Positions 1-64,000 of a stretch of 64,000 nt of DNA are shown piece after piece (position 1 is the stretch's first letter; each line of letters begins with the position of its first letter). The position numbers were made by a program, and so were the translations under genes. This DNA is from Saccharopolyspora gloriosae (lineage in GTDB: Bacteria; Actinomycetota; Actinomycetes; Mycobacteriales; Pseudonocardiaceae), in the NCBI RefSeq assembly GCF_022828475.1, contig NZ_CP059557.1:372001-436000 (forward strand). Direction: 5' to 3'. The notes beneath the pieces were generated by a model. That model was not told the DNA's origin and did no database searches. It saw nothing but the letters and a program-made list of their open reading frames with translations.

Positions 1-217
1 CCTGGGCGATCGCGCCGCCGAACAGGTACACGAACATCACCAGGAACAGGATCGGCTGCAACGTGACGTCGAGCAGCGCCTCCGGTGACTTGCGGATCTT
101 GAGCACGCTGCGCCCGGCCAGCGTCAGGCCGTGCCGCACGGTGCGCAGCGGCCCGATGCGCTCGTGCTGCGACGGGGCCACTTCGGCCTCCGCGGAGCGT
201 TCGATGGTGCTGGTCAT
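1..217 (-). CDS. ABC-2 type multidrug exporter permease, N-terminal part (cut by window edge)
   Basis: Only the first 72 codons are in the window. The visible protein starts at the ATG at 217, has a polar N-terminus of about 45 residues, then enters a hydrophobic segment rich in L, F, V and M, as in DrrB-type permeases of antibiotic exporters. Its start codon overlaps the stop of the upstream ATPase gene by 4 bp (ATGA), which indicates translational coupling and a two-gene export operon. The substrate cannot be told from this fragment. The family assignment rests mainly on the coupled DrrA-type ATPase. Confidence 0.75.
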   Translation of the reverse strand, partial: MTSTIERSAEAEVAPSQHERIGPLRTVRHGLTLAGRSVLKIRKSPEALLDVTLQPILFLVMFVYLFGGAIAQ

Positions 218-1170
218 GCTGCGGTCCCCTCTTCCGCGGCGGACTTCCCGGTGAGCGCGAGGAACACCTCGTCCAGGCTGGGCAGCCGCAAAGCCAGTTC
301 GTCGGCGGTGATCCCGGCGTCGTCGAGCCTGCGCACCAGGGTCGACAGCAGCACCGGGTCGTCCACCGGCGCGGTGAGCAAGCCGCCCTCGTCGTGCGTG
401 GCGGGCTGGGCGCCGGTGAGCTCGGCGACGATGCGCCGCACCTCCGGCACGTCCTCCGCGCCGCTGGGGCGCACCTGCAGGGTCTGCTTGCCGGTGCGGC
501 GTTTGAGCTCGTCGGCCCGGCCTTCGGCGACGACGCGGCCGTGATCGATGACGCTGATCTTGTCCGCGAGCTGGTCGGCCTCCTCCAGGTACTGGGTGGT
601 CAGCAGCACCGTGACGCCCTCGTCGGTGAGCGCGTTGACCATGTCCCACACCTGGTTGCGGCTGCGCGGGTCCAAACCGGTCGTCGGCTCGTCCAGGTAC
701 AGCACCTCCGGCCTGCCGACGAGGCTCGCCGCGAGGTCCAGCCGCCTGCGCATGCCGCCGGAGTACGTTTTGATCGCCCGGCCACCTGCGTCGGTGAGGC
801 CGAACCTTTCCAGCAGCACCGCCGCCCGCGCCCGCGCGTCCCGCCGGGACAGCTCCAGCAACTTGCCGATGAGCACCAGGTTCTCCACACCGGTGAGCTC
901 CTCGTCCACCGAGGCGTACTGCCCGGTGAGTCCGATTCGGCTGCGCACCGCCACCGACTCGCGGTGCAGATCGCGACCGGCGATCGTGGCACGCCCCTCG
1001 TCGGGCCGCAGCAGCGTGGCCAGGATGCGCACCGCGGTCGTCTTGCCCGCGCCGTTCGGCCCGAGCACCCCGAGGATCGAGCCGGTGGGTGCGGCCAAGT
1101 CGATACCGCCCAGCGCGGTCGTCGCGCCGAAGCGTTTCACCAGGCCTTCCGCCTGGATCGCGTAGGACAT
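214..1170 (-). CDS. DrrA-type ABC transporter ATP-binding protein
   Basis: A 318-residue ATPase expected to drive efflux of a drug or lipid through the downstream permease. Walker A is GPNGAGKTT at residues 37-45, the signature is YSGGMRRRLDLAA, Walker B is VLYLDEPTTGLD, and a C-terminal accessory region of about 90 residues is typical of the daunorubicin-resistance (DrrA) subfamily. The start chosen is the ATG of MSYAIQAEGLVKRFG, preceded by AAGGAGT eight bases upstream; the reading frame stays open further upstream, but that part lacks family similarity. The stop overlaps the permease start. The divergent gap to the next gene (1171-1276) should hold the promoter. Confidence 0.9.
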   Translation of the reverse strand: MSYAIQAEGLVKRFGATTALGGIDLAAPTGSILGVLGPNGAGKTTAVRILATLLRPDEGRATIAGRDLHRESVAVRSRIGLTGQYASVDEELTGVENLVLIGKLLELSRRDARARAAVLLERFGLTDAGGRAIKTYSGGMRRRLDLAASLVGRPEVLYLDEPTTGLDPRSRNQVWDMVNALTDEGVTVLLTTQYLEEADQLADKISVIDHGRVVAEGRADELKRRTGKQTLQVRPSGAEDVPEVRRIVAELTGAQPATHDEGGLLTAPVDDPVLLSTLVRRLDDAGITADELALRLPSLDEVFLALTGKSAAEEGTAA

Positions 1171-1276
1171 GCCAACTCCTTGATTCGCTATGCTTCCCAC
1201 CATCGGGGGTATCGCTGACAAGTAGCGCACAGCGCACTGACAGCCTGCGTGAGCCGCACGACACCGGGGGTGCTGG

Positions 1277-2272
1277 ATGGACACGGCCGTGGCCGAGCCC
1301 GAATCCGAATCCCCGCTTCCTCGGCGCAAGAGCGGCTTCGTCACCGCGCTGCTCGTGCTGGCCATGCTCGGAACGGCAGGATGGGCCGCGCCCGCGTTGT
1401 TGGGTTTCGACACGGCGAACCGCTACACGATCGCGTTGGCCGCGACCCTGCAGTACGCCGTGCCCGTCGGGTCGGTGCTGACCGTGCTGGGCCTGGTGCT
1501 GCGGCGGTGGCTGACCACGCTCATCGTCGGCCTGCTGACGGTGGTGCTGGCGATTCTGGTCCTCCCCAGGGCGATCCCGGACTCGCCGACTCCGGTGCAA
1601 GGTTCGCCGCTGCGGGTGCTGTCGGTCAATTTGTTTTTCGGGCGGGCGGAGCCGGAACATGTCGTGGACCTGGTGCGCGACGGGCGGATCGACGTGCTGA
1701 GCCTCCAGGAACTCACCCCGGAGGCCGTCGCCGAACTGGACCGGGCGGGTCTCGCGGAGCTGCTGCCGCACCGGGTGCTGCACAGCGGCCCGCAAGCGGA
1801 CGGGACCGGGATCGCCTCGCGGTACCCGCTGCGAGAACTCCCGCTGGTGCCGCCGACGTCACTGGCCCAGCCGTCCGCGCTGATCGACCTGCCGGGGCGG
1901 CGGGACGTGGAGTTCGTCGCGGTGCACCCGATCTACCCGGTGGGCGCGGACACGGCGGGCGACTGGCTCCGCGAGCTCACCGCGCTGCCGCGGCCGCCGG
2001 GGGAGCGCGAGACGCCGCGGATCCTGGCGGGGGACTTCAACGCGACGCTCGACCATTCGCCGCTGCGCGCGCTGCTGGGCAGCGGCTACGCCGACGCCGC
2101 CGAGGTCACCGGCGCCGGGCTCACCCCCACCTGGGGGGCGGGGTGGATGCCGCGCGCCACCATCGATCACCTGCTGACCAGCGAAGGACTGGTGACGCAG
2201 GAGTACTCGGTGCTGGACGTCCCCGGCACGGACCACCGGGCGATCAGCGGCCACATCGTCATCCCGGATTGA
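1277..2272 (+). CDS. Membrane-anchored endonuclease/exonuclease/phosphatase family protein
   Basis: A 331-residue protein. The N-terminal 110 residues contain about three hydrophobic segments (roughly residues 20-42, 55-75 and 77-97), then an extracytoplasmic catalytic domain of the EEP fold. Visible catalytic motifs are LSLQELTPE (metal-binding Glu), AGDFNATLDHSP (the GDFN motif), ATIDHLLTS and the terminal GTDHRAIS (family consensus SDH). Such membrane EEP proteins are common in actinobacteria, and their substrates (nucleic acid, phospholipid or inositol phosphate) are mostly unknown. The gene ends where hairpin repeat A begins and converges with the sirtuin gene. Confidence 0.85.
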   Translation: MDTAVAEPESESPLPRRKSGFVTALLVLAMLGTAGWAAPALLGFDTANRYTIALAATLQYAVPVGSVLTVLGLVLRRWLTTLIVGLLTVVLAILVLPRAIPDSPTPVQGSPLRVLSVNLFFGRAEPEHVVDLVRDGRIDVLSLQELTPEAVAELDRAGLAELLPHRVLHSGPQADGTGIASRYPLRELPLVPPTSLAQPSALIDLPGRRDVEFVAVHPIYPVGADTAGDWLRELTALPRPPGERETPRILAGDFNATLDHSPLRALLGSGYADAAEVTGAGLTPTWGAGWMPRATIDHLLTSEGLVTQEYSVLDVPGTDHRAISGHIVIPD

Positions 2273-2297
2273 CGGGTAGTCGGTTTTCGGTGTCCGG

Positions 2298-2455
2298 GTA
2301 GTTGAACTTCAGTCGGTCTCTCGCTGCGGGATCTCCGCCACGAGCAAAGAGCTGTCCTCGCGAGAAACCGCCCGAGAACCCGCCGGTGACCGGCTTTTCG
2401 ACGTGGGCTGTGCGCTTCGCGCCTCCAGGCACGGCCTCCGGCCGCGAGGATCGGG
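2298..2455. repeat. Hairpin repeat family, copy A (eroded, type II tail)
   Basis: This fills the convergent gap between the EEP gene and the sirtuin gene. The core (2298-2387) keeps the family landmarks TCGCTGCGGGATC, GCTGTCCTCGCGAGA and GAGAACCCGCCGG, but the inner stem is deleted to a short remnant and the outer stem has mismatches. The tail after 2395 carries the type II sequence GACGTGGGCT followed by small TTC-loop hairpins such as GCGCTTCGCGC and GGCCTCCGGCC. It appears to be a decaying copy. Confidence 0.75.
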
Positions 2456-3295
2456 TCACGAAGCGACTCGTTGGAGCTCCGCGTCGATGGCCTGGAGCGC
2501 GGGCAGGGAACGTTCCGGGAGGGAGATGCCGCGGCCGTGGCGGACTTCCGGTTCGCGCGGGTTGATGCGGATCAGCGCGCCGGAAGCGGCCGAGGACAGC
2601 TCCGCGTGCCTGCGCACCGTCGGTACCGCGGTCCCCGCACCGAGCTCCACCACCACCAGCCGAGCCGCCCGCAGCGACCGGCGCCACGCCTGGAGCTCGT
2701 CCAGCCGCGGCTGCGCGTGCGCGGGAACCCAGCTCCAATCGCCGAACATCAGGATGTTCGGCCGCGCCGTCCCGCCGCAGTTCCGGCAAGCGGGCAGCGG
2801 TGGCCGCGCGCGCATCGTTTCGACCTCCACCGGAACCGAGAGATCGTCCGCGGGCCACACCTCGTCGGTGCAGGGCTTCAGGCATTGCAGGTGGTGGATG
2901 CTGCCGTGGCACTCGGCGACGTGCTCCGGGGCGAACCCCGCGACCTGGAACTGCCCATCGACGTTCGAGGTGAACACCCGCGCTCCGAGCGGCATCCGCT
3001 GCGCCCAGCGGCGCAGCACCTCGAAGCCCTCGTGCGGCACCGTCTCCCGGTACAACCCGAGCCGGTGCCCGTAGAAACCCCAGGCCAGCTCGGGATCGTC
3101 CGCGAAGTGCACCGGGTCGGCGACCTCCGCGAAGCGGAGCCCGAGCCGCTCGTAAGGCGGGTAGGCCCGCCAGAACCCGGTGTCGCCGCGGAAGTCGGGA
3201 AGGCCGGAATCGACGCCCATCCCGGCTCCCGCGCACACCAGCAGCGCCTCCGCTTCCGCGATCAGTTTCGCGGCGTCGGCGACTTCCGAACCCAC
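2456..3295 (-). CDS. Sir2-family NAD-dependent protein deacylase
   Basis: A 279-residue sirtuin. Motifs in order: VCAGAGMGVDSGLPDFRG (NAD-binding GAGxxxxSGLPDFRG, residues about 17-34), FTSNVDGQ (equivalent of the TQNID box), ECHGSIH (catalytic His) and two Cys pairs for zinc (LQCLKPC and CRNCG). It should remove acyl groups from lysines using NAD, but acyl specificity cannot be read here. The start chosen is GTG at 3295 (VGSEVADAAKL) because GAGGAG lies nine bases upstream; the frame is open further upstream without a better start. It lies 82 bp downstream of mhuD on the same strand. Confidence 0.85.
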   Translation of the reverse strand: MGSEVADAAKLIAEAEALLVCAGAGMGVDSGLPDFRGDTGFWRAYPPYERLGLRFAEVADPVHFADDPELAWGFYGHRLGLYRETVPHEGFEVLRRWAQRMPLGARVFTSNVDGQFQVAGFAPEHVAECHGSIHHLQCLKPCTDEVWPADDLSVPVEVETMRARPPLPACRNCGGTARPNILMFGDWSWVPAHAQPRLDELQAWRRSLRAARLVVVELGAGTAVPTVRRHAELSSAASGALIRINPREPEVRHGRGISLPERSLPALQAIDAELQRVAS

Positions 3296-3377
3296 CGTCC
3301 GGTGCTCCTCATCGTTCGTTCCGGCGGGCGCCGCGCCCGCCGGGCGGCCGACGCGGTGCTCACCTGATCCGGCCGCG

Positions 3378-3686
3378 TCACGCGTCCTTGTGCTTCTCCT
3401 GCACGACCTCGAACTCCAGCAGGTTCGAGCCGGTGGCGACCGTGTTCTTGTGCTCACCTGCGTGCGCGGCCTTCGCCGGACCCTGCGCCCAGTTCTGGAA
3501 GTCCTCCTCGGACTCCCACTTCGTGTAGACGAAGTACCGGTTGTCGCCCTGGACGGGCCGCAGCAGCTCGAAACCGAGGAAACCGGGGGAATCCTCGACC
3601 GAGCCGTGCCGACCGGCGAACCGCTTCTCCAGCTCGGGGCCGGAGCCTTCGGGAACCTCGATCGCATTGATCTTCACAACAGCCAT
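3378..3686 (-). CDS. mhuD: Haem-degrading monooxygenase, MhuD ortholog
   Basis: A 102-residue ferredoxin-like protein of the antibiotic-biosynthesis-monooxygenase superfamily, close to M. tuberculosis MhuD (Rv3592), which cleaves haem to mycobilin and iron without releasing CO. The N-terminus MAVVKINAIEVPEG, the block GFLGFELLRPV and the end SNLLEFEVV match the mycobacterial protein. The residues that matter in MhuD are all present: N7, W66 and the haem-ligating H75. Its position near mutY and radA repeats the mycobacterial order. A role in haem iron acquisition is an inference from the family. Confidence 0.9.
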   Translation of the reverse strand: MAVVKINAIEVPEGSGPELEKRFAGRHGSVEDSPGFLGFELLRPVQGDNRYFVYTKWESEEDFQNWAQGPAKAAHAGEHKNTVATGSNLLEFEVVQEKHKDA

Positions 3687-3762
3687 GTACTCAGACTACG
3701 GCTGCCTCCGAGACCTGACGAACAGCGCGGCGGCGGTGCGCACGGGACGGGACACGCCCGGC

Positions 3763-5703
3763 TCACAACTCGATCTGCGGGTGCAGCCTGCCGACGGTCC
3801 ACATCCGCTGCCGCAGCACCGCCAGCGATGTGAGCAGCAGGAACACCACCAGCACGCCGCCCAGCACGATCGCGTCCCAGGCCAGGTGCCACTGCTCGCC
3901 GCCGGTGAACGCCACCCGCAACCCGTCGACCAGGTAGCTCATCGGCAGCACCGAGTGCAGCGCCTGAATCGGCGCGGGCGCGGTCTCCAGCGGGTACAGC
4001 CCACCGGAGGCGGTGATCTGCACCAGCAGCAGCGCCAGCGACACCAGCCCGCCGACCACGCCGAACGCGGCGCGCAGGAAGTGGTTGATCGCGGTGAACG
4101 CCGCCGCCCCCAACGCGGTCAGCCCGACCGCCGCGGGCAGGTCCACCGGATCCAGCCCCAGCGTCAGATCCATCGCGCCCAGCAGCACCAGCCCGCCGAT
4201 CACGCCCAGCACGGCCGCGGGCAGCCAGCCGCCGATCGCGACCGACAGCGGATTCGTGCGCCCGCCCAGCGCGCGCTGGTTCAACGGCGTGAACAGCAGG
4301 TACGCGAACAGCCCGAACACCCACAGCGCGATCCCGAAGAACAACGGCGCCACCCCGCGGCCGTACACGTCGGCCGAGTTCAGCGTCGTGGCCCGCACCA
4401 CCGACGGCGTGCCCAGCTCCGATGAGGCCCGCGCGACCTCCGTCGGCCCCGCGGGCGGCATCCGGCCGAGGCTGTCCCGCACTTGATCGGCGAGCCGCCG
4501 CGCGCCGTCGTTGAGCTGCCCCGAGCTGGTCTGCGCGACACCGATGTTCGCGACCAGCGTGTTCACGCCGTGGCTGAGCCCGTTGACGCCGCCGGTGAGT
4601 TCCGCGGAAGCCAGCCGCAACCGGGTCGCGGGGTCGCCGATGTCGTTGACGTCCTGCTGCAGCGGGTCGAGGTCGTCGCGCAGCGCCAACGCCCGGTCCT
4701 GCGTCTCGGCGGCGCTTCGCTGCGCGTCCTGCGCAGCGCCGTTGACGGTGGCCGTGGTGGCGGCGAGCTGCCGCGCGTCGTCCAACGCCGATCGGTACAG
4801 CGGATCTCCGCTCAGCTCGGGATGCCGGTTCGCGAGCTGCGCCAACGCTCCCGCCGAACGCTCGGCCTGGCTCTGCGCGGCCGCGGTGCCGCCGGTGATC
4901 GTGTTGAGGTCGCGCACCGCCGAGCCGCTCGTGTCCAGCAGCGCCTCGGTCGTGGCGGGCAGTCGTTGCCCGGTGAACTCGGTGATCGACGACAGCTGCT
5001 GGTCGAGCTGCGCGGAGGCGCTCGCGATGTCGCGCACCCCGCCCGACACGTGGCCGGCGCCGTCGCGCACTCCGGTGAGCCCCCGCGCCAGCGCACCCGT
5101 GCTCTGCTTGCCCAGCTGGGTGCCCTGCACCAGCTGTTCGGAGATCTCCGAGGCGGTGCCGAGCTTGCCGCGAACCTCGCCGAGATCCCCGTACAGCCCC
5201 CGCGCGTAGGCGGCGTACGCGGCGGCGTTGATCTGGTTCTGCAGTTCGTAGCGAGCCGTGTCGGCCATGACCCCCGCCAAGTGGCCGTTCGCATCGTTCC
5301 TGGTCAGCAACACCGCTGGGCGTTGCGGGGCGCTGCGCGTCGAGTTCGCCAGCCGGGTGCTGAAGTCCTCCGGGACGCGGATCGTGAAGTAGTAGCGGCC
5401 CTGCTCCAGCCCGCTGCGGGCGGTGTCCACGTCGACGAAGTGCCACTGGAACGTGTCGGTCGTGCGCAGCTGCTGCACGAACTGCTCACCCGCGTTGACC
5501 TGCTCCCCGTTGTGGTCGGCGGGCCGATCGGAGTTGACCACCGCGACCGGCACCGCCGACATGCGGCCGTAGGGATCCCAGTTCGACCACAGGAACAACG
5601 CCCCGTACAGCAGCGGGATGAGGATCAGCACGGCGGGAACGAACCGGCGCCACGGCCCGCGGAAGCGGCGCAGTTCGAGCCAGGCGAGGTAGACGGCCTT
5701 CAT
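3763..5703 (-). CDS. YhgE/Pip-type ABC-2 membrane protein
   Basis: A 646-residue membrane protein. One transmembrane helix lies near the N-terminus (about residues 24-44), followed by an extracytoplasmic region of about 370 residues containing VVNSD and GYYF-like elements (VPVAVVNSDRPA, GRYYFTIRVPEDF) typical of the YhgE/Pip family, and then about five C-terminal helices. Family members resemble phage infection protein and ABC-2 exporters. The start is the ATG at 5703, overlapping the stop of the ATPase gene by 4 bp, so the two are translated together. The long soluble region is rich in heptad-like L/A/Q patterns and may form a coiled coil. The substrate is unknown. Confidence 0.82.
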   Translation of the reverse strand: MKAVYLAWLELRRFRGPWRRFVPAVLILIPLLYGALFLWSNWDPYGRMSAVPVAVVNSDRPADHNGEQVNAGEQFVQQLRTTDTFQWHFVDVDTARSGLEQGRYYFTIRVPEDFSTRLANSTRSAPQRPAVLLTRNDANGHLAGVMADTARYELQNQINAAAYAAYARGLYGDLGEVRGKLGTASEISEQLVQGTQLGKQSTGALARGLTGVRDGAGHVSGGVRDIASASAQLDQQLSSITEFTGQRLPATTEALLDTSGSAVRDLNTITGGTAAAQSQAERSAGALAQLANRHPELSGDPLYRSALDDARQLAATTATVNGAAQDAQRSAAETQDRALALRDDLDPLQQDVNDIGDPATRLRLASAELTGGVNGLSHGVNTLVANIGVAQTSSGQLNDGARRLADQVRDSLGRMPPAGPTEVARASSELGTPSVVRATTLNSADVYGRGVAPLFFGIALWVFGLFAYLLFTPLNQRALGGRTNPLSVAIGGWLPAAVLGVIGGLVLLGAMDLTLGLDPVDLPAAVGLTALGAAAFTAINHFLRAAFGVVGGLVSLALLLVQITASGGLYPLETAPAPIQALHSVLPMSYLVDGLRVAFTGGEQWHLAWDAIVLGGVLVVFLLLTSLAVLRQRMWTVGRLHPQIEL

Positions 5704-6392
5704 CGGACTTCCTCGTTCGCGGCCGTGCTGAACAGGGGCAGGCCGCCGGTGTCGTCGCCGAAGTCGACGATGTTGTACGGCAGCCGGATCAGCACGTCCG
5801 CCTCGGAAGGGGGTTCGGTCGAGCTGGCCAGGACGGTGGTGCCCGCGTCGGCCACTGCCCGCAGCGCCGACCACACCCGGTTGCGGCCGGAGGGCAGCAG
5901 TCCGGCGACGACGTCGTCGACCAGGATTCCCGGTGGCGCACCGGCGGTGGCCAGCGCGATCGCCAGCATCAGCCGGTCGTCCGGGTACAGCTCGTCGATC
6001 AGCGCGGCCCGGTCCACGTCCAGGCCGAGCGCCGCCATCGCCCGGTCCACGGCCCGCGCGCCGACCCGCGCGGTGATCCGGCGTTCGCGGATCGCCTCGC
6101 GGACCCGCAGCCTGCCTTCCAGCTCGAAACCGGGGGAGAGCCGGGCCGGGACGATGGCCCGCCGGACCAGGCTCGCGCGGCGCGGGGCCTCGTCGATCTC
6201 GATGCGCCCCGCGACGATCTTCAACCGGCCGGACAGCGCGAGCAGCAACGAGGTGCGGCCGGTGCCGCCCTCCCCGACGATCACCGCGAGTTCGCCCGGA
6301 TACACGCGCGCGTCGACGTTCTCGAAGACGATGCCCTCCGGGCCGGTCGCGGTGATCCCGCGCGCCACGATGCTCACACCGTCGACATCCAT
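5700..6392 (-). CDS. Degenerate ABC-type ATPase partnered with the YhgE/Pip protein
   Basis: A 230-residue protein with the overall layout of an ABC nucleotide-binding domain but altered key motifs. The P-loop reads GEGGTGRTS (residues 40-48), with Arg46 where the catalytic Lys is expected. The Walker B region reads ILVDDVV (about 156-162), with Asp in place of the catalytic Glu. The place of LSGGQ is occupied by ELYPDDRLMLAIA (about 134-146). It is therefore probably weak or inactive in ATP hydrolysis and may regulate or scaffold the coupled membrane protein. The start chosen is the ATG at 6392, four bases after GGAG; a GTG at 6404 is also in frame. The 185-bp gap upstream (6393-6577) holds nothing else I recognise. 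Confidence 0.75.
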   Translation of the reverse strand: MDVDGVSIVARGITATGPEGIVFENVDARVYPGELAVIVGEGGTGRTSLLLALSGRLKIVAGRIEIDEAPRRASLVRRAIVPARLSPGFELEGRLRVREAIRERRITARVGARAVDRAMAALGLDVDRAALIDELYPDDRLMLAIALATAGAPPGILVDDVVAGLLPSGRNRVWSALRAVADAGTTVLASSTEPPSEADVLIRLPYNIVDFGDDTGGLPLFSTAANEEVR

Positions 6393-6577
6393 CTCGCTCC
6401 TCACACCGCGTGACAGGCTGCCGGTCCAAAGTGGCCCCTCACCTGAGCAAGAGCAACTCGGGCGGGCACCCGCTGTAGTCCACAGTGGAGAGAATGAGTG
6501 CGCTGGTCGGCAGGCCGAACAGGCCGTCTCCCACGAGGGCGGGGAAGCGGGTCCGGATCACCCGTTCCGGGGCTTGC

Positions 6578-7087
6578 TCACCGCGATACGAGGACCTCGG
6601 CGTCGCCGGTGCGGGAATCGAGCACGGCGACCTCGGACACCGCGGCCCGAACCGGAGCGACCGACCGCAACGCGGCGAACCCGGCGGTGAGCACATCCCC
6701 GCCGAGCACCGGGGTGAGCGCGCAGTGCGGGATCCAGGCGCCGGGGAAGTAGTACGCCGACGGGTTCGTCACCTTGCCCGCCAGCACGTCGTGCACCGCC
6801 GAATGCACCGCCAGCAGTTCCGCGTCCACCACGGCCGTCAGCAGCAGCACCGCGTCCTCGCCGGGGAACGTGCCCAGCGTGTAGAACCACAGGTCCGGGA
6901 GGAACAGCGCGCCGAGTTCCGCGCGCAACGCCTTGCGGGTCGTCGCGGGGATCGCGCTCGCCGAAGCCAGCGTCACGCTCGGCCGGCCCGCGGCCACCGG
7001 AACGTCCGCCGCGTCCAGGGAATCGCGCAGCGCGCGCAGCCTGGTCTCGGTCGCGTCGTCGAAGAACACGGTCAGCGTCTGCGCCAT
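6578..7087 (-). CDS. 2H-phosphoesterase (2'-5' RNA ligase-like) family protein
   Basis: A 169-residue protein resembling the two-histidine phosphoesterase/LigT superfamily. The second active-site motif is intact (IPHCALTP, an HxAxT-type box, about residues 118-125). At the first motif the sequence is PSVTLAS where PHVTLA would be expected, so the first catalytic His is replaced by Ser. The protein may bind rather than cleave a cyclic phosphate, or the family may be distant. The start at 7087 has GGAGGG at a suitable distance. It follows mutY by 30 bp on the same strand, suggesting co-transcription. Confidence 0.65.
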   Translation of the reverse strand: MAQTLTVFFDDATETRLRALRDSLDAADVPVAAGRPSVTLASASAIPATTRKALRAELGALFLPDLWFYTLGTFPGEDAVLLLTAVVDAELLAVHSAVHDVLAGKVTNPSAYYFPGAWIPHCALTPVLGGDVLTAGFAALRSVAPVRAAVSEVAVLDSRTGDAEVLVSR

Positions 7088-7117
7088 GATTCCGCCCTCC
7101 GGCCGGGAAGAGGCCGC

Positions 7118-8002
7118 TCAGTGCTCACCGGGCAGCGCGAACCGGCCGTCCTCGGTCTGTTCCAGCAATCCGTCCACCAGCAGCGAGTCCAGGCAGCGAT
7201 CGCGCTGCCCGGCGTCCTGCCACACGGCGTCGAGACTGGCGCGCGGCACCGGCCCCTCCGAGCCGCGCAGCACGTCGAGCAGCTTGCCGCGCACCTGCCG
7301 GTCGGTGCCCGCGAACTTCTGCACCTTCTTCGCAGGCCCCGCGTACGCCGGGCGACCGGCGTGCTGCCACGCGCACTCCGCCGCGATCGGGCAGCGCTCG
7401 CACGCGGGTGAGCGGACCGTGCACACCACCTGCCCGAGCTCCATGAGCGCCGCCGACAACCGCGCCGCACTCGTGTCGTCGGCGGGCAGCAGCGCGTCCA
7501 CGTCGGCCAGGTCGCGCTTCGTCGACGGCGGCCCCGCGTCTCCGGCGCCGTGCACGGCGCGGGCCACGACGCGGCGAACGTTCGTGTCCACCACCGGAGC
7601 TCGCAGGCCGTAGGCGAACGCCGCCACCGCCCGCGCCGTGTAGGCGCCGATGCCCGGCAGCGCCAGCAGTGTGTCCACATCGGACGGAACGACGTCGCCG
7701 TGCTCCGCCGCGATCGCGCCCGCGGCCTCGTGCAGCCGCAGCGCCCGGCGCGGATAGCCGAGCTTGCCCCAGGCGCGCAGCACCTCGGCCTGCGAGGCGG
7801 CGGCGAGGTCGGACGGTCGCGGCCAGCGCGCCATCCACTCCTGCCAGATCGGGGCGACCCGGTTCACCGGCGTCTGCTGGAGCATGGTCTCGCTGACCAG
7901 CACGCCCCAGCCGGTGACACCGGCCGCGCGCCACGGCAGCGGGCGGGCTTCGGCCGCGAACCAGTCGATGAGTTCGGTGGGGTCCCAGGTGATCGTCGTC
8001 AT
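7118..8002 (-). CDS. mutY: A/G-specific adenine DNA glycosylase MutY
   Basis: A 294-residue base-excision repair enzyme that removes adenine mispaired with 8-oxoguanine or G. Motifs: SETMLQQT (catalytic Glu38, residues 37-44), the helix-hairpin-helix LPGIGAYTARAVAAFAYG (115-132), catalytic Asp139 in VVDTNVRR, and a C-X6-C-X2-C-X5-C iron-sulfur loop formed by C194, C201, C204 and C210. There is little sequence beyond the catalytic core, so the C-terminal 8-oxoG-recognition domain is short, as in other actinobacteria. The start used is the ATG of MTTITWDP; an upstream in-frame extension lacks family similarity. M. tuberculosis has mutY in the same neighbourhood. Confidence 0.93.
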   Translation of the reverse strand: MTTITWDPTELIDWFAAEARPLPWRAAGVTGWGVLVSETMLQQTPVNRVAPIWQEWMARWPRPSDLAAASQAEVLRAWGKLGYPRRALRLHEAAGAIAAEHGDVVPSDVDTLLALPGIGAYTARAVAAFAYGLRAPVVDTNVRRVVARAVHGAGDAGPPSTKRDLADVDALLPADDTSAARLSAALMELGQVVCTVRSPACERCPIAAECAWQHAGRPAYAGPAKKVQKFAGTDRQVRGKLLDVLRGSEGPVPRASLDAVWQDAGQRDRCLDSLLVDGLLEQTEDGRFALPGEH

Positions 8003-8181
8003 CTCGGCTTCGATCCTGCCAGCACGCGACGAGGCGGCTGCCGGCACCCTCACGGCGACGCGAAGCAGCCTAAGATCACTCGAAGGGGCTACTGCGGGCG
8101 ACTGATCATCAGGATCAAAGCACCTGATCGGGTGTGTTCACGTTGAGCTGTTCGGCGGTATCGACGAGTTAGTGTCGGACC

Positions 8182-8798
8182 GTGCTGGACCCCATCGGAC
8201 CGCTTCCCCGCGAGGTGTACTGGCGTCGCCGCGCATTGGCGATCGGCGTGATCGTGCTGGTCACCGCCCTGACGCTGTGGGGAGTCACCGTTCTGGCGGG
8301 TGCCCTGATCCCGGATCGCGCCGCCGCGCCCGCCCCGCAGGCCGCGCCGCCACCGGCTCAACCGCCGCCCCCGCGGCCCCGCCGCCCCCGCCGCCGTGCG
8401 CGGATCAGGACCTCCGGCTCGCCGCCGAACCCGTCCGCGCCACCAACTCGACCGGGGAGCCGATCGCGCTGCGCATGATCCTCACCAACGCGAGCTCGAC
8501 GCCCTGCGTCCGCGACACCAGTCGCACGCTCCGCGAAATCGTCGTGTCCACATCGGACGGAACCCGGTTCTGGTCGAGCAACGACTGCCACGTCGAAACC
8601 ACCAACGAGCGCCCGCTGCTCGAACCGGGCAAGTCGATCCGCAACGAGATCGAATGGACCGGAGTCGCCTCCACCCGCGGCGCCACACCCCGCCAGTGCG
8701 CCGCCGAACGCGACACCGCCACCGCGGGCGACTACGTGGTGGGAGCCCGCCTGGACGGCCTGGTCAGCCAACCGGCCCCCTTCAAGATCACCGGTTGA
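8182..8798 (+). pseudogene. Conserved membrane protein (Rv3587c position) with an apparent -1 frameshift
   Basis: The first frame starts at GTG 8182 (VLDPIGPLPREVYWRRR) and has one transmembrane helix (about residues 20-45), then runs into a Pro-rich linker. At about 8366-8390 coding similarity jumps to another frame, which continues as CADQDLRLAAEPVRATNS to the stop at 8798. That part looks like a secreted domain with four cysteines. Adding one base in the C-rich stretch would give a single protein of about 205 residues. The gene lies opposite to mutY and radA, as Rv3587c does in M. tuberculosis. The break may be a sequencing or assembly error rather than a true mutation. Confidence 0.65.
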
Positions 8799-8816
8799 GT
8801 CGCGTGCCGCTTCGGC

Positions 8817-8837
8817 ATCCGGGTGCGGATCCCGGAT
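8817..8837. terminator. Hairpin between the converging membrane-protein gene and radA
   Basis: Arms ATCCGGG and CCCGGAT with a 7-nt loop lie between the stop codons at 8798 (+) and 8844 (-). There is no T-tract. This is a weak candidate bidirectional terminator. Confidence 0.35.
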
Positions 8838-8843
8838 CCGGAA

Positions 8844-10226
8844 TCAGCGGGACCGCAGCGATTTCAGCGCCGTCTGCAGATCCGGCACCACGGTCGCCTT
8901 GATGCCGGACGGAAGCCTGCCCGAATCCGGCGGCACCAGCGCCCGGTCGAACCCCAGCCGCGCGGCCTCCGCGAGCCGCCGTCCCACCGCGCTCACCCGG
9001 CGGATCTCCCCGGCCAGCCCGACCTCACCGATCACCACCATGTTCGGCGGCAGCGGGACGTCCAGCGAGGACGACGCGATGGCCAAGGCGACGGCCAGGT
9101 CCGCAGCGGGCTCGGTGACCTTCATGCCGCCCACCGTCGCGGCGAACACTTCCTTCTCCCCGGTGCGAATCCGGCCGCGCTTGTCCAGCACCGCCAGCGT
9201 CATCGACACCCGAGCCGAATCCAGCCCGCTGACCGCGCGGCGCGGGATCTGCATCTGCGTCGGAGCCACCAACGCCTGCACCTCGGCCAGCAGCGGGCGC
9301 TTGCCCTCCACCATCACCGTGACCGCGGTGCCCGGCACCGCCGCCTCCTGCCGGTTCAGGAACAGCCCCGACGGATCGGTGACCTCCGCGATGCCGTCGT
9401 CGCGCTGCTCGAAGCAGCCCACCTCGTCGGCCGGGCCGAACCGGTTCTTGATGCCGCGCAGCATTCGCAGCGAGGAATGCCGATCGCCCTCGAAGTTGAG
9501 CACCACGTCCACCAAGTGCTCCAACGCGCGCGGCCCCGCGACCGCGCCGTCCTTGGTCACGTGCCCCACCAGCACCACCGGCAACCCGCGTTCCTTCGCC
9601 AGCGCCACCAGCCCGGACGTCACCGCCCGGACCTGGGTCACCCCGCCGGGAGTGCCGTCCACCTCCGGGGACTGCACCGTCTGCACCGAGTCCACGATCA
9701 GCAGCCCCGGCTTGATCGCCTCGACGTGGCCGAGCACCGCGGACAGGTCGTTCTCCGAACCCAGGAACAGTTCCGGGTCGAGCGAATCGGTGCGCTCCGC
9801 GCGCAACCGCACCTGACCGGCCGATTCCTCGCCGGTGATGTACAGCGACGGGCCGCCGGTGCGCGCCGCGGCCCAGCGGTGCGCGACCTCCAGCAGCAGG
9901 GTCGACTTGCCGACACCGGGCTCACCGGCCAGCAGCATCACCGCGCCGGGAACGATGCCGCCGCCGAGCACCCGGTCCAGCTCCGCGATGCCCGTCGCCA
10001 CCGCCCGCGCCGAGTCCAAATCGACCTCGCCGATCGGGCGGGCGGAGGTCGACGGCGTCGCCGGGGCCATCTTCGCGAGCGCGGGTTTGGCCGGGGCCGC
10101 CTCGTCCATGGTGTTCCACTCGTGGCACTTCGGGCAGCGGCCGACCCACTTGGCGACCTCGTGGCCGCATTCGGCGCAACGGAAGGCGGGCCGGGCGACA
10201 CGACCATTCTTGGCAGGCACGATCAC
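8844..10226 (-). CDS. radA: DNA repair protein RadA
   Basis: A 460-residue RecA-like helicase that helps branch migration in recombination. The N-terminal zinc finger uses C17, C20, C31 and C34 (CAECG and CPKCHEW). Walker A is GEPGVGKST at 101-109, the RadA-specific motif GIKNRFGPADE follows, and the C-terminus is the Lon-protease-like domain. The start is GTG 10226 (VIVPAKNGRV); GTG 10220 is two codons in. In M. tuberculosis disA follows radA directly. Here radA is followed after 45 bp by the converging membrane-protein gene, with no disA. Confidence 0.95.
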   Translation of the reverse strand: MIVPAKNGRVARPAFRCAECGHEVAKWVGRCPKCHEWNTMDEAAPAKPALAKMAPATPSTSARPIGEVDLDSARAVATGIAELDRVLGGGIVPGAVMLLAGEPGVGKSTLLLEVAHRWAAARTGGPSLYITGEESAGQVRLRAERTDSLDPELFLGSENDLSAVLGHVEAIKPGLLIVDSVQTVQSPEVDGTPGGVTQVRAVTSGLVALAKERGLPVVLVGHVTKDGAVAGPRALEHLVDVVLNFEGDRHSSLRMLRGIKNRFGPADEVGCFEQRDDGIAEVTDPSGLFLNRQEAAVPGTAVTVMVEGKRPLLAEVQALVAPTQMQIPRRAVSGLDSARVSMTLAVLDKRGRIRTGEKEVFAATVGGMKVTEPAADLAVALAIASSSLDVPLPPNMVVIGEVGLAGEIRRVSAVGRRLAEAARLGFDRALVPPDSGRLPSGIKATVVPDLQTALKSLRSR

Positions 10227-10318
10227 GAGGCTATCCGTTGGCCCCGACTGGGTTCGGTGCCGACATTCGCTCGCGTGTCTTTCGGGGGGCTTTGCAGAGC
10301 GGGCTGCGTGCTGGATCT

Positions 10319-10490
10319 GGTAGCGGAACCTCAGCGGCTTCCTCGCTGCGGGATCGATTTCTCATGTGTGCCGTGCACAGCGAAATCGCTGTCCTCGCGA
10401 GGAAGCCGCCGAGAACCCGCCGGTGGTCGTTTTGCTCTAGCCGGTCACTGGTCATCGGCTTCGCCGCTGAGAAGACAACGATCAACTGAT
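10319..10490. repeat. Hairpin repeat family, copy B (type I tail)
   Basis: This lies between lpqE and radA. The core runs 10319-10424, starting with GGTAGCGGAACC. The outer stem pairs 10330-10346 with 10397-10413 (one mismatch). Unlike the other copies, the inner stem is CGATTTC/GAAATCG (10355-10361 with 10382-10388), so the usual T-rich inner stem has been swapped for another paired sequence. The tail (about 10440-10475) has the type I hairpin CATCGGCTTCGCCG. The bases 10227-10318 between radA and the repeat show no gene. Confidence 0.85.
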
Positions 10491-10572
10491 CAACCGATCG
10501 AAAGATCGAAAAGTCAGGGGCACCGGAGGGGCTTCACGGGTGGCTCTGGGGTGCCGGGCGATCTTGGAAATG

Positions 10573-10600
10573 CCGAAGGCCGCCCGTGGGCGGCCTTCGG
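10573..10600 (-). terminator. Terminator downstream of lpqE
   Basis: A perfect 12-bp stem, CCGAAGGCCGCC (10573-10584) with GGCGGCCTTCGG (10589-10600) and a 4-nt CGTG loop, starts 22 bp beyond the lpqE stop. It separates lpqE from repeat B. Confidence 0.75.
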
Positions 10601-10622
10601 GTGACGCTGGGGGCGTCGGAGG

Positions 10623-11186
10623 TCAGTGGTGCGACTCTTCGCCGCCGGTGTCGGGGCGGGGGGTCGAGTCTTCGCCGATCGGGACCTGCACGGTGACCGG
10701 GCCGGCCTTTTCGAAGACGAAGGTCACCGGGACCGTCACGCCGGGCGTGATGTCCTGGGTGAGCCCCTTCAGCGTGATCGAGACCTCGCGCTGCTGGGTG
10801 CCACCGGCCTGGACGTCCTCCGCGCCGTAAGCGTGCAGTGCGGACCGCGAGGGCAGGGTCCGCTCCTGGCCGACCTCGACCGAGTTCGCGTAGGTGCTGG
10901 TGACCTGCACGAGCCGGTCCAGTTCGCCGGTGTCGTTGATCAGCACGCCCGCGAGCGGGGCGGACGAACCGGCGGGGTAGCGGGATCCGCTCTCCGGGAA
11001 GGACAGCGTCGCGTTGCGGACGCCGATGCCGTTGGCGTCTCCGCTGCCGCCGGCGACGGCGGCAACCTGCGTGTCGGTCTCGGTGACCTGACCCGCGCTG
11101 CAGCCGGCGAGTGCGACGACGGCACCCAGGCCGAGGGCGGCCGAGGTCAACCGCACGCGAAAGGTGTGGTGCTGAGGGCGGCTCAC
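10623..11186 (-). CDS. lpqE: Lipoprotein, LpqE-like
   Basis: A 187-residue exported lipoprotein. The signal peptide (residues about 10-29) ends in the lipobox ALAGC, followed by a Thr/Asp-rich linker and a beta-rich domain (residues about 45-170), then an acidic/His-containing tail ending EESHH. The start is GTG 11186 (VSRPQHHTFRVRL), which has AAGGA ten bases upstream. Position between carD and radA matches M. tuberculosis lpqE (Rv3584). The domain resembles the copper-chaperone PCu(A)C-like lipoproteins only loosely, so the function stays open. Confidence 0.75.
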   Translation of the reverse strand: MSRPQHHTFRVRLTSAALGLGAVVALAGCSAGQVTETDTQVAAVAGGSGDANGIGVRNATLSFPESGSRYPAGSSAPLAGVLINDTGELDRLVQVTSTYANSVEVGQERTLPSRSALHAYGAEDVQAGGTQQREVSITLKGLTQDITPGVTVPVTFVFEKAGPVTVQVPIGEDSTPRPDTGGEESHH

Positions 11187-11474
11187 GGTGGCAGTGTCCT
11201 TCCTGATAGCCGGACGACCGCGATGGAGCTTAATGGTCCGGTTCCCGTGACCAGTAGGCAGACCCCACATCGGCTCCCGCTCCCGTGTCGTGAACCGTGT
11301 TCGGAGGGTGTCCATAGTGGATCAAATGGGGGCTGGGGTAACCCTCCGGATGCATGTCCGGAGGTTGTTTGTCAACCCCCGATCGCGTCCTGACCTGCGA
11401 CGACACCTGGGAGCCGGTCGGAGCTCGGTTGCCGTGCATGCTAAGCTGGGCACAGCGAAAGGGGCAGAGGACAC
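11187..11474. promoter_or_regulatory. Divergent promoter region between lpqE and carD
   Basis: A 288-bp gap between two outward-facing genes. It should contain the promoters of lpqE and of the carD-ispD-ispF group. The sequence just upstream of carD has GAGG at 11467-11470 as ribosome binding site and a possible -10 element near GCTAAGCT (about 11440-11447). No clear operator is visible. Confidence 0.4.
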
Positions 11475-11963
11475 ATGGTTTTCAAGGTCGGAGAGACCGT
11501 CGTCTACCCGCATCACGGCGCCGCGCTCATCGAAGCAATCGAGACCCGTGTGATCAAGGGCGAGGAGAAGCAGTACCTCGTCCTCAAGGTCGCGCAAGGT
11601 GATTTGACCGTTCGTGTTCCCGCTGACAACGCCGAGATCGTCGGTGTTCGGGACGTGGTCGGTCAAGAGGGTCTCGATCGAGTCTTCGATGTGCTGCGCG
11701 CCCCGCATACCGAGGAACCGACTAACTGGTCCCGGCGGTACAAGGCCAACGTGGAGAAACTCGCCTCCGGCGATGTGAACAAGGTGGCCGAAGTGGTGCG
11801 CGACCTCTGGCGGCGCGAAAAGGACCGTGGGCTGTCCGCGGGTGAAAAGCGCATGTTGGCCAAGGCCAGGCAAATACTGGTCAGCGAATTGGCGCTGGCC
11901 GAAGGGACCGACGAAGGCAAGGCCGAGTCCCTGCTGGACGAAGTTCTCGCCACGGCAGTGTGA
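11475..11963 (+). CDS. carD: CarD-family RNA polymerase-binding regulator
   Basis: A 162-residue global transcription factor that binds the RNA polymerase beta subunit and stabilises open complexes at rRNA and other promoters; it is essential in mycobacteria. The N-terminal Tudor-like RNAP-interaction domain begins [17 protein letters not shown]; the C-terminal helical DNA-contacting domain includes [13 protein letters not shown] and the conserved [13 protein letters not shown]. Length and both domains are complete. ispD starts 20 bp downstream, so carD is probably co-transcribed with ispD and ispF, as in mycobacteria. Confidence 0.96.
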
Positions 11964-11982
11964 TCGGCGGGTCCTGCTCAAC

Positions 11983-12684
11983 GTGAAAGTGGTGGCCCTC
12001 GTTCCGGCCGCCGGGCGCGGCGTGCGCCTCGGTGCCGGAATGCCGAAAGCGCTGGTGCCGGTTTCGGGTGAGTCTTTACTGGTGCGCGCGGTCCGCGGTC
12101 TGCTGGACTCCGGCCGCGTGCACCACGTGATCGTCGCGGCTCCGCCCGATCAGGTGGACGTCGTCGAACGCGACCTCGGCGAATTCGACCCGGCCGTGGT
12201 GCACGTGGTGCCCGGCGGTGCGGATCGCACCGAATCGGTCCGCCTCGCGCTCGCGGTCACCGAACGCGTCGTGCCCGACGCCGAAGTGGTGCTGGTGCAC
12301 GACGCGGCACGTGCGTTCACCCCGGCGATCGTGATCACCGATGTGGTGGACGCCGTGCGCGCCGGCGCCTCCGCGGTGATCCCGGTGCTCCCGGTCGCCG
12401 ACACGATCAAGCAGGTCGACGCGGCGGGCTCGGTCACCGCCACCGTCGACCGGTCGCAGCTGCGCAGCGTCCAGACTCCGCAAGGTTTCAGCCTCGACAC
12501 GCTCCGCGCCGCCTACGACGCGGCGGGCGATGCCGCCACCGACGACGCCGGGCTCGTCGAACGGATCGGTGGCGAAGTGCGCACCGTGCCGGGGCATCCG
12601 CACGCATTGAAGATCACCACCGCGTTCGACTTGGCGGTCGCCGAGTCGGTGCTGGCCGTCGAACCGATCGGAGAACCCCGGTGA
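11983..12684 (+). CDS. ispD: 2-C-methyl-D-erythritol 4-phosphate cytidylyltransferase
   Basis: This enzyme transfers CMP from CTP to MEP in the non-mevalonate isoprenoid pathway. The 233-residue protein has the nucleotide-binding loop [17 protein letters not shown] near the N-terminus, [21 protein letters not shown] and TDDA in the family order. The start chosen is GTG 11983; two more GTG codons follow at once, so the true start may shift by a few residues. The stop overlaps the ispF start (GTGA), so the two MEP-pathway enzymes are translationally coupled. Confidence 0.94.
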
Positions 12685-13163
12685 CCGGACCACTGCCGAG
12701 GATCGGGCAGGGCGTCGACGTGCACCCCGTGGAAGCCGGCCGCGAGTGCTGGATCGCGGGGCTGCTGTGGCCCGGAGTCGACGGGTGCAGCGGGCACTCC
12801 GACGGCGACGTCGCCTCGCACGCGTTGTGCGACGCGCTGCTCTCGGCAGCGGGACTCGGCGATCTGGGCGCCGTGTTCGGCACCGGCGACGACCGGTGGG
12901 CCGGGGCGCACGGAGCGGAACTGCTCACCGAAGTGCTCTCCCGAGTCACCGCGGCCGGGTACCAGGTCGGCAACGCCACGGTGCAAGTGATCGGCAACGC
13001 GCCGCGCATCGGCAAGCGCCGGGACGAGGCGCAGCGGGTGCTCTCCGAGGTGCTCGGGGCGCCGGTGTCGGTGTCCGGCACGACCAGTGACGGGCTCGGC
13101 CTGACCGGCCGCGGCGAAGGTATCGCCGCAGTGGCCACCGCATTGCTCTTCTCGGCGGCTTGA
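12681..13163 (+). CDS. ispF: 2-C-methyl-D-erythritol 2,4-cyclodiphosphate synthase
   Basis: This enzyme cyclises CDP-ME 2-phosphate to MEcPP with release of CMP, two steps after IspD. The 160-residue protein has metal ligands D13 and H15 (GVDVHPV) and H47 in [19 protein letters not shown], and the signature [18 protein letters not shown] at the C-terminus. The length is normal for a trimeric IspF. It starts with GTG overlapping the ispD stop. The 71 bp before the next small gene contain no terminator that I can see. Confidence 0.95.
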
Positions 13164-13234
13164 CCTGCGGGTTCGGTTAATTTCTCCCCACCAGGGGGAT
13201 AAGTCGGGGAAAGCTCGGGGTATGCACCCTGGCC

Positions 13235-13465
13235 GTGCCGCTCACCTGGGGTCATGCTCGACGCATGGTGATCGAACGTAACCGTTGGGCGAGAAGGGCC
13301 ATCGTCGGCCAGCCCATGATCGCTTGGCCCTGTTCGCTGCTGTTGTGGGCGGGTGGCGGTCCCGCCGCGCTCAGCCTGGCCGCCGTCATCCTCTGGCTCA
13401 GCACCGCCTCGTGCGTGTTCGGAATCGTCGCCCCGATATACCGAGAAGACGCCCGCCACTGCTGA
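13235..13465 (+). CDS. Small hypothetical membrane protein
   Basis: A 76-residue reading frame with a basic N-terminal part (RRMVIERNRWARRA) and about two hydrophobic segments (residues about 23-42 and 44-66). I do not recognise a family. The start may be GTG 13235 or ATG 13265 (MVIERNRW). Support for a real gene comes from the strong hairpin terminator that starts three bases after its stop and from its isolated position between ispF and the HAD gene. Confidence 0.45.
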   Translation: MPLTWGHARRMVIERNRWARRAIVGQPMIAWPCSLLLWAGGGPAALSLAAVILWLSTASCVFGIVAPIYREDARHC

Positions 13466-13467
13466 CC

Positions 13468-13499
13468 GAACCGGCGAGCACGGAGGTGCTCGCCGGTTC
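13468..13499 (+). terminator. Terminator after the small membrane protein
   Basis: A perfect 14-bp stem GAACCGGCGAGCAC/GTGCTCGCCGGTTC with a 4-nt loop GGAG. It begins three bases beyond the stop at 13465 and probably ends the carD-ispDF transcription unit. Confidence 0.8.
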
Positions 13500-13573
13500 G
13501 GTGCCGACGATCGCGGCGTGAGCTCGGCCGCGATCTGCGGACCGCGTCGGCCGTTGCCCGTACGGTGGGTTCC

Positions 13574-14281
13574 GTGAGCCTGCGCGCGGTGTTCTTCGAT
13601 TACTCCGGCACGTTGTTCCGGTTGGAACAGGACGAGACCTGGCTGGCCGGGCTCACCGACGGCAGCGGAGACCCGCTGAACGTGGAGGCGCAGACCGAAA
13701 TGCTGCGCAGGCTCACCGCGCCGACCGGCAACGTGGTGCGGATGGAGCCGGAGTTCCGGGACGCCTGGGACCAGCGCGACCTCGACCCCGCGATGCACCG
13801 CAAATCGAACCTCGAAGTGCTGCGCCTGTCCGGGGTCGGCACCGCCGAGCAGGCCGAGGTGCTCTACGGCCGGCTGATCGATCCGCTGTCCTGGACTCCC
13901 TACCCCGACACCGCTGAGGTGCTGCGCAAGTTGCGCGATGCGGGCGTGCTGATCGGCGTGATCAGCAACATCGCCTTCGACATCCGCCCGGCGTTCGCGA
14001 AGCTCGGCGTGCTGGACCTGGTCGACGAGTACCTCATGTCCTACGTCGAAGGCGTGATCAAGCCGGACCCGAAGCTGTTTCTGCGCGCCTGCGAGCGGAT
14101 CGGGGTGGCGCCGGAGGAAGCGCTCATGATCGGCGACAGCGAGGAGGCCGACGGCGGTGCCGCCGCGGTCGGCTGCGCGGTGTCCATCGTGGAACCGCTG
14201 CCCACCGCGCAACGCCCGGATGCGCTGCTCGCGGCGGTCGCCGAGCACGGTGTGCTGCCCGCGGCCACGAGCGAATCGTGA
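13574..14281 (+). CDS. HAD-family hydrolase
   Basis: A 235-residue haloacid dehalogenase-like hydrolase. Motif I reads FFDYSGTLF, with the nucleophile Asp present but Ser where phosphatases have the second Asp. Motif II is VISNIA, motif III the Lys in GVIKPDPK, and motif IV GDSEEAD. The cap region lies between motifs I and II. The missing second Asp makes ordinary phosphatase chemistry uncertain, though DxSGT variants are common among actinobacterial HAD proteins. GTG 13574 is used as start; GTG 13565 is three codons upstream. It precedes cysS by 100 bp. Confidence 0.8.
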   Translation: MSLRAVFFDYSGTLFRLEQDETWLAGLTDGSGDPLNVEAQTEMLRRLTAPTGNVVRMEPEFRDAWDQRDLDPAMHRKSNLEVLRLSGVGTAEQAEVLYGRLIDPLSWTPYPDTAEVLRKLRDAGVLIGVISNIAFDIRPAFAKLGVLDLVDEYLMSYVEGVIKPDPKLFLRACERIGVAPEEALMIGDSEEADGGAAAVGCAVSIVEPLPTAQRPDALLAAVAEHGVLPAATSES

Positions 14282-14380
14282 TCGACTAGTCGGTTCGGTC
14301 AGGGAGCGCCCGCCCGCGAAGCCTTGACGAGAAGCCCCCTGTCGTGGTTCACGATCGAGGTATCCCCGTACCATCGAGGC

Positions 14381-15775
14381 GTGAGCCTGCACCTACATGA
14401 CACCGCGACCCGCACGACGCGCGAATTCCACCCGCGCTGCGACGGAGTGGCGTCGATCTATGTCTGTGGGGCCACCGTGCAGGGCGTGCCGCACATCGGG
14501 CACGTGCGCAGCGGGCTCAACTTCGACGTGCTGCGCCGCTGGCTGCGACACACCGGTTACGACGTGCGGCTGGTCCGCAACGTGACCGACATCGACGACA
14601 AGATCATCATGAAGGCCGATGAGGCGGGGCGCCCCTGGTGGGAGTGGGCCGCCACGCACGAACGCGCCTTCGAGAAGGCCTACGACCAGCTCGGATGCCT
14701 GCCGCCGTCGGCGCTGCCGCGCGCGACCGGGCACATCGGCCAGATGGTGGAGCTGATCCAGCGGCTCATCGACAAGGGCCACGCCTACTCCGCGGGCGGC
14801 GACGTGTACTTCTCCGTCGGCTCGTTCAGCGAGGAGTACGGACGCCTCTCCGGCCAGCGCCTCGACGAGGTGCAGCAGGGCGAGTCCGCCGCGGGCGGCA
14901 AGCGCGACCCGCGGGACTTCACGTTGTGGAAGGGCGCCAAGCCCGGTGAGCCGAGCTGGCCGACGCCGTGGGGCGACGGGCGCCCCGGCTGGCACCTCGA
15001 GTGCTCGGCGATGGCCACCTACTACCTGGGCGGCGAGTTCGACATCCACGGCGGCGGCCTGGACCTGGTGTTCCCGCACCACGAGAACGAACTCGCGCAG
15101 TCCAACGCCGCCGGCGACCCGTTCGCGCGGTACTGGTTGCACAACGCCTGGGTGACCATGAGCGGCGAGAAGATGTCGAAGTCGCTCGGCAACACGATGA
15201 GCATTCCCGCGGTGCTGCAGCGCGCCCGCGCCAGCGAACTGCGGTACTACCTGGTCGGCCCGCACTACCGCTCGACCTTGGAGTTCTCCGAGGAAGCGTT
15301 GCAGGAAGCGATCTCGACCTACCGGCGCATCGAATCCTTCGTGCGCCGCGTCGCCCAACGCACCGGCGGCGTGGAACACGGCGACGTGTGCCCCGAATTC
15401 GTGGCGGCCATGGACGACGACCTGTCCACGCCGCAGGCGGTCGCCGCCGTGCACAACACGATCCGCGAGGGCAACGCCGCGCTCGACAACGGTGACGATC
15501 AGACCGCGCGCACCGCGGCGGCCTCGGTGCGCACCATGACCGATGTGCTCGGCCTGGACCCCCTCGCCCCGCAGTGGGCCGAGGAATCAGGTGCCGACGA
15601 CGGCGCGCGCCGGGCACTGACAGAGCTGGTGGACGGCCTGCTGGAGCAGCGGCAGAAGGCTCGGGCGGAGCGCGACTTCGCCACCGCCGACCTGCTGCGG
15701 GACCGGCTGCTGGCTTCCGGCGTCGCCGTCGAGGACACACCCGACGGTCCGCTGTGGACACTCAAGGACGGGTGA
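14381..15775 (+). CDS. cysS: Cysteinyl-tRNA synthetase
   Basis: A 464-residue class I aminoacyl-tRNA synthetase. The zinc ligand Cys29 lies in [13 protein letters not shown] is at 38-41 ([10 protein letters not shown]), further zinc ligands are in WHLECSAM and [11 protein letters not shown], and the KMSKS loop is [10 protein letters not shown]. The C-terminal DALR-like anticodon domain is complete. The start is GTG 14381 ([11 protein letters not shown]); an upstream in-frame ATG at 14324 would add residues without family similarity. The rlmB gene starts seven bases after the stop, as in mycobacteria (Rv3580c-Rv3579c). Confidence 0.95.
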
Positions 15776-15782
15776 ACGAACG

Positions 15783-16754
15783 TTGGCAGGCAACGACAAG
15801 CGCCGTGGGGCTACCCGCAAGCCGGGCACCAAGAAGGGCATGGTGAAGGGCTCCGGCGGCCAGCGTCGAAAAGGACTCGAAGGCAAGGGGCCGACGCCGA
15901 AGGCCAAGGACCGCGTCCCGCACCCCGCGAAGAAGCGGGCGGACGCCGCCAAGGCGAAAGCCGACCAGCAGAACCGCAGGCAGCGCGAGCAGCGTGAACT
16001 GCCGGAGCTCGTCGCCGGGCGCAACCCGGTCGCCGAATGCCTCCGCGCGGGCGTGCCCGCCACCGGGCTGTACGTGGCGCAGGGCATCGACACCGACGAC
16101 CGCGTCAAGGACGCCGTGCGCAACGCGTCCGACAAGGGCATCTCGGTGGTCGACGTGCCGCGCACCGAGCTGGACCGGATCACCGGTGGCGCGCTGCACC
16201 AGGGCATCGCCCTGCAGGTGCCGCCGTACAAGTACACGCACCCGGAGGACGTGCTGACGCACGCCCGCGACTCCGGGATGCCGCCGCTGCTGGTGGCGCT
16301 GGACGGGGTGACCGACCCGCGCAACCTCGGTGCGGTGATCCGTTCGGCGGCCGCCTTCGGCGCGCACGGCGTGATCCTCCCGCAGCGGCGCAGCGCCGGA
16401 ATCACGGCCGTGGCCTGGCGCACCAGCGCGGGCACGGCCGCGCAGCTGCCGGTGGCGATGGCGGTGAACCTGACGCGGACGCTCAAGGACCTCAAGTCGG
16501 AGGGGCTGATGGTGGTCGGGCTCGACGCCGACGCCGACGTCACCTCCGATGAGCTGGAGCTGGCGACCGGGCCGCTGGTCGTGGTCGTCGGGTCGGAAGG
16601 GCGTGGACTGTCCCGTCTGGTTCGGGACACCTGTGACCAGACGGTGTCGATCCCGATGGCGGGGCAGGTGGAGTCGTTGAACGCTTCGGTTGCGGCGGGG
16701 GTCGTCTTGTCCGAGGTAGCTCGCCGTCGGCGGGTGCGGACTTTTAGTCGCTGA
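15783..16754 (+). CDS. rlmB: 23S rRNA (guanosine-2'-O)-methyltransferase RlmB/TrmH family
   Basis: A 323-residue SPOUT methyltransferase expected to methylate the 2'-OH of G2251 in 23S rRNA. The first 75 residues are very basic and Lys-rich, a common extension in actinobacterial members. Then come the substrate-binding domain ([16 protein letters not shown]) and the SPOUT domain with [24 protein letters not shown] and the knot motif [15 protein letters not shown]. It starts with TTG at 15783 directly after cysS. Hairpin repeat C begins 31 bp after the stop. Confidence 0.9.
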
Positions 16755-16785
16755 TTCCCGCCCGGTCGTTTGGCTTGGGGGTCGG

Positions 16786-17110
16786 GTGGCGGAACCTCAG
16801 TGAGCCTCTCGCTGCGGGATCTTTTTCCCTAGTGGCTCCGCCACGAGGGAAAAAGCTGTCCTCGCGAGAGGCTCACTGAGAACCCGCCGGTGGTCGTTTT
16901 CTTGACGTGGGCTATGTGCTTCGCACATACAGGCACGGCCTTCGGCCGCAAGGCAGGCGTGGCTTCGCCCGCCCTTCGCGGGCTTCGCCGCCGACTGCAT
17001 GGCTTTGCTGCGAGGCGCGGCCTTTGGTCGTAAGGCAGGCTTTGCTTCGCTTGCCCTTGGCGGGCTTCGCCGCCGATTGCATGGCTTTGCTGTTGCCACG
17101 GCCGGTTTGC
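16786..17110. repeat. Hairpin repeat family, copy C (complete core, long type II tail)
   Basis: The best preserved core. The outer stem CTCAGTGAGCCTCTCGC (16796-16812) pairs perfectly with 16864-16880. The inner stem CTTTTTCCCT (16821-16830) pairs with AGGGAAAAAG (16846-16855), and the apical hairpin is GTGGC/GCCAC. The internal loops TGCGGGAT and CTGTCCTC are the family constants. The type II tail (about 16905-17110) has GACGTGGGCTATG, the TTC-loop hairpins TGTGCTTCGCACA and CGGCCTTCGGCCG, and two degenerate units of the roughly 60-bp GC-rich repeat seen in copy D. It lies between the converging rlmB and LURP-like genes. Confidence 0.92.
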
Positions 17111-17113
17111 AGA

Positions 17114-17977
17114 TCACTTCTGGGCTTGGCCCAATGTCGTGTCGATTGTGAGTGCTGCTGCTACGACGAGGCTGAGCAGTGGGTCCGGTAGTGGGCGGTG
17201 CAGCTGCAGGACGTAGTTGTCGGCCGTGGTGAACATGGCTTTGCCCAGGCCCTGCCAGGTTTTGCTGATCTGGCCGATGTGCTCGTCCTGCGCGTCGATC
17301 ACCTTGAAGTCCCAGGCCCGCAGGTTCTGGGCGGCGATGCCGCCGAGGCGCTGCCCACCTGCCTCGAAGACGAACCGCGGCTTCCCGAAGACGTTCTCCA
17401 TCCGGATGTCGCCGACCGGGTTCCCGTCGGGGCGCTGGACGTGGACGGTCGACTTCCACAGCGTCGCCGGGCGGTTCATCGTGAGCACCGGTGCGCCGTG
17501 AGCGTCCCTGATCTCCAGCCGCACCGTCATCAGCGCGTCGAGCTTCGTGAACAGCCGCAGCGCCTTCTGCGCGCCGCTCTGCCCCGTCTGCACCACCGAG
17601 CCGAGCTGTCCGCCGTGCTGGTCGTAGACGGCGTACTCGTTGGCCATCTCGATCAGCTTCGCCTTCTGGTTGATCACCAGGACGGGCTCGCTGAACAAGG
17701 TGCCGCCGCCACCGGCGACGGTGCCGCCGACCCCGGCCTGCTGTTGTGCCTGGTGGCGCACGGAATCGGAGTCCCCGGTCCCACCGAGGGCGAGTTCGAT
17801 GGGGGAGGCGTCACCCTGGCCCGGCCGTCCGGGCTGCGGGCCGCCCGGCGCCGGTCGAGGTGGCTGCGGTGGTCGTGCGGGCTGGACGTGCGGGGTCCAC
17901 TGCCTGCCGTCCCACCAGCGCACGTAGCGCGGGTCGGCTTGATCCGGGTACCAGCCCGGCGGGGGCGGAGCGGTCAT
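17114..17977 (-). CDS. DUF2510 plus LURP-one/scramblase-like protein
   Basis: A 287-residue protein. The N-terminus has the DUF2510 motif PPGWYPDQADPRYVRWWDG (residues about 5-23), then a Pro/Gly-rich linker to about residue 75, then a beta-rich domain of the LURP-one-related/phospholipid-scramblase-like type (LVINQKAKLIEMANEYAVYD onwards to residue about 270). The function in actinobacteria is unknown; membrane or lipid association is an inference from the fold. The start at 17977 gives the DUF2510 motif at the expected place. It converges with rlmB across repeat C and is divergent from the MBOAT gene. Confidence 0.75.
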   Translation of the reverse strand: MTAPPPPGWYPDQADPRYVRWWDGRQWTPHVQPARPPQPPRPAPGGPQPGRPGQGDASPIELALGGTGDSDSVRHQAQQQAGVGGTVAGGGGTLFSEPVLVINQKAKLIEMANEYAVYDQHGGQLGSVVQTGQSGAQKALRLFTKLDALMTVRLEIRDAHGAPVLTMNRPATLWKSTVHVQRPDGNPVGDIRMENVFGKPRFVFEAGGQRLGGIAAQNLRAWDFKVIDAQDEHIGQISKTWQGLGKAMFTTADNYVLQLHRPLPDPLLSLVVAAALTIDTTLGQAQK

Positions 17978-18123
17978 GAACCCCAGAGTAGGAAACGGGA
18001 CCGGTGCCTGTACGCGGTTCGAGCTGAACCATTCGAGGCAAGCGCGGCGCACCGCTCGGCTAGGCTCCGAACTCGACACGATCGGGAGGCCGGGGCCTCC
18101 CAGCACCGCGAGGCCCATCACCG

Positions 18124-19554
18124 ATGTACTTTTCGACTCCGCTGTTCCTCTGGTACTTCCTGCCGGTAGTGCTGGTGGCGGTGCTCATCGCACCCAGGTC
18201 CGCGCGCAACAGCATCGTCGCCGTCGCCAGCCTGGTGTTCTACGCCAGCGGAGCGGGCGGCACGACCTTGCTGCTGCTGGCGTGCATCGTGGTGAACTTC
18301 TTCGCCGGACGCGCCCTGGAACCCGGCGAGTGGGAGCCGCGGCCGCATCGCAGGACCGTCCTGATCGGCGCCATCTCGTTCAACCTGCTGATCCTGGTGA
18401 TGTGGAAGTACGCGGGTTTCGCCACCGAACAGCTCGCGACGCTGGGGCGGTGGTTCGGCGGCGACTTCCCGGTGCTGCAACTGGCGCTGCCGATCGGGAT
18501 CTCCTTCTACACGTTCCACCACATCTCCTACGTGGTCGACGTGTACCGCGGCGAGCGTCCCGCGCTGCGCAACCCCGTCGCCTTCGTCACCTACATCGCG
18601 ATGTTCCCGCAGCTGGTGGCCGGCCCGATCGTGCGCTACCGGGAGATCGCCGACCAGCTGCCGCAACCCCGCACGCACCGGCTCGACGACATCGCCGCCG
18701 GATTTCCCCGGTTCGCGTGGGGGCTGACGAAGAAGGTCGTCGTCGCCGACACGCTCGCCCCCATGGTCGACGCCTGCTTCGCGACCCCGGCGAGTGACAT
18801 GAGCTTCGCCGTGGCCTGGCTCGGCGCCATCGGCTACACGGTGCAGCTGTACTTCGACTTCTCCGGCTACTCCGACATGGCGATCGGGTTAGGTCGGATG
18901 CTCGGGTTCCGGTTGCCGGAGAACTTCGCCCGCCCGTACTCCTCGGTGACGGTCACCGAGTTCTGGCGGCGCTGGCACATGTCGCTGTCGCGCTGGTTCC
19001 GCGACTACGTCTACATCCCGCTCGGCGGCAACCGTCGTGGTGTGGGCCGGACCTATCTGAACCTGACGATCATCTTCGTGCTCACCGGGTTCTGGCACGG
19101 CGCGGCGTGGACGTACCTGGTGTGGGGGTTGTTCCACGGCGCGATGCTGGTGATCGAGCGCGCGACCGGACAGGATTCCGCTCCGGCGGGCCGCTGGGCG
19201 GTGCTCGGCAGGCGGGCGGTGACGCTGCTGCTGGTCGTCGTGGGCTGGGTGTTCTTCCGCGCGCCGGACGTGGGCACGGCGTTCACGATGATCGGCCACA
19301 TGGTGCTGCCGGACCTGTCCGGGCTCACCGACATCGTCGCGGCCTCCGTGACGCACCAGCGGGTGTTCTTCCTGCTGGTGGCGCTCGTCGTGGTGGCCCT
19401 GCCCGCGTCGACCGGCACCGGCCCGTTCCTGGAGTCCGTGCGTTCCCGCTCCGCCAACGCGCTGCGCATCGGAGTCATGACCGCCGGCCTCGCCTACTCG
19501 GGCCTGCTGGTCGCGACGGGGTCCTTCAGCCCGTTCCTGTACTACCAATTCTGA
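18124..19554 (+). CDS. MBOAT-family membrane O-acyltransferase (AlgI-like)
   Basis: A 476-residue polytopic membrane protein with about ten hydrophobic segments. It carries the AlgI/DltB family blocks YFDFSGYSDMAIGLGRMLGF, FWRRWHMSLSRWFRDYVYIPLGG and the catalytic-His region GFWHGAAWTYLVWGLFHG. Such proteins move acyl (usually acetyl) groups across the membrane for transfer to a surface polymer. The next gene encodes an AlgJ/AlgX-like SGNH protein, the usual periplasmic partner. The polymer acetylated here is not known. Confidence 0.9.
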   Translation: MYFSTPLFLWYFLPVVLVAVLIAPRSARNSIVAVASLVFYASGAGGTTLLLLACIVVNFFAGRALEPGEWEPRPHRRTVLIGAISFNLLILVMWKYAGFATEQLATLGRWFGGDFPVLQLALPIGISFYTFHHISYVVDVYRGERPALRNPVAFVTYIAMFPQLVAGPIVRYREIADQLPQPRTHRLDDIAAGFPRFAWGLTKKVVVADTLAPMVDACFATPASDMSFAVAWLGAIGYTVQLYFDFSGYSDMAIGLGRMLGFRLPENFARPYSSVTVTEFWRRWHMSLSRWFRDYVYIPLGGNRRGVGRTYLNLTIIFVLTGFWHGAAWTYLVWGLFHGAMLVIERATGQDSAPAGRWAVLGRRAVTLLLVVVGWVFFRAPDVGTAFTMIGHMVLPDLSGLTDIVAASVTHQRVFFLLVALVVVALPASTGTGPFLESVRSRSANALRIGVMTAGLAYSGLLVATGSFSPFLYYQF

Positions 19555-19654
19555 GGTGGCGTTTTCGGGTGAGCGTTGATCGCTGGACGAGGTGCGGGTG
19601 CTGGTCGCCGCCTCCTCGTGGAATCGGGTACGGGCGGATGCGGGGTTGGCTAAC

Positions 19655-20947
19655 GTGAGCGGCGTGTCCCGGACGGAACCCACGGAGTTACCTGCGGTCC
19701 ACGAGTCGTGGCTGCCGCGCGAACACCCGATGCACCGGCCACGGCACGGCAGACGGCAGCTCACCGCGCTGGTGTGCGCGCTGCTGTTCCTCACCGCGCC
19801 CGCCACCACCTGGCTGTTCGGGGCGCGGGCCGAACAGCTGGACAACCGGCCGCTCGCGGAATTCCCCGGCATCACCGAGGGCTGGGGATTCCTGACCGGG
19901 CTGAGTCCGTGGGCCGCCGAGAACCTGCCGTTCCGCGGGGCCGCCGTCCGGTCGGTGCACGGCATCAGCCAGGGCGTGTTCGGGGAGCAGGCTCGGCTGG
20001 AATCCGGCGCCCACAGCTCGCCGGTCGGCACCGGCAGCGACCAGCAGCAACCGCGCCCGCCGCTGAACGAGAACGTGTTCCCGAAGGTCATCGAGGGCAA
20101 GGCGGGTTGGCTGTACCTCGGGCACGACGTGGCGTACCCGTGCACGCCGAAGCGGAGCCTGGACGACGTGATCTCGGGGCTGCGGCGGTGGCGCAGCGTC
20201 GTCGAGGCGTCCGGGCGGCGGTTCCAGCTGGTCATCGCGCCGGACAAGTCGACGATGTACCCGGCGAACCTGCCGGAGAACTACGCGGGCCAGGCATGCT
20301 CGTCGCAGGCCCGGCAGGAGTTCTGGCGGCGGCTGCCGAACGCCACCGGCGCGGTGGACATGCGGGAACCGCTGCAGGAGGCCGCCGACCGCAACGGGCG
20401 GGCCATCTACCACGACATCGACACGCACTGGACCCACGAAGGCGGCATCACGATGGTCTACCAGCTCGCCGAACAGCTGCGACCGGGCAGCACGGCGGGC
20501 TGGAAACTGCTGCCCAGCAGGGAATATCCGCACTCCGCCGACATTCCGGACCAGCTCGGGCAGGACCGCACCGTGCCGATCCGGGCGTACTCGCTGGCAC
20601 CCGACGGCGGCGCGGACAACACCAGCTTCCGGCCGAGCGACTTCCACGAGCCGCTGCGGCTGGAATCGGAGCCGAAACCTGGCATGGTCGACGTGCCGAC
20701 CCGGATGGTGGGCGACTCGTTCAGCCAGTTCGCCAGCCCGTACCTCGCGGCGACGTTCAGCGACATCTCCATCGTGCACCCGGAGGAGATCGCGAAGCAG
20801 CCGCAGGAGGCGGGGGCGCTGCTCGCGGAGGGCGACGTGGTGACCTTCGAGCTCTCCGAGCGGTTCGTCTCCGGCGGGCGCTACGACCTGCTCGACCCGG
20901 TCGTGGCCGACCAGGTCGGCGCGATCCTCGCCGCCGACCCCCGCTGA
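19655..20947 (+). CDS. AlgJ/AlgX-like SGNH O-acetyltransferase partner
   Basis: A 430-residue protein with one N-terminal signal-anchor helix (about residues 34-55) and a large extracytoplasmic domain. The AlgX/AlgJ SGNH features are GWLYLGHD, the block APDKSTMYPANLP, the catalytic DxH in IDTHWTHEG, and the serine motif MVGDSFSQF. It probably completes transfer of the acetyl group delivered by the preceding MBOAT protein. The start is uncertain: GTG 19655 is used, GTG 19667 is possible, and an upstream ATG at 19592 is in frame. The gene ends in a 67-bp convergent gap with the K+ channel gene. Confidence 0.82.
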   Translation: MSGVSRTEPTELPAVHESWLPREHPMHRPRHGRRQLTALVCALLFLTAPATTWLFGARAEQLDNRPLAEFPGITEGWGFLTGLSPWAAENLPFRGAAVRSVHGISQGVFGEQARLESGAHSSPVGTGSDQQQPRPPLNENVFPKVIEGKAGWLYLGHDVAYPCTPKRSLDDVISGLRRWRSVVEASGRRFQLVIAPDKSTMYPANLPENYAGQACSSQARQEFWRRLPNATGAVDMREPLQEAADRNGRAIYHDIDTHWTHEGGITMVYQLAEQLRPGSTAGWKLLPSREYPHSADIPDQLGQDRTVPIRAYSLAPDGGADNTSFRPSDFHEPLRLESEPKPGMVDVPTRMVGDSFSQFASPYLAATFSDISIVHPEEIAKQPQEAGALLAEGDVVTFELSERFVSGGRYDLLDPVVADQVGAILAADPR

Positions 20948-21014
20948 GCGGTACCGACCGGACGGCGTGGCTGCGGCGATCGCACGTCACGACGGCCACC
21001 CGGGCGCGTGGTGT

Positions 21015-21506
21015 TCAGCGCGAGGCAGCGGTGCGGACCGCCGCGATCGCGACGCCGAGGAAACCCAAGTTGAAGATCAGGTGGATGCCCACGGCCAGCC
21101 GAGCGGACTGGGAAACGGCGTGCACATCGCCGAAACCGACGGTGCTGGTGATCGACAATGCGAAGTACAGCGCATCGACCTTGGTGCTCAGCGACGCGAT
21201 CGACCCCGGCCAATGCGCGCTGATCCCGGTGTAGACCGCCGCGAAGAACAACACCGCCAGGTACAGCGACGTGAGCACCCCGGTCAGCGCCACGCCGCCG
21301 GAGCGGAACCGCCGCACCTGCCGCACGATCACCGTCGCCACGACGGCGATGCCGAGCGCGAACGCGGAAACGAAGGCCCACGTGCTCACCACGTCGAACA
21401 CGCCAAGCGGCAGCACGAAGTACACCGCGGTGCTCAACGCGACGGCCAGCACGTTCGTCGCCGCACTGCGCAGCAGGCCCCGGCGCGATGCCTCGGACGA
21501 GAACAT
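21015..21506 (-). CDS. Two-helix potassium channel family protein
   Basis: A 163-residue membrane protein with about four hydrophobic segments. The last two flank a pore loop with the selectivity filter STVGFGD, the K+ channel signature (TVGYGD with Phe at the Tyr position). No RCK/TrkA domain is attached, so gating and regulation are unknown. The first two helices may be a non-voltage-sensing addition, since they lack regularly spaced Arg residues. It is likely a monocistronic gene close to the zinc operon's 3' end. Confidence 0.8.
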   Translation of the reverse strand: MFSSEASRRGLLRSAATNVLAVALSTAVYFVLPLGVFDVVSTWAFVSAFALGIAVVATVIVRQVRRFRSGGVALTGVLTSLYLAVLFFAAVYTGISAHWPGSIASLSTKVDALYFALSITSTVGFGDVHAVSQSARLAVGIHLIFNLGFLGVAIAAVRTAASR

Positions 21507-21567
21507 CTGCTCAGCCTGCGGGCGGCGGACTCGTCGCGCCCGTGCCGTTGGACTCGGATGGAACCGC

Positions 21568-22452
21568 TCAGGCCGCGGCGGGCGTCGGGGTGCGGGCGGC
21601 TCGGCGGAGGCGGACGTTGCCGACGGCGCGGCACACCAGGTAGATCACGAACGACAGGATCGTCACGAACGCGCTCACCGGGGCGCCGGGCGCCAGCGAC
21701 AGCACGATGCCGCCCAGCACCGCGACCTCGGCGAACACCACCGCCAGCACCGTGGACAGCAGCGGGCTCGCCGTGACCCGCGCGGCCGCCGCTCCTGGCG
21801 TGACCATCAGCGCGAGCACCAGCAGCGCCCCCACCGTGTACACGCCGAGCGCGGTCGCCACGCCGACCAGCACCGCGAACAGCGGCGTGAGCAGCCGAGC
21901 GGGCACCCCGCGAGCGGCCGCGACATCGGGATCGACGCTGGCGAACAGCAGCGGCCGGTACACCACGGCCAGCACCAGCAGCACCGCCGCCGCGCTCCCC
22001 GTCAGCAGCGCCACGTCAGCCGAATCGACACCGACGATCTGACCGATGAGCAGGCTGAACTTGTTCGCGGTGCGCTCCGGGTTCATCCACAGCAGCAGCA
22101 CGCCCAGCCCCAGGCCGAACGAGAGGATCGCGCCGATCACCGAGTCCCGCTCACCGCCGCGCTGCCCCAGGAAACCGAGCAGCAGCGCGGCGACCACCGC
22201 GCCACCGAGCGCGCCCACGCCGACGCTCGCGCCGAACAGCAGCGCCGCCGCCGCGCCGGTGAACGCGAGCTCCGCGGTGCCGTGCACGGCGAACGACATC
22301 TTCCGCGCCACCACCAGCGGAGCCAGCGCGCCCGACACCAGGCCCAGCGCGGCCGCCGCCAGCAGCGCCTGCTGCACGAACGGATAACCGAGCAGATCGG
22401 CCGTCAGCTCGAAGTCGAAGAACCGGCCGAGGGCCTCGGTCAGGGTGTTCAT
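21568..22452 (-). CDS. znuB: Metal (zinc/manganese) ABC transporter permease
   Basis: A 294-residue ABC-3 family permease with eight or nine predicted helices. It contains the family features FVQQALLAAAALGLVSGALAP-like N-terminal helices (split here by family comparison), ELAFTGAAAALLFG and GVYTVGALLVLALMVTPGAAA near the C-terminus. The ATG at 22452 overlaps the stop of the ATPase gene by 4 bp. With ZnuC and ZnuA it forms a complete importer. Zinc is favoured over manganese because of the very His-rich binding protein and the Zur-like sites upstream. Confidence 0.88.
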   Translation of the reverse strand: MNTLTEALGRFFDFELTADLLGYPFVQQALLAAAALGLVSGALAPLVVARKMSFAVHGTAELAFTGAAAALLFGASVGVGALGGAVVAALLLGFLGQRGGERDSVIGAILSFGLGLGVLLLWMNPERTANKFSLLIGQIVGVDSADVALLTGSAAAVLLVLAVVYRPLLFASVDPDVAAARGVPARLLTPLFAVLVGVATALGVYTVGALLVLALMVTPGAAAARVTASPLLSTVLAVVFAEVAVLGGIVLSLAPGAPVSAFVTILSFVIYLVCRAVGNVRLRRAARTPTPAAA

Positions 22453-23306
22453 GAGGTCTCCGCGGCGCAGTGGTGGTGATCGACTTCGTCGGTGCCGGTG
22501 ACGACGAGCCTGCCGCCGACGCGCGCCACCTCGACATCGGAGCGGTACAGCTCCGAGAGCGTCGCCGAGGTCATCACCTCGTCCGGGGTGCCGATCCGGA
22601 ACCGGCCGTCGACCAGGTACAGGATCCGGTCGACCAGCGGCAGCACCGGGTTGATCTCGTGCGTCACGAACAGCACCGCGGCCTCGGTCTCCTTGGCCTG
22701 CCGGGCGATCAGCCTGCTCACGTTGCGCTGGTGCGCGAGGTCCAAGGACAGCAGCGGCTCGTCGCACAGCAGCACGTCCGGCTCACCCACCAGCGCCTGC
22801 GCAACCCGGAGCCGCTGCTGCTCACCGCCGGAGAGCAGACCCAGCGGCATCCGCGCGTACTCGGCGGCCTCCACCGAGTGCAACGCTCGCTCGACGCGCT
22901 GCTTGCGGTCCTTGCGCCGCCGGAAACCCACGCCCCAGTGGTGCCCGTCCAAGCCGAGCCCCACCAGGTCGCTGCCGCGGACGGTGAGCGTCGGGTCCAC
23001 CGAACGTTGCTGCGGGATGTAGCCGATGCGGGAACTGCCGCGCCGCACCGGTTCGCCCGCGACGCGCACCTCGCCGCCGCTGAGCGGCTGCAACCCGAGC
23101 AGCACGCGCAGCAGGCTCGTCTTGCCGGAGCCGTTCGGACCCAGCACGGCCAGGAACTCGCCGGGATGCACGTCCAGGTCGAGCCGGTCCCACAGGACGC
23201 GGGGTCCGTAGGCGAGGCTGGCTTCACGCAGCCGGACCGCCGGATCCCGGCCGGAGGCGGTCGGAATGGCGACGTCCGATGCTGCGGTGTCGGTGCTGGG
23301 TTCCAC
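22449..23306 (-). CDS. znuC: Metal ABC transporter ATP-binding protein
   Basis: A 285-residue ATPase. Walker A is GPNGSGKTS (residues 56-64), the signature LLSGGEQQRLRVAQAL, and Walker B VLLCDEPLLSLD. The C-terminus ends in a short His/Cys-containing tail (DHHHCAAETS) that may sense or bind metal. It lies 72 bp after znuA and is translationally coupled to znuB, giving the order znuA-znuC-znuB in one operon. Confidence 0.9.
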   Translation of the reverse strand: MEPSTDTAASDVAIPTASGRDPAVRLREASLAYGPRVLWDRLDLDVHPGEFLAVLGPNGSGKTSLLRVLLGLQPLSGGEVRVAGEPVRRGSSRIGYIPQQRSVDPTLTVRGSDLVGLGLDGHHWGVGFRRRKDRKQRVERALHSVEAAEYARMPLGLLSGGEQQRLRVAQALVGEPDVLLCDEPLLSLDLAHQRNVSRLIARQAKETEAAVLFVTHEINPVLPLVDRILYLVDGRFRIGTPDEVMTSATLSELYRSDVEVARVGGRLVVTGTDEVDHHHCAAETS

Positions 23307-23378
23307 GGTGGCTCTCGGATCAGTGGTGGGGCGTTCGGGATTCGACCCCGGTGAGCCGCTGACTCACCGGGAGCCGGT

Positions 23379-24446
23379 TCAGGGACGGCCGGACAGCGCC
23401 GCCTGCAGCGCCGAGATCTGGCCGTCCATCCACTGCACGTAGTCCTGATCCTGCGGCAGGGTCTCGGTCATCTCGACGACCGGGGTCTGATTCTGCTCCG
23501 CGGTCTTGCGGACCGATTCGGTGACCGGGGACTCGGTCTGCGGGTTGTAGATCACCGCGGCGGCCTGCCGGGAGTTCACCGCGTTCTGGATCTCCGCGAC
23601 GGCGGCGGCGGACGGGTCGTTGCCCGCTTCGACGGAGTTCACGAACGACGGCGGGGTGATGTCGGTGAGCCCGGCGGCTTCCACGAGGTAGTGCGCCACG
23701 GGTTCGGTGACGATGACCTTCTTGCCTCGCTCGGCGGCCGCGATCTGCTCGACGCGGCCTTCCAGGCCGCCGATCTGCTCGCCGAAGCGGGCGGCGTTGT
23801 CGCGGAACACCTGCGCCTGGTCGGGCTGGATCTTGCCGAGCTCCTCGGCGACGCGGTCGGCGGTCTCGCGGACCACGTGCAGGTCGTACCAGACGTGCTC
23901 GTTCGTCGAGTGGTCGTGCCCGGCGTGCTCGTCGGAGTGCCCGGCGGGGGTCTCGGCGTGGTCGTCGGAGTGTCCGGCCGGGGTCTCGGCGTGGTCGCCT
24001 TCGTGCTCGTGCTCGTGCTCGTGGCCGTGGTCGTGGTCGTGCCCCGGGGCCTGCTCCTCCGCGTGCTCGTGGCCACCTTCGACGGCCTGCACGGTCGGCT
24101 TGTCCGCGCCGGTGCCGGTGAGGATCTGCTCGGCGAACTCGTCGTAGCCGCCGCCGTTGAGCAGCACCAGGTCGGCTTCGCCGACCTTCGCCGCGTCCTG
24201 CGGGCTGCTCTCGTAGGAGTGCGGGTCCGCCGCGGGGTCGTCGATGATCGACTCGACGCTGACGTTCGGGCCGCCGACGGCCTGTGCGACGCCCGCCCAG
24301 ACGTTCGTGGTGGCCACGACCGTGAGCTTGCCGTCGGTCGCGGCCTCGTCGGCGCCCGTGCCGCAGGCGCCGGCGGTCAACGCGACGACCGCGAGGCCGG
24401 CGAGCGCCGTGCCGCCGCGGCGGGCACGTCGGGTGAAGACGGTCAT
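23379..24446 (-). CDS. znuA: Zinc-binding lipoprotein of the metal ABC transporter
   Basis: A 355-residue cluster A-I substrate-binding protein. The signal peptide ends in the lipobox LTAGAC (Cys at about residue 28). Metal ligands of the family are recognisable in DPHSYESSP, EHVWYD and EPVAHYLVEAAG. Between them (residues about 125-180) lies a loop very rich in His, Asp and Glu that contains a tandem 11-residue duplication (DHAETPAGHSD twice); such loops are typical of zinc rather than manganese binders. The start is the ATG at 24446 with AGGAG eight bases upstream; a longer in-frame start at 24599 would destroy the signal peptide. Confidence 0.92.
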   Translation of the reverse strand: MTVFTRRARRGGTALAGLAVVALTAGACGTGADEAATDGKLTVVATTNVWAGVAQAVGGPNVSVESIIDDPAADPHSYESSPQDAAKVGEADLVLLNGGGYDEFAEQILTGTGADKPTVQAVEGGHEHAEEQAPGHDHDHGHEHEHEHEGDHAETPAGHSDDHAETPAGHSDEHAGHDHSTNEHVWYDLHVVRETADRVAEELGKIQPDQAQVFRDNAARFGEQIGGLEGRVEQIAAAERGKKVIVTEPVAHYLVEAAGLTDITPPSFVNSVEAGNDPSAAAVAEIQNAVNSRQAAAVIYNPQTESPVTESVRKTAEQNQTPVVEMTETLPQDQDYVQWMDGQISALQAALSGRP

Positions 24447-24509
24447 GAACGCACTCCTCGGGGACGCACCGTGTGGTGGGGACGTCGGGGGCCGGGGCCG
24501 GCGACGACA

Positions 24510-24529
24510 GCAAACGGAAACCGTTGTCA
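24510..24529 (-). promoter_or_regulatory. Candidate Zur box 1 upstream of znuA
   Basis: On the minus strand the site reads TGACAACGGTTTCCGTTTGC, an imperfect inverted repeat (CAACGG TTT CCGTTTG). It lies 64 bp upstream of the znuA start. The TGACAAC-N-GTTT form resembles actinobacterial Zur operators. The assignment is an inference from position and shape. Confidence 0.5.
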
Positions 24530-24592
24530 TGTGCAGCGTACGCCGCGCCATCCGGCCTGAACCACCGAACGGGTGAGCTGGCCGGTGTGAAC

Positions 24593-24615
24593 ATGACAAC
24601 GCTTCGCATTATCGT
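24593..24615. promoter_or_regulatory. Candidate Zur box 2 upstream of znuA
   Basis: The plus strand reads ATGACAACGC TTC GCATTATCGT, an imperfect inverted repeat around TTC. It shares the ATGACAACG start with box 1 but in the opposite orientation. Two such sites about 80 bp apart upstream of a zinc importer suggest paired repressor binding. Confidence 0.4.
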
Positions 24616-24671
24616 CCGCGGCTCCTCGCCGCAGCCGCCCGCCCGAGCGAACGCTCGCCGCTTCGGAGAGA

Positions 24672-25026
24672 AGTGAACGGACCGTTCGTCCAACGAGATC
24701 GGACGAACGGTCCGTTCACTTCGAGGGGCTGGGGTTGATCGGCGGCTGCGCGGGGTGCGGCGGCGTGCTTGCGGGGTGAGTGAACGGACCGTTTGCCCAG
24801 TGGGATCGGACGAACGGTCCGTTCACTTCGAGGGGCTGGGGTTGATCGGCGGCTGCGCGGGGTGCGGCGGCGTGCTTGCGGGGTGAGTGAACGGACCGTT
24901 TGCCCAGTGGGATCGGGCCAACGGTCCGTTCACTTCATTCCGGGGACGGCGCGGCGTGGCGGTGATCGCGTGTGGTGGGAGTGAACGGACCGTTTGCCTC
25001 ATCTAGTTGGACGGACGGTCCGTTGA
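24672..25026. repeat. Tandem array of four GTGAACGG/CCGTTCAC palindromes
   Basis: Palindrome 1 has perfect 20-bp arms, AGTGAACGGACCGTTCGTCC (24672-24691) with 24701-24720. Palindromes 2 (24779-24827) and 3 (24886-24934) have 17-bp arms with single mismatches. Palindrome 4 (24980-25026) is imperfect. Units 2 and 3 sit in a 107-bp direct duplication (24721-24827 and 24828-24934) whose spacer TCGAGGGGCTGGGGTTGATC is identical. The array fills the gap between the end of msiK and the znuA regulatory region. It may act as a multiple terminator or as a protein-binding array; it has no coding content. Confidence 0.85.
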
Positions 25027-25107
25027 CTCGGCCCGCGAGGCGTCGCCCGGTGCCGGGCGGCACGATGCCCCCGCCGGGAGCGGGGGCATCGGTGTGCGGA
25101 GGTGGAC

Positions 25108-26205
25108 TCAGGCGGTGAGGCGGGTGCCGTCGTCGGGGCGGAACAGGTGCACTTCGCCCGCATCGCGCAGCGCGACCTTCACCTGCTGGCCCAGCGCGGG
25201 GGGCGTGCGGCCGTCGGTGCGCACCACGAACCGCTCCGGCGAGCCGTTGATCTGGATGCTGCCGTGCACCAGGGCGTCCGCGCCGAGCTCCTCGACGAGC
25301 TCGACGACCATGTCCAGGGCCTTCTCGTCCTCGCCGGAGACCAGGCTCAACGACTCCGGGCGCACCCCGAAGGTCACTTCCTTGAGCCCGTCCGCGGCGG
25401 ACAGCGCGGCGCGGGGCAGCGGGATCGTCTGCCCGTCGAGCTCGGCGCCGCCTGCCGACAGCGGAACCGTCTTCAGGTTCATGGCGGGCGAGCCGATGAA
25501 TCCGGCCACGAACGCGTTGCGCGGGTTCTCGTACAGCTCGCGCGGGCTGGCGACCTGCTGCAGCAGTCCGTCCTTGAGAACCGCGACCCGGTGGCCCATC
25601 GTCATGGCCTCCACCTGGTCGTGGGTGACGTAGATCGTGGTGGTGGCCAGGCGCTTCTGCAGTGCCGCGATGTTCGCGCGCGTCTCCACGCGCAGCTTCG
25701 CGTCCAGGTTCGACAGCGGCTCGTCCATCAGGAACACGCTGGGCTCCCGCACGATGGCGCGGCCCATGGCGACGCGCTGGCGCTGGCCGCCGGAGAGCGC
25801 CTTGGGCTTGCGGTCCAGGTACTTCTCCAGGTCGAGCATCTTGGCGGCCTCGGTGACCTTGGCCCGGATCTCGTCCTTCGGGGTTTTGCGCAGCTTCAGG
25901 GCGAAGCCCATGTTGTCGGCGACCGTCATGTGCGGGTACAGCGCGTAGGACTGGAAGACCATCGCGATGTCGCGGGACTTCGGCGGAGTGTTGGTGACGT
26001 CTTGGCCGCCGATGGTGATGGAGCCTTCGTCGACGTCCTCCAGGCCCGCGAGCATGCGCAGCGCGGTGGACTTGCCGGAGCCGGACGGCCCGACGAGCAC
26101 CAGGAACTCACCGTCGTCGACTTGGAGATCCAGTGCGTCCACCGCTCGCACCGGCGGGTTACCGGGGTAGAGACGGGATGCCTGTACGTAAGCGACCTCA
26201 GACAT
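25108..26205 (-). CDS. msiK: MsiK/UgpC-type sugar ABC transporter ATPase
   Basis: A 365-residue ATPase of the MalK/MsiK group, which in actinomycetes energises several sugar importers at once. Walker A is GPSGSGKST (39-47), Q-loop QSYALYPHM, signature LSGGQRQRVAMGRAI, Walker B VFLMDEPLSNLD, and the H-loop TTIYVTHDQVEAMT. The C-terminal TOBE regulatory domain (from about residue 240) includes FGVRPESL. No sugar-binding protein or permease genes are adjacent, as is usual for msiK. The start is the ATG of MSEVAYVQA with AAAGG upstream; an ATG six codons earlier overlaps that site. It is divergent from a LacI regulator. Confidence 0.9.
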   Translation of the reverse strand: MSEVAYVQASRLYPGNPPVRAVDALDLQVDDGEFLVLVGPSGSGKSTALRMLAGLEDVDEGSITIGGQDVTNTPPKSRDIAMVFQSYALYPHMTVADNMGFALKLRKTPKDEIRAKVTEAAKMLDLEKYLDRKPKALSGGQRQRVAMGRAIVREPSVFLMDEPLSNLDAKLRVETRANIAALQKRLATTTIYVTHDQVEAMTMGHRVAVLKDGLLQQVASPRELYENPRNAFVAGFIGSPAMNLKTVPLSAGGAELDGQTIPLPRAALSAADGLKEVTFGVRPESLSLVSGEDEKALDMVVELVEELGADALVHGSIQINGSPERFVVRTDGRTPPALGQQVKVALRDAGEVHLFRPDDGTRLTA

Positions 26206-26230
26206 ATGCGACGCACCTTTCACTGACTCG

Positions 26231-26256
26231 GGTTAAGCACAACGTAGCGCTTAACC
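26231..26256. promoter_or_regulatory. 26-bp palindromic operator upstream of msiK
   Basis: An inverted repeat GGTTAAGC (26231-26238) and GCTTAACC (26249-26256) around a central ACGT, with only isolated mismatches in between. It starts 26 bp upstream of the msiK ATG, in the right place for a repressor over the promoter. The divergent LacI protein is the obvious candidate to bind it. Confidence 0.65.
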
Positions 26257-26372
26257 TTGTTCAGGTCACTGCTTTCCGAAAACCGTTCGGTGCGTGATCA
26301 TGCGGGCGCGGAGGGTGACCGTTGCCGATCGGCAATGGGATCTGCATCTCGGCGGCTTCACCCCTGCGTACT

Positions 26373-26387
26373 GAACCGTTACGGTTC
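26373..26387. promoter_or_regulatory. 15-bp palindrome just ahead of the LacI gene
   Basis: GAACCGTTACGGTTC is a perfect inverted repeat ending four bases before the ATG at 26392, where a ribosome binding site would normally be. It may serve for autoregulation, or its hairpin may limit translation. No AGGAG-like site is visible upstream of this gene. Confidence 0.5.
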
Positions 26388-26391
26388 CTCC

Positions 26392-27492
26392 ATGGCTCGG
26401 TCAACGAATGCCCGACGGCCTGCGACGCTGGCTTCGCTCGCGGCGGAGCTCGGGGTCTCCAGGACCACGGTGTCGAACGCGTACAACCGCCCTGATCAGC
26501 TCTCGCCGGAGCTGCGCAAGCGGGTGCTCGACACCGCACGCAGGCTCGGATATCCGGGTCCCGATCCGGTGGCGCGCTCACTGCGCACCCGGAAGGCAGG
26601 GGCGGTCGGATTGCTGCTCACCGAGAACCTCTCCTACGCCTTCCGCGACCCCGGCGCCATAGGCTTCCTTGAAGGACTAGCGCTGGCCTGCGAAGACGCC
26701 GGGCACGGACTGCTGCTCATCCCGGCGAGTCCCGAACGCGAGGACGTCGCCTCGGTGCACCGCGCCGGTGTCGACGGGTTCGTCGTGTACTCGGTGCCCG
26801 ACGACGATCCGCACCTGGCCGCGGTGCTGGAGCGCCCGGTGCCGGTCGTGATCTGCGACCAGCCGCGCATCGACCAGCTCGACTGGGTCGGCCCGGACGA
26901 CGAGGGCGCGGTGAAGGTGCTCGCCGATCATCTGATCGGGCTCGGGCATCGCCGCATCGGGGTGTCCTGCATGCGCCTGGCGCGCGGCCGCAACGACGGC
27001 ATCGCCTCCGTGCACCGGCAGGCGAACGCGAGCTTCCACGTGCAGCGGTCCCGGCTGACCGCGCTCGCGGCGGCGTTCAGCGAAGCCGGAGTCGACTGGT
27101 CGCAGGTGCCGGTGGTGGAGCGGTTCGACCACACCACGGAATCCGGCGCGTCCGCGGCGGCCCAGCTGCTGGAGATCGACCCGGAGATCACCGCGGTCGT
27201 GTGCACCTCCGACATCCTGGCGCTGGGCGCGCTCGACGAGGCTCGCCGCCGTGGACTGCGGGTGCCGGAAGACCTCACGGTCACCGGTTTCGACGGCATC
27301 GAGGACGCCGGCCGGGTGAGCCTGACGACCGTGCGGCAGCCGGTGTTGGAGAAGGGCCGCGCCGCCGGTCGCCTGCTGCTGGACACCAGCGAACCGGGCA
27401 GGCCGCGCGACGTGGTGCTGGAAACTCAGCTGATCACCGGCAGCACCGCGGCTCCACCTCGCTCCGCCGAGGAACGCTGGTTCGGCCCGTAA
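26392..27492 (+). CDS. LacI-family transcriptional regulator
   Basis: A 366-residue repressor. The N-terminal HTH reads ATLASLAAELGVSRTTVSNAYNRP (shown here only to mark residues 11-34), followed by the hinge RRLGYPGPDPVARSLRT and a periplasmic-binding-protein-like effector domain with VDGFVVYS, GHRRIGVS, TSDILALGALD and FDGIEDAG. The effector is probably a sugar. It faces away from msiK, so regulation of sugar uptake is likely. The start is the ATG of MARSTNARRP; upstream in-frame ATGs would add residues before the HTH. Confidence 0.88.
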   Translation: MARSTNARRPATLASLAAELGVSRTTVSNAYNRPDQLSPELRKRVLDTARRLGYPGPDPVARSLRTRKAGAVGLLLTENLSYAFRDPGAIGFLEGLALACEDAGHGLLLIPASPEREDVASVHRAGVDGFVVYSVPDDDPHLAAVLERPVPVVICDQPRIDQLDWVGPDDEGAVKVLADHLIGLGHRRIGVSCMRLARGRNDGIASVHRQANASFHVQRSRLTALAAAFSEAGVDWSQVPVVERFDHTTESGASAAAQLLEIDPEITAVVCTSDILALGALDEARRRGLRVPEDLTVTGFDGIEDAGRVSLTTVRQPVLEKGRAAGRLLLDTSEPGRPRDVVLETQLITGSTAAPPRSAEERWFGP

Positions 27493-27539
27493 ACGTCAGC
27501 GGCTTCCCGCCACGTAGGCCTCCGTACGAGAAGTCCACC

Positions 27540-27852
27540 GCCCCGCCAGCCCCGAGGCGGCAAAGCAAGCCCGCCTCGCGGCGAACCCGCACCTTGCGGC
27601 GATAGCCGTTGCCTCGCGGCGAAGCCGTGCTCTGCGGCGATAGCCGTTGCCTCGCGGCGAAGCCGTGCTCTGCGGCGAAGCCGTGCTTTGCGGCGAAGCC
27701 GTGCCTGGATGCGCGAAGCGCATAGCCCACGTCAAAAGGCCGACCACCGGCGGGTTCTCAGGTGTCTTCTCGCGAGGACAGCTTTTTCCCTCGTGGCGGA
27801 GCCACTCGGGAAAAAGATCCCGCAGCGAGAAGACACCTGAGGTTCCGCCACC
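27540..27852. repeat. Hairpin repeat family, copy E (reverse orientation, type II tail)
   Basis: The core is at 27744-27852. The outer stem CTCAGGTGTCTTCTCGC (27757-27773) pairs perfectly with 27825-27841, and the inner stem and apical GTGGC/GCCAC are intact. The tail runs leftwards with GCGCGAAGCGC (counterpart of the TTC-loop hairpin) and an array of GCGGCGAAGCCGTG units, including a 38-bp tandem duplication near 27610-27685. The repeat occupies the gap between the converging LacI-family and spermidine synthase genes. Confidence 0.9.
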
Positions 27853-27887
27853 CGGCCACCAAAGCAGAACGAGCCCCCACAGCCAGG

Positions 27888-29486
27888 TCAGTAATTGCGC
27901 CATTCGCCCTGGGCGTGCTGCAAGATCGTCGGGTGCATCAACGTGGACGGTTCCAGGCCGGGAACTCGGGCTCGGTCCGGCGGGAAGGCGGTCGCGGCCT
28001 CCAAGGTGCGGTCGTCCAGCGAGCGCAGCGGCGGCACGTCGGCCGGTAGCCGCAGCGGCGGCGGAGGACCGGCGGTGGCCAGGTGGAAGCCCCATTCGCC
28101 GAAGCTGGGCACCGACACTTCGTACGGCACGGTGCCCAGCCCGGCCGTGCGCATGGTCGCCTCGATGGCCCAGAACGCTTTCGGTGCGAAATACGGAGAT
28201 CCGGCCTGCACGTTGACCCGCGCGTGCTCGGCCATCGCGTGGCGCACCAGGCCGTAGAACTCCGAGGAGTACAGCTTCGCCGTCGCCGTCGAATCCGGGT
28301 CCGGCATGTCCACGACGACCGCGTCGTAGCGGGTTCGGTTGTCCCGCAACCAGCTGAACGCGTCCGCCGAGACCAAGTGCACCCGCGGATCTTCGAAGGC
28401 TTGCTCGTTCAGCGCCGACACCCGCGGATCCGTGCGGGACAGCTGCGGCACCGCCGGATCCATCTCGACCAGCGTCACGTCCTGAACGTCCGGGTAGCGC
28501 AGCACTTCCCGCAGCGCCAGACCGTCACCGCCGCCGAGGATCAGCACGTGCGACCGCGGCCCGTCGAGCACCGGATGCACCAGGGCTTCGTGGTACCGGT
28601 ACTCGTCCACGGAGCTGAACTGCAGATCCCCGTTGAGGTAGAGCCGGGTGTCCGGGTCGCCTTCCAGCGGGAACGACTCGGTCAGCACGATCTCCTGGTA
28701 CGGCGTGCGCAGCGACTGCACGACCGGGTCCTTGTACAGGGCCTGCCGTGCGGTGACCTCAAAGTCGTCCGCGAGCACGTAAGCGCCGCCCAGCACGCCG
28801 CCGACCAGGACCGATCCCGAGATCAGCAGCAGTGTCGCGCGCTTCGACAACTCGCGGCGGAACACCGTGAGCACCAGGCCCAGCCCCGCCGCGGCGTTCA
28901 GCAGCCCGACCAGCAGTGCGCCCTGCAGCTGCCCGAAGATCGGCAGCAGCACGAACGGGAACGCCAAGCCGCCGAGCAGGCCGCCCACGTAGTCCGCCGC
29001 GAACAGGTCGGCCACCGCCGAACCCGCGTCCTGCTTGCGGATGCGTTGCAGCAGCACCATCAGCAGCGGGATCTCCGCGCCGATCAGCGCGCCCAGCGCC
29101 AGGGCGGTGACGATCAGCGCCGGCGTGTACAGGCTCAGCCACGCGAAGGCGGCGTAGAGCATCAGCACGCTGAGCCCGCCGAGCAGCGCGAGCAGCACTT
29201 CCACCGCGGCGAACGCGGCCGCCGCCCAGCGCTGCAACGGTTTCGCGGCGAGGGCTCCCACGCCCATCGCGAACACCATCAGCGACAGCACGATCGAGGC
29301 CTGCCCGACGGTGTCCCCGATGAGGTAGCTGCCGAGCGCGACCAGTGCCAGCTCGTACACCAAGCCGCAGGCGGCGCACAGGAAAACGGCCACCAGCACC
29401 GCGGTCCGGGCCGCTCGCCCGCGGGGTCGTGCGGCGGGGGTGTCGTCCTGCTCGGCGCGGGGAGGGGTTTCAGCGCTGGTGGTCAT
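27888..29486 (-). CDS. Membrane-embedded spermidine synthase-like protein
   Basis: A 532-residue protein. About seven transmembrane helices fill residues 25-250, followed by a polyamine aminopropyltransferase domain: the SAM-binding ILGGGDGLALREVLRY, the catalytic VEMDPAV, and DAVVVDMPDPDS. Soluble spermidine synthases lack the membrane half. It is the last gene of a group with DUF4178, DUF4247 and DUF350 genes. Such groups have been linked by genome context to PspA-type envelope stress, but no PspA gene is in this window. The start at 29486 is the first ATG ahead of the hydrophobic region. Confidence 0.85.
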   Translation of the reverse strand: MTTSAETPPRAEQDDTPAARPRGRAARTAVLVAVFLCAACGLVYELALVALGSYLIGDTVGQASIVLSLMVFAMGVGALAAKPLQRWAAAAFAAVEVLLALLGGLSVLMLYAAFAWLSLYTPALIVTALALGALIGAEIPLLMVLLQRIRKQDAGSAVADLFAADYVGGLLGGLAFPFVLLPIFGQLQGALLVGLLNAAAGLGLVLTVFRRELSKRATLLLISGSVLVGGVLGGAYVLADDFEVTARQALYKDPVVQSLRTPYQEIVLTESFPLEGDPDTRLYLNGDLQFSSVDEYRYHEALVHPVLDGPRSHVLILGGGDGLALREVLRYPDVQDVTLVEMDPAVPQLSRTDPRVSALNEQAFEDPRVHLVSADAFSWLRDNRTRYDAVVVDMPDPDSTATAKLYSSEFYGLVRHAMAEHARVNVQAGSPYFAPKAFWAIEATMRTAGLGTVPYEVSVPSFGEWGFHLATAGPPPPLRLPADVPPLRSLDDRTLEAATAFPPDRARVPGLEPSTLMHPTILQHAQGEWRNY

Positions 29487-29570
29487 GGCGACCAGCTTTC
29501 TCGCCGGAGTCGGGGGTAGGGCGGGCAGGGCCGGGTGCGAACCGCTCGCACCCGGCCGCACCGGGCGGGA

Positions 29571-29996
29571 TCACCAGATCGCGGCGGCCATGATCATCGC
29601 GATGACGACGTGCGCGGCGGCCGAGACCCAGGTGCCGGGGTGCAAGGTCTCCGAGGACAGCTCGTCACCCAGCTTGCCGGGCGTGAGGGCATCGATGAGC
29701 AGGAACGACAGGCTCATCAGCACCAGCCCGAGCAGGCCGTAGACGACGGTGCCGACGAGGCCCGCGACGAGGTCGTCGGCGCTGGCGGCGATGGCCGTGG
29801 TGAGGATGATCCCCACGCCGATCAGCCCGGACACCAGCAACAACGCGGCGTTCGGGTTCCGCCGGACCCAGATCAGGTCGCGCAACCGGCCGGGCGTGGC
29901 GAGATCCACCAGCAGGTAGCCGAGCGCCATCATCAGCGTGCCGATGACGCCGTAGGCGACGGCCGCGAGCAGTCCGGAGAGCAGTTCCTGGAGCAA
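29571..29996 (-). CDS. DUF350 (YjfL-like) membrane protein
   Basis: A 141-residue protein with four hydrophobic helices in two similar halves (GVIGTLMMALGYLLVDLATPG and VVYGLLGLVLMSLSFLLIDALTPG share the pattern GxxGxxxMxxxxLLxDxxTPG). This internal duplication is the hallmark of DUF350. The start chosen is TTG 29996 with AGAAGGG upstream. Its function is unknown; it travels with polyamine-type enzymes and membrane stress genes in other genomes. Confidence 0.82.
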   Translation of the reverse strand: MLQELLSGLLAAVAYGVIGTLMMALGYLLVDLATPGRLRDLIWVRRNPNAALLLVSGLIGVGIILTTAIAASADDLVAGLVGTVVYGLLGLVLMSLSFLLIDALTPGKLGDELSSETLHPGTWVSAAAHVVIAMIMAAAIW

Positions 29997-30126
29997 GGTC
30001 GTTTCGCCCTTCTCGTTGGGTGGGTCAGGCGACCCGGTTCGAAGTGGGAAGCCGCCGTCGGCCCGGTTCGGGATCCGCCCCCGGCGAACCGCCGGGCCGC
30101 GGCAGGTGATCAGTCGGGTGCGGCGG

Positions 30127-30564
30127 TCATTTCCCGGTCCCGGGGCCGCCGCCGCGGAAGGTGTCGCCGCGAGTGCCGATCCAGCCCCAAGCACCACCGA
30201 CGTGCGAGTGGTAGTGCCGGTAGGCGCGGTCGACGTCCATCACGTGGATCACCGACCCGGTTCCGCGCGGCTGGATGATCACCGCGTCGTCCGAGTAGCG
30301 CAGGTAGACGCCGCTGGCGTCGGTCTGCTGCGCCTGCGGGCGCCACCGGGAGGTGATGTCCCGCGCCACCACGGGCACCGGTTTCGGGCTGGTGTACGCC
30401 TTGTTGTCGCTGTCGCCGCGGATGTCCAGCGACGAGGCGCGCTGGTAGTGGCCGGAGGCGTATCCGCGCGGGCCGGAGCCGCCGCTGAAGATCGCGACCA
30501 GCGCGATGATCAAGGCGAGGACGACGACGATGCCGGCCAGGATGAACCAGAAGCTGCGTTTCAT
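30127..30564 (-). CDS. DUF4247 membrane-anchored protein
   Basis: A 145-residue protein with one N-terminal helix (residues 5-27) and a small extracytoplasmic domain containing the features PVPVVARDITSRWRPQ, YLRYSDDAVII and YRHYHSHVGG, then a Gly-rich tail. It matches what I know of DUF4247. It lies 12 bp after the DUF4178 gene and 130 bp before the DUF350 gene, so one operon is likely. Confidence 0.75.
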   Translation of the reverse strand: MKRSFWFILAGIVVVLALIIALVAIFSGGSGPRGYASGHYQRASSLDIRGDSDNKAYTSPKPVPVVARDITSRWRPQAQQTDASGVYLRYSDDAVIIQPRGTGSVIHVMDVDRAYRHYHSHVGGAWGWIGTRGDTFRGGGPGTGK

Positions 30565-30576
30565 GACTTGGCGCCG

Positions 30577-31179
30577 TCAGATCGCTGCGGGGTAAATGCG
30601 CACGTCGTACCGGCTGAGCTCTTCGCCGGTGGCGGCCTCCCAGCCGGATTCGCCGTAGGACTCGAAGCCCAGCAGCGCGCCGTCTTCGGCCTCGTAGTCC
30701 TGGTAGCGGACGGTGCCTTGCTCGGAGAGGCCGGTCGTGGCCTCGCTGCGGAACGTCGCCGAGCCGGACTCCTCCAGCTCGTAGCTGCGGCCGCCGAACT
30801 CGATCCGCTTCGCACCCGGCTCACCGGCGTCCTCGACCGGGGTCCACGCCGTCAGCTCCAGGTCGGGGTCCTCCTCGACCGCCAGCCACAGCTGGGCGCC
30901 CTTGGCGTCGTCGAGCAGGTGCTCCGCCCAGCCCCAGCCGCCTTCGGAGAGCCGGAGGGTTCCGCGCACCGTGTAGCTCAGACCGCGGATCTCGACGATG
31001 TCGCCCGCTTTGAGCGCGCGCGGATCACCGCGCAGCGAGTCCTCATCGCCGGTGTGGAACGGGTCGGTCGGACGTGCGGTGCCTTGCTGCGCGGCGCGAG
31101 TGCGCTGGTACAGCCACACGCAGCTCCCCGCTGCGACGACGATGCCGACGAGCACGATCGCGATCGTCAGTCCGGTCAC
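30577..31179 (-). CDS. DUF4178 membrane-anchored protein
   Basis: A 200-residue protein with a single N-terminal helix (residues about 4-24) and a cytoplasmic or external beta-rich DUF4178 domain (LKAGDIVEIRGLSYTVRGTL, then GWGWAEHLLDD and YRYQDYEAEDG-like strands). It is the first gene of the four-gene membrane cluster. Upstream (31199-31214) lies a GTGCGG/CCGCAC hairpin that may affect its expression. Its molecular function is unknown. Confidence 0.75.
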   Translation of the reverse strand: MTGLTIAIVLVGIVVAAGSCVWLYQRTRAAQQGTARPTDPFHTGDEDSLRGDPRALKAGDIVEIRGLSYTVRGTLRLSEGGWGWAEHLLDDAKGAQLWLAVEEDPDLELTAWTPVEDAGEPGAKRIEFGGRSYELEESGSATFRSEATTGLSEQGTVRYQDYEAEDGALLGFESYGESGWEAATGEELSRYDVRIYPAAI

Positions 31180-31600
31180 GTGATTCCCCCAGATGTCCGT
31201 GCGGCTATCCGCACAGGTGCCTTGACTTGCGCCGGAGCGTAATGCTCACACTGCTCCGGGATGGGCGTTTCGTGGGAAATCGTGATCGGAAATCCGCATG
31301 CCGTTCGCGCACCGTCACGATATGTGATCACTCAAGACCCGCGAGTGTGAATCGGACACGGGAGCTCGCTGCGGGCAAATTCGCCACATGTGCACAACTC
31401 TCGCAATTTCGCGAAGAATCGGGGTGGGCTCGAACGGCGAAATAAGACCAACATTGGCGCTGAGCTGCGGATATGTCACCGCTCATGAAAGTGGCGGTGT
31501 TCGAATTCTCGCGAAATAGCGCGGGTGCGGAGCGAAACGGGCCGTTCACCTGGGAGTGGTGAACGGCCCGTTCCGGGGGTGTTGGTTCAGTTCGGTGGCG
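31180..31600. other. Intergenic region with two small hairpins and one strong palindrome
   Basis: No gene is visible. Near 31199-31214 is GTGCGGCTATCCGCAC, and at 31232-31259 the arms CCGGAGC/GCTCCGG; both lie upstream of the DUF4178 gene and could be regulatory. The middle (31260-31530) is lower in GC than the surrounding genes. The terminator at 31536-31572 ends the otsB transcript. Confidence 0.5.
31536..31572. terminator. Terminator palindrome of the GTGAACGG class
   Basis: A perfect 15-bp stem AACGGGCCGTTCACC (31536-31550) with 31558-31572 and a 7-nt loop, 29 bp downstream of the otsB-GH15 stop. It has the same AACGG-N-CCGTTCAC core as the array at 24672 and the site at 36094. Confidence 0.7.
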
Positions 31601-34153
31601 TCACTGGGAGAGCAGCTGAGCGCAGCGGATCAGGCCCAGGTGCGAGTACGCCTGCGGGTGGTTGCCCAGCGAGCGCTCCGCGATCGGGTCGTACTCCTCG
31701 GCGAGCAGGCCGGTCGGCCCGGTCGTGTCGACGATCTGCTGGAACAGCTCCTCGGCCTCCGTGCGGCGGCCGATCAGCAGGTACGCCTCGATCAGCCACG
31801 CCGCGCACAGGTGGAAGCCGCCCTCATCGCCCGGCAACCCGTCGTCCCGGCGGTACCGGTAGACGGTGGAGCCGCTGCGCAGCTCCGACTCGATCGCGGT
31901 CACCGTGGCGCGGAACCGGTCGTCCGACGGTTCGATCAACCCGGACAGCCCCACGTGCAGCGAGGCCGCGTCCAAGTCCGAACCCTCGTAGGCGGTGGTG
32001 AACGCCTGCACGTCCGGCTGCCAGCCGTTCTTGAGGACGTCCTGCGAGATCTGGTCCCGCAACGAGCTCCACGAGCTCTCCGGCTGCCGGCCGTACTTCT
32101 CCGCGAGCTTGACCGCGCGGTCCAGCGTCACCCAGCACATCACCTTCGAGTACACGTGGTGGCGCGGCTGATCGCGCTCCTCCCAGATGCCGTGGTCCGG
32201 CTCGAACCAGCGGTGCGACACGGCCTCGGCCATCGCCTTGACCAGCTCCCAATCGCGATCCCGCAACGAGCCGCTGGCCGCCGCCAGGTGCCAGACGAGC
32301 TCCACGACCGGGCCGAACACGTCGAGCTGAACCTGCTGGTCGGCGAGGTTGCCGACGCGCACCGGACGCGAGCCTGCGTACCCGGGCAGGCTGTCGATCA
32401 CGGCCTCCGGCCCGAGGCTGGCGCCCTGCAAGGAATAGAGCGGGTGCAGCCGTTCCGGCCCCGGCAGCGTCTCCAGCACGCCGTGCAGCCAGTTCAGGAA
32501 GCCCTCCGCCTCGTCGGTGGAGCCGAGCGTGACCAGGGCCTGCGCGGTCATCGAACCGTCCCGCAGCCAGCAGTAGCGGTAGTCCCAGTTGCGGACACCG
32601 CCGATCTCCTCCGGCAGCGAAGTCGTCGCGGCGGCCATGATGCCGCCGGTGTCGGTGTTGCACAGCCCGCGCAGCGTCAGCGCCGAACGCCCCACCAGGT
32701 CGCGCTCCAGCGCGGGCAGCGTCAGCGTCTCCAGCCAGTCCGACCAGTACACGTCGGCGGCGCGGCGGCGCTCCGACTCGGTCTGCTCGGACGGCTCCAG
32801 GTCCTCCGTGCCGCAGCGCAGCTCCAGCACGACGGGGGCCTCGTCGGAGGCCTCGACCACGGTCCGCGCGGACTCGTGCATGCCGTCGGAGGTGATCTCC
32901 CACTGGATCGCGGGGGAGCGCAGCACCATCGGCTCCGAGGTGCCCATCACCCGCAGGCCACCGGCCTCCGGCACGAGCCGCACCGGCACCTGGCCGAACT
33001 CGGGGCGCGGGGCGAACTCGATGCTCGCCGTGGTGCCGCCGGTGATCACCCGGATGAGGTCGGTGCGGTGCCCGTCCACCCCGTGCTCCAGGTAGTCGGT
33101 GACCAGCAGCCGCGACCAGCGGGTCTCGACGATCATGGTGCCCGGCACGTAGCGCTGGCCCAGCGGCAGCGGGCTGCGCGGAGCGCCGCTCCCGCCGTGC
33201 GGGCGGATCGAGAAGTGCCCGGCGCCGGGACCGCCGAGCAGGTCGGCGAACACGGCCGCCGAGTCCGGCCCCGGATGGCACATCCAGGTCAGCCGCGCGT
33301 CGGGAGTGAGCAGGGCGACGGTGCGCTCGTTGGACAGCATCGTCAGCCGCTCGATCGGCGGTGCCTGCTCGCCGTAGAGCCAGGTGCGGCGCTCCTCCAT
33401 GAGGAACGCCAGCGCGGTCGCGACCTGAGTGGTGTCGACGACGCGGAACTGGGCCAGCGTGTCACCCTCACCGACCTTGACGCCGAGGTCCGGGCCGTGC
33501 AGCCGGGCGAAGGCCTTCTCGTCGGTGACGTCGTCACCGAGGAAGATCGCGGCGGTGGCGCCGACCTGGTGGCGCAGCGCGTCGAGGGCGTTGCCCTTGT
33601 CGGTCTGCACCACAGCCAGCTCGATCACCGCTTTGCCCTCGGTGACCTCCACGCCGTCCCAGGTGGCGGGTCCGGAGCGGACCTGGTCCAGCACTCGTTC
33701 GGCGACGGCGGAGTCGGCGCGGCGCACGTGCACCGCGACGCTGGCCGGCTTGGCCTCCAGCGATACCCCGTCGTTGCCGGTGACGATGTCCTGCAGGCCG
33801 CGCTGCAACGCGGTCCGCAGCTCGGTGGCCTGCGGTTCGAGTTCGTGCACGAAGCCCACGTCGAACTCGGATCCGTGGCTGCCGACGAGGTGGACCTCGG
33901 ACGGCAGCCGGGACAGCGTGGCGAGGTCACGCAGCGCCCGGCCCGAGATCACCGCGGTGGTCGTGGCGGGCAGGGACGCGAGCGAACGCAAGGCGTGCAC
34001 CGATTCGGGGAGCGGCTTCGCAGCGTTCGGGTCGGCCACGATCGGGGCGAGAGTGCCGTCGTAGTCGCAGGCGACCAGCAGTCGAGGGGTGCGCGCGAGC
34101 TGGACGATGGTGCGGCGCAGCTCGGCGGGGAGAGCTTCGGCGGTCAACGCCAT
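31601..34153 (-). CDS. otsB: Trehalose-6-phosphate phosphatase fused to a GH15 trehalase-like domain
   Basis: An 850-residue two-domain protein. Residues about 20-255 form a HAD-type trehalose-6-phosphatase (OtsB) with DYDGTLAP (nucleophile D30), VISGRAL and FLGDDVTDEKAF. Residues about 260-850 form a GH15 domain similar to actinobacterial trehalases: RNWDYRYCWLRDGSMTAQ, GIWEERDQPRHHVYSKVM (general acid Glu) and GLLAEEYDP (general base Glu). The fusion could convert trehalose-6-phosphate to trehalose and then to glucose, so it may make or degrade trehalose depending on regulation. It follows otsA by 134 bp. Similar bifunctional proteins are annotated in other actinobacteria. Confidence 0.9.
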   Translation of the reverse strand: MALTAEALPAELRRTIVQLARTPRLLVACDYDGTLAPIVADPNAAKPLPESVHALRSLASLPATTTAVISGRALRDLATLSRLPSEVHLVGSHGSEFDVGFVHELEPQATELRTALQRGLQDIVTGNDGVSLEAKPASVAVHVRRADSAVAERVLDQVRSGPATWDGVEVTEGKAVIELAVVQTDKGNALDALRHQVGATAAIFLGDDVTDEKAFARLHGPDLGVKVGEGDTLAQFRVVDTTQVATALAFLMEERRTWLYGEQAPPIERLTMLSNERTVALLTPDARLTWMCHPGPDSAAVFADLLGGPGAGHFSIRPHGGSGAPRSPLPLGQRYVPGTMIVETRWSRLLVTDYLEHGVDGHRTDLIRVITGGTTASIEFAPRPEFGQVPVRLVPEAGGLRVMGTSEPMVLRSPAIQWEITSDGMHESARTVVEASDEAPVVLELRCGTEDLEPSEQTESERRRAADVYWSDWLETLTLPALERDLVGRSALTLRGLCNTDTGGIMAAATTSLPEEIGGVRNWDYRYCWLRDGSMTAQALVTLGSTDEAEGFLNWLHGVLETLPGPERLHPLYSLQGASLGPEAVIDSLPGYAGSRPVRVGNLADQQVQLDVFGPVVELVWHLAAASGSLRDRDWELVKAMAEAVSHRWFEPDHGIWEERDQPRHHVYSKVMCWVTLDRAVKLAEKYGRQPESSWSSLRDQISQDVLKNGWQPDVQAFTTAYEGSDLDAASLHVGLSGLIEPSDDRFRATVTAIESELRSGSTVYRYRRDDGLPGDEGGFHLCAAWLIEAYLLIGRRTEAEELFQQIVDTTGPTGLLAEEYDPIAERSLGNHPQAYSHLGLIRCAQLLSQ

Positions 34154-34287
34154 ACTCCTCTGGGGCGGTCGGATGGGTCTACATGACCGATTCGGCGGAC
34201 GAGCGTGCGAGTCGGGTTCGCTGCTCGCCGCCGGTGATCGATCAAGCGTGCGGTTCCCGGAAATTCGGGAATCACGCGATGTTCGCG

Positions 34288-35721
34288 TTAGTCGGTGGGG
34301 GGTGTCCCCAGTGCATCGAGGAACGATCGCGCCCAGCGATCGACGTCGTGCGTGAGCACCTGCCTACGCAATGCTCGCATCCTACGGCGGCCCTCTGCCT
34401 GGTCGATGTCGAGGGCGGAGAGCAGAGCGTCCTTTACCCCGTCCAGGTTGTGGGGGTTGACGAGGAAAGCACTGGTGAGTTCGGCGGCGGCCCCGGCGAA
34501 CTCACTGAGCACGAGAGTGCCGCCCAGATCGTGCCGACACGCCACGTATTCCTTGCACACCAGGTTCATGCCGTCGCGCACCGGCGTCACGACCATGACG
34601 TCGGCCGCGCAGTAGAACGCCACCAGGTCCTTCTTGTCCACCGACGTGTGCAGGTAGTGCACCGCGGGGTGGCCGACGCGGCCGAATTCCCCGTTGATCC
34701 GGCCGACTTCGCGTTCGATGCCTTCGCGCATCTGCTTGTAGTGCTCGACGCGTTCCCGGCTGGGCGTCGCGATCTGGATCATCGCCACGTCCTCGGCCCG
34801 GATCTGCCCGTCGGTCAGCAGCTCGTGCATCGCGTGCAGCCGCACGTCGATGCCCTTGGTGTAGTCGAGGCGGTCCACGCCGAGCATGATGCGGCGTGGA
34901 TTTCCCAGTTCGGCCCGGATTTCCTTCGCGCGCTGCTGGATCTCCTTGCTGCGCGCCATCTGGTCCAGCTCCGAGGACGCGATGGAGATGGGGAACGCCC
35001 CGACCCGCACCGCGCGGTCGCCGACCTGGACCACGCCGGGGCGAGATCGCACCCCGACCTGACCGCGGCTCGGCTCGAACCCGGCGAGGCGCCGCGCCAG
35101 CCACAGGAAGTTCTGCGCGCCACCGGGCCGGTGGAACCCGACGAGGTCCGCGCCGAGCAGTCCGCGCACGATCTCGGTGCGCCACGGCAGCTGCATGAAC
35201 AGCTCCACCGGCGGGAACGGGATGTGCAGGAAGAAGCCGATGCGCAGGTCGGGGCGCAGTTCGCGCAGCATCGCGGGTACCAGCTGCAACTGGTAGTCCT
35301 GCACCCACACCGTCGCGCCCTCGGCGCTGACCTCGGCGGCGGCCTCCGCGAATCGCCGGTTCACCCGGCGGAACGCCTCCCACCACGACCGGTCGAACAC
35401 CGGCGGAACCACCACATCGTGGTACAGCGGCCAGAGCGTCGCGTTCGAGAATCCCTCGTAGTAGTCCCGGAATTCGTCGGCCGACAACCGCACCGGATGC
35501 AGGTGCAGATCCTCGTCGGTGAACGGTTCCACGTCGACGTCGGCCACTCCGGGCCAGCCGACCCAGGCGCCGTGCCGGGCGCGCAGGAACGGCTCCAACG
35601 CCGTCACCAGGCCGCCGGGACTGTGCTTCCAGCGTTCGGTGCCGTCCGGCAGCTTCTCCAGATCGACCGGGAGCCGATTGGCCACGACGACGAAATTCGC
35701 ACGGGTGCTGCCGCTGGTCAC
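34288..35721 (-). CDS. otsA: Trehalose-6-phosphate synthase
   Basis: A 477-residue GT20 glycosyltransferase making trehalose-6-phosphate from a nucleotide-glucose and glucose-6-phosphate. Motifs: [55 protein letters not shown] and [15 protein letters not shown]. The start is GTG 35721, which has GAGGAGG eight bases upstream. It precedes the otsB-GH15 gene on the same strand. With the ectoine genes nearby it gives the organism two osmolyte pathways in this window. Confidence 0.94.
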
Positions 35722-36134
35722 CGGTATTGCCTCCTCGGGAGACTGCTGTCTCTGGCGGGATGGGCTCGCCGACGGCTTCGTGCTCTCCAGCGGCTGGACC
35801 CCACGTCGCGGGTCCGTCCCGGATCACTCACTACCCGCAGGCGAGGCTAGTCAATCTATCTATCGGCCGCGTCGTTCGTGTGGGCCAACGCCACCCGAGT
35901 CCTTGCTCACTTCTTGCTGGTGTCACGGCTCGTTCCGCTCGGCGCGTTCGGCCGTCGCCGCGCAGGCCGGCCCGAGGGGCCGACCGGGCAAGCTCGAACA
36001 GGTGCAGGTCGACCAGGCGGTGGCGTGGGTGGCCGAGCAGGATCGCGCATGGTCGCTCCCGTGGTGAAACGCGCGAGGAAGGCTCATGAATGGGCGAGCC
36101 CGTTCACCTGGGGCGGTGAACGGGCTCGCAGGGC
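35722..36134. other. Intergenic region upstream of otsA
   Basis: This should contain the otsA promoter (35722-36090). I see no gene with convincing codon usage. It ends with the palindromic terminator of the thrE-like gene. Confidence 0.4.
36094..36129. terminator. Terminator palindrome of the GTGAACGG class downstream of the ThrE-like gene
   Basis: A perfect 15-bp stem GCGAGCCCGTTCACC (36094-36108) with 36115-36129 and a 6-nt loop. It lies 6 bp beyond the stop of the ThrE-like gene (36135). Confidence 0.75.
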
Positions 36135-37580
36135 TCATTCGAGACGGCGGCGGGTGGGGCGCAGCGGACCGGAGAGGCGAGGTCCCGACAGACGCCGTTC
36201 GAGCCGTCCCAGCCGAGTCCGGACCGGTTGGGCGAGGTATTCGCCCAGCACCACGCCCGCACCCAGCGCGAGGCCGGTCGCCGCGGCGATCATCAGGGTG
36301 GACATTCCGGCGGGGTCGCCCGCCACCGCGATCTGGTACAGGCCGCGGTAGGTGGCCAGACCGGGCAGCAGCGGGGCCACGCCGGACACCGCGATCACCA
36401 GCGTCGGGATCCCGAGATGCCGGGTCACGATGCCGCCCGCGAAGCCGACGACGGTCGTGGCGATCGCCCCCGCCAGCACCGGATTCACCCCCGCCAGCTG
36501 ATCGCTGGTGAGGACTCCCGCCACACCGGCCGCGACCGCGCCGCCGAGCCCGGCGATGATCAGCGGGCGCGGCGGGGCGTAGCTGGCCAGCGCGAAGCAC
36601 GCCGAGGTCGACGCGCCCGCCAGCATCTGGATCGGAATCCACAGGTCGGTGTTCGACCCGATCTGCGCGGCGCCCACGTCCCGCAGGTCGGCGCCGCCGT
36701 CGAGCCCGCCGAACAGCTCCACGCCGGTGTAGAGCGCAAGCACCACACCGGCGATCAGTCCGGCCGACATCAGCGCGAGTTCCGCGATGCGGCCCGCCGC
36801 GGTCACGTTGTACCCCGTGATCGCGTCCTGCATCGAACCGACGACGGTCATCCCGGACAGCAGCACGATGATGCTCGCCGCCACCGCCAGTGTCGGCGTG
36901 CTCAGCAACCTGAGTTCGGAACAGGCCAGCGCGATGCTCGTGGCGATCACGCCGCCCACCGCCTGTTGGAAGAAGAACGGCAGCGCCCGTTTGTTCAGCA
37001 TCCGGCCGATCCGGTCGACCAGTGCCGTCGCCACCGCGGCCACCAGCGCCAGCCACGGGTGGTCGTTGCCACCGAGCAGCACCGACAGCGAGGCCGCCAT
37101 GCCCGCCCACGACAGGGTCGCGACCCAGCGCGGGAACGGGTGCGGTGCGGAGGTGATCCGGTCCAGTTCGGCGTAGGCGTCGGAGGCGGAGATCCCGCCT
37201 GCGGTGATCTTGCGGACCAGGTCTTCCACGTCGGACAGCCGCGTGTAGTCGATGGACCGGTTGCGCACCACGCGCAGCGAGGTGATCGGCACCTCTTCGG
37301 TGCCTCGATAGCAGGAGACCGTGATCGACGTGTAGATCACGTCGACCTCGCAGTGGGGCAGACCGTACGCGCTGACCACACCGATGATCGTCGCGGTCAC
37401 GTCGGACGCGCCCGCGCCGCTGGCCATTTGGACTTCGCCGATTCGCAGCCCCAGGTCCATCACCAGATGGACTGTTGATTCCTCGGGCAGTGCCGGCCCG
37501 TAAACGGCGTTGCGGGTCCCGACCGTCTCGGCCGGGTCGCGCCGCCGCAGCACACCTCGGGCGCGCTGCGTGATTCCCAC
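36135..37580 (-). CDS. ThrE-type threonine/serine exporter family protein
   Basis: A 481-residue membrane protein. The N-terminal soluble DUF1212 domain (residues about 40-175) has LVMDLGLRIGEVQMASGAGA and the Cys-rich strands CEVDVIYTSITVSC, followed by about ten transmembrane helices in two blocks, as in C. glutamicum ThrE. It would export threonine or serine by proton antiport. The start chosen is GTG 37580 (VGITQRARG), with GAAGGTAGG upstream. The last 20 residues are very Arg-rich. Confidence 0.85.
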   Translation of the reverse strand: MGITQRARGVLRRRDPAETVGTRNAVYGPALPEESTVHLVMDLGLRIGEVQMASGAGASDVTATIIGVVSAYGLPHCEVDVIYTSITVSCYRGTEEVPITSLRVVRNRSIDYTRLSDVEDLVRKITAGGISASDAYAELDRITSAPHPFPRWVATLSWAGMAASLSVLLGGNDHPWLALVAAVATALVDRIGRMLNKRALPFFFQQAVGGVIATSIALACSELRLLSTPTLAVAASIIVLLSGMTVVGSMQDAITGYNVTAAGRIAELALMSAGLIAGVVLALYTGVELFGGLDGGADLRDVGAAQIGSNTDLWIPIQMLAGASTSACFALASYAPPRPLIIAGLGGAVAAGVAGVLTSDQLAGVNPVLAGAIATTVVGFAGGIVTRHLGIPTLVIAVSGVAPLLPGLATYRGLYQIAVAGDPAGMSTLMIAAATGLALGAGVVLGEYLAQPVRTRLGRLERRLSGPRLSGPLRPTRRRLE

Positions 37581-37802
37581 CGCAGACCTACCTTCCTGCT
37601 CGCCACCTCGCGGCGATCGTGTTGCTCGTCCCCTCGGCCATCGGCCTGCGTGCCTCAGCCGTTGCACGTCCTGTTCGTGTCCTCTGTCACGAGCCTGACA
37701 CCTCGTTCGCGCGCCCGCGGGCGAGGGGCCGCACCGGGACGGCCCCTCGTCCGCCACGGCCCGGCGCCGACTACGATGTGCGCGCACGGCGTGGCCGTGT
37801 GC

Positions 37803-37875
37803 GCCGCTGTAGCTCAGTTGGTAGAGCACCCGCCTTGTAAGCGGACGGTCAGGGGTTCGAGTCCCCTCAGCGGCT
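37803..37875 (+). tRNA. tRNA-Thr (anticodon TGT)
   Basis: A 73-nt cloverleaf. The acceptor stem GCCGCTG (37803-37809) pairs with CAGCGGC (37868-37874), discriminator T. The D arm has AGCTCAGTTGGTAGAGC, the anticodon loop is CTTGTAA with anticodon TGT at 37836-37838, and the T arm is AGGGGTTCGAGTCCCCT. CCA is not encoded. It reads ACA and ACG-type Thr codons. Confidence 0.97.
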
Positions 37876-38485
37876 CAATTCCGGCGTGTCGAGTTCGGCT
37901 GGTGCGGGACTCCGCCGCATCGGCGGCCGGGCGGGATCGGAGATCCGGAGGCAGGTGTCGGTGGGTTCTCCCGGCGTCGGCGTCCATGACGAACGCACCT
38001 GCGGTGCGAACACCGGGTTCTGCGGATCGGCCGGTGCGGCCGAGGTGAAATCTGCTCGTTTCGCCTACTGATGATCGGTGATCGAGTGTCGATTCTGTAC
38101 TACCCGACCGGGCGACGGCCGGTGAACGCGTCTTGTGACGAGGCCCGCTGGATCGCGGCTCGCGAAGTCAGGGGAGCGGGACGGCGAGCCGCCGGTCCGG
38201 GTCGGTCCACGCCGCGCGGACGTCGTGGTTGAGCCGGCCTGCGTCCGCGAGTGGTCGCATCCGTGACGACGCCCTGGGCGTTGCCGGGCCGCGGCGGCTC
38301 ATCGACGGGTGACTGGATCATCCGCGTTTCCTCCGGCGCTGACCGGCCACGGTGATCAGCGGCCGTTCAGCTGGCGTGGGCGATCGCGAGGTGGGAGTGC
38401 CGCGTGGCTGCGCGCCGTCACGCTGTCGGCGCCACTTCCCGGGCGTGGTCGACGGTCCGGGACCGCGGCGCGAGCGGGCGGGCGG
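37876..38485. other. Intergenic region after tRNA-Thr
   Basis: There is no convincing conserved gene in these 610 bp. One small open frame (38168-38302, minus) is listed separately. The minus strand also has GGAGG ahead of an ATG at 38321, which opens a different frame of 73 codons; neither frame is secure. Confidence 0.4.
38168..38302 (-). CDS. Possible 44-residue protein
   Basis: It starts at ATG 38302 and ends ADAGRLNHDVRAAWTDPDRR before a short hydrophobic C-terminus. The composition (alternating polar and charged residues, W in AAW) looks protein-like, but I do not recognise a family and there is no ribosome binding site directly upstream. It overlaps another frame starting at 38321 that does have GGAGG. 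The region may be a small gene disturbed by a frameshift. Confidence 0.25.
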   Translation of the reverse strand: MSRRGPATPRASSRMRPLADAGRLNHDVRAAWTDPDRRLAVPLP

Positions 38486-39259
38486 TCACCCGGCGGGATT
38501 GAGGTGGATGACGCCGAAGGCGGCGCCCGACGGGTCCTGCACCACGGCGAAGCGGCCGGGCTCGATGTCGACCGGGCCGACCAGGACGGTGCCACCGAGC
38601 CGGGTGGCGTCGCCGATGGCGCGATCGGTGTCCGGGACCGCGAAGTACACCAGCCAGTGCGCCGGGACCTCGGCGGGCCAGTTCTCGTCGATCCCGATCA
38701 TCCCGCCGATCTCGTGGCCGCCCAGTCGCAGCAGCCGGTACTCGGTGCCGTCGACGGCCTGCGGAGCCACCTCCCAGCCGAACACCGCGCGGTAGAACTC
38801 GGTGGCGCGATCGGGTTCGCGGGTGGCGAGTTCGTGCCAGCACGGCGTGCCGGGTTCGTTGACGACGGTCGAACCGGGGTGCTGGTTCGGCTGCCACACC
38901 GCGACCACGGCGCCGGTGGGGTCGGAGCAGACGGCCATCCGGCCCGCGTCGAACACGTCCATCGGGTTCAGGTGCACTCGGCCGCCGTTGCGCTGGATCG
39001 CGTCCGCGGCGGCGTCCGCGTCGACCGTGGACACGTAGGTGGTCCAGGACGTCGGGCCGTGCCCGGGTTCGTCTTGGGGGCCGATGCCCGCGATCGGCTT
39101 GCCGTTGCGCTGGCAGATCCGGTAGTTGCCTGCGTCCGGGCCGGAGTCGTGCACGGTCCAGCCGAACAGCTCGGCGTAGAACTCCGAGGCGGAGCCGGGG
39201 TCGGCGGTGGTGAGGTCGACCCAACAGGGCGTGCCGGGCGGGTACGACGTGATCTCCAT
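38486..39259 (-). CDS. VOC (glyoxalase-fold) family protein, two domains
   Basis: A 257-residue protein made of two tandem vicinal-oxygen-chelate domains. Each begins with the same kind of strand (GTPCWVDLTTADPGSASEFY and GTPCWHELATREPDRATEFY, residues about 9 and 137), followed by an FGW motif, and ends in an F/V-A-V-x-QDP-type strand. Members of this subgroup are often annotated as hydroxylase-like or antibiotic-binding proteins, but without known activity. The start at 39259 is well placed. The downstream region shows no terminator. Confidence 0.82.
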   Translation of the reverse strand: MEITSYPPGTPCWVDLTTADPGSASEFYAELFGWTVHDSGPDAGNYRICQRNGKPIAGIGPQDEPGHGPTSWTTYVSTVDADAAADAIQRNGGRVHLNPMDVFDAGRMAVCSDPTGAVVAVWQPNQHPGSTVVNEPGTPCWHELATREPDRATEFYRAVFGWEVAPQAVDGTEYRLLRLGGHEIGGMIGIDENWPAEVPAHWLVYFAVPDTDRAIGDATRLGGTVLVGPVDIEPGRFAVVQDPSGAAFGVIHLNPAG

Positions 39260-39499
39260 GAGAGTCCCCGAGTTCGTGGAGTGGGCCGCACGACCCTTGA
39301 CGACGAGGTGCGGCGGCGGCCCATAGTGGGCATTCGAATGTTGGGCTGGTCAATCGAACGGCGCATCTCGATCAGGTCTAAATCCCGGGATGTGGTGGCG
39401 AATAGTGACCAATTGGTTGACCCATTACCCGTTCGGGTGAGGTCATGGGACCACTTGACCGTCCCCACAGCTTGTCGCTGCTACCCAGAGGAGATCAGC

Positions 39500-40234
39500 G
39501 TGTCCCTGGCACGAGTGCTGACCGGCGCCGCGGGCTTGGCCCTGGCCGCCGCCGCCTTCGCAGTCCCCGCCCAGGCCGCCGCCCCCGCGGCGCCCGCCCC
39601 GATCGACATGCAGCCGATGATCATCGACGGCGAGGAGGCCGCTGACGCTCCTTGGGCCGTTCGCTTGCTGAACGACGGCCAGGAGGCCTGTACCGCCACC
39701 GCCATCTCTCCCGACTGGGTGCTCACCGCGCAGCACTGCGTCGAAGGCGCGGGCGACGCGATCAGCTTCAAGGTCGGCAGCCTCAACCAGCACCAGGGTG
39801 AGGAGTTCAAGGCCAAGGCCGGCGGCGTGCACGTGCACGACAGCGTCGACCTCGCCCTGGTCAACGTCGACCGCCCGATGAACGTCGAGTTCTCGCCGCT
39901 CGGCTCGACCGGTGACGTCAGCAACGGCGACACCGTTCAGGTCTACGGCTGGGGCGCGACCTGCACCGACCAGCCCGAGGCCCAGTGCCAGGCGGAGAAC
40001 CTGAAGGTGGCCGACGTCAAGGTCACCGACATCGCCTGCACCGACTACCGCGGCGGCACCGCGGTCTGCGCCGACCGCGTCAACGGCATCACCGCCGGTG
40101 GTGACTCGGGCGGCCCGATGTTCTCCAACGGCACCCAGGTCGGCGTGGCCTCCACGAGCGACCGCGCGACCACGACGGCGTACACGAACGTCACCGAGTA
40201 CCGCGACTGGATCAAGGAAGTCGCCGGCGTCTGA
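39500..40234 (+). CDS. Secreted trypsin-like serine protease
   Basis: A 244-residue S1A protease. The signal peptide (residues 1-27) ends AVPAQA-A, followed by a short propeptide and the mature start IIDGEEA. The catalytic triad is H79 (TAQHC), D117 (DSVDLAL) and S203 (GGDSGGP). Cysteines at 64, 80, 155, 163, 180 and 190 fit three disulfides. The start is GTG 39500 with AGAGGAG seven bases upstream. A strong terminator follows the stop. Confidence 0.93.
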   Translation: MSLARVLTGAAGLALAAAAFAVPAQAAAPAAPAPIDMQPMIIDGEEAADAPWAVRLLNDGQEACTATAISPDWVLTAQHCVEGAGDAISFKVGSLNQHQGEEFKAKAGGVHVHDSVDLALVNVDRPMNVEFSPLGSTGDVSNGDTVQVYGWGATCTDQPEAQCQAENLKVADVKVTDIACTDYRGGTAVCADRVNGITAGGDSGGPMFSNGTQVGVASTSDRATTTAYTNVTEYRDWIKEVAGV

Positions 40235-40261
40235 TTCACGCCGAAGACTCAGCAGCACCCG

Positions 40262-40291
40262 CGTCCGGGGCCGCCACGGCGGCCCCGGACG
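40262..40291 (+). terminator. Terminator after the protease
   Basis: A perfect 14-bp stem CGTCCGGGGCCGCC/GGCGGCCCCGGACG with a 2-base loop, 27 bp beyond the stop. Confidence 0.8.
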
Positions 40292-40623
40292 TGTGCGTTC
40301 CGGTGCCGGATAGTAAGAGCCCGTGCACCGCGAGTGGCCGCTCGGCGGATGAAGATCGCAATTTCCGGCGCGGTCGGTGAAAAATGCGGACGAGCAATCG
40401 GACCCGGCTCTGGACGCGATCCACTCACGGACGTTTTCGCTGGTCACGTCCGCGGTGCGCATATTGGATCACTATGCGTGGTAGATCGTTATCATTGTGC
40501 TGACGCGCCGCGCAACAATCCTGTCGTGCTCATCACGTGTAAAATCGGGTATCGCCTGGTAGTGACGCCAGGAAACGGTCGAGTACCTGACGCGTTACCG
40601 ATGTTCTGTTAAGTTGGCAAAGC
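40292..40623 (+). promoter_or_regulatory. Leader and promoter region of the ectoine operon
   Basis: A noticeably AT-richer stretch (especially 40440-40620, for example TATCATTGTGCTGACG and TAAAATCGGGTATCG) in otherwise GC-rich DNA. It should hold the salt-responsive ect promoter. There is no good Shine-Dalgarno sequence ahead of ectA, so its start may be close to the transcript end. I cannot fix -35 or -10 elements with confidence. Confidence 0.45.
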
Positions 40624-41226
40624 ATGACCGGCGACAAACCCAGCCATAACGGCGACGGACCGAATGGCGGACGGAATGACGGGAGCGGTTCTTCCGCTTC
40701 CGGCGAGATCGGTATTCCGGTCGTCGCGGACGGTCCCGCACTCTATCGGATCACCCGTGATTCTCGAGTGCTCGATGTGAACTCGTCCTACGCGTACCTG
40801 TTGTGGTGCCGGGACTTCGCGCACACCAGCGCGGTGGCGCGGGAGGGCGGCGAAGTGGTCGGTTTCGTGACCGGCTACCTGCGCCCGGACGCCCCGGACG
40901 TGTTGATGATCTGGCAGGTCGCCGTGGACTCCTCGCAGCGTGGCCGCGGTGTGGCGGGCAAGTTGCTCGGGCACCTGCTCGACCGGCTGGTGCCGCAGGG
41001 CGTCCGCTACCTGGAGACGACGATCACCGCCGACAACACCGCGTCGATCAAATTGTTCTCGGCGCTGGCCAGGGACCGCGGTACGGAACTCGCTCGCAGC
41101 GAGCTGTTCGGCGCCGAGCTGTTCCCGGACGCGCACCTGGGCGAGGACCTCTACCGGATCGGTCCGTTCACGGCTCCCGGTGTCGTGGCAGGTGAAGCCG
41201 CCGCGACGCCACGACCGGCGGACTGA
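40624..41226 (+). CDS. ectA: L-2,4-diaminobutyrate acetyltransferase
   Basis: This GNAT enzyme acetylates diaminobutyrate in the second step of ectoine synthesis. The 200-residue protein has the GNAT acetyl-CoA motif QRGRGVAGKLLGHLLD (residues about 102-117), YLETTITADNTASIKLFSAL and the EctA-typical beginning SSYAYLLWCRDFAHTS. A 36-residue N-terminal extension rich in Gly, Asn and Asp precedes the domain. It is first in the ectABC operon, and ectB follows after 156 bp. Confidence 0.94.
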   Translation: MTGDKPSHNGDGPNGGRNDGSGSSASGEIGIPVVADGPALYRITRDSRVLDVNSSYAYLLWCRDFAHTSAVAREGGEVVGFVTGYLRPDAPDVLMIWQVAVDSSQRGRGVAGKLLGHLLDRLVPQGVRYLETTITADNTASIKLFSALARDRGTELARSELFGAELFPDAHLGEDLYRIGPFTAPGVVAGEAAATPRPAD

Positions 41227-41348
41227 CCACGAGCACGTCCGCGCGGCCCTCGATGGGAGCCGGTGGCGCGGGGAGGCGTGCCGCGCCGTACAGACGAAAC
41301 GAGTTCCGACGGCAGGTCTCCGGGTGGAGACCATGACCGATTTGCAGT

Positions 41349-41369
41349 CGGTGGCCGCTTCGGCCACCG
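41349..41369 (+). promoter_or_regulatory. Hairpin in the ectA-ectB spacer
   Basis: The stem CGGTGGCCG (41349-41357) and CGGCCACCG (41361-41369) has a 3-nt loop and ends six bases before the GGAGGA ribosome binding site of ectB. It could tune the ectB:ectA ratio or protect processed mRNA. Confidence 0.45.
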
Positions 41370-41382
41370 CGAACGGAGGATC

Positions 41383-42630
41383 GTGAACGATATCTTCGCA
41401 AGCCTCGAATCCGAGGTTCGCAGTTACAGCCGCACCTGGCCGACGACGTTCGACAAGGCGGGTGGCAGCTGGCTCTACGGCGAGGACGGCACGCCCTACC
41501 TGGACTTCTTCGCCGGCGCGGGTGCGCTGAACTACGGCCACAACAACCCGCTGCTCAAGCGCAAGCTGATCGAATACATCGAGCGCGACGGCGTCACGCA
41601 CGGGCTCGACCAGGCGACCGTCGCCAAACGGGAGTTCCTGGAGACCGTCGACGAGAAACTGCTCAAACCGCGCGGCCTGGACTACAAGGTCCAGTTCCCC
41701 GGGCCGACGGGCACCAACTCCGTCGAGTCCGCGCTCAAGCTGGTCCGCAAGATCACCGGCCGTGAGTCGATCATCAGCTTCACCAACGCGTTCCACGGCA
41801 TGACGCTGGGTTCGCTGTCGGTGACGGGCAACTCGATGAAGCGCGGCGGCGCGGGCATCCCGCTGGTGCACTCCACGCCGATGCCCTACGACAACTACTT
41901 CGACGGGCAGTATCCGGACTTCCTGTACTTCGAGCGGCTGCTCGAAGACAGCGGTTCCGGCCTGAACGAGCCCGCCGCGGTGATCGTGGAGACGCTGCAG
42001 GGCGAGGGCGGCATCAACTCGTCCCGTCCGGAGTGGCTGCGCGGCCTGCGCGAACTGTGCGACAAGCACGGCATGCTGCTGATCGTCGACGACGTGCAGA
42101 TGGGCTGCGGCCGCACCGGTCCGTTCTTCAGCTTCGAAGAGGCCGGCATCACCCCGGACATCGTCTGCCTGTCCAAGTCCATCGGCGGCTACGGCATGCC
42201 GCTGGCGCTGACGCTGATCAAGTCCGAGCACGACGTCTGGGAGCCCGGCGAGCACAACGGCACCTTCCGCGGCAACAACCCCGCGTTCGTGACCGCGTCC
42301 GAGGCGCTGAAGCTGTACTGGAGCGACGACTCGCTGCAGCAGAGCACCATCGCCAAGGGCGAGCGCATCGGCCAGGTCATCGGCGAGATCGCCGACAAGT
42401 ACGAGGGCGGCGTGGCCAAGGGTCGCGGCCTCGCTCGGGGCCTCGGCTTCGAGGACCCGGAGACCGCGGGCAAGATCTCCAAGGCCGCGTTCGACCGGAA
42501 GCTGATCCTGGAGACGTCCGGCCCGCAGAGCGAAGTGATCAAGATCATGCCGCCGCTTACCTTGTCGGATGAAGAGCTCGAACAGGGGCTTCAGATCATC
42601 GTCGATTCGGTGCAAGCTGTGCTTGCCTGA
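41383..42630 (+). CDS. ectB: Diaminobutyrate-2-oxoglutarate aminotransferase
   Basis: This PLP enzyme makes 2,4-diaminobutyrate from aspartate semialdehyde with glutamate as amino donor, the first committed step to ectoine. The 415-residue class III aminotransferase has [19 protein letters not shown], the [11 protein letters not shown] block, [13 protein letters not shown] and the PLP-lysine motif [14 protein letters not shown]. The start is GTG 41383 ([14 protein letters not shown]), with GGAGGA at a good distance; longer upstream frames are not family-like. Confidence 0.95.
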
Positions 42631-42714
42631 TCCACCAAACGCACGTGACGGCCGGCCCGCACATCCGGGTCGGCCGTCTCGTTCGGCACCACCGGCACCA
42701 CGAAGGAGGGCATT

Positions 42715-43104
42715 GTGTTCGTCCGCAGCCTCGAAGAGGTCGAGAACACCGACGACGACATCCAGACCGAGAACTGGCGCAGCAAGCGCATCGTGCTGGC
42801 CAGGGAGAAGGTCGGCTTCTCGGTGCACGAGACGACCCTCTACGCCGGTACCGTGAACGACTTCTGGTACGCCAACCACATCGAAGCCGTGTTCGTGTAC
42901 GAGGGCGAGGGTGAGCTCGAGAACAAGTCGACCGGCGAGATCCACCAGCTCAAGCCGGGCACGCTGTACATGCTCAACGAGCACGACAAGCACCAGGTCC
43001 GCCCCAAAACGGACATCCGCACCGTCTGCGTGTTCAACCCGCCGGTGACCGGCCGCGAGGTGCACGACGAGAACGGCGTGTACCCGCTGATCGTGGAGGA
43101 CTGA
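42715..43104 (+). CDS. ectC: L-ectoine synthase
   Basis: This cupin enzyme closes the ring of N-gamma-acetyl-diaminobutyrate to ectoine. The 129-residue protein has the EctC signature [25 protein letters not shown] (marking residues about 38-62 only), the cupin strands [18 protein letters not shown] and the metal/substrate motif NEHDKHQVR. It starts with GTG 42715, preceded by GAAGGAGG. It ends the ectABC unit; a strong terminator follows 32 bp later. Confidence 0.95.
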
Positions 43105-43136
43105 CCAGGCATCGACCTGGCGTGTTCCACGTCGCC

Positions 43137-43178
43137 ACCGCCCACGAGCCGCCGCCCGCGGCCCGTGGGCGGTTTTTT
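43137..43178 (+). terminator. Rho-independent terminator between ectC and ectD
   Basis: The stem ACCGCCCACG/CGTGGGCGGT (43137-43146 with 43164-43173) is followed by TTTTTT. This is the clearest T-tract terminator in the window. It would allow ectABC transcription without ectD, although ectD commonly follows ectC in one operon in other actinobacteria. Confidence 0.9.
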
Positions 43179-43396
43179 CTCCCCCGGTGGGCGCGCGGTA
43201 CCGGACTCGCCGCCGAAACGCATGCGTAATGACCGTGCCGGTCGGGTAGCCCGGAACTGTCTGGTTGCCTGCCGCGGTGCGCGAGAGCTATCCCGGGACA
43301 ATGGGAATCGCCACTGACCGAGGAACCGAGAAATGGCGCCCGAATCCGATCCGGAATCGGGCGCTCCGGCGGTAATTCGCGAAGGAGGCGCAACTG

Positions 43397-44299
43397 ATGA
43401 CCGTCGCGGATGTGACGACTCAGGATCGTTATCCGACTCGGCGCGGTACCGAGTCCGCATTCATTGAACGCACCGATCCGGTCGTGTGGAAGGGCGTGCG
43501 CGCCGGTCCCGCCACCCGGACCGACCTGGCCACGCACGAGTCCAAGGGATTCCACACCGTGCCGGGCCTGCTGTCCCCGGCGGAGGTGCAGAAGTACTGG
43601 CAGGAGCTCGATCGGCTGACCAAGGATCCCGAGGTCCGGGCCGATGAGCGCACCGTCGTGGAGAAGGACTCCGGGCAGGTCCGTTCCCTGTTCGAGGTGC
43701 ACCGCACCAGCGAGTTGATCGCCGAACTGGTGCGGGACCCGCGAGTGCTGGATCGCGCTCGGCAGATTCTGGGGTCCGAGGTGTACGTGCACCAGAGCCG
43801 GATCAACTACATGCCGGGGTTCAAGGGAAGCGGGTTCTACTGGCATTCCGATTTCGAGACCTGGCACGCCGAGGATGGTCTTCCCGCGCCGCGCGCGGTG
43901 AGTCTGTCGGTGGCCCTCACCGACAATTACCCGTTCAACGGCGGCTTGATGGTGATGCCGGGCGCGCACCGCACCTACGTTTCCTGCGCGGGCCGCACCC
44001 CCGGGGAGAACTACAAATCTTCGCTCAAGGAGCAGAAGGTGGGGGTGCCGGGTGAGGACGACATCACCCGCCTCGGCTACGAGCACGGAATCGAGCAGTT
44101 CACCGGTTACGCCGGGTCGGCGCTGTGGTTCGACTCGAACACGATGCACGGCTCCGGGAACAACATCACGCCGTTCCCGCGGTCGAACATCTTCATCGTG
44201 TTCAACAGCGTGCACAACGCACCGGTGACACCGTTCGCGGCGGACCGCCCGCGTCCGGAGTTCGTCGCCGCGCGGGACACCACCGCGATCGTCCGCTGA
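43397..44299 (+). CDS. ectD: Ectoine 5-hydroxylase
   Basis: This non-haem Fe(II)/2-oxoglutarate dioxygenase converts ectoine to 5-hydroxyectoine. In the 300-residue protein the iron ligands are H150 and D152 (YWHSDFETWHAEDG) and H251 (TMHGSGNN). The 2-oxoglutarate-binding region PFPRSNIFIVFNSVHN and the EctD block LTDNYPFNGGLMVMPGAH are present. The start is ATG 43397 with GAAGGAGG upstream. It has its own upstream region (43179-43396) after the ectC terminator, so it is probably transcribed separately. Confidence 0.95.
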   Translation: MTVADVTTQDRYPTRRGTESAFIERTDPVVWKGVRAGPATRTDLATHESKGFHTVPGLLSPAEVQKYWQELDRLTKDPEVRADERTVVEKDSGQVRSLFEVHRTSELIAELVRDPRVLDRARQILGSEVYVHQSRINYMPGFKGSGFYWHSDFETWHAEDGLPAPRAVSLSVALTDNYPFNGGLMVMPGAHRTYVSCAGRTPGENYKSSLKEQKVGVPGEDDITRLGYEHGIEQFTGYAGSALWFDSNTMHGSGNNITPFPRSNIFIVFNSVHNAPVTPFAADRPRPEFVAARDTTAIVR

Positions 44300-44310
44300 C
44301 GGCGGCCCCG

Positions 44311-44343
44311 CCGGCCCGGCTGCGCGCCACGCGGCCGGGCCGG
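44311..44343 (+). terminator. Terminator after ectD
   Basis: Arms CCGGCCCGGC (44311-44320) and GCCGGGCCGG (44334-44343) form a 10-bp GC stem, 11 bp beyond the stop. Confidence 0.7.
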
Positions 44344-44408
44344 TTCGCGTCGGACCCCATGTGGCGTCATGCTCGACCCGGGACGCGCCGCTTGAGGCCC
44401 CAAAAGGG

Positions 44409-44426
44409 TTGGAATACTGATTCCAA
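44409..44426. promoter_or_regulatory. Palindrome upstream of the SAM methyltransferase gene
   Basis: TTGGAAT-ACTG-ATTCCAA is a perfect 7-bp inverted repeat, 62 bp upstream of the ATG at 44488. Its AT-rich arms stand out from the surroundings. It is a candidate operator, and the binding protein is unknown. Confidence 0.5.
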
Positions 44427-44487
44427 TGGGCGATCGTGGAGGGTGATCCACGGCGTCACCCGCTATAGGGCGGTCCCAGGAGAGCGG

Positions 44488-45354
44488 ATGAGCACACTGC
44501 ACCACCCGGTCGAGGCGATGCCCGCCGACATGCGTGACAGCGTCACCACGCCCAGCGCGGCGCGGGTGTACGACTGGTACCTCGGCGGCGCCCACAACTG
44601 GGCCATCGACCGCGCGTTCGGGCAGCGCGTGGTGGACATCGTTCCCGGCATGAAGTCCTACTGCCGGGCGAACCGCCGCTTCCTCAACCGCGTCGTGCGC
44701 TACGCGCTGGACACCGGCATCCGGCAATTCGTGGACATCGGTTCCGGCCTGCCGACCGTCGGGAACGTGCACGAGGTCGCCGAGCTGCACCGGACGTCCG
44801 GGCCGACGACCCAGGACGTCCGGGTCGTCTACGTGGACAACGATCCGGTGGTGCAGTCGCTGGGCGGACTCATCCTCGACAGACAAGGCGACCCGCTGCG
44901 GCACCGCGCGCTGCGGGCCGATCCGATCGCCGACCCGGACGGGCTGTGGCCGATGCTGTCCGAGACCGGCGTGCTCCGGCTCGACGAGCCGATCTGCCTG
45001 CTGATGCTCTCAATGCTGCACTTCTCCAAAGACGTCGACCGCCCGCACGACGCGCTCGACACGATGCGGAACCTGCTGCCCGGTGACTCGCTGCTGGCCG
45101 TGTCGCACTGGACGACCTCGGACGCCAACGAGCAGGAACAGGAGCAGAACCGGCAGCTGGTGGAGCTCTACGAGCAGTCCACCCATCCCGGCCAGCTCCG
45201 CGGCAAAGAGGAGATCCAGGCCTTCTTCGGCGACTTCGTGATGGTGGAGCCGGGGTTGGTTTATGCGCCGCGGTGGCGTTCGGATGATCAGGAAGATTTC
45301 ATCGGGGAGCCGGAGCGTTCCCGGATGCTCGCGGGGCTGGCTCGTAAGGCTTGA
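44488..45354 (+). CDS. SAM-dependent methyltransferase (PF04672-type)
   Basis: A 288-residue member of the actinobacterial S-adenosyl methyltransferase family formerly called DUF574. Recognisable elements are the entry sequence TPSAARVYDWYLGGAHNWAIDR, the SAM-binding QFVDIGSGLPTVGNVHEVA, VVYVDNDPVV, and the block DEPICLLMLSMLHF. The substrate is unknown; these genes are very numerous in actinomycetes. The start is ATG 44488 with AGGAGA six bases upstream. Hairpin repeat D begins 33 bp after the stop. Confidence 0.88.
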   Translation: MSTLHHPVEAMPADMRDSVTTPSAARVYDWYLGGAHNWAIDRAFGQRVVDIVPGMKSYCRANRRFLNRVVRYALDTGIRQFVDIGSGLPTVGNVHEVAELHRTSGPTTQDVRVVYVDNDPVVQSLGGLILDRQGDPLRHRALRADPIADPDGLWPMLSETGVLRLDEPICLLMLSMLHFSKDVDRPHDALDTMRNLLPGDSLLAVSHWTTSDANEQEQEQNRQLVELYEQSTHPGQLRGKEEIQAFFGDFVMVEPGLVYAPRWRSDDQEDFIGEPERSRMLAGLARKA

Positions 45355-45387
45355 CTGCCCGCCCGGTCGTTTTGCTTGGGTGGTCGG

Positions 45388-45970
45388 GTGGCGGAACCTC
45401 AGCTGTCTTCTCGCTGCGGGATCTTTTTCCCTAGTGGCTCCGCCACGAGGGAAAAAGCTGTCCTCGCGAGAAGACAGCTGAGAACCCGCCGGTGAGCGGC
45501 TTTGTGACGTGGGCTATGTGCTTCGCACATACAGGCACGGCCTTCGGCCGCAAGGCAGGCGTGGCTTCGCCCGCCCTTCGCGGGCTTCGCCGCCGACGGC
45601 ACGGCTTCGCCGCGAGGCAGGCGTGGCTTTGCCCGCCCTTCGCGGGCTTCGCCGCCGACGGCACGGCTTCGCCGCGAGGCAGGCGTGGCTTTGCCCGCCC
45701 TTCGCGGGCTTCGCCGCCGACGGCACGGCTTCGCCGCGAGGCAGGCGTGGCTTTGCCCGCCCTTCGCGGGCTTCGCCGCCGACGGCACGGCTTCGCCGCC
45801 AGGCAGGCGTGGCTTTGCCGGCTCTTTGCGGGCTTCGCCGCTGGCTGCGTGGCTTTGTCGGGAGGGTGGCGGGGCTTTGGGTGCCCTGTGGGCTTCGTCG
45901 CGGGTTTGGCTTCGTTGCCCGTTGGGTGGCGGTCGCCGGGGGCTGGCGCGCTCCGGTGGCCTTGGCTCTG
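45388..45970. repeat. Hairpin repeat family, copy D with a 62-bp tandem array in its tail
   Basis: Core 45388-45494: the outer stem CTCAGCTGTCTTCTCGC (45398-45414) pairs perfectly with 45466-45482, and the inner stem and apical hairpin are as in copy C. The type II tail begins GACGTGGGCTATG at 45506 and leads into a tandem array with exact 62-bp period (GACGGCACGGCTTCGCC at 45595, 45657, 45719 and 45781), then decays by about 45860. Because 62 is not a multiple of three, the reading frame rotates each unit, so the array is not protein-coding. The repeat lies between the converging methyltransferase and ADP-ribosylglycohydrolase genes. Confidence 0.92.
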
Positions 45971-45971
45971 C

Positions 45972-47021
45972 TCAGGTGGTGGGGGTCGGGTCCAGGCCTA
46001 GGTAGCGGCGTTCGTTGAACTTTTCTCCTGCGCAGGAAGCGCCCAGGTCGTGGCCGATGCGCTCGATCACGTCTGCCAGCTCCAGGCGGGACAGCCACTG
46101 GCGGGGGAGTGCGGCGGTGCCGTGCCGGGCGCCGAGGATGGCGCCGGTGATGGCGGCCGTGCTGTCGCTGTGGCCGGAATGGTTCGCCGCCAGCCGCAGA
46201 GCCGCCGGGAACTGTTCCGGCCGGGGCAGCGCCAGCGCGGAGTACACGCCGATGGCCAGTGCCTCCGGTCCGATCCAGCCCTGCCCGAGCCGCTCCACGT
46301 GCGAGACGGAGGCGCCCAGCCGGGACAGCGTCGCCGCCTCCGCGAGCAGGCCCGCGGTCTCCCCGTCGTCGCGCAGCACTCGTCCCGTCGCCTGGTCCAC
46401 GGCATCCGGCAACCGCCTTCCCTGCACGGCGATCAGGTGCACGAGCAGCGACAACGTGCCCGCCGATGCCCAGCCGCCCGCACCGCCGTGGGTGAGCGCT
46501 GCCAGCCTGCAGCCGAGCCCGTAGGCGATGGTCGGGCTCGGAGCGAAACCGACCGGGGTGCTGCGGTCCACGCCGCCGCAGCCCTTGGAGCTGTTGCGCG
46601 GCCGGTCCGGGCTGCCGAGCTCCGGTTCCCCGAGCGCGCGCAAGCTGGTGAGCCCGGGTGCGCGGCTCGCGTACAGCTCGCCTTCGGCGAGCAGGCCGGT
46701 CGCGCCCGGCGGCGGCTTGGACTCCTGCTGGGTGATCAGCCAGCGGCGGTAGGCCGCGCTGACCGTCTCGACGGGGCGCCACTGGCCGCCGTTGTTGCCC
46801 TGGGTCCACGCGCTGAGGTAGCCCTCGCCGGTGAACAGCGTCATCTGGGTGGCGTCGCCGAGCAAGGCCTGCGGAGGCGGTTCGGTGATGCCCTGTTCGC
46901 CGTGCTCGGCGCGGATTCCGTCCAGTTGCTGGAACTCGACCGGTGCTCCGAGCGCGTCGCCGAGAGCCCCGCCGAGCAGGCAGCCCACGGCCCGATCGAC
47001 CACTGTGGACGGTGTGGGCAC
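45972..47021 (-). CDS. ADP-ribosylglycohydrolase family protein
   Basis: A 349-residue all-helical protein of the DraG/ARH family. It has LLGGALGDALGAPVEF near the N-terminus, GDATQMTLFTGEGYLSA where the first metal motif is expected, SSKGCGGVDRSTPVG, and NHSGHSDSTAAITGAILGA for the second metal motif. Compared with the usual DDTQM and GDSDSTG forms, one Asp in each metal site is changed (to Ala and to His), so activity may be altered or lost. The start is GTG 47021 with AGGAG nine bases upstream. Possible roles are removal of ADP-ribose from proteins or nucleic acids. Confidence 0.82.
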   Translation of the reverse strand: MPTPSTVVDRAVGCLLGGALGDALGAPVEFQQLDGIRAEHGEQGITEPPPQALLGDATQMTLFTGEGYLSAWTQGNNGGQWRPVETVSAAYRRWLITQQESKPPPGATGLLAEGELYASRAPGLTSLRALGEPELGSPDRPRNSSKGCGGVDRSTPVGFAPSPTIAYGLGCRLAALTHGGAGGWASAGTLSLLVHLIAVQGRRLPDAVDQATGRVLRDDGETAGLLAEAATLSRLGASVSHVERLGQGWIGPEALAIGVYSALALPRPEQFPAALRLAANHSGHSDSTAAITGAILGARHGTAALPRQWLSRLELADVIERIGHDLGASCAGEKFNERRYLGLDPTPTT

Positions 47022-47343
47022 GCGGTGGGCTCCTTCTCGGGCATTGCTGTGGCGGTGGTCGATCAGTGCCCGACTCTACTGGGCGGTATCGCGAGCGCGG
47101 TGGCGATCCGGCAACCGTGGACATCTTCGCCGCGTGAGGCCGCGCACCCTGGCATCCGGCCCGAGATCCGTGAATGATCAACTTTCCGGCGCCCCGACAG
47201 GTTGATCGGCGCGCCTGCCGGATGCTCGGCGACCATACCCCTCGTTCGGCCGATCGGGTGACGGCGCGGATGGTATCGGTGGGCGCTGCTCGAAGATCGC
47301 TACCGTGTGTCGGCTTCGCCGGTAGTGGACTCCGCGAGCTTGA
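47022..47343. promoter_or_regulatory. Divergent region between the ADP-ribosylglycohydrolase and AfsR-type genes
   Basis: These 322 bp between two outward-facing genes must carry both promoters. I see no clear palindromic operator or SARP-type direct heptamer repeat. Confidence 0.35.
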
Positions 47344-50300
47344 GTGACCGAAACTGACGAGGATCGAATACGCAGCGAACGGCAGGTGTCGAGGGGCATG
47401 CAAGGGCAGGACGCAGCGCCCGGAAACAACGTGGGCACCGGAAACAACGTGGGCACCGGAAACAACGCGGGCACCGGAAACAACGCGAGCACCGGAAACA
47501 ACGCGGGCACCAACGGGGCGGGCACCAACGGGGCGGGCGGCCCGTCCTCTGCGGGCTTCACCTTCCACGTGCTCGGCCCGCTCGAAGTCCGCTACGACGG
47601 AACGCCGCTGCGACTCGGCTCCGCCTCCGTGCGCGGCGCGTTCGCCTGCCTGCTCATGGAACCCAACCAGCTCGTGTCCATCGACCGGCTGATCGACACC
47701 CTCTGGGGCGACGAACCGCCCGCCACCGCCCGCACCATCGTGCACGGCTACATCTCCCGCATCCGGCGCCTGCTGCACGGCCACGGGGACGCCGACGCCG
47801 CCGGTCGCCCCGAAGTCCTCACCCGCTCACCCGGTTACCTGCTGCGCATCGACCCCGAACGCGTCGACGCGCACCGCGCCCGGACGCTGATCAACGAAGC
47901 GCACGGCAAAGACCCGGCGGCCAGGGCGGCGCTGCTCAACGAAGCGCTCCAGCTGTGGCGCGGACCGGTGCTCTCCGGCATCGTCGCCGAACGGCTGCAC
48001 CAGATGGTCGGCCCCAACCTCGACGAGCTGCAGCTGCTCGCCTTAGAGGAACGCATCGCGGCCGAACTGGAACTGGGCAAGCACCACCGGCTGGTCATCG
48101 AACTGTCCGCGCTCGTCGACCAATATCCGCTGCGGGAACGCCTCACCTACCTGCTGATGCTCGCCGGCTACCGGGCCGGGAACCGCGCCGAAGCCCAAGC
48201 CCGCTACCACGCGCTGCGGGAACGCCTCTCCCACGAACTCGGCATCGATCCCGGTCCTGAGGTGCGCACCCTCTACGAACGGCTGCTGCGTGACGACGAA
48301 GCTTTGCTCAGCGGCACCCAGCGGCAAGCCGACCGGGAAGTCGCCCCCGTCGGTCCGGTCCCCGCCGAATTGCCGCCCGCCGTCGCCGGATTCGTCGGCC
48401 GCGACCGGGAAATGGTGATGCTGGACCGGATCGTCGAACGCGATCGCGGCGACACCACGCTGCTCGCCGTGCTCACCGGCACCGCGGGCGTCGGCAAGAG
48501 CGCCGTCGCGATCACCTGGGCGCAGCGGGTCGCCGCTTCGTTCCCCGACGGCCAGCTCTACGCCTCACTGCGCGGTTTCGACTCCGAACGCGCTCCGCTG
48601 TCCCCGGGGGAAGCGCTCACCAGCATGCTCAAGACGCTCGGCGTGGCCGCCGACGCCATCCCCGTCGACCTCGACGACCGGGCCGCGCTGTACCGCTCGT
48701 TGCTCGCCGACCGGCGCGTGCTGGTGCTGCTCGACAACGCCCGCGACTCCGAACAGGTCCGGCCGCTGCTGCCCGGCGGCTCCCGTTCGCTGGTGCTGGT
48801 GACCAGCAGGCGCAGGCTCGACGGGCTCGTGGTGCGCAGCGGTGCCCGCGTGCTGCCGCTGGAGACGCTGCCCACCGAATCCGCCGTGGAACTGCTCGAC
48901 CGGGCGGGCGGCATCGACGGCTCCGCCGAAGAACCCGAAGCCGCGCGGGAACTCGCCGAGCTCTGCGGCGGACTGCCGCTGGCGCTGCGCATCGCCGCCG
49001 CCCGGCTCGCCGCCAACCCCGCCCGCGGCATCGCGGGACTCGTGCACGAACTCACCGATGAGAGCAATCGGCTGCACGCGCTGGACATCGACGACGCCGA
49101 CACCAGCGTGCGCCGCGCCTTCGACATCTCCTACCGCAACCTGCACCCCGTGCACGCCGCGACCTTCCGGCAACTCGGCCTGGTGCCGGGGCACACGTTC
49201 ACCGCGCACGCCGTGGCCGCCGTGTGCGAAACGGATCCGCCCGGCGCGTACCGCCGGCTGCGGGCGCTCGCGCTGGCGCACCTCGTCACCGAATCCGAAG
49301 CGGACCGGTTCGGCATGCACGACCTGCTGCGGCTCTACGCGCGGGAACTGCTCACCGCGCCCGCCGACGACGGGCGGAAGGAAGGCTTCGCCGAACGCGA
49401 CGAGAAGGCGTTCACCCGGCTGCTGCACTACTACCTCGTGGTCGCCGACCACGCGCGGCGCTTCCTGCGGCCCGCCCGCGACGACCTCGACCTCTCCGGC
49501 GACTCCACCATCGAACAGCCCGAGATCCGCAACCGCACCGAAGCGCTCGCCTGGTTCGACTCGGAGTGGCCCAACCTGGTCGCCGCCGTGCGCGCCGCGC
49601 ACGCCCACGGCCTGCACGAATACGCGTGGCGGCTGGTGCGCTGCCAGTTCAACTACCTGGTGGTGCGCTGCCCGTGGGAGGACTGGATCCAGATCTACAC
49701 CGTGGGACTGGAATCGGCGCGGCTCGCCGCCGACCCCGTCGGCCAAGTGCTGATGCCCGCGGGGCTCGGCGTGGCCTACGCCCGCACCGGCAAGCACGAC
49801 GAGGCGCTGGCGCACTACGCCGACTCGTACCGCTGCGCCGTCGCTACCGGAAACCCCGGATGGCTGGCGTTGGCGCAGGTCAACATGGGTGCCGTGTTGT
49901 TCCGGATGCAGCGCTACGCCGAGGCGCAAGTGCACTGCCGGGACGCGCTGCGGGCCTACCGCACGCTCGGCGACCGCTACCGCGAAGCGGGCGCGCTGAA
50001 CAACCTCGCACAGGTCGAGCAGGCCAACGGGCGGCGTGCCGAAGCACTGGAACACCTGCTGGAAGCCGAGGTGATGTACCGCGAAGCGGACGACCTCGAA
50101 ACCCTGGCGATGGTGCTGAACAACTGCGGAGAAGTCAGCATCGAACTGGGCAGGTTGGACGACGGCGAGGGTTACCATCACGAAGCGCTCAACGTGGCGC
50201 AGCGGTGCGGGTCGGCGATGCACCAGGCATCGGCGTACCTCGGTCTCGGCGACGTGGCGCTGTCCCGCGGCGACCGGTCCGTGGCCCGCACCCGGTGGGA

Positions 50301-50397
50301 GACCGCGCTGTCGATCTACGAGACCGGCGGTTCGCCGCGCGCCGCGCAGGCCAAGACCCGGCTGCAGTCCCTCGACGATCTTCCGCCTGAGTCTTAG
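47344..50397 (+). CDS. AfsR/SARP-type transcriptional regulator with NB-ARC and TPR domains
   Basis: A 1017-residue regulator. Residues about 20-62 are a low-complexity linker built from five GNN[VAS]GT-type units (18-bp DNA repeats) and two NGAGT units. An OmpR-like winged-helix domain (FHVLGPLEVRYDGTPLRLG, about 75-165) and a bacterial transcriptional activation domain (to about 320) follow. Next is an NB-ARC ATPase: P-loop GTAGVGKSA near 379-387, VLVLLDNARDSE, and CGGLPLALRIAA. The C-terminal 280 residues are TPR repeats. Such proteins activate antibiotic or developmental genes, and no biosynthetic cluster is adjacent here. GTG 47344 is used as start; ATG 47398 is an alternative. Confidence 0.88.
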   Translation: MTETDEDRIRSERQVSRGMQGQDAAPGNNVGTGNNVGTGNNAGTGNNASTGNNAGTNGAGTNGAGGPSSAGFTFHVLGPLEVRYDGTPLRLGSASVRGAFACLLMEPNQLVSIDRLIDTLWGDEPPATARTIVHGYISRIRRLLHGHGDADAAGRPEVLTRSPGYLLRIDPERVDAHRARTLINEAHGKDPAARAALLNEALQLWRGPVLSGIVAERLHQMVGPNLDELQLLALEERIAAELELGKHHRLVIELSALVDQYPLRERLTYLLMLAGYRAGNRAEAQARYHALRERLSHELGIDPGPEVRTLYERLLRDDEALLSGTQRQADREVAPVGPVPAELPPAVAGFVGRDREMVMLDRIVERDRGDTTLLAVLTGTAGVGKSAVAITWAQRVAASFPDGQLYASLRGFDSERAPLSPGEALTSMLKTLGVAADAIPVDLDDRAALYRSLLADRRVLVLLDNARDSEQVRPLLPGGSRSLVLVTSRRRLDGLVVRSGARVLPLETLPTESAVELLDRAGGIDGSAEEPEAARELAELCGGLPLALRIAAARLAANPARGIAGLVHELTDESNRLHALDIDDADTSVRRAFDISYRNLHPVHAATFRQLGLVPGHTFTAHAVAAVCETDPPGAYRRLRALALAHLVTESEADRFGMHDLLRLYARELLTAPADDGRKEGFAERDEKAFTRLLHYYLVVADHARRFLRPARDDLDLSGDSTIEQPEIRNRTEALAWFDSEWPNLVAAVRAAHAHGLHEYAWRLVRCQFNYLVVRCPWEDWIQIYTVGLESARLAADPVGQVLMPAGLGVAYARTGKHDEALAHYADSYRCAVATGNPGWLALAQVNMGAVLFRMQRYAEAQVHCRDALRAYRTLGDRYREAGALNNLAQVEQANGRRAEALEHLLEAEVMYREADDLETLAMVLNNCGEVSIELGRLDDGEGYHHEALNVAQRCGSAMHQASAYLGLGDVALSRGDRSVARTRWETALSIYETGGSPRAAQAKTRLQSLDDLPPES

Positions 50398-50721
50398 CAG
50401 CTCAAAAAGTGTCCACTGTAGACGTTTAGCCGACGTTTAGCCGATGTCTAGCCGGGGCTGCGACAGTGACTTTCGTGCGGGTCAGCGTGATGAACGGCCC
50501 GCACCGGGTGGCACTGGGGGAAATCCGAGGGGGGATTGCCGCCCGGCCGTCCCGGCCGAGCCCGTGCGAACGGGCAACGGTCGGGGCGGACGCTCCGGAC
50601 GGGGCACTCGGAGCGATCCGGGAGGACGTGGGGGTGGGTGCGGACCTTTGGCCTGGGGGAATCCAGAGGTCCGCACTTCGTCTTTTCTCTTTGTCGCGTG
50701 GATGGCCTGCGTAAGGGGTCT
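50398..50721. other. Intergenic region with a run of hairpins
   Basis: Successive inverted repeats follow the AfsR-type gene: GTGCGGG/CCCGCAC (about 50474-50504), CGCTCCG/CGGAGCG (about 50590-50615) and the terminator at 50638-50676. No gene is visible. The region ends at the target duplication of the IS481-family element. Confidence 0.5.
50638..50676 (+). terminator. Terminator upstream of the IS element
   Basis: A 10-bp stem GTGCGGACCT (50638-50647) with AGGTCCGCAC (50667-50676), followed by TTCGTCTTTTCTCTTTG. It probably ends the AfsR-type transcript. Confidence 0.7.
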
Positions 50722-50727
50722 GGTAGC

Positions 50728-51834
50728 TGTTGTGTCTCGGGAGGTTGTGAACGGGGGACACGGGGCGGATGATCTTGGAATGAGTGAGGACCTCCGGGTT
50801 CGGTGTGGATCACGACATCTGCACCGAATACCTGGAGGTCCTCGTGTGTCACCGTAACGCTCCGTTGACTGAGACGGGCAGGCTGCGTCTGGCTCGGTGT
50901 GTCGTGGACGATCGCTGGCCGTTGCGGCGTGCGGCTGAGCGTTTCCAAGTCTCGCCCAGCACCGCGCAACGGTGGGCGGATCGGTATCGCACCGAGGGCG
51001 AGGCGGGGATGGCAGACCGGTCCTCGCGTCCGCATCACAGTCCGCGGCGCACTCCGTCGCGCACCGAGCGGCGGATCATCAAGGTCCGGGTGATCCGCCG
51101 GTGGGGGCCGGCACGGATCGCGTTTTTGCTGGGCTTGAACCCGGCTACCGTGCACCGGGTCTTGGGCCGCTACAGGCTGGCCCGGCTCGCACACCTGGAC
51201 CGGGCCACCGGGCGGGTGATCCGCCGCTACGAGTACCCGCAGCCCGGCGGCCTCGTCCACGTCGACATCAAGAAAGTCGGCAACGTCCCCGACGGCGGCG
51301 GCAGCAAAGTCCTCGGCCGCCAGGCCGGCAGCCACAACAGCCAGGCCACCGTCACCGACCGCCGCCGCGCCGGCGGGAAGAAACCCGCCATCGGCTACAG
51401 CTACCTGCACAACGCCGTCGATGACCACTCGCGGCTTGCCTACACCGAAATCCTTCCCGACGAGACACGCGAAACCGCCGCCGCGTTCTGGCAACGAGCA
51501 CACACATTCTTCACCGATGCCGGGATCACCGTGCTCCGAGTACTGACCGACAACGGCTCCTGCTACCGCTCCCACCTCTGGACCGCCACACTCACCGCCG
51601 CCGGCATCACACACCTCCGCACCCGCCCCTACCGACCCCAAACCAACGGCAAAGTCGAACGCTACAACCGCACCCTGCTCGACGAATGGGCCTACGCCCA
51701 GCTCTACCTCTCCGACACCGAACGCCGAAACGCCCTCCCACACTGGCTCCACACCTACAATCACCACCGCGGCCACACCGCACTCGGCGGCCACCCACCC
51801 GCCAGCCGCGTCCCCAACCTCACAAGACACAACA
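50728..51834 (+). mobile_element. IS481-family insertion sequence with target-site duplication
   Basis: The element is 1107 bp. The left end TGTTGTGTCTCGGGAGGTTG (50728-50747) matches the reverse complement of the right end (51815-51834) at 18 of 20 positions. GGTAGC lies directly before the left end (50722-50727) and directly after the right end (51835-51840), which is a 6-bp target duplication as expected for this family. Joining the flanks across one GGTAGC rebuilds the start of a hairpin repeat (GGTAGCGGAACCTCAG, as in copy B), so the element inserted at the edge of copy F. It looks complete and possibly active. Confidence 0.92.
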
Positions 51835-51839
51835 GGTAG
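50844..51839 (+). CDS. IS481-family transposase
   Basis: A 331-residue DDE transposase. The N-terminal HTH part (RLRLARCVVDDRWPLRRAAE onwards, residues 10-55) matches the IS481 family start VCHRNAPLTETGR. The catalytic core has the first Asp in LVHVDIKKVG, the second in VLTDNGSCYRS and the Glu in KVERYNRTLLDEWA. The start is GTG 50844 with GGAGG upstream. The frame runs through the right inverted repeat, and its TAG stop (51837-51839) lies in the duplicated target DNA, so the insertion site supplies the stop codon. Confidence 0.93.
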   Translation: MCHRNAPLTETGRLRLARCVVDDRWPLRRAAERFQVSPSTAQRWADRYRTEGEAGMADRSSRPHHSPRRTPSRTERRIIKVRVIRRWGPARIAFLLGLNPATVHRVLGRYRLARLAHLDRATGRVIRRYEYPQPGGLVHVDIKKVGNVPDGGGSKVLGRQAGSHNSQATVTDRRRAGGKKPAIGYSYLHNAVDDHSRLAYTEILPDETRETAAAFWQRAHTFFTDAGITVLRVLTDNGSCYRSHLWTATLTAAGITHLRTRPYRPQTNGKVERYNRTLLDEWAYAQLYLSDTERRNALPHWLHTYNHHRGHTALGGHPPASRVPNLTRHNR

Positions 51840-52010
51840 CGGAACCTCAGCGGCTTCCTCGTTGCGGGATCTTTTCCCGAGTGGCTCCGTCACGAGGGAA
51901 AAAGCCGTCCTCGCGAGGAAGCCGTTGAGAACCCGCCGGTGGTTCATCTGCTCTAGCTGGTCACTTCTCAGCGGTTTCGCCGCTGAGAGGACACAGATCA
52001 ATAGATCATC
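51835..52010. repeat. Hairpin repeat family, copy F (type I tail), split from its left flank by the IS element
   Basis: Core 51835-51942: the outer stem CTCAGCGGCTTCCTCG (51846-51861) pairs with 51914-51929 with one G-U type pair. The inner stem CTTTTCCC/GGGAAAAAG is intact and the apical hairpin is present with one changed base. The type I tail has the hairpin TCTCAGCGG/CCGCTGAGA with loop TTTCG (about 51966-51988). It lies between the converging transposase and GDSL hydrolase genes. The bases 52011-52153 contain no recognisable gene. Confidence 0.9.
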
Positions 52011-52153
52011 TGTTCAGGTGCCTCGGGGCTCAGGAGCCGTGGAAGCGATCGTTGGGGACGACCTTCCGCACTCCGCCGTCGCCGCACGCCGGGGCCGGGG
52101 AAGGTTCTGGAATCCATCCCCTCCACGGCGTTCGACGCGGGTCCAGCCGCTGG

Positions 52154-52999
52154 TCAGTTGGTGTGGTGCTGGTTCGAGCGGTCCGCCGTTCGGGGGGCCG
52201 CTGTGCAGAGTTGTTCCAGTTGGGGGCGCTTGGGGCCACGGCCATCGCCGCTGGAGCGGCCTCGGAGGCGGCGGACGATCCAGGGGGCCAGGTACTCCCT
52301 CGCCCACTGGAGGTCGTCGGCGCGCTGGGCTCGCCAGGGGCGGGTGGGGAGTTCCGGCCAGGGAGTGCGCCAGTCCTCGTCGATCTCCACGCCCAGCGCT
52401 TCGCAGGCTCGGGACGCGACTCGGCGGTGGCCTTCCGAGGACAGGTGCAGGCGGTCTTCGTCCCACGCGCGCGAATCCTGCAGCACTCGCATCGACCACA
52501 GGTCGATCACGTAGCAGCCGTGCTTGTCGGCGATCGCCCGAAGATGCGCGTTGTAGGTGCCGACCTTGCCGCGTACGCGGCGCAGCACCGGCGTCGTCGA
52601 CGTGTCGAAACCCGTGCCGATCAGGACGTCCGAGCCGATCGCGTGCAGGCGGGTCACCGCGTCGTCGAACATCGCGGCCAGCTCATCCGGGTCGCTTCCC
52701 GGGCGGATGATGTCGTTGCCGCCGCCGACCAGCGACACCAGCGCGGGCCGCAGCTCCAGCGCCTGCGGCACCTGATCCTCGGTGATCTGGCGCAGCAATT
52801 TGCCGCGCACCGCCAGGTTCGCGTACCGCAGCCGCGGGTTGTCCACCGTCAGGTGCTCCGCGAGGCGATCCGCCCAGCCGCGGTAACCGCCGCCGGGGGA
52901 CGGGTCGGCGATTCCCTCCGTGAAGCTGTCGCCCAACGCCACGTAACTCGGCCAGTTCGCCCGCCGTGCGTTGTCACCCGTGTGCTCCCGGCCGTTCAT
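52154..52999 (-). CDS. SGNH/GDSL-family hydrolase
   Basis: A 281-residue esterase-like protein. Block I is YVALGDSFTEGIADP (nucleophile Ser in GDSF), block II has Gly in AVRGKLLRQ, block III is GGGNDIIRPG (Asn), and block V is DRLHLSSEGHRRVA (Asp and His). There is no signal peptide, so it is probably cytoplasmic. The C-terminal 70 residues are basic and outside the fold. The start is ATG 52999 with AGGAGGG upstream. The natural substrate is unknown. Confidence 0.88.
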   Translation of the reverse strand: MNGREHTGDNARRANWPSYVALGDSFTEGIADPSPGGGYRGWADRLAEHLTVDNPRLRYANLAVRGKLLRQITEDQVPQALELRPALVSLVGGGNDIIRPGSDPDELAAMFDDAVTRLHAIGSDVLIGTGFDTSTTPVLRRVRGKVGTYNAHLRAIADKHGCYVIDLWSMRVLQDSRAWDEDRLHLSSEGHRRVASRACEALGVEIDEDWRTPWPELPTRPWRAQRADDLQWAREYLAPWIVRRLRGRSSGDGRGPKRPQLEQLCTAAPRTADRSNQHHTN

Positions 53000-53311
53000 C
53001 GGCCCTCCTCCTGCGCTTGTTCTGGCCCGCCAGAGAACACACTGGTCCTCCGGAGACGACTTACGCCACCGTCGGTTATGGACGAGTGATTAACGGCACC
53101 TTGTGGTCTCGGTTCCGATAAAGGTGCGCGATCGCTTCGTGATCCGGATACCGCCGGACGTGGGAGACGGCACACCTTGCCGAACAGGGGTGATGGATGG
53201 CACGCGCGTGCACCCGCGGGAGTAAAGGTGGCTTACCGGGAAACGGCGGTATGTCTCGAACTCGGCTGCTAATGTCGCTCGGCGGTAACAGAAGCGACGA
53301 GGGGGCTCGTG
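53000..53311. other. Intergenic region upstream of the Pro-rich/EspG genes
   Basis: A divergent gap between the GDSL hydrolase and the following small frames. It should carry promoters for both sides. There is no clear operator and no conserved gene on either strand. Confidence 0.35.
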
Positions 53312-53554
53312 ATGTCGCGATCGACGCAGGTGGCGACCCTGCGCGCGGTGGGGGACGTCGTCGTCGCAGTGGTCGATCGACCCCTGGCGCGACCGACTGC
53401 TACCGGCGCGGAACACCAGGTGACAGGCACCTGAGTGGGGAACGACGGCAGGACCGGGCACGTCGTGACGACGGTGCCCAGTGCACTGATGCGGGACGCT
53501 CGGGCGAGGAGTCCGCGGCGACCGAAGTGCATCCGAGAGCTGGGGGAGAAGTGA
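53312..53554 (+). CDS. Two abutting small frames upstream of the Pro-rich protein
   Basis: ATG 53312 follows GAGGGGG by a few bases and opens a 40-codon frame (MSRSTQVATLRAVGDVVV...) ending at TGA 53432-53434. The next codon in the same frame is GTG (53435), which opens 39 more codons (VGNDGRTGHVVTTVPSALM...) ending at TGA 53552-53554. That stop overlaps the GTG of the following gene in the GTGA form used for translational coupling. The proteins are not recognised. They may be two tiny proteins, one frame interrupted by a stop, or non-coding leader. Confidence 0.3.
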
Positions 53555-56525
53555 CGTCACCGCACAATCCGGCGGCGCCGGGACCGGCGGGCCACCCGCC
53601 GCCCGTGCCGCACAGGGCGGCCGACGCGGGCGCCGGCCCGCGGCAACTGCCCCCGACGCGGGATGCCGGACGCGGTGACGCCGCCCCAGCGAGGCAGATC
53701 GGCCGGCCAGCTCCGGGCGTGGCGACCCGCCGCCCGGCACCGCCGGCGCGGCAGGCGAACGGATCCGGCGGTGCTCGGGTCGGCGGCGAACTCGGACCCG
53801 ATGTCACATTCCGGAGTGAACCGATGCCTCCCGAATTCGGATCGCGAACGTCCGAGGAGTCCTTTTCGGCCGGTGAGACCGTTGTTTCCCACGGGCCACT
53901 GATTTCCGAAGAGTCCCATTATTCCGAATCGCTTCTCGGTGGTGAGCACCTGATGTCCGGGGAATTCGGGGAGTCCGGTGCGGGTAAGCCGCACGATGCG
54001 GCCGACTCGCCCGGTGGTGACGCCGGGTACGAGGACGAGCTCCGAGGCGGCGAACCGCGCCGGTCGTCCGCCGAGTTCCGCCGCGTCGGTGACCTCCAGT
54101 CTTCGGGTGAGCTCCCGGTGCCGCCCGGCCCCGGTGAATCCCGGCCTCCGGAACAGCCGCCGCAGCCTGATCGGGCGCAGGACTCGGATCGGGCGCAGCG
54201 GGATCGGCCGCAGCGGCCGGGACGCCCGGCCCCGGGCGGGCCGCCGTCGGCCGAACGGCAGCCGCCGTTCTCCGGGCAACTCCCGCCCCGGTCACAGCCT
54301 CCGCAACGCCCCGGCACGCCGGTTCACGGCGTGCTCGGCTCCGCCGGCGAGTTATCGGCGCCCGGCGAGGTCCGGTCGGGGGAGCTCCATCCGGATCCCG
54401 CCCCAGCCCCGGACGCACGGCCCGACGAACCGCCGCGCCACGCAGGGCCTCGACCGGCCGCCCGGCCGGGCGGGTTCGACCTGCGGTCCGAGTTCGCGGC
54501 GCTGGCCACCGAGCCCGACCCGTTCGCGCTCTGGGAACGCATCGAGCGACTCGGGGAGCGATTCGTGCACGCGCGGCGCAGGCCCGCTCCCCGGCCGCGG
54601 CCCGCGCAGCCGGAACGGCTCGACCCGGCCGGTGGAACGTCCGCGTTGTCCGGTGATCTGGCCGGTCTCGCGGAGCAGTTCCGGCCCGATGCCGGTCCCG
54701 CCGACCAGCGCGAAGACGCCCGGCCGAGCGGGTTCTCCGGGCCGCTGACGGGTGCGTTGCCGCAGCCCGGCGCCGAGGCGGCCGCTGAGCCACCGCCGGG
54801 CGCGCAGTCGCCCGCGTCGCCGCACGATCGAACCCGGCCGGGAGCCGGTCGTTCGCGGCCGCCGCAGGTTTCTCAGCCGCCGCAGGTTTCCGGGCAGCCC
54901 GATGCGGGACCGCAGCCGCCGCCGCGCCCGTCCGGGCTCGACGGCGACTCCGTTCAGGACGGGCTGACATCGGGGCGGCTGCCCGCGCCGGAATCTCCGG
55001 CACCGCCGCACGTCGGTGAGCCGGTTCCGGCACCGGCTTCGGCGCGGATTCCGGTCGGCCCGCCGCCCGGCGGACCGCACCCGTACGGCCAGCACGCAGA
55101 CCAGCAGTCATCCGGTCCGCACTCGGTCGGCCCGCAGCCGGGACCGCAGCAGGCCGGGCCGCCATCGACAGGGCCGCAGCAGCCCGGACCACAGCCCTCG
55201 GGACCGCCACCGACCGGACCGCAGCCCTCGGGGCCGCCACCGGTCGGGCCGCAGGGCGGGCCGCCACCGGGGCCTCCGCCACCGGGCGGGCAGCAGGCGC
55301 CGGTGCCGCCGATGTTCCACGGACCGCCGCCGAATTCGAACGAATGGGCCGCCGCACCGGGGCCTGGGCAGCCGCCGCAGGGGCGGCCGCAACCCGGTGC
55401 GCCCCAATCGGGACGACGGCACGCCGAACCCGAACAGCCGGAACCTGAGGACCTGTTCGGATTGCCGGAGGCACCGGCCGCTTCCGGCGGCCTGATCGGA
55501 CCACCCGGCGAGGTCGAGGAGCCGCCGCGACCCGGCGCGCCCGGACAAGGCCCGCCGGGCCGCGCCCCGGACCAGCAGCCGGCCCCGCCGGGGCACCGAG
55601 CAGGCCCGCCGCAGATGCCGCACCGTGTTCCTGGCCAGGCCGGGGAGCCGACGCCGGACGCCGCCCGCGCGGTGCCGCCCGGCCGGCCACCCGTTCCGCC
55701 CGAGGCCGCCCGGCGACCGGAGCCGATGTCGCCGCCGGGAGGCATGCCGATGCCCCCCGGAGCGGAACCGATGTCACCGCCTCGTGGCATGCCGATGCCG
55801 CCCGCCGGGGGCCGATGCCTCCAGAAGCGGCGCCGCCGATGCCCGCCGGGCCTGGTCCGGTCTCGCCGCCGCGCGGCATGCCGGCCCCCGGCGCGGAACC
55901 CACGCAGGCACCGCCCGCCGCAGCGGCGGACCCTATGCGTCCGCCGCAGGCGGGACCACGTCCGGAGGGACCGCCGATCCAGCAGGGCGGCCCGCCATCG
56001 GGTCCCCACAACCGGCCGCCGATGCCGCCGCAGCAACCTCCGCCGCCCCAGCAGCAACCCGCGCCGCAGCAGCAGCGGTTCGAGCAGCCGCCGCAGCATC
56101 CCGGGCAGCAGCAACAGCCCGAGCAGCCGCCGCAACCTCCGCAACGGCCAGAGCCGCATGCCGGGGACCAGCAGCAACCTCCGCAACGGCCAGAGCCGCA
56201 GCAACCTCCGCAGCGGCAGGTCGACCGGTACGAGGCACGCCCCGACGGCGGCTTCGGCCCGATGGGCTCCAAGGCGCGGTCGTCGACGTCGCGGTCCGGT
56301 CGCGGTTCCCGCCGCACGTCCTGGACCGCGGAGGAGATCCAGCCGGAGTCGCGCGAGCGCGAGTTCAGCACCGGCGGCTACCGGCCCGGAGAGGCAGGAC
56401 CGAACGAGCGAGGCCCGCAGTTCCTCCTCGAAGCCGACGACGTCTACGACGAGGAGTACGGCGGCGGACGCCTGGTGGCGCCGCCGGTGCTCGGCGAAGC
56501 ACCGCCGGGCTACCGCGACTTCTGA
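53551..56525 (+). pseudogene. Long Pro/Gly/Gln-rich disordered protein, frame broken at about 55808
   Basis: The first frame starts at GTG 53551 (VTSPHNPAAPG) and runs about 750 codons. After PMPPRG-type repeats (MPMPP) the frame is lost in a G5 run at about 55808-55814, and the reading continues in the next frame (PMPPEAAPPMPAGPG) to the stop at 56525. One extra G would join them into a protein of about 991 residues. It is almost entirely low-complexity (P, G, Q, A), with one ordered-looking segment (GFDLRSEFAALATEPDPFALW, about residue 308) and an acidic C-terminus (FLLEADDVYDEEYGGG). I recognise no domain. Its EspG-like neighbour suggests a type VII secretion link. The break is probably a sequence error. 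Confidence 0.6.
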
Positions 56526-56605
56526 CCCGCGACACGCTCTGATCCCCTGGTTCACCGGCGGGCTCCGCGGGAGTCCGCCGTACCGAAGGTGAGATACGAC
56601 AGCCG

Positions 56606-57304
56606 ATGGTCGACACGATCGCCCTCTCCCTGCCCGCCGTGGACGTGCTCGGCGAGCAGCTCAACCTGGACGTCCGGCAGTACCCGTTCGAGCTGTCCCG
56701 CCCGGAGGAGTCCGCCGAGGAACGCGCCAGGCTGGTGGCTCAGGTGTGGGCGGAACTGGAAGCCTCGGGTCTCGCCGTAGACGGCCGCCCGGAGCCGGAG
56801 GTCGAGGACGCGCTGTACCTGTTGTGCGGCTCCGAGGTGTCCATCGCCGCCGCCGGTCTGGTCGACGTGCGCACCGGGCAGCGGCTCGCCGCGCGCGTCG
56901 TCGCGACGGGTGAGGTCGGTGTGGTGGGGGTGCTCGACGGGCGGCGGCTGCACTTGGAGTTCCTCGACCCGCACGACTTGCCGGAGGTGTGCGCGGACCT
57001 GCTCCCGCAGGCCCCGGCGGCCGCGGGCGAAGCGGTGCGGGCCGAGCGCACGGCCCGGTCCCGCGCGCTGGAGGAGATCATCGGACGGCCCCGGCATCGG
57101 ATCGGCCACTTCCTGGTCTCCGGAGCCGACCGGCGGACCGGTTCCTCGTCCGCGCATCCCGGCTTGACCTGGTTCGACAACGACCTCGGCCGCTTCACGC
57201 TGTTCGGCGAGCCGTCCACGGACGTGCTGACCTGCGCCCCAGGAGACAGGGGTGCGATCGCCGACCGACTCGCCGACCTCCTGTCCCGAGTCGCCCACGA
57301 CTGA
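56606..57304 (+). CDS. EspG-family type VII secretion chaperone
   Basis: A 232-residue protein resembling ESX secretion-associated EspG proteins, which bind PPE-type substrates in the cytosol and deliver them to the ESX machinery. Family-like elements are the start DTIALSLPAVDVLGEQL, an alpha/beta pattern with VSIAAAGLVDVRTG, GVVGVLDGRRLHLEF, RPRHRIGHFLVSG and GLTWFDNDLGRFTLFGEP. No PPE, PE or WXG100 gene is adjacent, and no EccC ATPase is in the window. The upstream gene is the Pro-rich protein, 80 bp away. Confidence 0.68.
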   Translation: MVDTIALSLPAVDVLGEQLNLDVRQYPFELSRPEESAEERARLVAQVWAELEASGLAVDGRPEPEVEDALYLLCGSEVSIAAAGLVDVRTGQRLAARVVATGEVGVVGVLDGRRLHLEFLDPHDLPEVCADLLPQAPAAAGEAVRAERTARSRALEEIIGRPRHRIGHFLVSGADRRTGSSSAHPGLTWFDNDLGRFTLFGEPSTDVLTCAPGDRGAIADRLADLLSRVAHD

Positions 57305-57404
57305 GAGCCGAGAGCCCTTCGCAGAACGACCTGCGTAGCGGGTCGGGAACGCCGGCGGTGCACTGCGGGATCGACGTCTCGTGCACATCAGCGATCTTGT
57401 TCGG

Positions 57405-57565
57405 TGTGTTGTCAGCGGCGAAGCCGTGAGCAGCGACCATCCAAGCAAGCCGACCACCGCCGGGTTCTCAGCCGGTTCCTCGCGAGGACGGCGTTTTCCC
57501 TCGTCGCGGAGCCACTCGGGAAAGAGATCCCGCAGCGAGGAACCAGCCGTGGTTCCGCTGCCACC
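57405..57565. repeat. Hairpin repeat family, copy G (reverse orientation, type I tail)
   Basis: The core is at 57454-57565, read on the minus strand. The landmarks GAGGACGGCGTTTTCCCTCG and GAGATCCCGCAGCGAGG are present. The inner stem TTTCCC/GGGAAA is paired, while the outer stem (CAGCCGGTTCCTCGC with GCGAGGAACC) has a few mismatches. The type I hairpin GTCAGCGGCGAAGCCGTGA lies at 57411-57429. It is the only copy between two genes in tandem (EspG-like and DUF3159). The bases 57305-57404 and 57566-57667 show no gene. Confidence 0.8.
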
Positions 57566-57667
57566 TTGCTACCCGGACCGTCGCGACGGAATCCAACGTG
57601 TGATTCGCATCCGCCGCCGACTGGTGGGTGCGTGGACGGGCGCGGGTGCGGCAGGCTGGGGAGTGTG

Positions 57668-58411
57668 ATGCGGGAGCGGCAGACCGGGCGGGCACCTACC
57701 GGCCCGGAACCGGGCGACCAGGAATCGGGTGTCCCTGGACCAGGTGCGGAGCGGGATTCGTTGATGCGGCTGCTCGGCGGCCGCACGAGCGCGCTGGACG
57801 CCAGCTTGCCGCCGGTGCTGTTCGGCCTCGGCTGGTACGTCGGCGGCGAATCGATCGCCGCCGGTGGCGTGGCGGCCGTCGCGGTCGGTGCGGTGCTCGG
57901 CGGGTGGCGGCTGCACAAGGGCGCTCGTCCGCTGGCGGTGCTGGTGAGCCTGCTCGCGGTGCTGCTCGGCGCGGTGCTCGCGTTGTACACCGGCAACGCG
58001 GCGGACTTCTTCCTGGCGCGGCTGGTCACCAACGCCGTGAGCGCGTTGATGTGGATGGTGAGCATCGCGGCCCGCTGGCCGCTGCTGGGCATCATCGTGG
58101 GCACGCTGCTGGGGCAGGGGCGTGGCTGGCGGCGCGATCCGGCGCTGCTGCGCGGCTACAGCCTGGCGAGCTGGGTGTGGGTCGGGCAGTACGTGGTGCG
58201 GCTGCTGGTGTTCATCCCGCTGTGGCTGGCCGATGCCGTGCTGGCGTTGAGCGCGGCGCAGGCGATCCTCACGTGGCCGCTGGTGGCCGTGTGCATCGCC
58301 GCGAGCTGGTGGGTGCTGCGTCGTTCGCTGCCCGCCGAGCATCCGGGCATTCGCCATCCACGACTCCCGGGCGAACCTGAACCCGCCGTCCGCTCTGCGG
58401 GTGATGAGTGA
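57668..58411 (+). CDS. DUF3159 membrane protein
   Basis: A 247-residue protein with an N-terminal polar stretch of about 35 residues and six hydrophobic helices. The family-like core reads LLGGRTSALDASLPPVLFGLGW at about 35-56 (22 residues, named here only by its conserved G and P positions), then TGNAADFFLARLVTNA and AARWPLLGIIVGTLLGQGRGWRR. Its function is unknown. The start is ATG 57668; GTG 57665 is adjacent. The stop lies 8 bp from the stop of the converging kinase gene. Confidence 0.78.
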   Translation: MRERQTGRAPTGPEPGDQESGVPGPGAERDSLMRLLGGRTSALDASLPPVLFGLGWYVGGESIAAGGVAAVAVGAVLGGWRLHKGARPLAVLVSLLAVLLGAVLALYTGNAADFFLARLVTNAVSALMWMVSIAARWPLLGIIVGTLLGQGRGWRRDPALLRGYSLASWVWVGQYVVRLLVFIPLWLADAVLALSAAQAILTWPLVAVCIAASWWVLRRSLPAEHPGIRHPRLPGEPEPAVRSAGDE

Positions 58412-58419
58412 GCCGGCGT

Positions 58420-59367
58420 TCAGATTCCCGGGTAGCGGGGCGCGGCCGGGTCGTGGTCGAGGGCCGCGAGCCAGGCCGCTCCTGCGGCGCCCGGTCCGGC
58501 CAGGTGCAGTGGGGTGCCGGGCAGCCGGGCGCCGAGTTCCGCGCGTAGCGCGGTGCCGACCGGGTTGCCCTCGGCGGTGAGTCCGCCCGCCAGCACGATC
58601 GGCCCGGAGTCGCGGGCGCGCACGGCGGTGTCGGCGAGTTCGACGGCCGCGCGGTCCACGATGCCGGAACCCGCCGGGTCGTCGTCCGCGCAGGCGGCGG
58701 TGACCAGCGGTGCGAGCTCGGCGAGCCGGATCGGTGGCGCCCCGTTCACCGCGGTGATCAGCCGCTTGCGCACCCGGACCGGTTCGTCCGCCGGGACCTC
58801 GTCGAGCACGGTGAGCAGCACTGATCGGGCGAGTCCGGCGTCGGGCACGGCTCCCAGGTCCAAGGTGCGCAGCGCGTGCCGGACCGCTTCCCGGCCGAGC
58901 CAGAACGCCGACCCCTCATCGCCGAGCAGCCAGCCGTGCCCGCCCGCGGAGGCCGTTTCCCGGTGGTCTTCGATCCGGGCGGCGATGGCGCCGGTGCCCG
59001 CGATGAGCACGGTTCCGGTGGCGGCCGAGGTGCCCGCCGCGAACGCCACCTCGCAGTCGCTGACGACCCGCACCGGGCAGTTCAGGCCCAGCGAGTTCCA
59101 GCCCTGCTCGAACAGTCCGGCCACTCGCGGATCCGTCATGGCGCTCACTCCGGCCATGCCGAGCACCGCGGACCGCACCGAGCGCCCGTCGAGCTCGCCG
59201 AGCGCGGCGCGGGCCGCCGCGGTGACCTGCGCGGCGGCGTCCTCCGGGGGATGCGAGTTCGGGTTGCCGCCCCCTGCGGCACCGGCGCCGACGAGACGTC
59301 CGTCCAGATCGCCGACCTGGGCGCGGCTGGAGGTACCGCCGATGTCGAGCCCGAGCACAAACTCCAT
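58420..59367 (-). CDS. BadF/BadG-family ATPase, probable N-acetylglucosamine kinase
   Basis: A 315-residue ASKHA-fold protein. Phosphate-1 motif GLDIGGTSSRA (residues 6-16), the GMAGVS block, DCEVAFAAGTSAATGTVLIAGTG (the adenosine/phosphate-2 region, residues about 105-127) and GWLLGDEGSAFWLG fit bacterial N-acetylglucosamine kinases of this family. The nearby SIS isomerase and DasR-like regulator support an amino-sugar substrate. The start is ATG 59367 (MEFVLGLDIGG). Repeat H lies 41 bp upstream. Confidence 0.8.
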   Translation of the reverse strand: MEFVLGLDIGGTSSRAQVGDLDGRLVGAGAAGGGNPNSHPPEDAAAQVTAAARAALGELDGRSVRSAVLGMAGVSAMTDPRVAGLFEQGWNSLGLNCPVRVVSDCEVAFAAGTSAATGTVLIAGTGAIAARIEDHRETASAGGHGWLLGDEGSAFWLGREAVRHALRTLDLGAVPDAGLARSVLLTVLDEVPADEPVRVRKRLITAVNGAPPIRLAELAPLVTAACADDDPAGSGIVDRAAVELADTAVRARDSGPIVLAGGLTAEGNPVGTALRAELGARLPGTPLHLAGPGAAGAAWLAALDHDPAAPRYPGI

Positions 59368-59408
59368 GCGGTCCGTTGTACTCGCGGAGTGGCCTGCGCA
59401 GGTGGTCG

Positions 59409-59567
59409 GGTGGCGGAACCTCGGCGGCTTCCTCGCTGCGGGATCTTTTTCCCGAGTGGCTCCGCGACGAGGGAAAAGCCGTCCTCGCGAGGAAGCCGCC
59501 GAGAACCCGCCGATGGTCATCTTGATCAAGCTGGTCACTGCTCATCGGCTTCGCCGCTGACAGGACA
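59409..59567. repeat. Hairpin repeat family, copy H (type I tail)
   Basis: Core 59409-59516: the outer stem CTCGGCGGCTTCCTCGC (59420-59436) pairs perfectly with 59487-59503, the inner stem TTTTTCCC/GGGAAAA is intact, and the apical hairpin has GTGGCTCCGCGAC. The type I tail hairpin CATCGGCTTCGCCG lies at about 59543-59557. It sits between two divergently transcribed genes (kinase and amidohydrolase), unlike the convergent copies. The remaining bases to 59729 show only the ribosome binding site of the next gene. Confidence 0.9.
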
Positions 59568-59729
59568 TGGAGCGAAGCCGGCTCGACGAAGGCTCCTCGG
59601 CCGGGACCGAGCGGCGTTCGAGCGCCTTCGGGAAGGGGATGGCGGCCCTGCGCCGAAGCGCGGAACGGGGGCGGGCCACACTGTGGGATCGATCGCCGGG
59701 AGCAGCCGCGGCCGGGGGAGGAAACAGCG

Positions 59730-60566
59730 ATGACCGTCGACGCGCATCACCACCTGTGGGACATCGACGTCCGGGACCAGCCGTGGATCACCGGACCCGA
59801 GATGGAGCCGTTGCGCCGCGACTTCCGGCCCACCGACCTGGCGCAGGCCGTCCGCGGCACCTCGGTGGACACGACGGTGCTGGTGCAGACCGTCGCGGAT
59901 CCGGAGGAGACGCCGGAGATGCTGGTGCTCGCCGACTCGGTGAACTGCATCGGTGCCGTCGTGGGCTGGGTGGACCTCACCGCGCGCGGCGTGCGGGAAC
60001 AGCTCGGTGCCCTGCTGTCGCACCCGGCGGGCCGCTGGTTGAAGGGCATCCGGCACCCGGTGGAGTTCGAGGCGGATCCGGAGTGGCTGAGCAGGCCCGA
60101 CGTGCTGCGCGGACTCGCGGCGGTGGAGGACGCCGGGCTGGTGTTCGACCTGCTGGTACGCCCGGAGCAGCTCCCCGCGGCGATCAAAGCGGTGGGCGAG
60201 TTCCCGCAGCTGACCTTCGTGCTCGATCACTGCGGCAAGCCTCCCGTCGGGGGCGATCTGCGGCGGTGGGAGTCACTGGTGCGGCGCCTGGCGGAACACC
60301 CGAACGTGCTGTGCAAGCTGTCCGGGCTGGTCACCGAGGCGGCCGAGCGGCCGCCGGATGCGGCGACGCTGCGGCCGTGCGTCGAGATGGTGCTGGACGC
60401 GTTCGGGCCGAGCCGGTTGATGTTCGGCTCGGACTGGCCGGTGTGCGAGCTGGCCGCTCCCTACCGGGAGGTGCTGCGGCTGGCTTCGGAGCTGGTGGGC
60501 GGGTTGTCGCAGCGGGAGCGGATGGCGATCTTCGACGGCACCGCGCGCCAGGCCTACGAACTCTGA
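59730..60566 (+). CDS. Amidohydrolase/lactonase family protein
   Basis: A 278-residue TIM-barrel metal hydrolase of the amidohydrolase-2 (L-fuconolactonase-like) family. The metal-binding HxH is in VDAHHHLWD (residues 3-11), Lys/His residues are in WLKGIRHPVEF, and VLDHCGKPP and MFGSDWPVCEL supply the remaining His and Asp ligands. It probably hydrolyses a sugar lactone. The start is ATG 59730 with GGGAGGAAA upstream. It converges with the SIS isomerase gene across a terminator. Confidence 0.87.
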   Translation: MTVDAHHHLWDIDVRDQPWITGPEMEPLRRDFRPTDLAQAVRGTSVDTTVLVQTVADPEETPEMLVLADSVNCIGAVVGWVDLTARGVREQLGALLSHPAGRWLKGIRHPVEFEADPEWLSRPDVLRGLAAVEDAGLVFDLLVRPEQLPAAIKAVGEFPQLTFVLDHCGKPPVGGDLRRWESLVRRLAEHPNVLCKLSGLVTEAAERPPDAATLRPCVEMVLDAFGPSRLMFGSDWPVCELAAPYREVLRLASELVGGLSQRERMAIFDGTARQAYEL

Positions 60567-60955
60567 GCGCCCCTGCGAACCCTGATGGACCCTGTCGATC
60601 CTGCTGGCGCAGTCGCGTCGAGCGCGGCGGCTTGCTCCGGGTGATCAGCCACCGCGTTCGATCTTCGGCGTGTTCCGCATCGATCAGGGCGCTGCTCCGG
60701 CGGGAACGATCTGAAGAGATCGCGGACTCGTCGTGCTTTCCCCCGCCGTGGCGGTGGTCATTTCTGACCCGTTCGGCGTAATCTGACGCTGCCCGCCTCA
60801 CCCCGCCCCCTCGGTGAGGCGGGCTCCAACTTTTCCGCCGCGCACCGGCCGGATGCTGCGGCTTTCTTCGATGGGACCGTTTTGGCAGGTCCCGGGACCG
60901 GGGCGAATCTCCGGAGTTCCCTTTCGTCCGAATAGACGAGTCGCTTCGAAACGGA
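60567..60955. other. Convergent intergenic region
   Basis: No gene is visible in these 389 bp. They contain the strong terminator at 60791-60824, which serves the amidohydrolase and SIS isomerase genes. Confidence 0.5.
60791..60824. terminator. Terminator between converging amidohydrolase and SIS genes
   Basis: A perfect 12-bp stem GCCCGCCTCACC (60791-60802) with GGTGAGGCGGGC (60813-60824) and a 10-nt loop, followed by TCCAACTTTTCC. Confidence 0.82.
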
Positions 60956-61987
60956 TCAGCGGGTGCGGGTGACCTTGGACAGCCCGCGCGGACGGTCCGG
61001 GTCGCCGCCGCGCGCCACGGCGAGGCGGAGCGCGAGCCGCTGTACCGGAAGGATCTCCAGGAGCGGCGCGAGTTCCTCGGCGCAGGCAGGCACCGGGATG
61101 TGGTGCGCCGCGGCGGGACCGGAGCCGAGGGTGCAGACGTCGGCGCCGCGTTCGCGGACCACGTCGAGCACCTCGCGCATCGCGGCGCCGCCTTGGCCCG
61201 CGCCGCTGACCGCGAGCACCGCCGTCTCGGCGTCGACGGCGGCCACCGGACCGTGCAGCAGATCCGCGCCGCTGTAGGCGCGGGCAGGCAGGTAGCTCGT
61301 CTCGGCCAGCTTGAGCGCGGCTTCCAGCGCGGTCGCCAGCGAGTAACCCCGAGCGGTGGTCACCAGCCGCCCGGCGAACCGGTAGCGGTGCACCGCTTCG
61401 GCCACCGCGTCGGAGCTCTCCGCCAGCGCCCGCTGCGCGAGGTCGGGGATCGCCGCGGCGTCCCGCCCGGTGCCGCCGCGCACGGCGTCGATCAGCAGGT
61501 ACAGCGCGAGCAGGGTGGCGCTGTAGGTCTTGGTCGCGGCCACCGCTCGTTCCTGTCCGGCGCGGATGCCCACGGCGAGTTCGGCGGTGGCGTTCAGCGT
61601 CGAGCCGGGCGTGTTCGTGATCGCCACGGTGGTCGCGCCGCGGCGGCGGGCCGAGTCGGTGACCTCGATCAGGTCGGGGGAGCCGCCGCTCTGGCTGACG
61701 GTCAGCAGCAGCACGTCGCTGAGGTCTGGTTCGGCTCCGTAGAGCGTGGTGGTCGACGGCGAGACGAGTCCGGCGGGCAGTTGCAGCAGGACTTCGATCA
61801 GGTACTTGGCGTAGAGCGCCGCGTGATCACTGGAGCCGCGCGCCGCCAGCAGCGCGAATCGCGGCTTGCGCTGCGCGATGGTGGCCGCGACGGCGGCGAT
61901 GTCGGTGGCCGCGAGCAGGTCGGCGAAGATCCGCGGCTGCTCGTCGATCTCGGCTCGCATGCTCTGGCCGGGGTTCGCCTCGCTCAT
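60956..61987 (-). CDS. SIS-domain sugar-phosphate isomerase/deaminase (GlmS isomerase-like)
   Basis: A 343-residue protein of two SIS domains without the glutamine amidotransferase domain of GlmS. It matches the glucosamine-fructose-6-phosphate deaminase/isomerase group used for amino-sugar use: RGSSDHAALYAKYLIE (first phosphate site), LTVSQSGGSPDLIE (the SxS/SQSG motif), ATKTYSATLLALYLL, and SYLPARAYSGADLLHGP with the typical E-x-x-HG-like loop changed to LLHGP. The start is ATG 61987. A DasR-type operator lies 19 bp upstream. It is likely the deaminating step after the kinase and a deacetylase encoded elsewhere. Confidence 0.87.
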   Translation of the reverse strand: MSEANPGQSMRAEIDEQPRIFADLLAATDIAAVAATIAQRKPRFALLAARGSSDHAALYAKYLIEVLLQLPAGLVSPSTTTLYGAEPDLSDVLLLTVSQSGGSPDLIEVTDSARRRGATTVAITNTPGSTLNATAELAVGIRAGQERAVAATKTYSATLLALYLLIDAVRGGTGRDAAAIPDLAQRALAESSDAVAEAVHRYRFAGRLVTTARGYSLATALEAALKLAETSYLPARAYSGADLLHGPVAAVDAETAVLAVSGAGQGGAAMREVLDVVRERGADVCTLGSGPAAAHHIPVPACAEELAPLLEILPVQRLALRLAVARGGDPDRPRGLSKVTRTR

Positions 61988-62005
61988 GGGGCCTCTCCGT
62001 GGGGA

Positions 62006-62021
62006 TTAGGTCTAGACCAAT
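62006..62021. promoter_or_regulatory. DasR-responsive element (dre)
   Basis: The core GGTCTAGACC (62009-62018) is a perfect palindrome and the wider site matches the dre consensus TGGTCTAGACCA at 11 of 12 positions. It lies 19 bp upstream of the SIS isomerase start and 264 bp upstream of the DasR-like gene. Confidence 0.85.
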
Positions 62022-62284
62022 GCTAACCAACGTGCCGCTCCCCCGAGAGTGACGCGCGTGACACTCCTGCTGCCACCCGGCGTTCGATTCAAGATCACCA
62101 ATGTGGGAAAACTGGGGAGAACGTGATGATCGTGCCGTTGTTCAGGCATGCTGGACAGTCGTGGCGCGGCGAGCGGTGAGTCGCCGCTCGCGCGGGGCGA
62201 CGGCTCCACCGGGACGCGGCGGATGTCGGTGATCAGCGGCCGCGGCCATCGCGTCAGGGGCGAGGTTCGGCGGTAGGAGGACAG
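62022..62284. promoter_or_regulatory. Upstream region of the DasR-like gene
   Basis: The rest of the divergent gap. No second dre is visible, so autoregulation would have to act through the site at 62006-62021. GGAGGA (62276-62281) serves as ribosome binding site for the regulator. Confidence 0.45.
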
Positions 62285-63040
62285 ATGCTGGAAACGTCGG
62301 TGTCCGGCGGGGCGGACACCCCGGTGCGCGCACAGCGCGAACCCAAGTACTGGGGGCTCAAGCAACACCTGCTGGACATGCTGCGATCGCTACCGCCGGG
62401 ATCACCGATCCCGACCGAACGCGCGCTGGCCGCCGAGTTCGACGTCTCCCGCACCACCGTGCGCCAGGCGCTCGCCGAACTCACCGTCGAAGGCCGGCTG
62501 CTGCGGGTGCAGGGCAAAGGGACCTTCGCGGCGAAACCGAAGGTCGCGCAGCGGCTCCAGCTGTCCAGCTACACCGAGGACATGCGAGCCCAGGGCCGCC
62601 AGCCCACCTCCCGGTTGCTGGAGGTCGTGGAGGAACCCGCCGATCACGAACTCGCGAGCCTGCTCGGCACCCGCGCGGGCGCGACGGCGCTGCGCCTGCG
62701 GCGGCTGCGGCTCGCCGACGGGGAACCGATGGCCATCGAGACCACGCACCTGGCGCTGTCCCGCTTCCGCGGCTTGACCACTCGGCTGGAGTCGGGCGGC
62801 TCGTTGTACCGGGTGCTGCGGGAGCACTTCGGCGTGGAACTCGGGCACGCCGACGAGACCATCGAAACCGCGTTGGCCAGCCCCGAGGAGGCCGAGACGC
62901 TCGGCGCCGAGGTGGGCCTGCCGATGCTGCTGCTGTCCCGGCACTCCTTCGACTCCGCCGGTGAACCCGTCGAATGGGTCCGCTCCATCTACCGCGGCGA
63001 CCGCTACAAGTTCGTCGCCCGCCTGAACCCGCCGCAGTGA
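62285..63040 (+). CDS. dasR: GntR/HutC-family regulator, DasR-like
   Basis: A 251-residue repressor. The winged-helix DNA-binding domain is at about residues 23-90 ([20 protein letters not shown], then [12 protein letters not shown]), followed by a UTRA effector domain (from about 105) with [30 protein letters not shown] and [16 protein letters not shown]. In Streptomyces DasR senses glucosamine-6-phosphate and controls chitin and GlcNAc use. The adjacent dre site and amino-sugar genes fit an orthologous role. The start is ATG 62285 with GGAGGA upstream. Confidence 0.88.
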
Positions 63041-63049
63041 CGGCCGCGC

Positions 63050-63997
63050 TCAGGCGAGGCTGAGCACGGCAGCGAAGTCCTCGGCGTCGATGTTGCCGCC
63101 GGAGACGACCGCGACGGTGCGGCCCGGCGGCAGTTGCCGGTGCAGGCAGGCCGCGACCGCGACCGCTCCGCTGCGCTCGGCCACGATCCGGGCGTGCCGG
63201 GCGAGGTGAGCGACGGCGGCGTCGATCTCCGGTTCGGTGACGGTGACGATGTCGTCCACGCGGTCCACCAGGTGCCGGAAGGTCAGCTCGGAGGGCTCGG
63301 CGGTGAGCCCGTCGGCACCGGTGCGGGTGCGCAGCTCGACCGGCCAGGACACCCGATGCCCCGCGTGCAGGCTTTCCCGCGCGTCCGCCGCCAGCTCCGG
63401 CTCCACTCCGACGATCTTCGCCGTGGGCCGCCGGGCGCGGATCGCGGTGGCGACTCCGGACAGCAGCCCGCCGCCGCTGACCGGCACCACCACCACGTCC
63501 ACGTCCAGATCGGCCGCGATCTCCAGGCCGACGGTGCCCTGGCCCGCGATGACGGCGAGATCGTCGAACGGCGGCACCAGCGTCGCCGCCCGCTCGGCGG
63601 TGATCCGCCGCGCGGTGCTCTCCCGCTCGGCCACCTCGACCGGCACGATCTCGGCGCCGAGCGCTCGCGCGGCGGCGATCTTGGCGGCCGGTGCGGTGCG
63701 CGGGACGACGACCGTCGCGGGGACGCCGAAGGCGTGCGCCGCGTGCGCCACCGCGCGGGCGTGATTCCCGCTGGAATAGGCGACGACTCCGCGTGCCCGG
63801 ACCGGTTCGGGGAGTGCGGCGATCGCGTTCAGCGCGCCGCGGATCTTGAACGCGCCGGTCGGTTGCAGGTTCTCCGGTTTCACCCAGACTTCCCGGTCGG
63901 CCCCGGGCAGCGGCAGCAACGGCGTGCGGACCGCCGCCGACGGTCCCGGCACGGCGTGAATGCGGTGCTGAGCGGCTTCGATGTCCTGCGGTGTCAC
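63050..63997 (-). CDS. Threonine/serine dehydratase-like PLP enzyme (start near window edge)
   Basis: A 315-residue fold-type II PLP enzyme. The PLP lysine is in TGAFKIRGALNA (about residues 46-57), SSGNHARAVAHAA follows, and the PLP phosphate loop is VPVSGGGLLSGVA (about 172-184); SGGNIDAEDF near the C-terminus completes the family pattern. No ACT regulatory domain is present, so it is a short catabolic-type threonine or serine/threonine dehydratase. The visible GTG at 63997 fits the usual start, but the frame could extend past the window edge. It converges with the DasR-like gene. Confidence 0.85.
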   Translation of the reverse strand: MTPQDIEAAQHRIHAVPGPSAAVRTPLLPLPGADREVWVKPENLQPTGAFKIRGALNAIAALPEPVRARGVVAYSSGNHARAVAHAAHAFGVPATVVVPRTAPAAKIAAARALGAEIVPVEVAERESTARRITAERAATLVPPFDDLAVIAGQGTVGLEIAADLDVDVVVVPVSGGGLLSGVATAIRARRPTAKIVGVEPELAADARESLHAGHRVSWPVELRTRTGADGLTAEPSELTFRHLVDRVDDIVTVTEPEIDAAVAHLARHARIVAERSGAVAVAACLHRQLPPGRTVAVVSGGNIDAEDFAAVLSLA

Positions 63998-64000
63998 CAG

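Follow-up and report, generated by a model that had tools for sequence, protein, structure and literature searches.

In high-GC actinobacteria, intrinsic and bidirectional terminators are characterised by strong hairpins that lie tens of nucleotides behind stop codons, often between convergent genes. Intergenic actinobacterial repeats associated with stop codons include the mycobacterial MIRU, which are prone to tandem arrangement and not known to form such a hairpin, and for BIMEs a DNA-level architectural or protein-binding role has been proposed. In the available sections of the sources, REP elements are units of 21-65 bases (PMC1525189), and REP, BIME and REPIN sequences are extragenic palindromes dispersed in many copies, a part of them shortly after stops, that act as landing sites for insertion sequences (PMC1525189, PMC12306157). 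Bacterial MITEs, including the enterobacterial RU repeats, appear in the accessible parts of PMC2759123 and PMC10969869 as short, non-coding inverted repeats occupying many intergenic sites.

We analysed a window of 64,000 nucleotides from Saccharopolyspora gloriosae that carries eight hairpins, copies A to H. They are members of a large repeat family with up to hundreds of copies per genome. Like actinobacterial terminators, the repeat forms a strong hairpin tens of nucleotides behind stops, often between convergent genes, but it is much longer, belongs to one genome-wide sequence family and has a nearly invariant motif and a displaced T-run. With MIRU, as these are commonly described, it shares the intergenic position and the link to stop codons, and unlike the tandem-prone MIRU it has a long hairpin. 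As far as the source excerpts go, it resembles REP, BIME and REPIN sequences in being a high-copy extragenic palindrome near stops and an insertion sequence landing site, and departs from REP (21-65 bases, PMC1525189) by a core of about 95 nt, by a fixed asymmetric internal loop combined with hypervariable paired arms and, where RAYT-mobilised REPs are concerned, by the lack of a Y1_Tnp match in this genome. Similarly, it is short, non-coding, inverted-repeat and intergenic in many places like the MITEs and RU repeats of those excerpts. Unlike MITEs, it has a conserved secondary-structure motif and a prevailing fixed stop distance; no parent insertion sequence with matching ends was found, nor any target duplication, relatives being too diverged. 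No description of the repeat was found among the results listed by searches of the open-licence PMC library, nor in the available portions of the papers on the S. erythraea transcriptome (PMC3610266) and on RepRanger (PMC12306157).

Architecture and distribution of the repeat

The core is an imperfect palindrome with some 25 nt of lead sequence before it and a variable tail after it. The places and orientations given for the eight copies in a preliminary description were all borne out by inspection of the window (Table 1). A covariance model based on 60 copies also recovered all eight when the window was searched; of its 16 hits with E no higher than 1, the other eight were reverse-strand shadows of seven copies and one chance-level hit (E 0.89). 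The described order of outer stem, internal loop, inner stem and GTGGC/GCCAC apex holds for C, D and E. It fails for A, where most of the inner hairpin is lost, and for B, where the apical hairpin is of another kind; H has a G-C pair in place of A-T (CTCGG/CCGAG). In C, D, E and H the opposite arm is indeed the exact complement, giving perfect 17-bp outer stems. The stem labels of D and E had been interchanged; read on each element's own strand, the stem is CTCAGGTGTCTTCTCGC in D and CTCAGCTGTCTTCTCGC in E. Outer-stem mismatches were observed in B, F and G, and most of all in A.

Table 1. Coordinates of the repeat copies and associated features in the window
Feature	Position	Strand	Stop codon context
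Endonuclease/exonuclease/phosphatase-family gene before copy A	1277-2272	+	stop 27 nt before core
Copy A, degenerate core with shortened inner hairpin	2303..2381	+	
Copy B core, GATTTC-type inner stem	10325..10418	+	no sense stop ahead
SpoU methylase gene before copy C	15783-16754		stop 33 nt before core
Copy C core, stem TGAGCCT	16791..16885	+	
Copy D core, stem GTGTCTT	27752..27846	-	
Spermine-synthase-like gene before copy D	27888-29399	-	stop 38 nt before core
Copy E core, stem CTGTCTT	45393..45487	+	S-adenosyl methyltransferase gene stop 35 nt ahead
Copy E tail, tandem 62-bp units of short TTCG-loop hairpins	45485..45949	+	
IS481-family element inside copy F lead	50728..51834	+	
Copy F core, separated from own lead by the IS481-family element	51841..51934	+	
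Copy G core, stem partly mismatched	57462..57556	-	no sense stop ahead
Copy H core, stem CGGCTTC	59415..59508	+	no sense stop ahead

The IS481-family element in copy F is flanked by GGTAGC at 50722-50727 and 51835-51840, and the stop nearest to this copy belongs to it; three copies of this element do not all have the same orientation. A tandem array similar to that of the copy E tail is present in the G001 ortholog.

Almost no variation is seen in the internal motif, UGCGGGAUC/GCYGUCCUC, a constancy that comes partly from the choice of hits, since the motif formed part of the search anchor. Two G·U pairs of the motif (columns 26-76 and 30-72) were identical on the sense strand in 60 of 60 diverse copies. 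The apical loop was inverted in two of 100 listed copies and in none of the set of 301.

The core 14-mer gave 216 exact matches in the 6.9-Mb Saccharopolyspora genome and none for the reversed control. The three copies compared in folding with dinucleotide shuffles, C, E and H, were more stable than these by 5.9 to 11 sd whichever strand was folded, with energies for the two RNA strands of -75.2 and -76.9 (C), -72.8 and -74.5 (E) and -70.9 and -66.4 kcal/mol (H). Together, these two results exclude chance. In the search of related genomes that the preliminary description had proposed, 65 of the 249 Pseudonocardiaceae genomes, and 14 of the 46 genera, were positive with the covariance model, and 184 genomes were negative. 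Among congeners the 14-mer count ranged from 16 to 304, an approximately 20-fold spread. One larger copy set held 271 entries, corresponding to 252 distinct copies. Decayed and loop-deleted copies are present; partial matches comprised 25 left-only and 26 right-only cases, many of them visibly degenerate, deleted or cut off, and one decayed pair of halves lies 1391 bp apart in L002.

A known structured RNA of Rfam 15 was rejected, as a scan of the window at family cut-offs reported a tRNA only and copy E reached the cut-off of no family. Phage or plasmid cargo was likewise rejected, no match being obtained in viral contigs, phages and plasmids (a set from which this or near-identical genomes were possibly left out).

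Paired changes in the stems and their origin

Stems that covary around a constant internal loop, the central claim of the preliminary description, were found at a level far above that of column shuffles and of slid controls. Two-sided paired changes numbered 246 against 78.5 in shuffles, and 49 distinct perfect 17-bp stems occurred among 301 copies. Copying of a few palindromic ancestors, without independent paired changes, does not account for this, since orthologous copies covary too. At locus C the stem is TGAGCCT here, CTGCTTC in G001 and CGTCCTT in G002, all paired; at locus E, CTGTCTT here corresponds to TGCCTTC in G001. Orthologous copies at the gatB locus also carry paired stem changes.

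The covariation had been read as selection for structure, as for a structured RNA. The covariation itself stands; selection on RNA does not follow, covariation alone being no proof of it. In element coordinates, A·C mismatches outnumbered G·U mismatches by 87 to 52 on 159 unique stems (binomial p 0.004); leaving out stem column 9, in which shared recombinants accumulate, the figures are 67 and 47 (p 0.07). These p values are only a guide, as the stems are related. G·U and A·C counts were 16 and 29 in sense-transcribed outer stems and 10 and 24 in the opposite ones (Fisher p 0.63). An early small split had shown 11 G·U against 6 A·C for tandem-sense copies and 5 against 12 for opposite placements; this hint of strand-specific RNA selection, based on few unique stems, disappeared in the larger set. 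Nothing in the mismatch counts points to selection on the RNA strand that is transcribed.

Forty-four pairs of perfect stems were one base pair apart, 21 of them by transversion, and six of the 301 copies were arm chimeras, which indicates that copies recombine with each other. The accessible part of PMC8794818 describes arm copying by template switching at the DNA level, and the mismatch and transversion pattern fits such a process as presented there. Much of the covariation was probably made by DNA-level arm copying. Covariation is usually taken as proof of a functional RNA. This family offers hundreds of natural replicates in which strong covariation comes without the expected wobble pattern, about half of the one-pair differences are transversions, and a few loops are inverted or exactly deleted. 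It can therefore be used to test covariation made by DNA template switching alone.

Placement behind stop codons

The placement of the copies behind stop codons is a finding that the preliminary description did not contain. Among 290 classified copies, including 30 loci from a match listing, 233 are preceded on the 5' side by a gene in sense; in 203 cases the copy stands 5-55 nt behind the stop codon of that gene. The remaining 57 were antisense-placed, ten of them within 5-55 nt of a start, and no classified copy lay inside a called gene. Compared with uniform placement, 43 of 46 tandem-sense copies were behind a stop where 6.5 were expected, and 82 of 91 convergent ones where 27.1 were expected. 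The same tight stop distance was kept by 78 of 84 tandem-sense copies, and 149 of the 290 were located between convergent genes. Stop-proximal placement was found in four genomes of two genera; in the window, A, C, D and E stand behind a stop in sense, while B, G and H are antisense-placed.

A terminator had been one of the earlier guesses. Its positional side is strongly supported, as a stable hairpin shortly behind a stop codon was found for 203 of the 290, whereas the T-run, where present, lies by eye about 8-10 nt past the outer stem and not directly after it. A terminator scan of 44500-60500 gave 9 sites against 5.1 in shuffles; within and next to E, F and H it reported nothing but sub-stems, its loop and stem limits being too small to span the whole hairpin. 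In the gatB clade the element lies between codirectional genes, nearly abutting in G038; termination there would cut off the downstream gene, which counts against the terminator reading. Given the tight placement, it may be asked by what means a repeat with no known enzyme reaches gene ends or is retained there. If transcripts end there, the family would supply actinobacteria with mobile terminators; it is also a natural test of how long DNA hairpins spread and persist, and of how they may end transcripts or protect them.

Mobility and competing explanations

At aligned orthologous sites the element was absent in most relatives. Of the seven genus g34 genomes examined, which have 1-4 copies each, five carry one behind gatB; this gatB copy may be specific to the genus. 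An ancestral founder site at gatB was rejected, gatB of this genome (G000) and of G018 not being beside any listed copy. The REP-associated tyrosine transposase that the preliminary description proposed to look for was not found: a Y1_Tnp (RAYT, PF01797) search gave no match in this genome and was positive in 5 of 14 control genomes, so that a RAYT-driven REP was discarded. A MITE with its parent inside was also discarded, as no transposase-bearing relative was seen between separated halves.

We favour, with a probability of about 45%, a REP-like palindrome mobilised in trans and kept mainly as the bidirectional 3'-end hairpin of the preceding gene. Its observed basis is the copy number, the structure, the sense placement at +5 to +55 from stops, the presence or absence at orthologous sites and the jointly differing arms. 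The palindrome would multiply in Pseudonocardiaceae chromosomes, and its hairpin may end or protect transcripts in either direction of transcription; since it would work in both directions, it could replace a small hairpin between convergent genes, such as the short GC hairpin that the empty site of locus D shows by eye between convergent stops in G001 and G003. The strong folding of both RNA strands, the spread of 14-mer counts among congeners, the arm chimeras and the inverted apical loops also speak for this reading. Against it stand the antisense-placed copies, the absence from most relatives at aligned sites, the displaced T-run, the result of the terminator scan, the gatB clade, the mismatch counts and the failure to find a mobilising enzyme. 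Template-switch arm copying and conversion between copies would rewrite the arms at the DNA level, and the constant motif may be the handle for a putative enzyme or RNA- or DNA-binding protein that mobilises or uses the element. More specific, and in our view unlikely, is a mobile 3'-end element that spreads in trans, is delivered specifically a few tens of nucleotides behind stops and supplies a bidirectional terminator or end protector through the motif and a dedicated factor, DNA-level arm copying keeping the stem paired and hypervariable.

A purely selfish MITE- or REP-like palindrome without host function, whose insertion machinery seeks stop-proximal sites such as native terminator hairpins, would have in the motif the recognition site of its mobilising enzyme, the stems being free while paired. 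The many empty orthologous sites, the decayed and loop-deleted copies, the 14-mer count differences between congeners and arms common to many copies (TTGGTCT in 16 of 77 in the first sample) agree with it. No transposase was seen between the two halves of any copy, however, target duplication is not demonstrable because the intergenic DNA of relatives is too diverged to align at empty sites, and five of the g34 genomes keep a copy at the same site behind gatB; we hold this explanation to be possible but doubtful. Sense placement behind stops would also suit a cis-acting RNA, a 3' UTR hairpin that would control the upstream mRNA through a protein bound at its motif (RNase, Rho-like or stability factor), as would the two constant G·U pairs, where DNA arm copying would give Watson-Crick pairs. 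Against the RNA stand the G·U counts, not above A·C in sense-transcribed outer stems, the contribution of the search anchor to motif constancy and the Rfam result, which make it quite improbable. Still less credit can be given to an architectural or protein-binding DNA site between convergent genes (cruciform, nucleoid or gyrase site). The share of convergent placements, the mismatches leaning to A·C whichever strand is transcribed and the fact that the repeat serves an IS481-family element as its fixed landing site on DNA argue for it, but a supercoiling role would not need the tight stop distance of tandem-sense copies. By eye, a subset of copies has weak TIR-like ends.

An amplified hairpin with covarying stems

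All eight dispersed hairpins of the preliminary description (copies A–H, cores mostly about 95 nt, D and G on the reverse strand) are present as described. Its claim of exactly complementary arms in C, D, E and H holds, the outer stems being perfect in all four; the labels of D and E had been exchanged, and on the element's strand D reads CTCAGGTGTCTTCTCGC and E reads CTCAGCTGTCTTCTCGC. The outer stems of B, F and G contain mismatches and copy A is degenerate. With R1, a covariance model built from 60 sequences (95 positions, 36 pairs), all eight copies in the window were recovered; its other matches there were reverse-strand shadows of seven copies and one match at E 0.89. On both strands C, E and H folded 5.9–11 sd below dinucleotide shuffles, with energies of -72.8 and -74.5 kcal/mol for the two strands of copy E.

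The stem covariation previously proposed was borne out in 60 diverse copies: we observed 246 two-sided paired-change cells against a shuffled mean of 78.5, with two-sided change at 23 of the 36 pairs and standard pairs in 92.0% of pair cells (shuffled, 80.2). None of 500 shuffles reached the observed value for either two-sided pairs or two-sided cells, and slid-structure controls gave 44–62 such cells. Sequence identity was concentrated in the internal-loop motif UGCGGGAUC / GCYGUCCUC, whose pairs 26-76 (G·U) and 30-72 (U·G) were unchanged in 60/60 copies, a constancy due in part to the choice of matches, since copy finding was anchored on the motif. A perfect 17-bp outer stem was present in 183 of 301 deduplicated copies, with 49 different stem sequences. 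Compared without a tree, 41 of these 49 had a neighbour one base pair away, and the 44 one-pair-apart stem pairs comprised 23 transitions and 21 transversions.

Arrays of TTCG-loop hairpins occupy the tails of many copies (units such as CACGGCTTCGCCGCAAGG) and differ between orthologs. In five sampled stretches (L084, L095, L100, L166 and L067), a sub-form of the hairpin carries a longer insert (for example TGCCCCTTGCCGGTGTGGCC) in place of TGCGGGATC, with a normal right half.

Host range and orthologous sites

The core 14-mer CTCGCTGCGGGATC has 216 exact matches in the 6,878,695-base genome of the window, G000 (reversed control, 0), where a two-part pattern of the repeat matches 195 times. 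Counts were 304, 127, 106, 16 and 17 in five congeners and 68 in G018, a genome of another genus. Among 120 genomes searched, 27 carry the 14-mer, G000 included, 18 of them in just one or two copies. R1 was positive in 65 of 249 genomes of Pseudonocardiaceae (14 of 46 genera), at most 16 candidates per genome being scored. Hosts among the matches listed (at least 80 loci) included Saccharopolyspora (hirsuta, kobensis, oryzae, shandongensis, elongata and others), Actinopolyspora and Halopolyspora. Isolated matches, which may be due to chance, were also listed in Streptomyces, Sphingomonas, bins from metagenomes and other sources. The repeat was not found in the viral contigs, phages or plasmids searched. 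Across 80 sampled stretches of the G000 chromosome (G000:C1), density was lowest at about 2.6–4.3 Mb, 0.25–0.29 per 20 kb versus 0.67–1.62 elsewhere, that is two- to sixfold below the remaining chromosome.

Presence of the element differs between species. Window loci were compared with five congeners wherever both flanks aligned. Locus C, behind a SpoU methylase gene, carries it in both aligned genomes, with fully paired stems TGAGCCT (G000), CTGCTTC (G001) and CGTCCTT (G002). At locus E it is present in one of three aligned relatives (stems CTGTCTT in G000 and TGCCTTC in G001, a TTCG-hairpin array following in both); in G002 and G003 the matched flanks are separated by 88 and 46 nt of DNA without the element. 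Locus A has it in one of four aligned relatives (G003), and loci B, D, G and H in none; a motif flag at locus G in G001 was a chance GCGGGATC. No alignment was obtained for locus F in the five congeners. Where a genome holds many copies, such stem differences can be accounted for by conversion from other copies.

Seven genomes examined from another genus, g34, hold 1–4 copies each at an E cut-off of 0.01. Five share an orthologous copy behind gatB, a gene assigned by Pfam GatB_N and GatB_Yqey in two and by DNA identity in the other three; the site lacks the element in G038 and G182, and in G038 the downstream gene, read by eye, apparently starts a few nt past the gatB stop. Up to 6 of 17 pairs are changed on both sides and still paired, at 91–94% ungapped gatB DNA identity, with at most one mismatch in four of the five stems and four in the other (G197).

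If the stem were maintained as RNA, the transcribed strand would be expected to accept G·U more readily than A·C. In element coordinates, the outer-stem cells of 271 matches (252 distinct) comprised 4417 Watson-Crick, 57 G·U, 83 A·C and 50 other. On unique stems, G·U to A·C was 27 to 34 in convergent, 16 to 29 in tandem sense and 10 to 24 in antisense contexts, and no effect of transcription direction was found between tandem sense and antisense (Fisher p 0.63). An earlier, smaller split had hinted at a strand-specific RNA signal; it pointed in the opposite direction and vanished in the larger set. All unique stems together lean to A·C (87 vs 52 G·U) whichever strand is transcribed. The arms may instead be rewritten at the DNA level. 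Template switching is described in PMC8794818 as giving rise to compensatory changes and to inverted loops, and template-switch synthesis of one arm from the other fits the inverted apical loops (2 of 100 copies listed in one set, none in the set of 301) and the exact loop deletions at stretches L199 and L181. Six chimeras of two known stems among the 301 copies point to recombination within the family. The constant G·U pairs in the motif are unlike the product of simple arm copying, which suggests a different constraint on the motif; it could be read by a putative factor.

Placement behind stop codons

Genes were called by our own codon-usage script, with no annotation used. A, C, D and E lie 27–38 nt behind a stop, in sense (the 5′-side gene reading toward the copy); F does so only through the stop of an inserted IS, and B, G and H do not. 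A first sample of 81 sequences spanning 1.664 Mb contained 79 copies, 4 of them at edges; of the remaining 75, 52 had the 5′-side gene in sense, against a chance expectation of about 45% from the sample's intergenic bases, and the stop lay 21–45 nt before the core in 46 of the 52. Stretches picked for dense copies gave a concordant picture, with 46/56 in sense in G001, 25/26 in G003 and 15/18 in G018. The pooled 301 copies (11 at edges, 290 classified) were 149 convergent, 84 tandem sense, 38 tandem antisense and 19 divergent. Sense-placed copies lay 5–55 nt behind the stop in 203 of 233 cases (median 36), and antisense-placed ones within 5–55 nt of a start in 10 of 57. With uniform placement in the gap, and lead and tail taken as 25 and 40 nt, 6.5 tandem sense and 27.1 convergent copies were expected within 55 nt of a stop versus 43/46 and 82/91 observed.

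The favoured reading is that the hairpin serves as a putative bidirectional 3′-end structure for the gene in front. Its displaced T-run, the antisense placement of 57 of 290 copies, the mostly empty orthologous sites and the position of the gatB-site copy between codirectional genes all disfavour this reading. The main rival is that the element is purely selfish and targets the ends of genes.

An IS481-family insertion and relation to REP elements

The IS in copy F belongs to the IS481 family. Two further repeat copies (stretches L098 and L057) contain an IS of equal length with matching ends, in both opposite in orientation to that of the window; all three occupy the identical position between two GGTAGC copies, and these three, all inside the repeat, are the only IS bearing such ends in the sequence examined. 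The repeat is a landing site for this element. According to PMC1525189, insertion sequences of the families IS3, IS110, IS4, IS256 and IS5 land in REP elements; IS481 is not mentioned in its main text. As a family the repeat resembles REP elements but fails two REP/RAYT features that were tested; we therefore file it not as a REP member but as a new form of dispersed bacterial palindrome.

Coordinates of the inserted element and of other repeats in the window
Feature	Window position	Length or period	Remarks
IS481-family element in copy F	50722-51840, including flanking GGTAGC	1107 bp	LZ_Tnp_IS481 and rve domains
TAG closing the transposase frame	51837-51839		supplied by the target
Array of short TTCG-loop hairpins	45485-45949	62-bp period	tail of copy E
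Inverted repeat AGTGAACGGACCGTT...AACGGTCCGTTCACT	24633-25028	49 bp	four near-tandem copies between genes; possibly operator sites
Tandem repeats	47393-47511	18 bp	mostly within called frame 47398-50397
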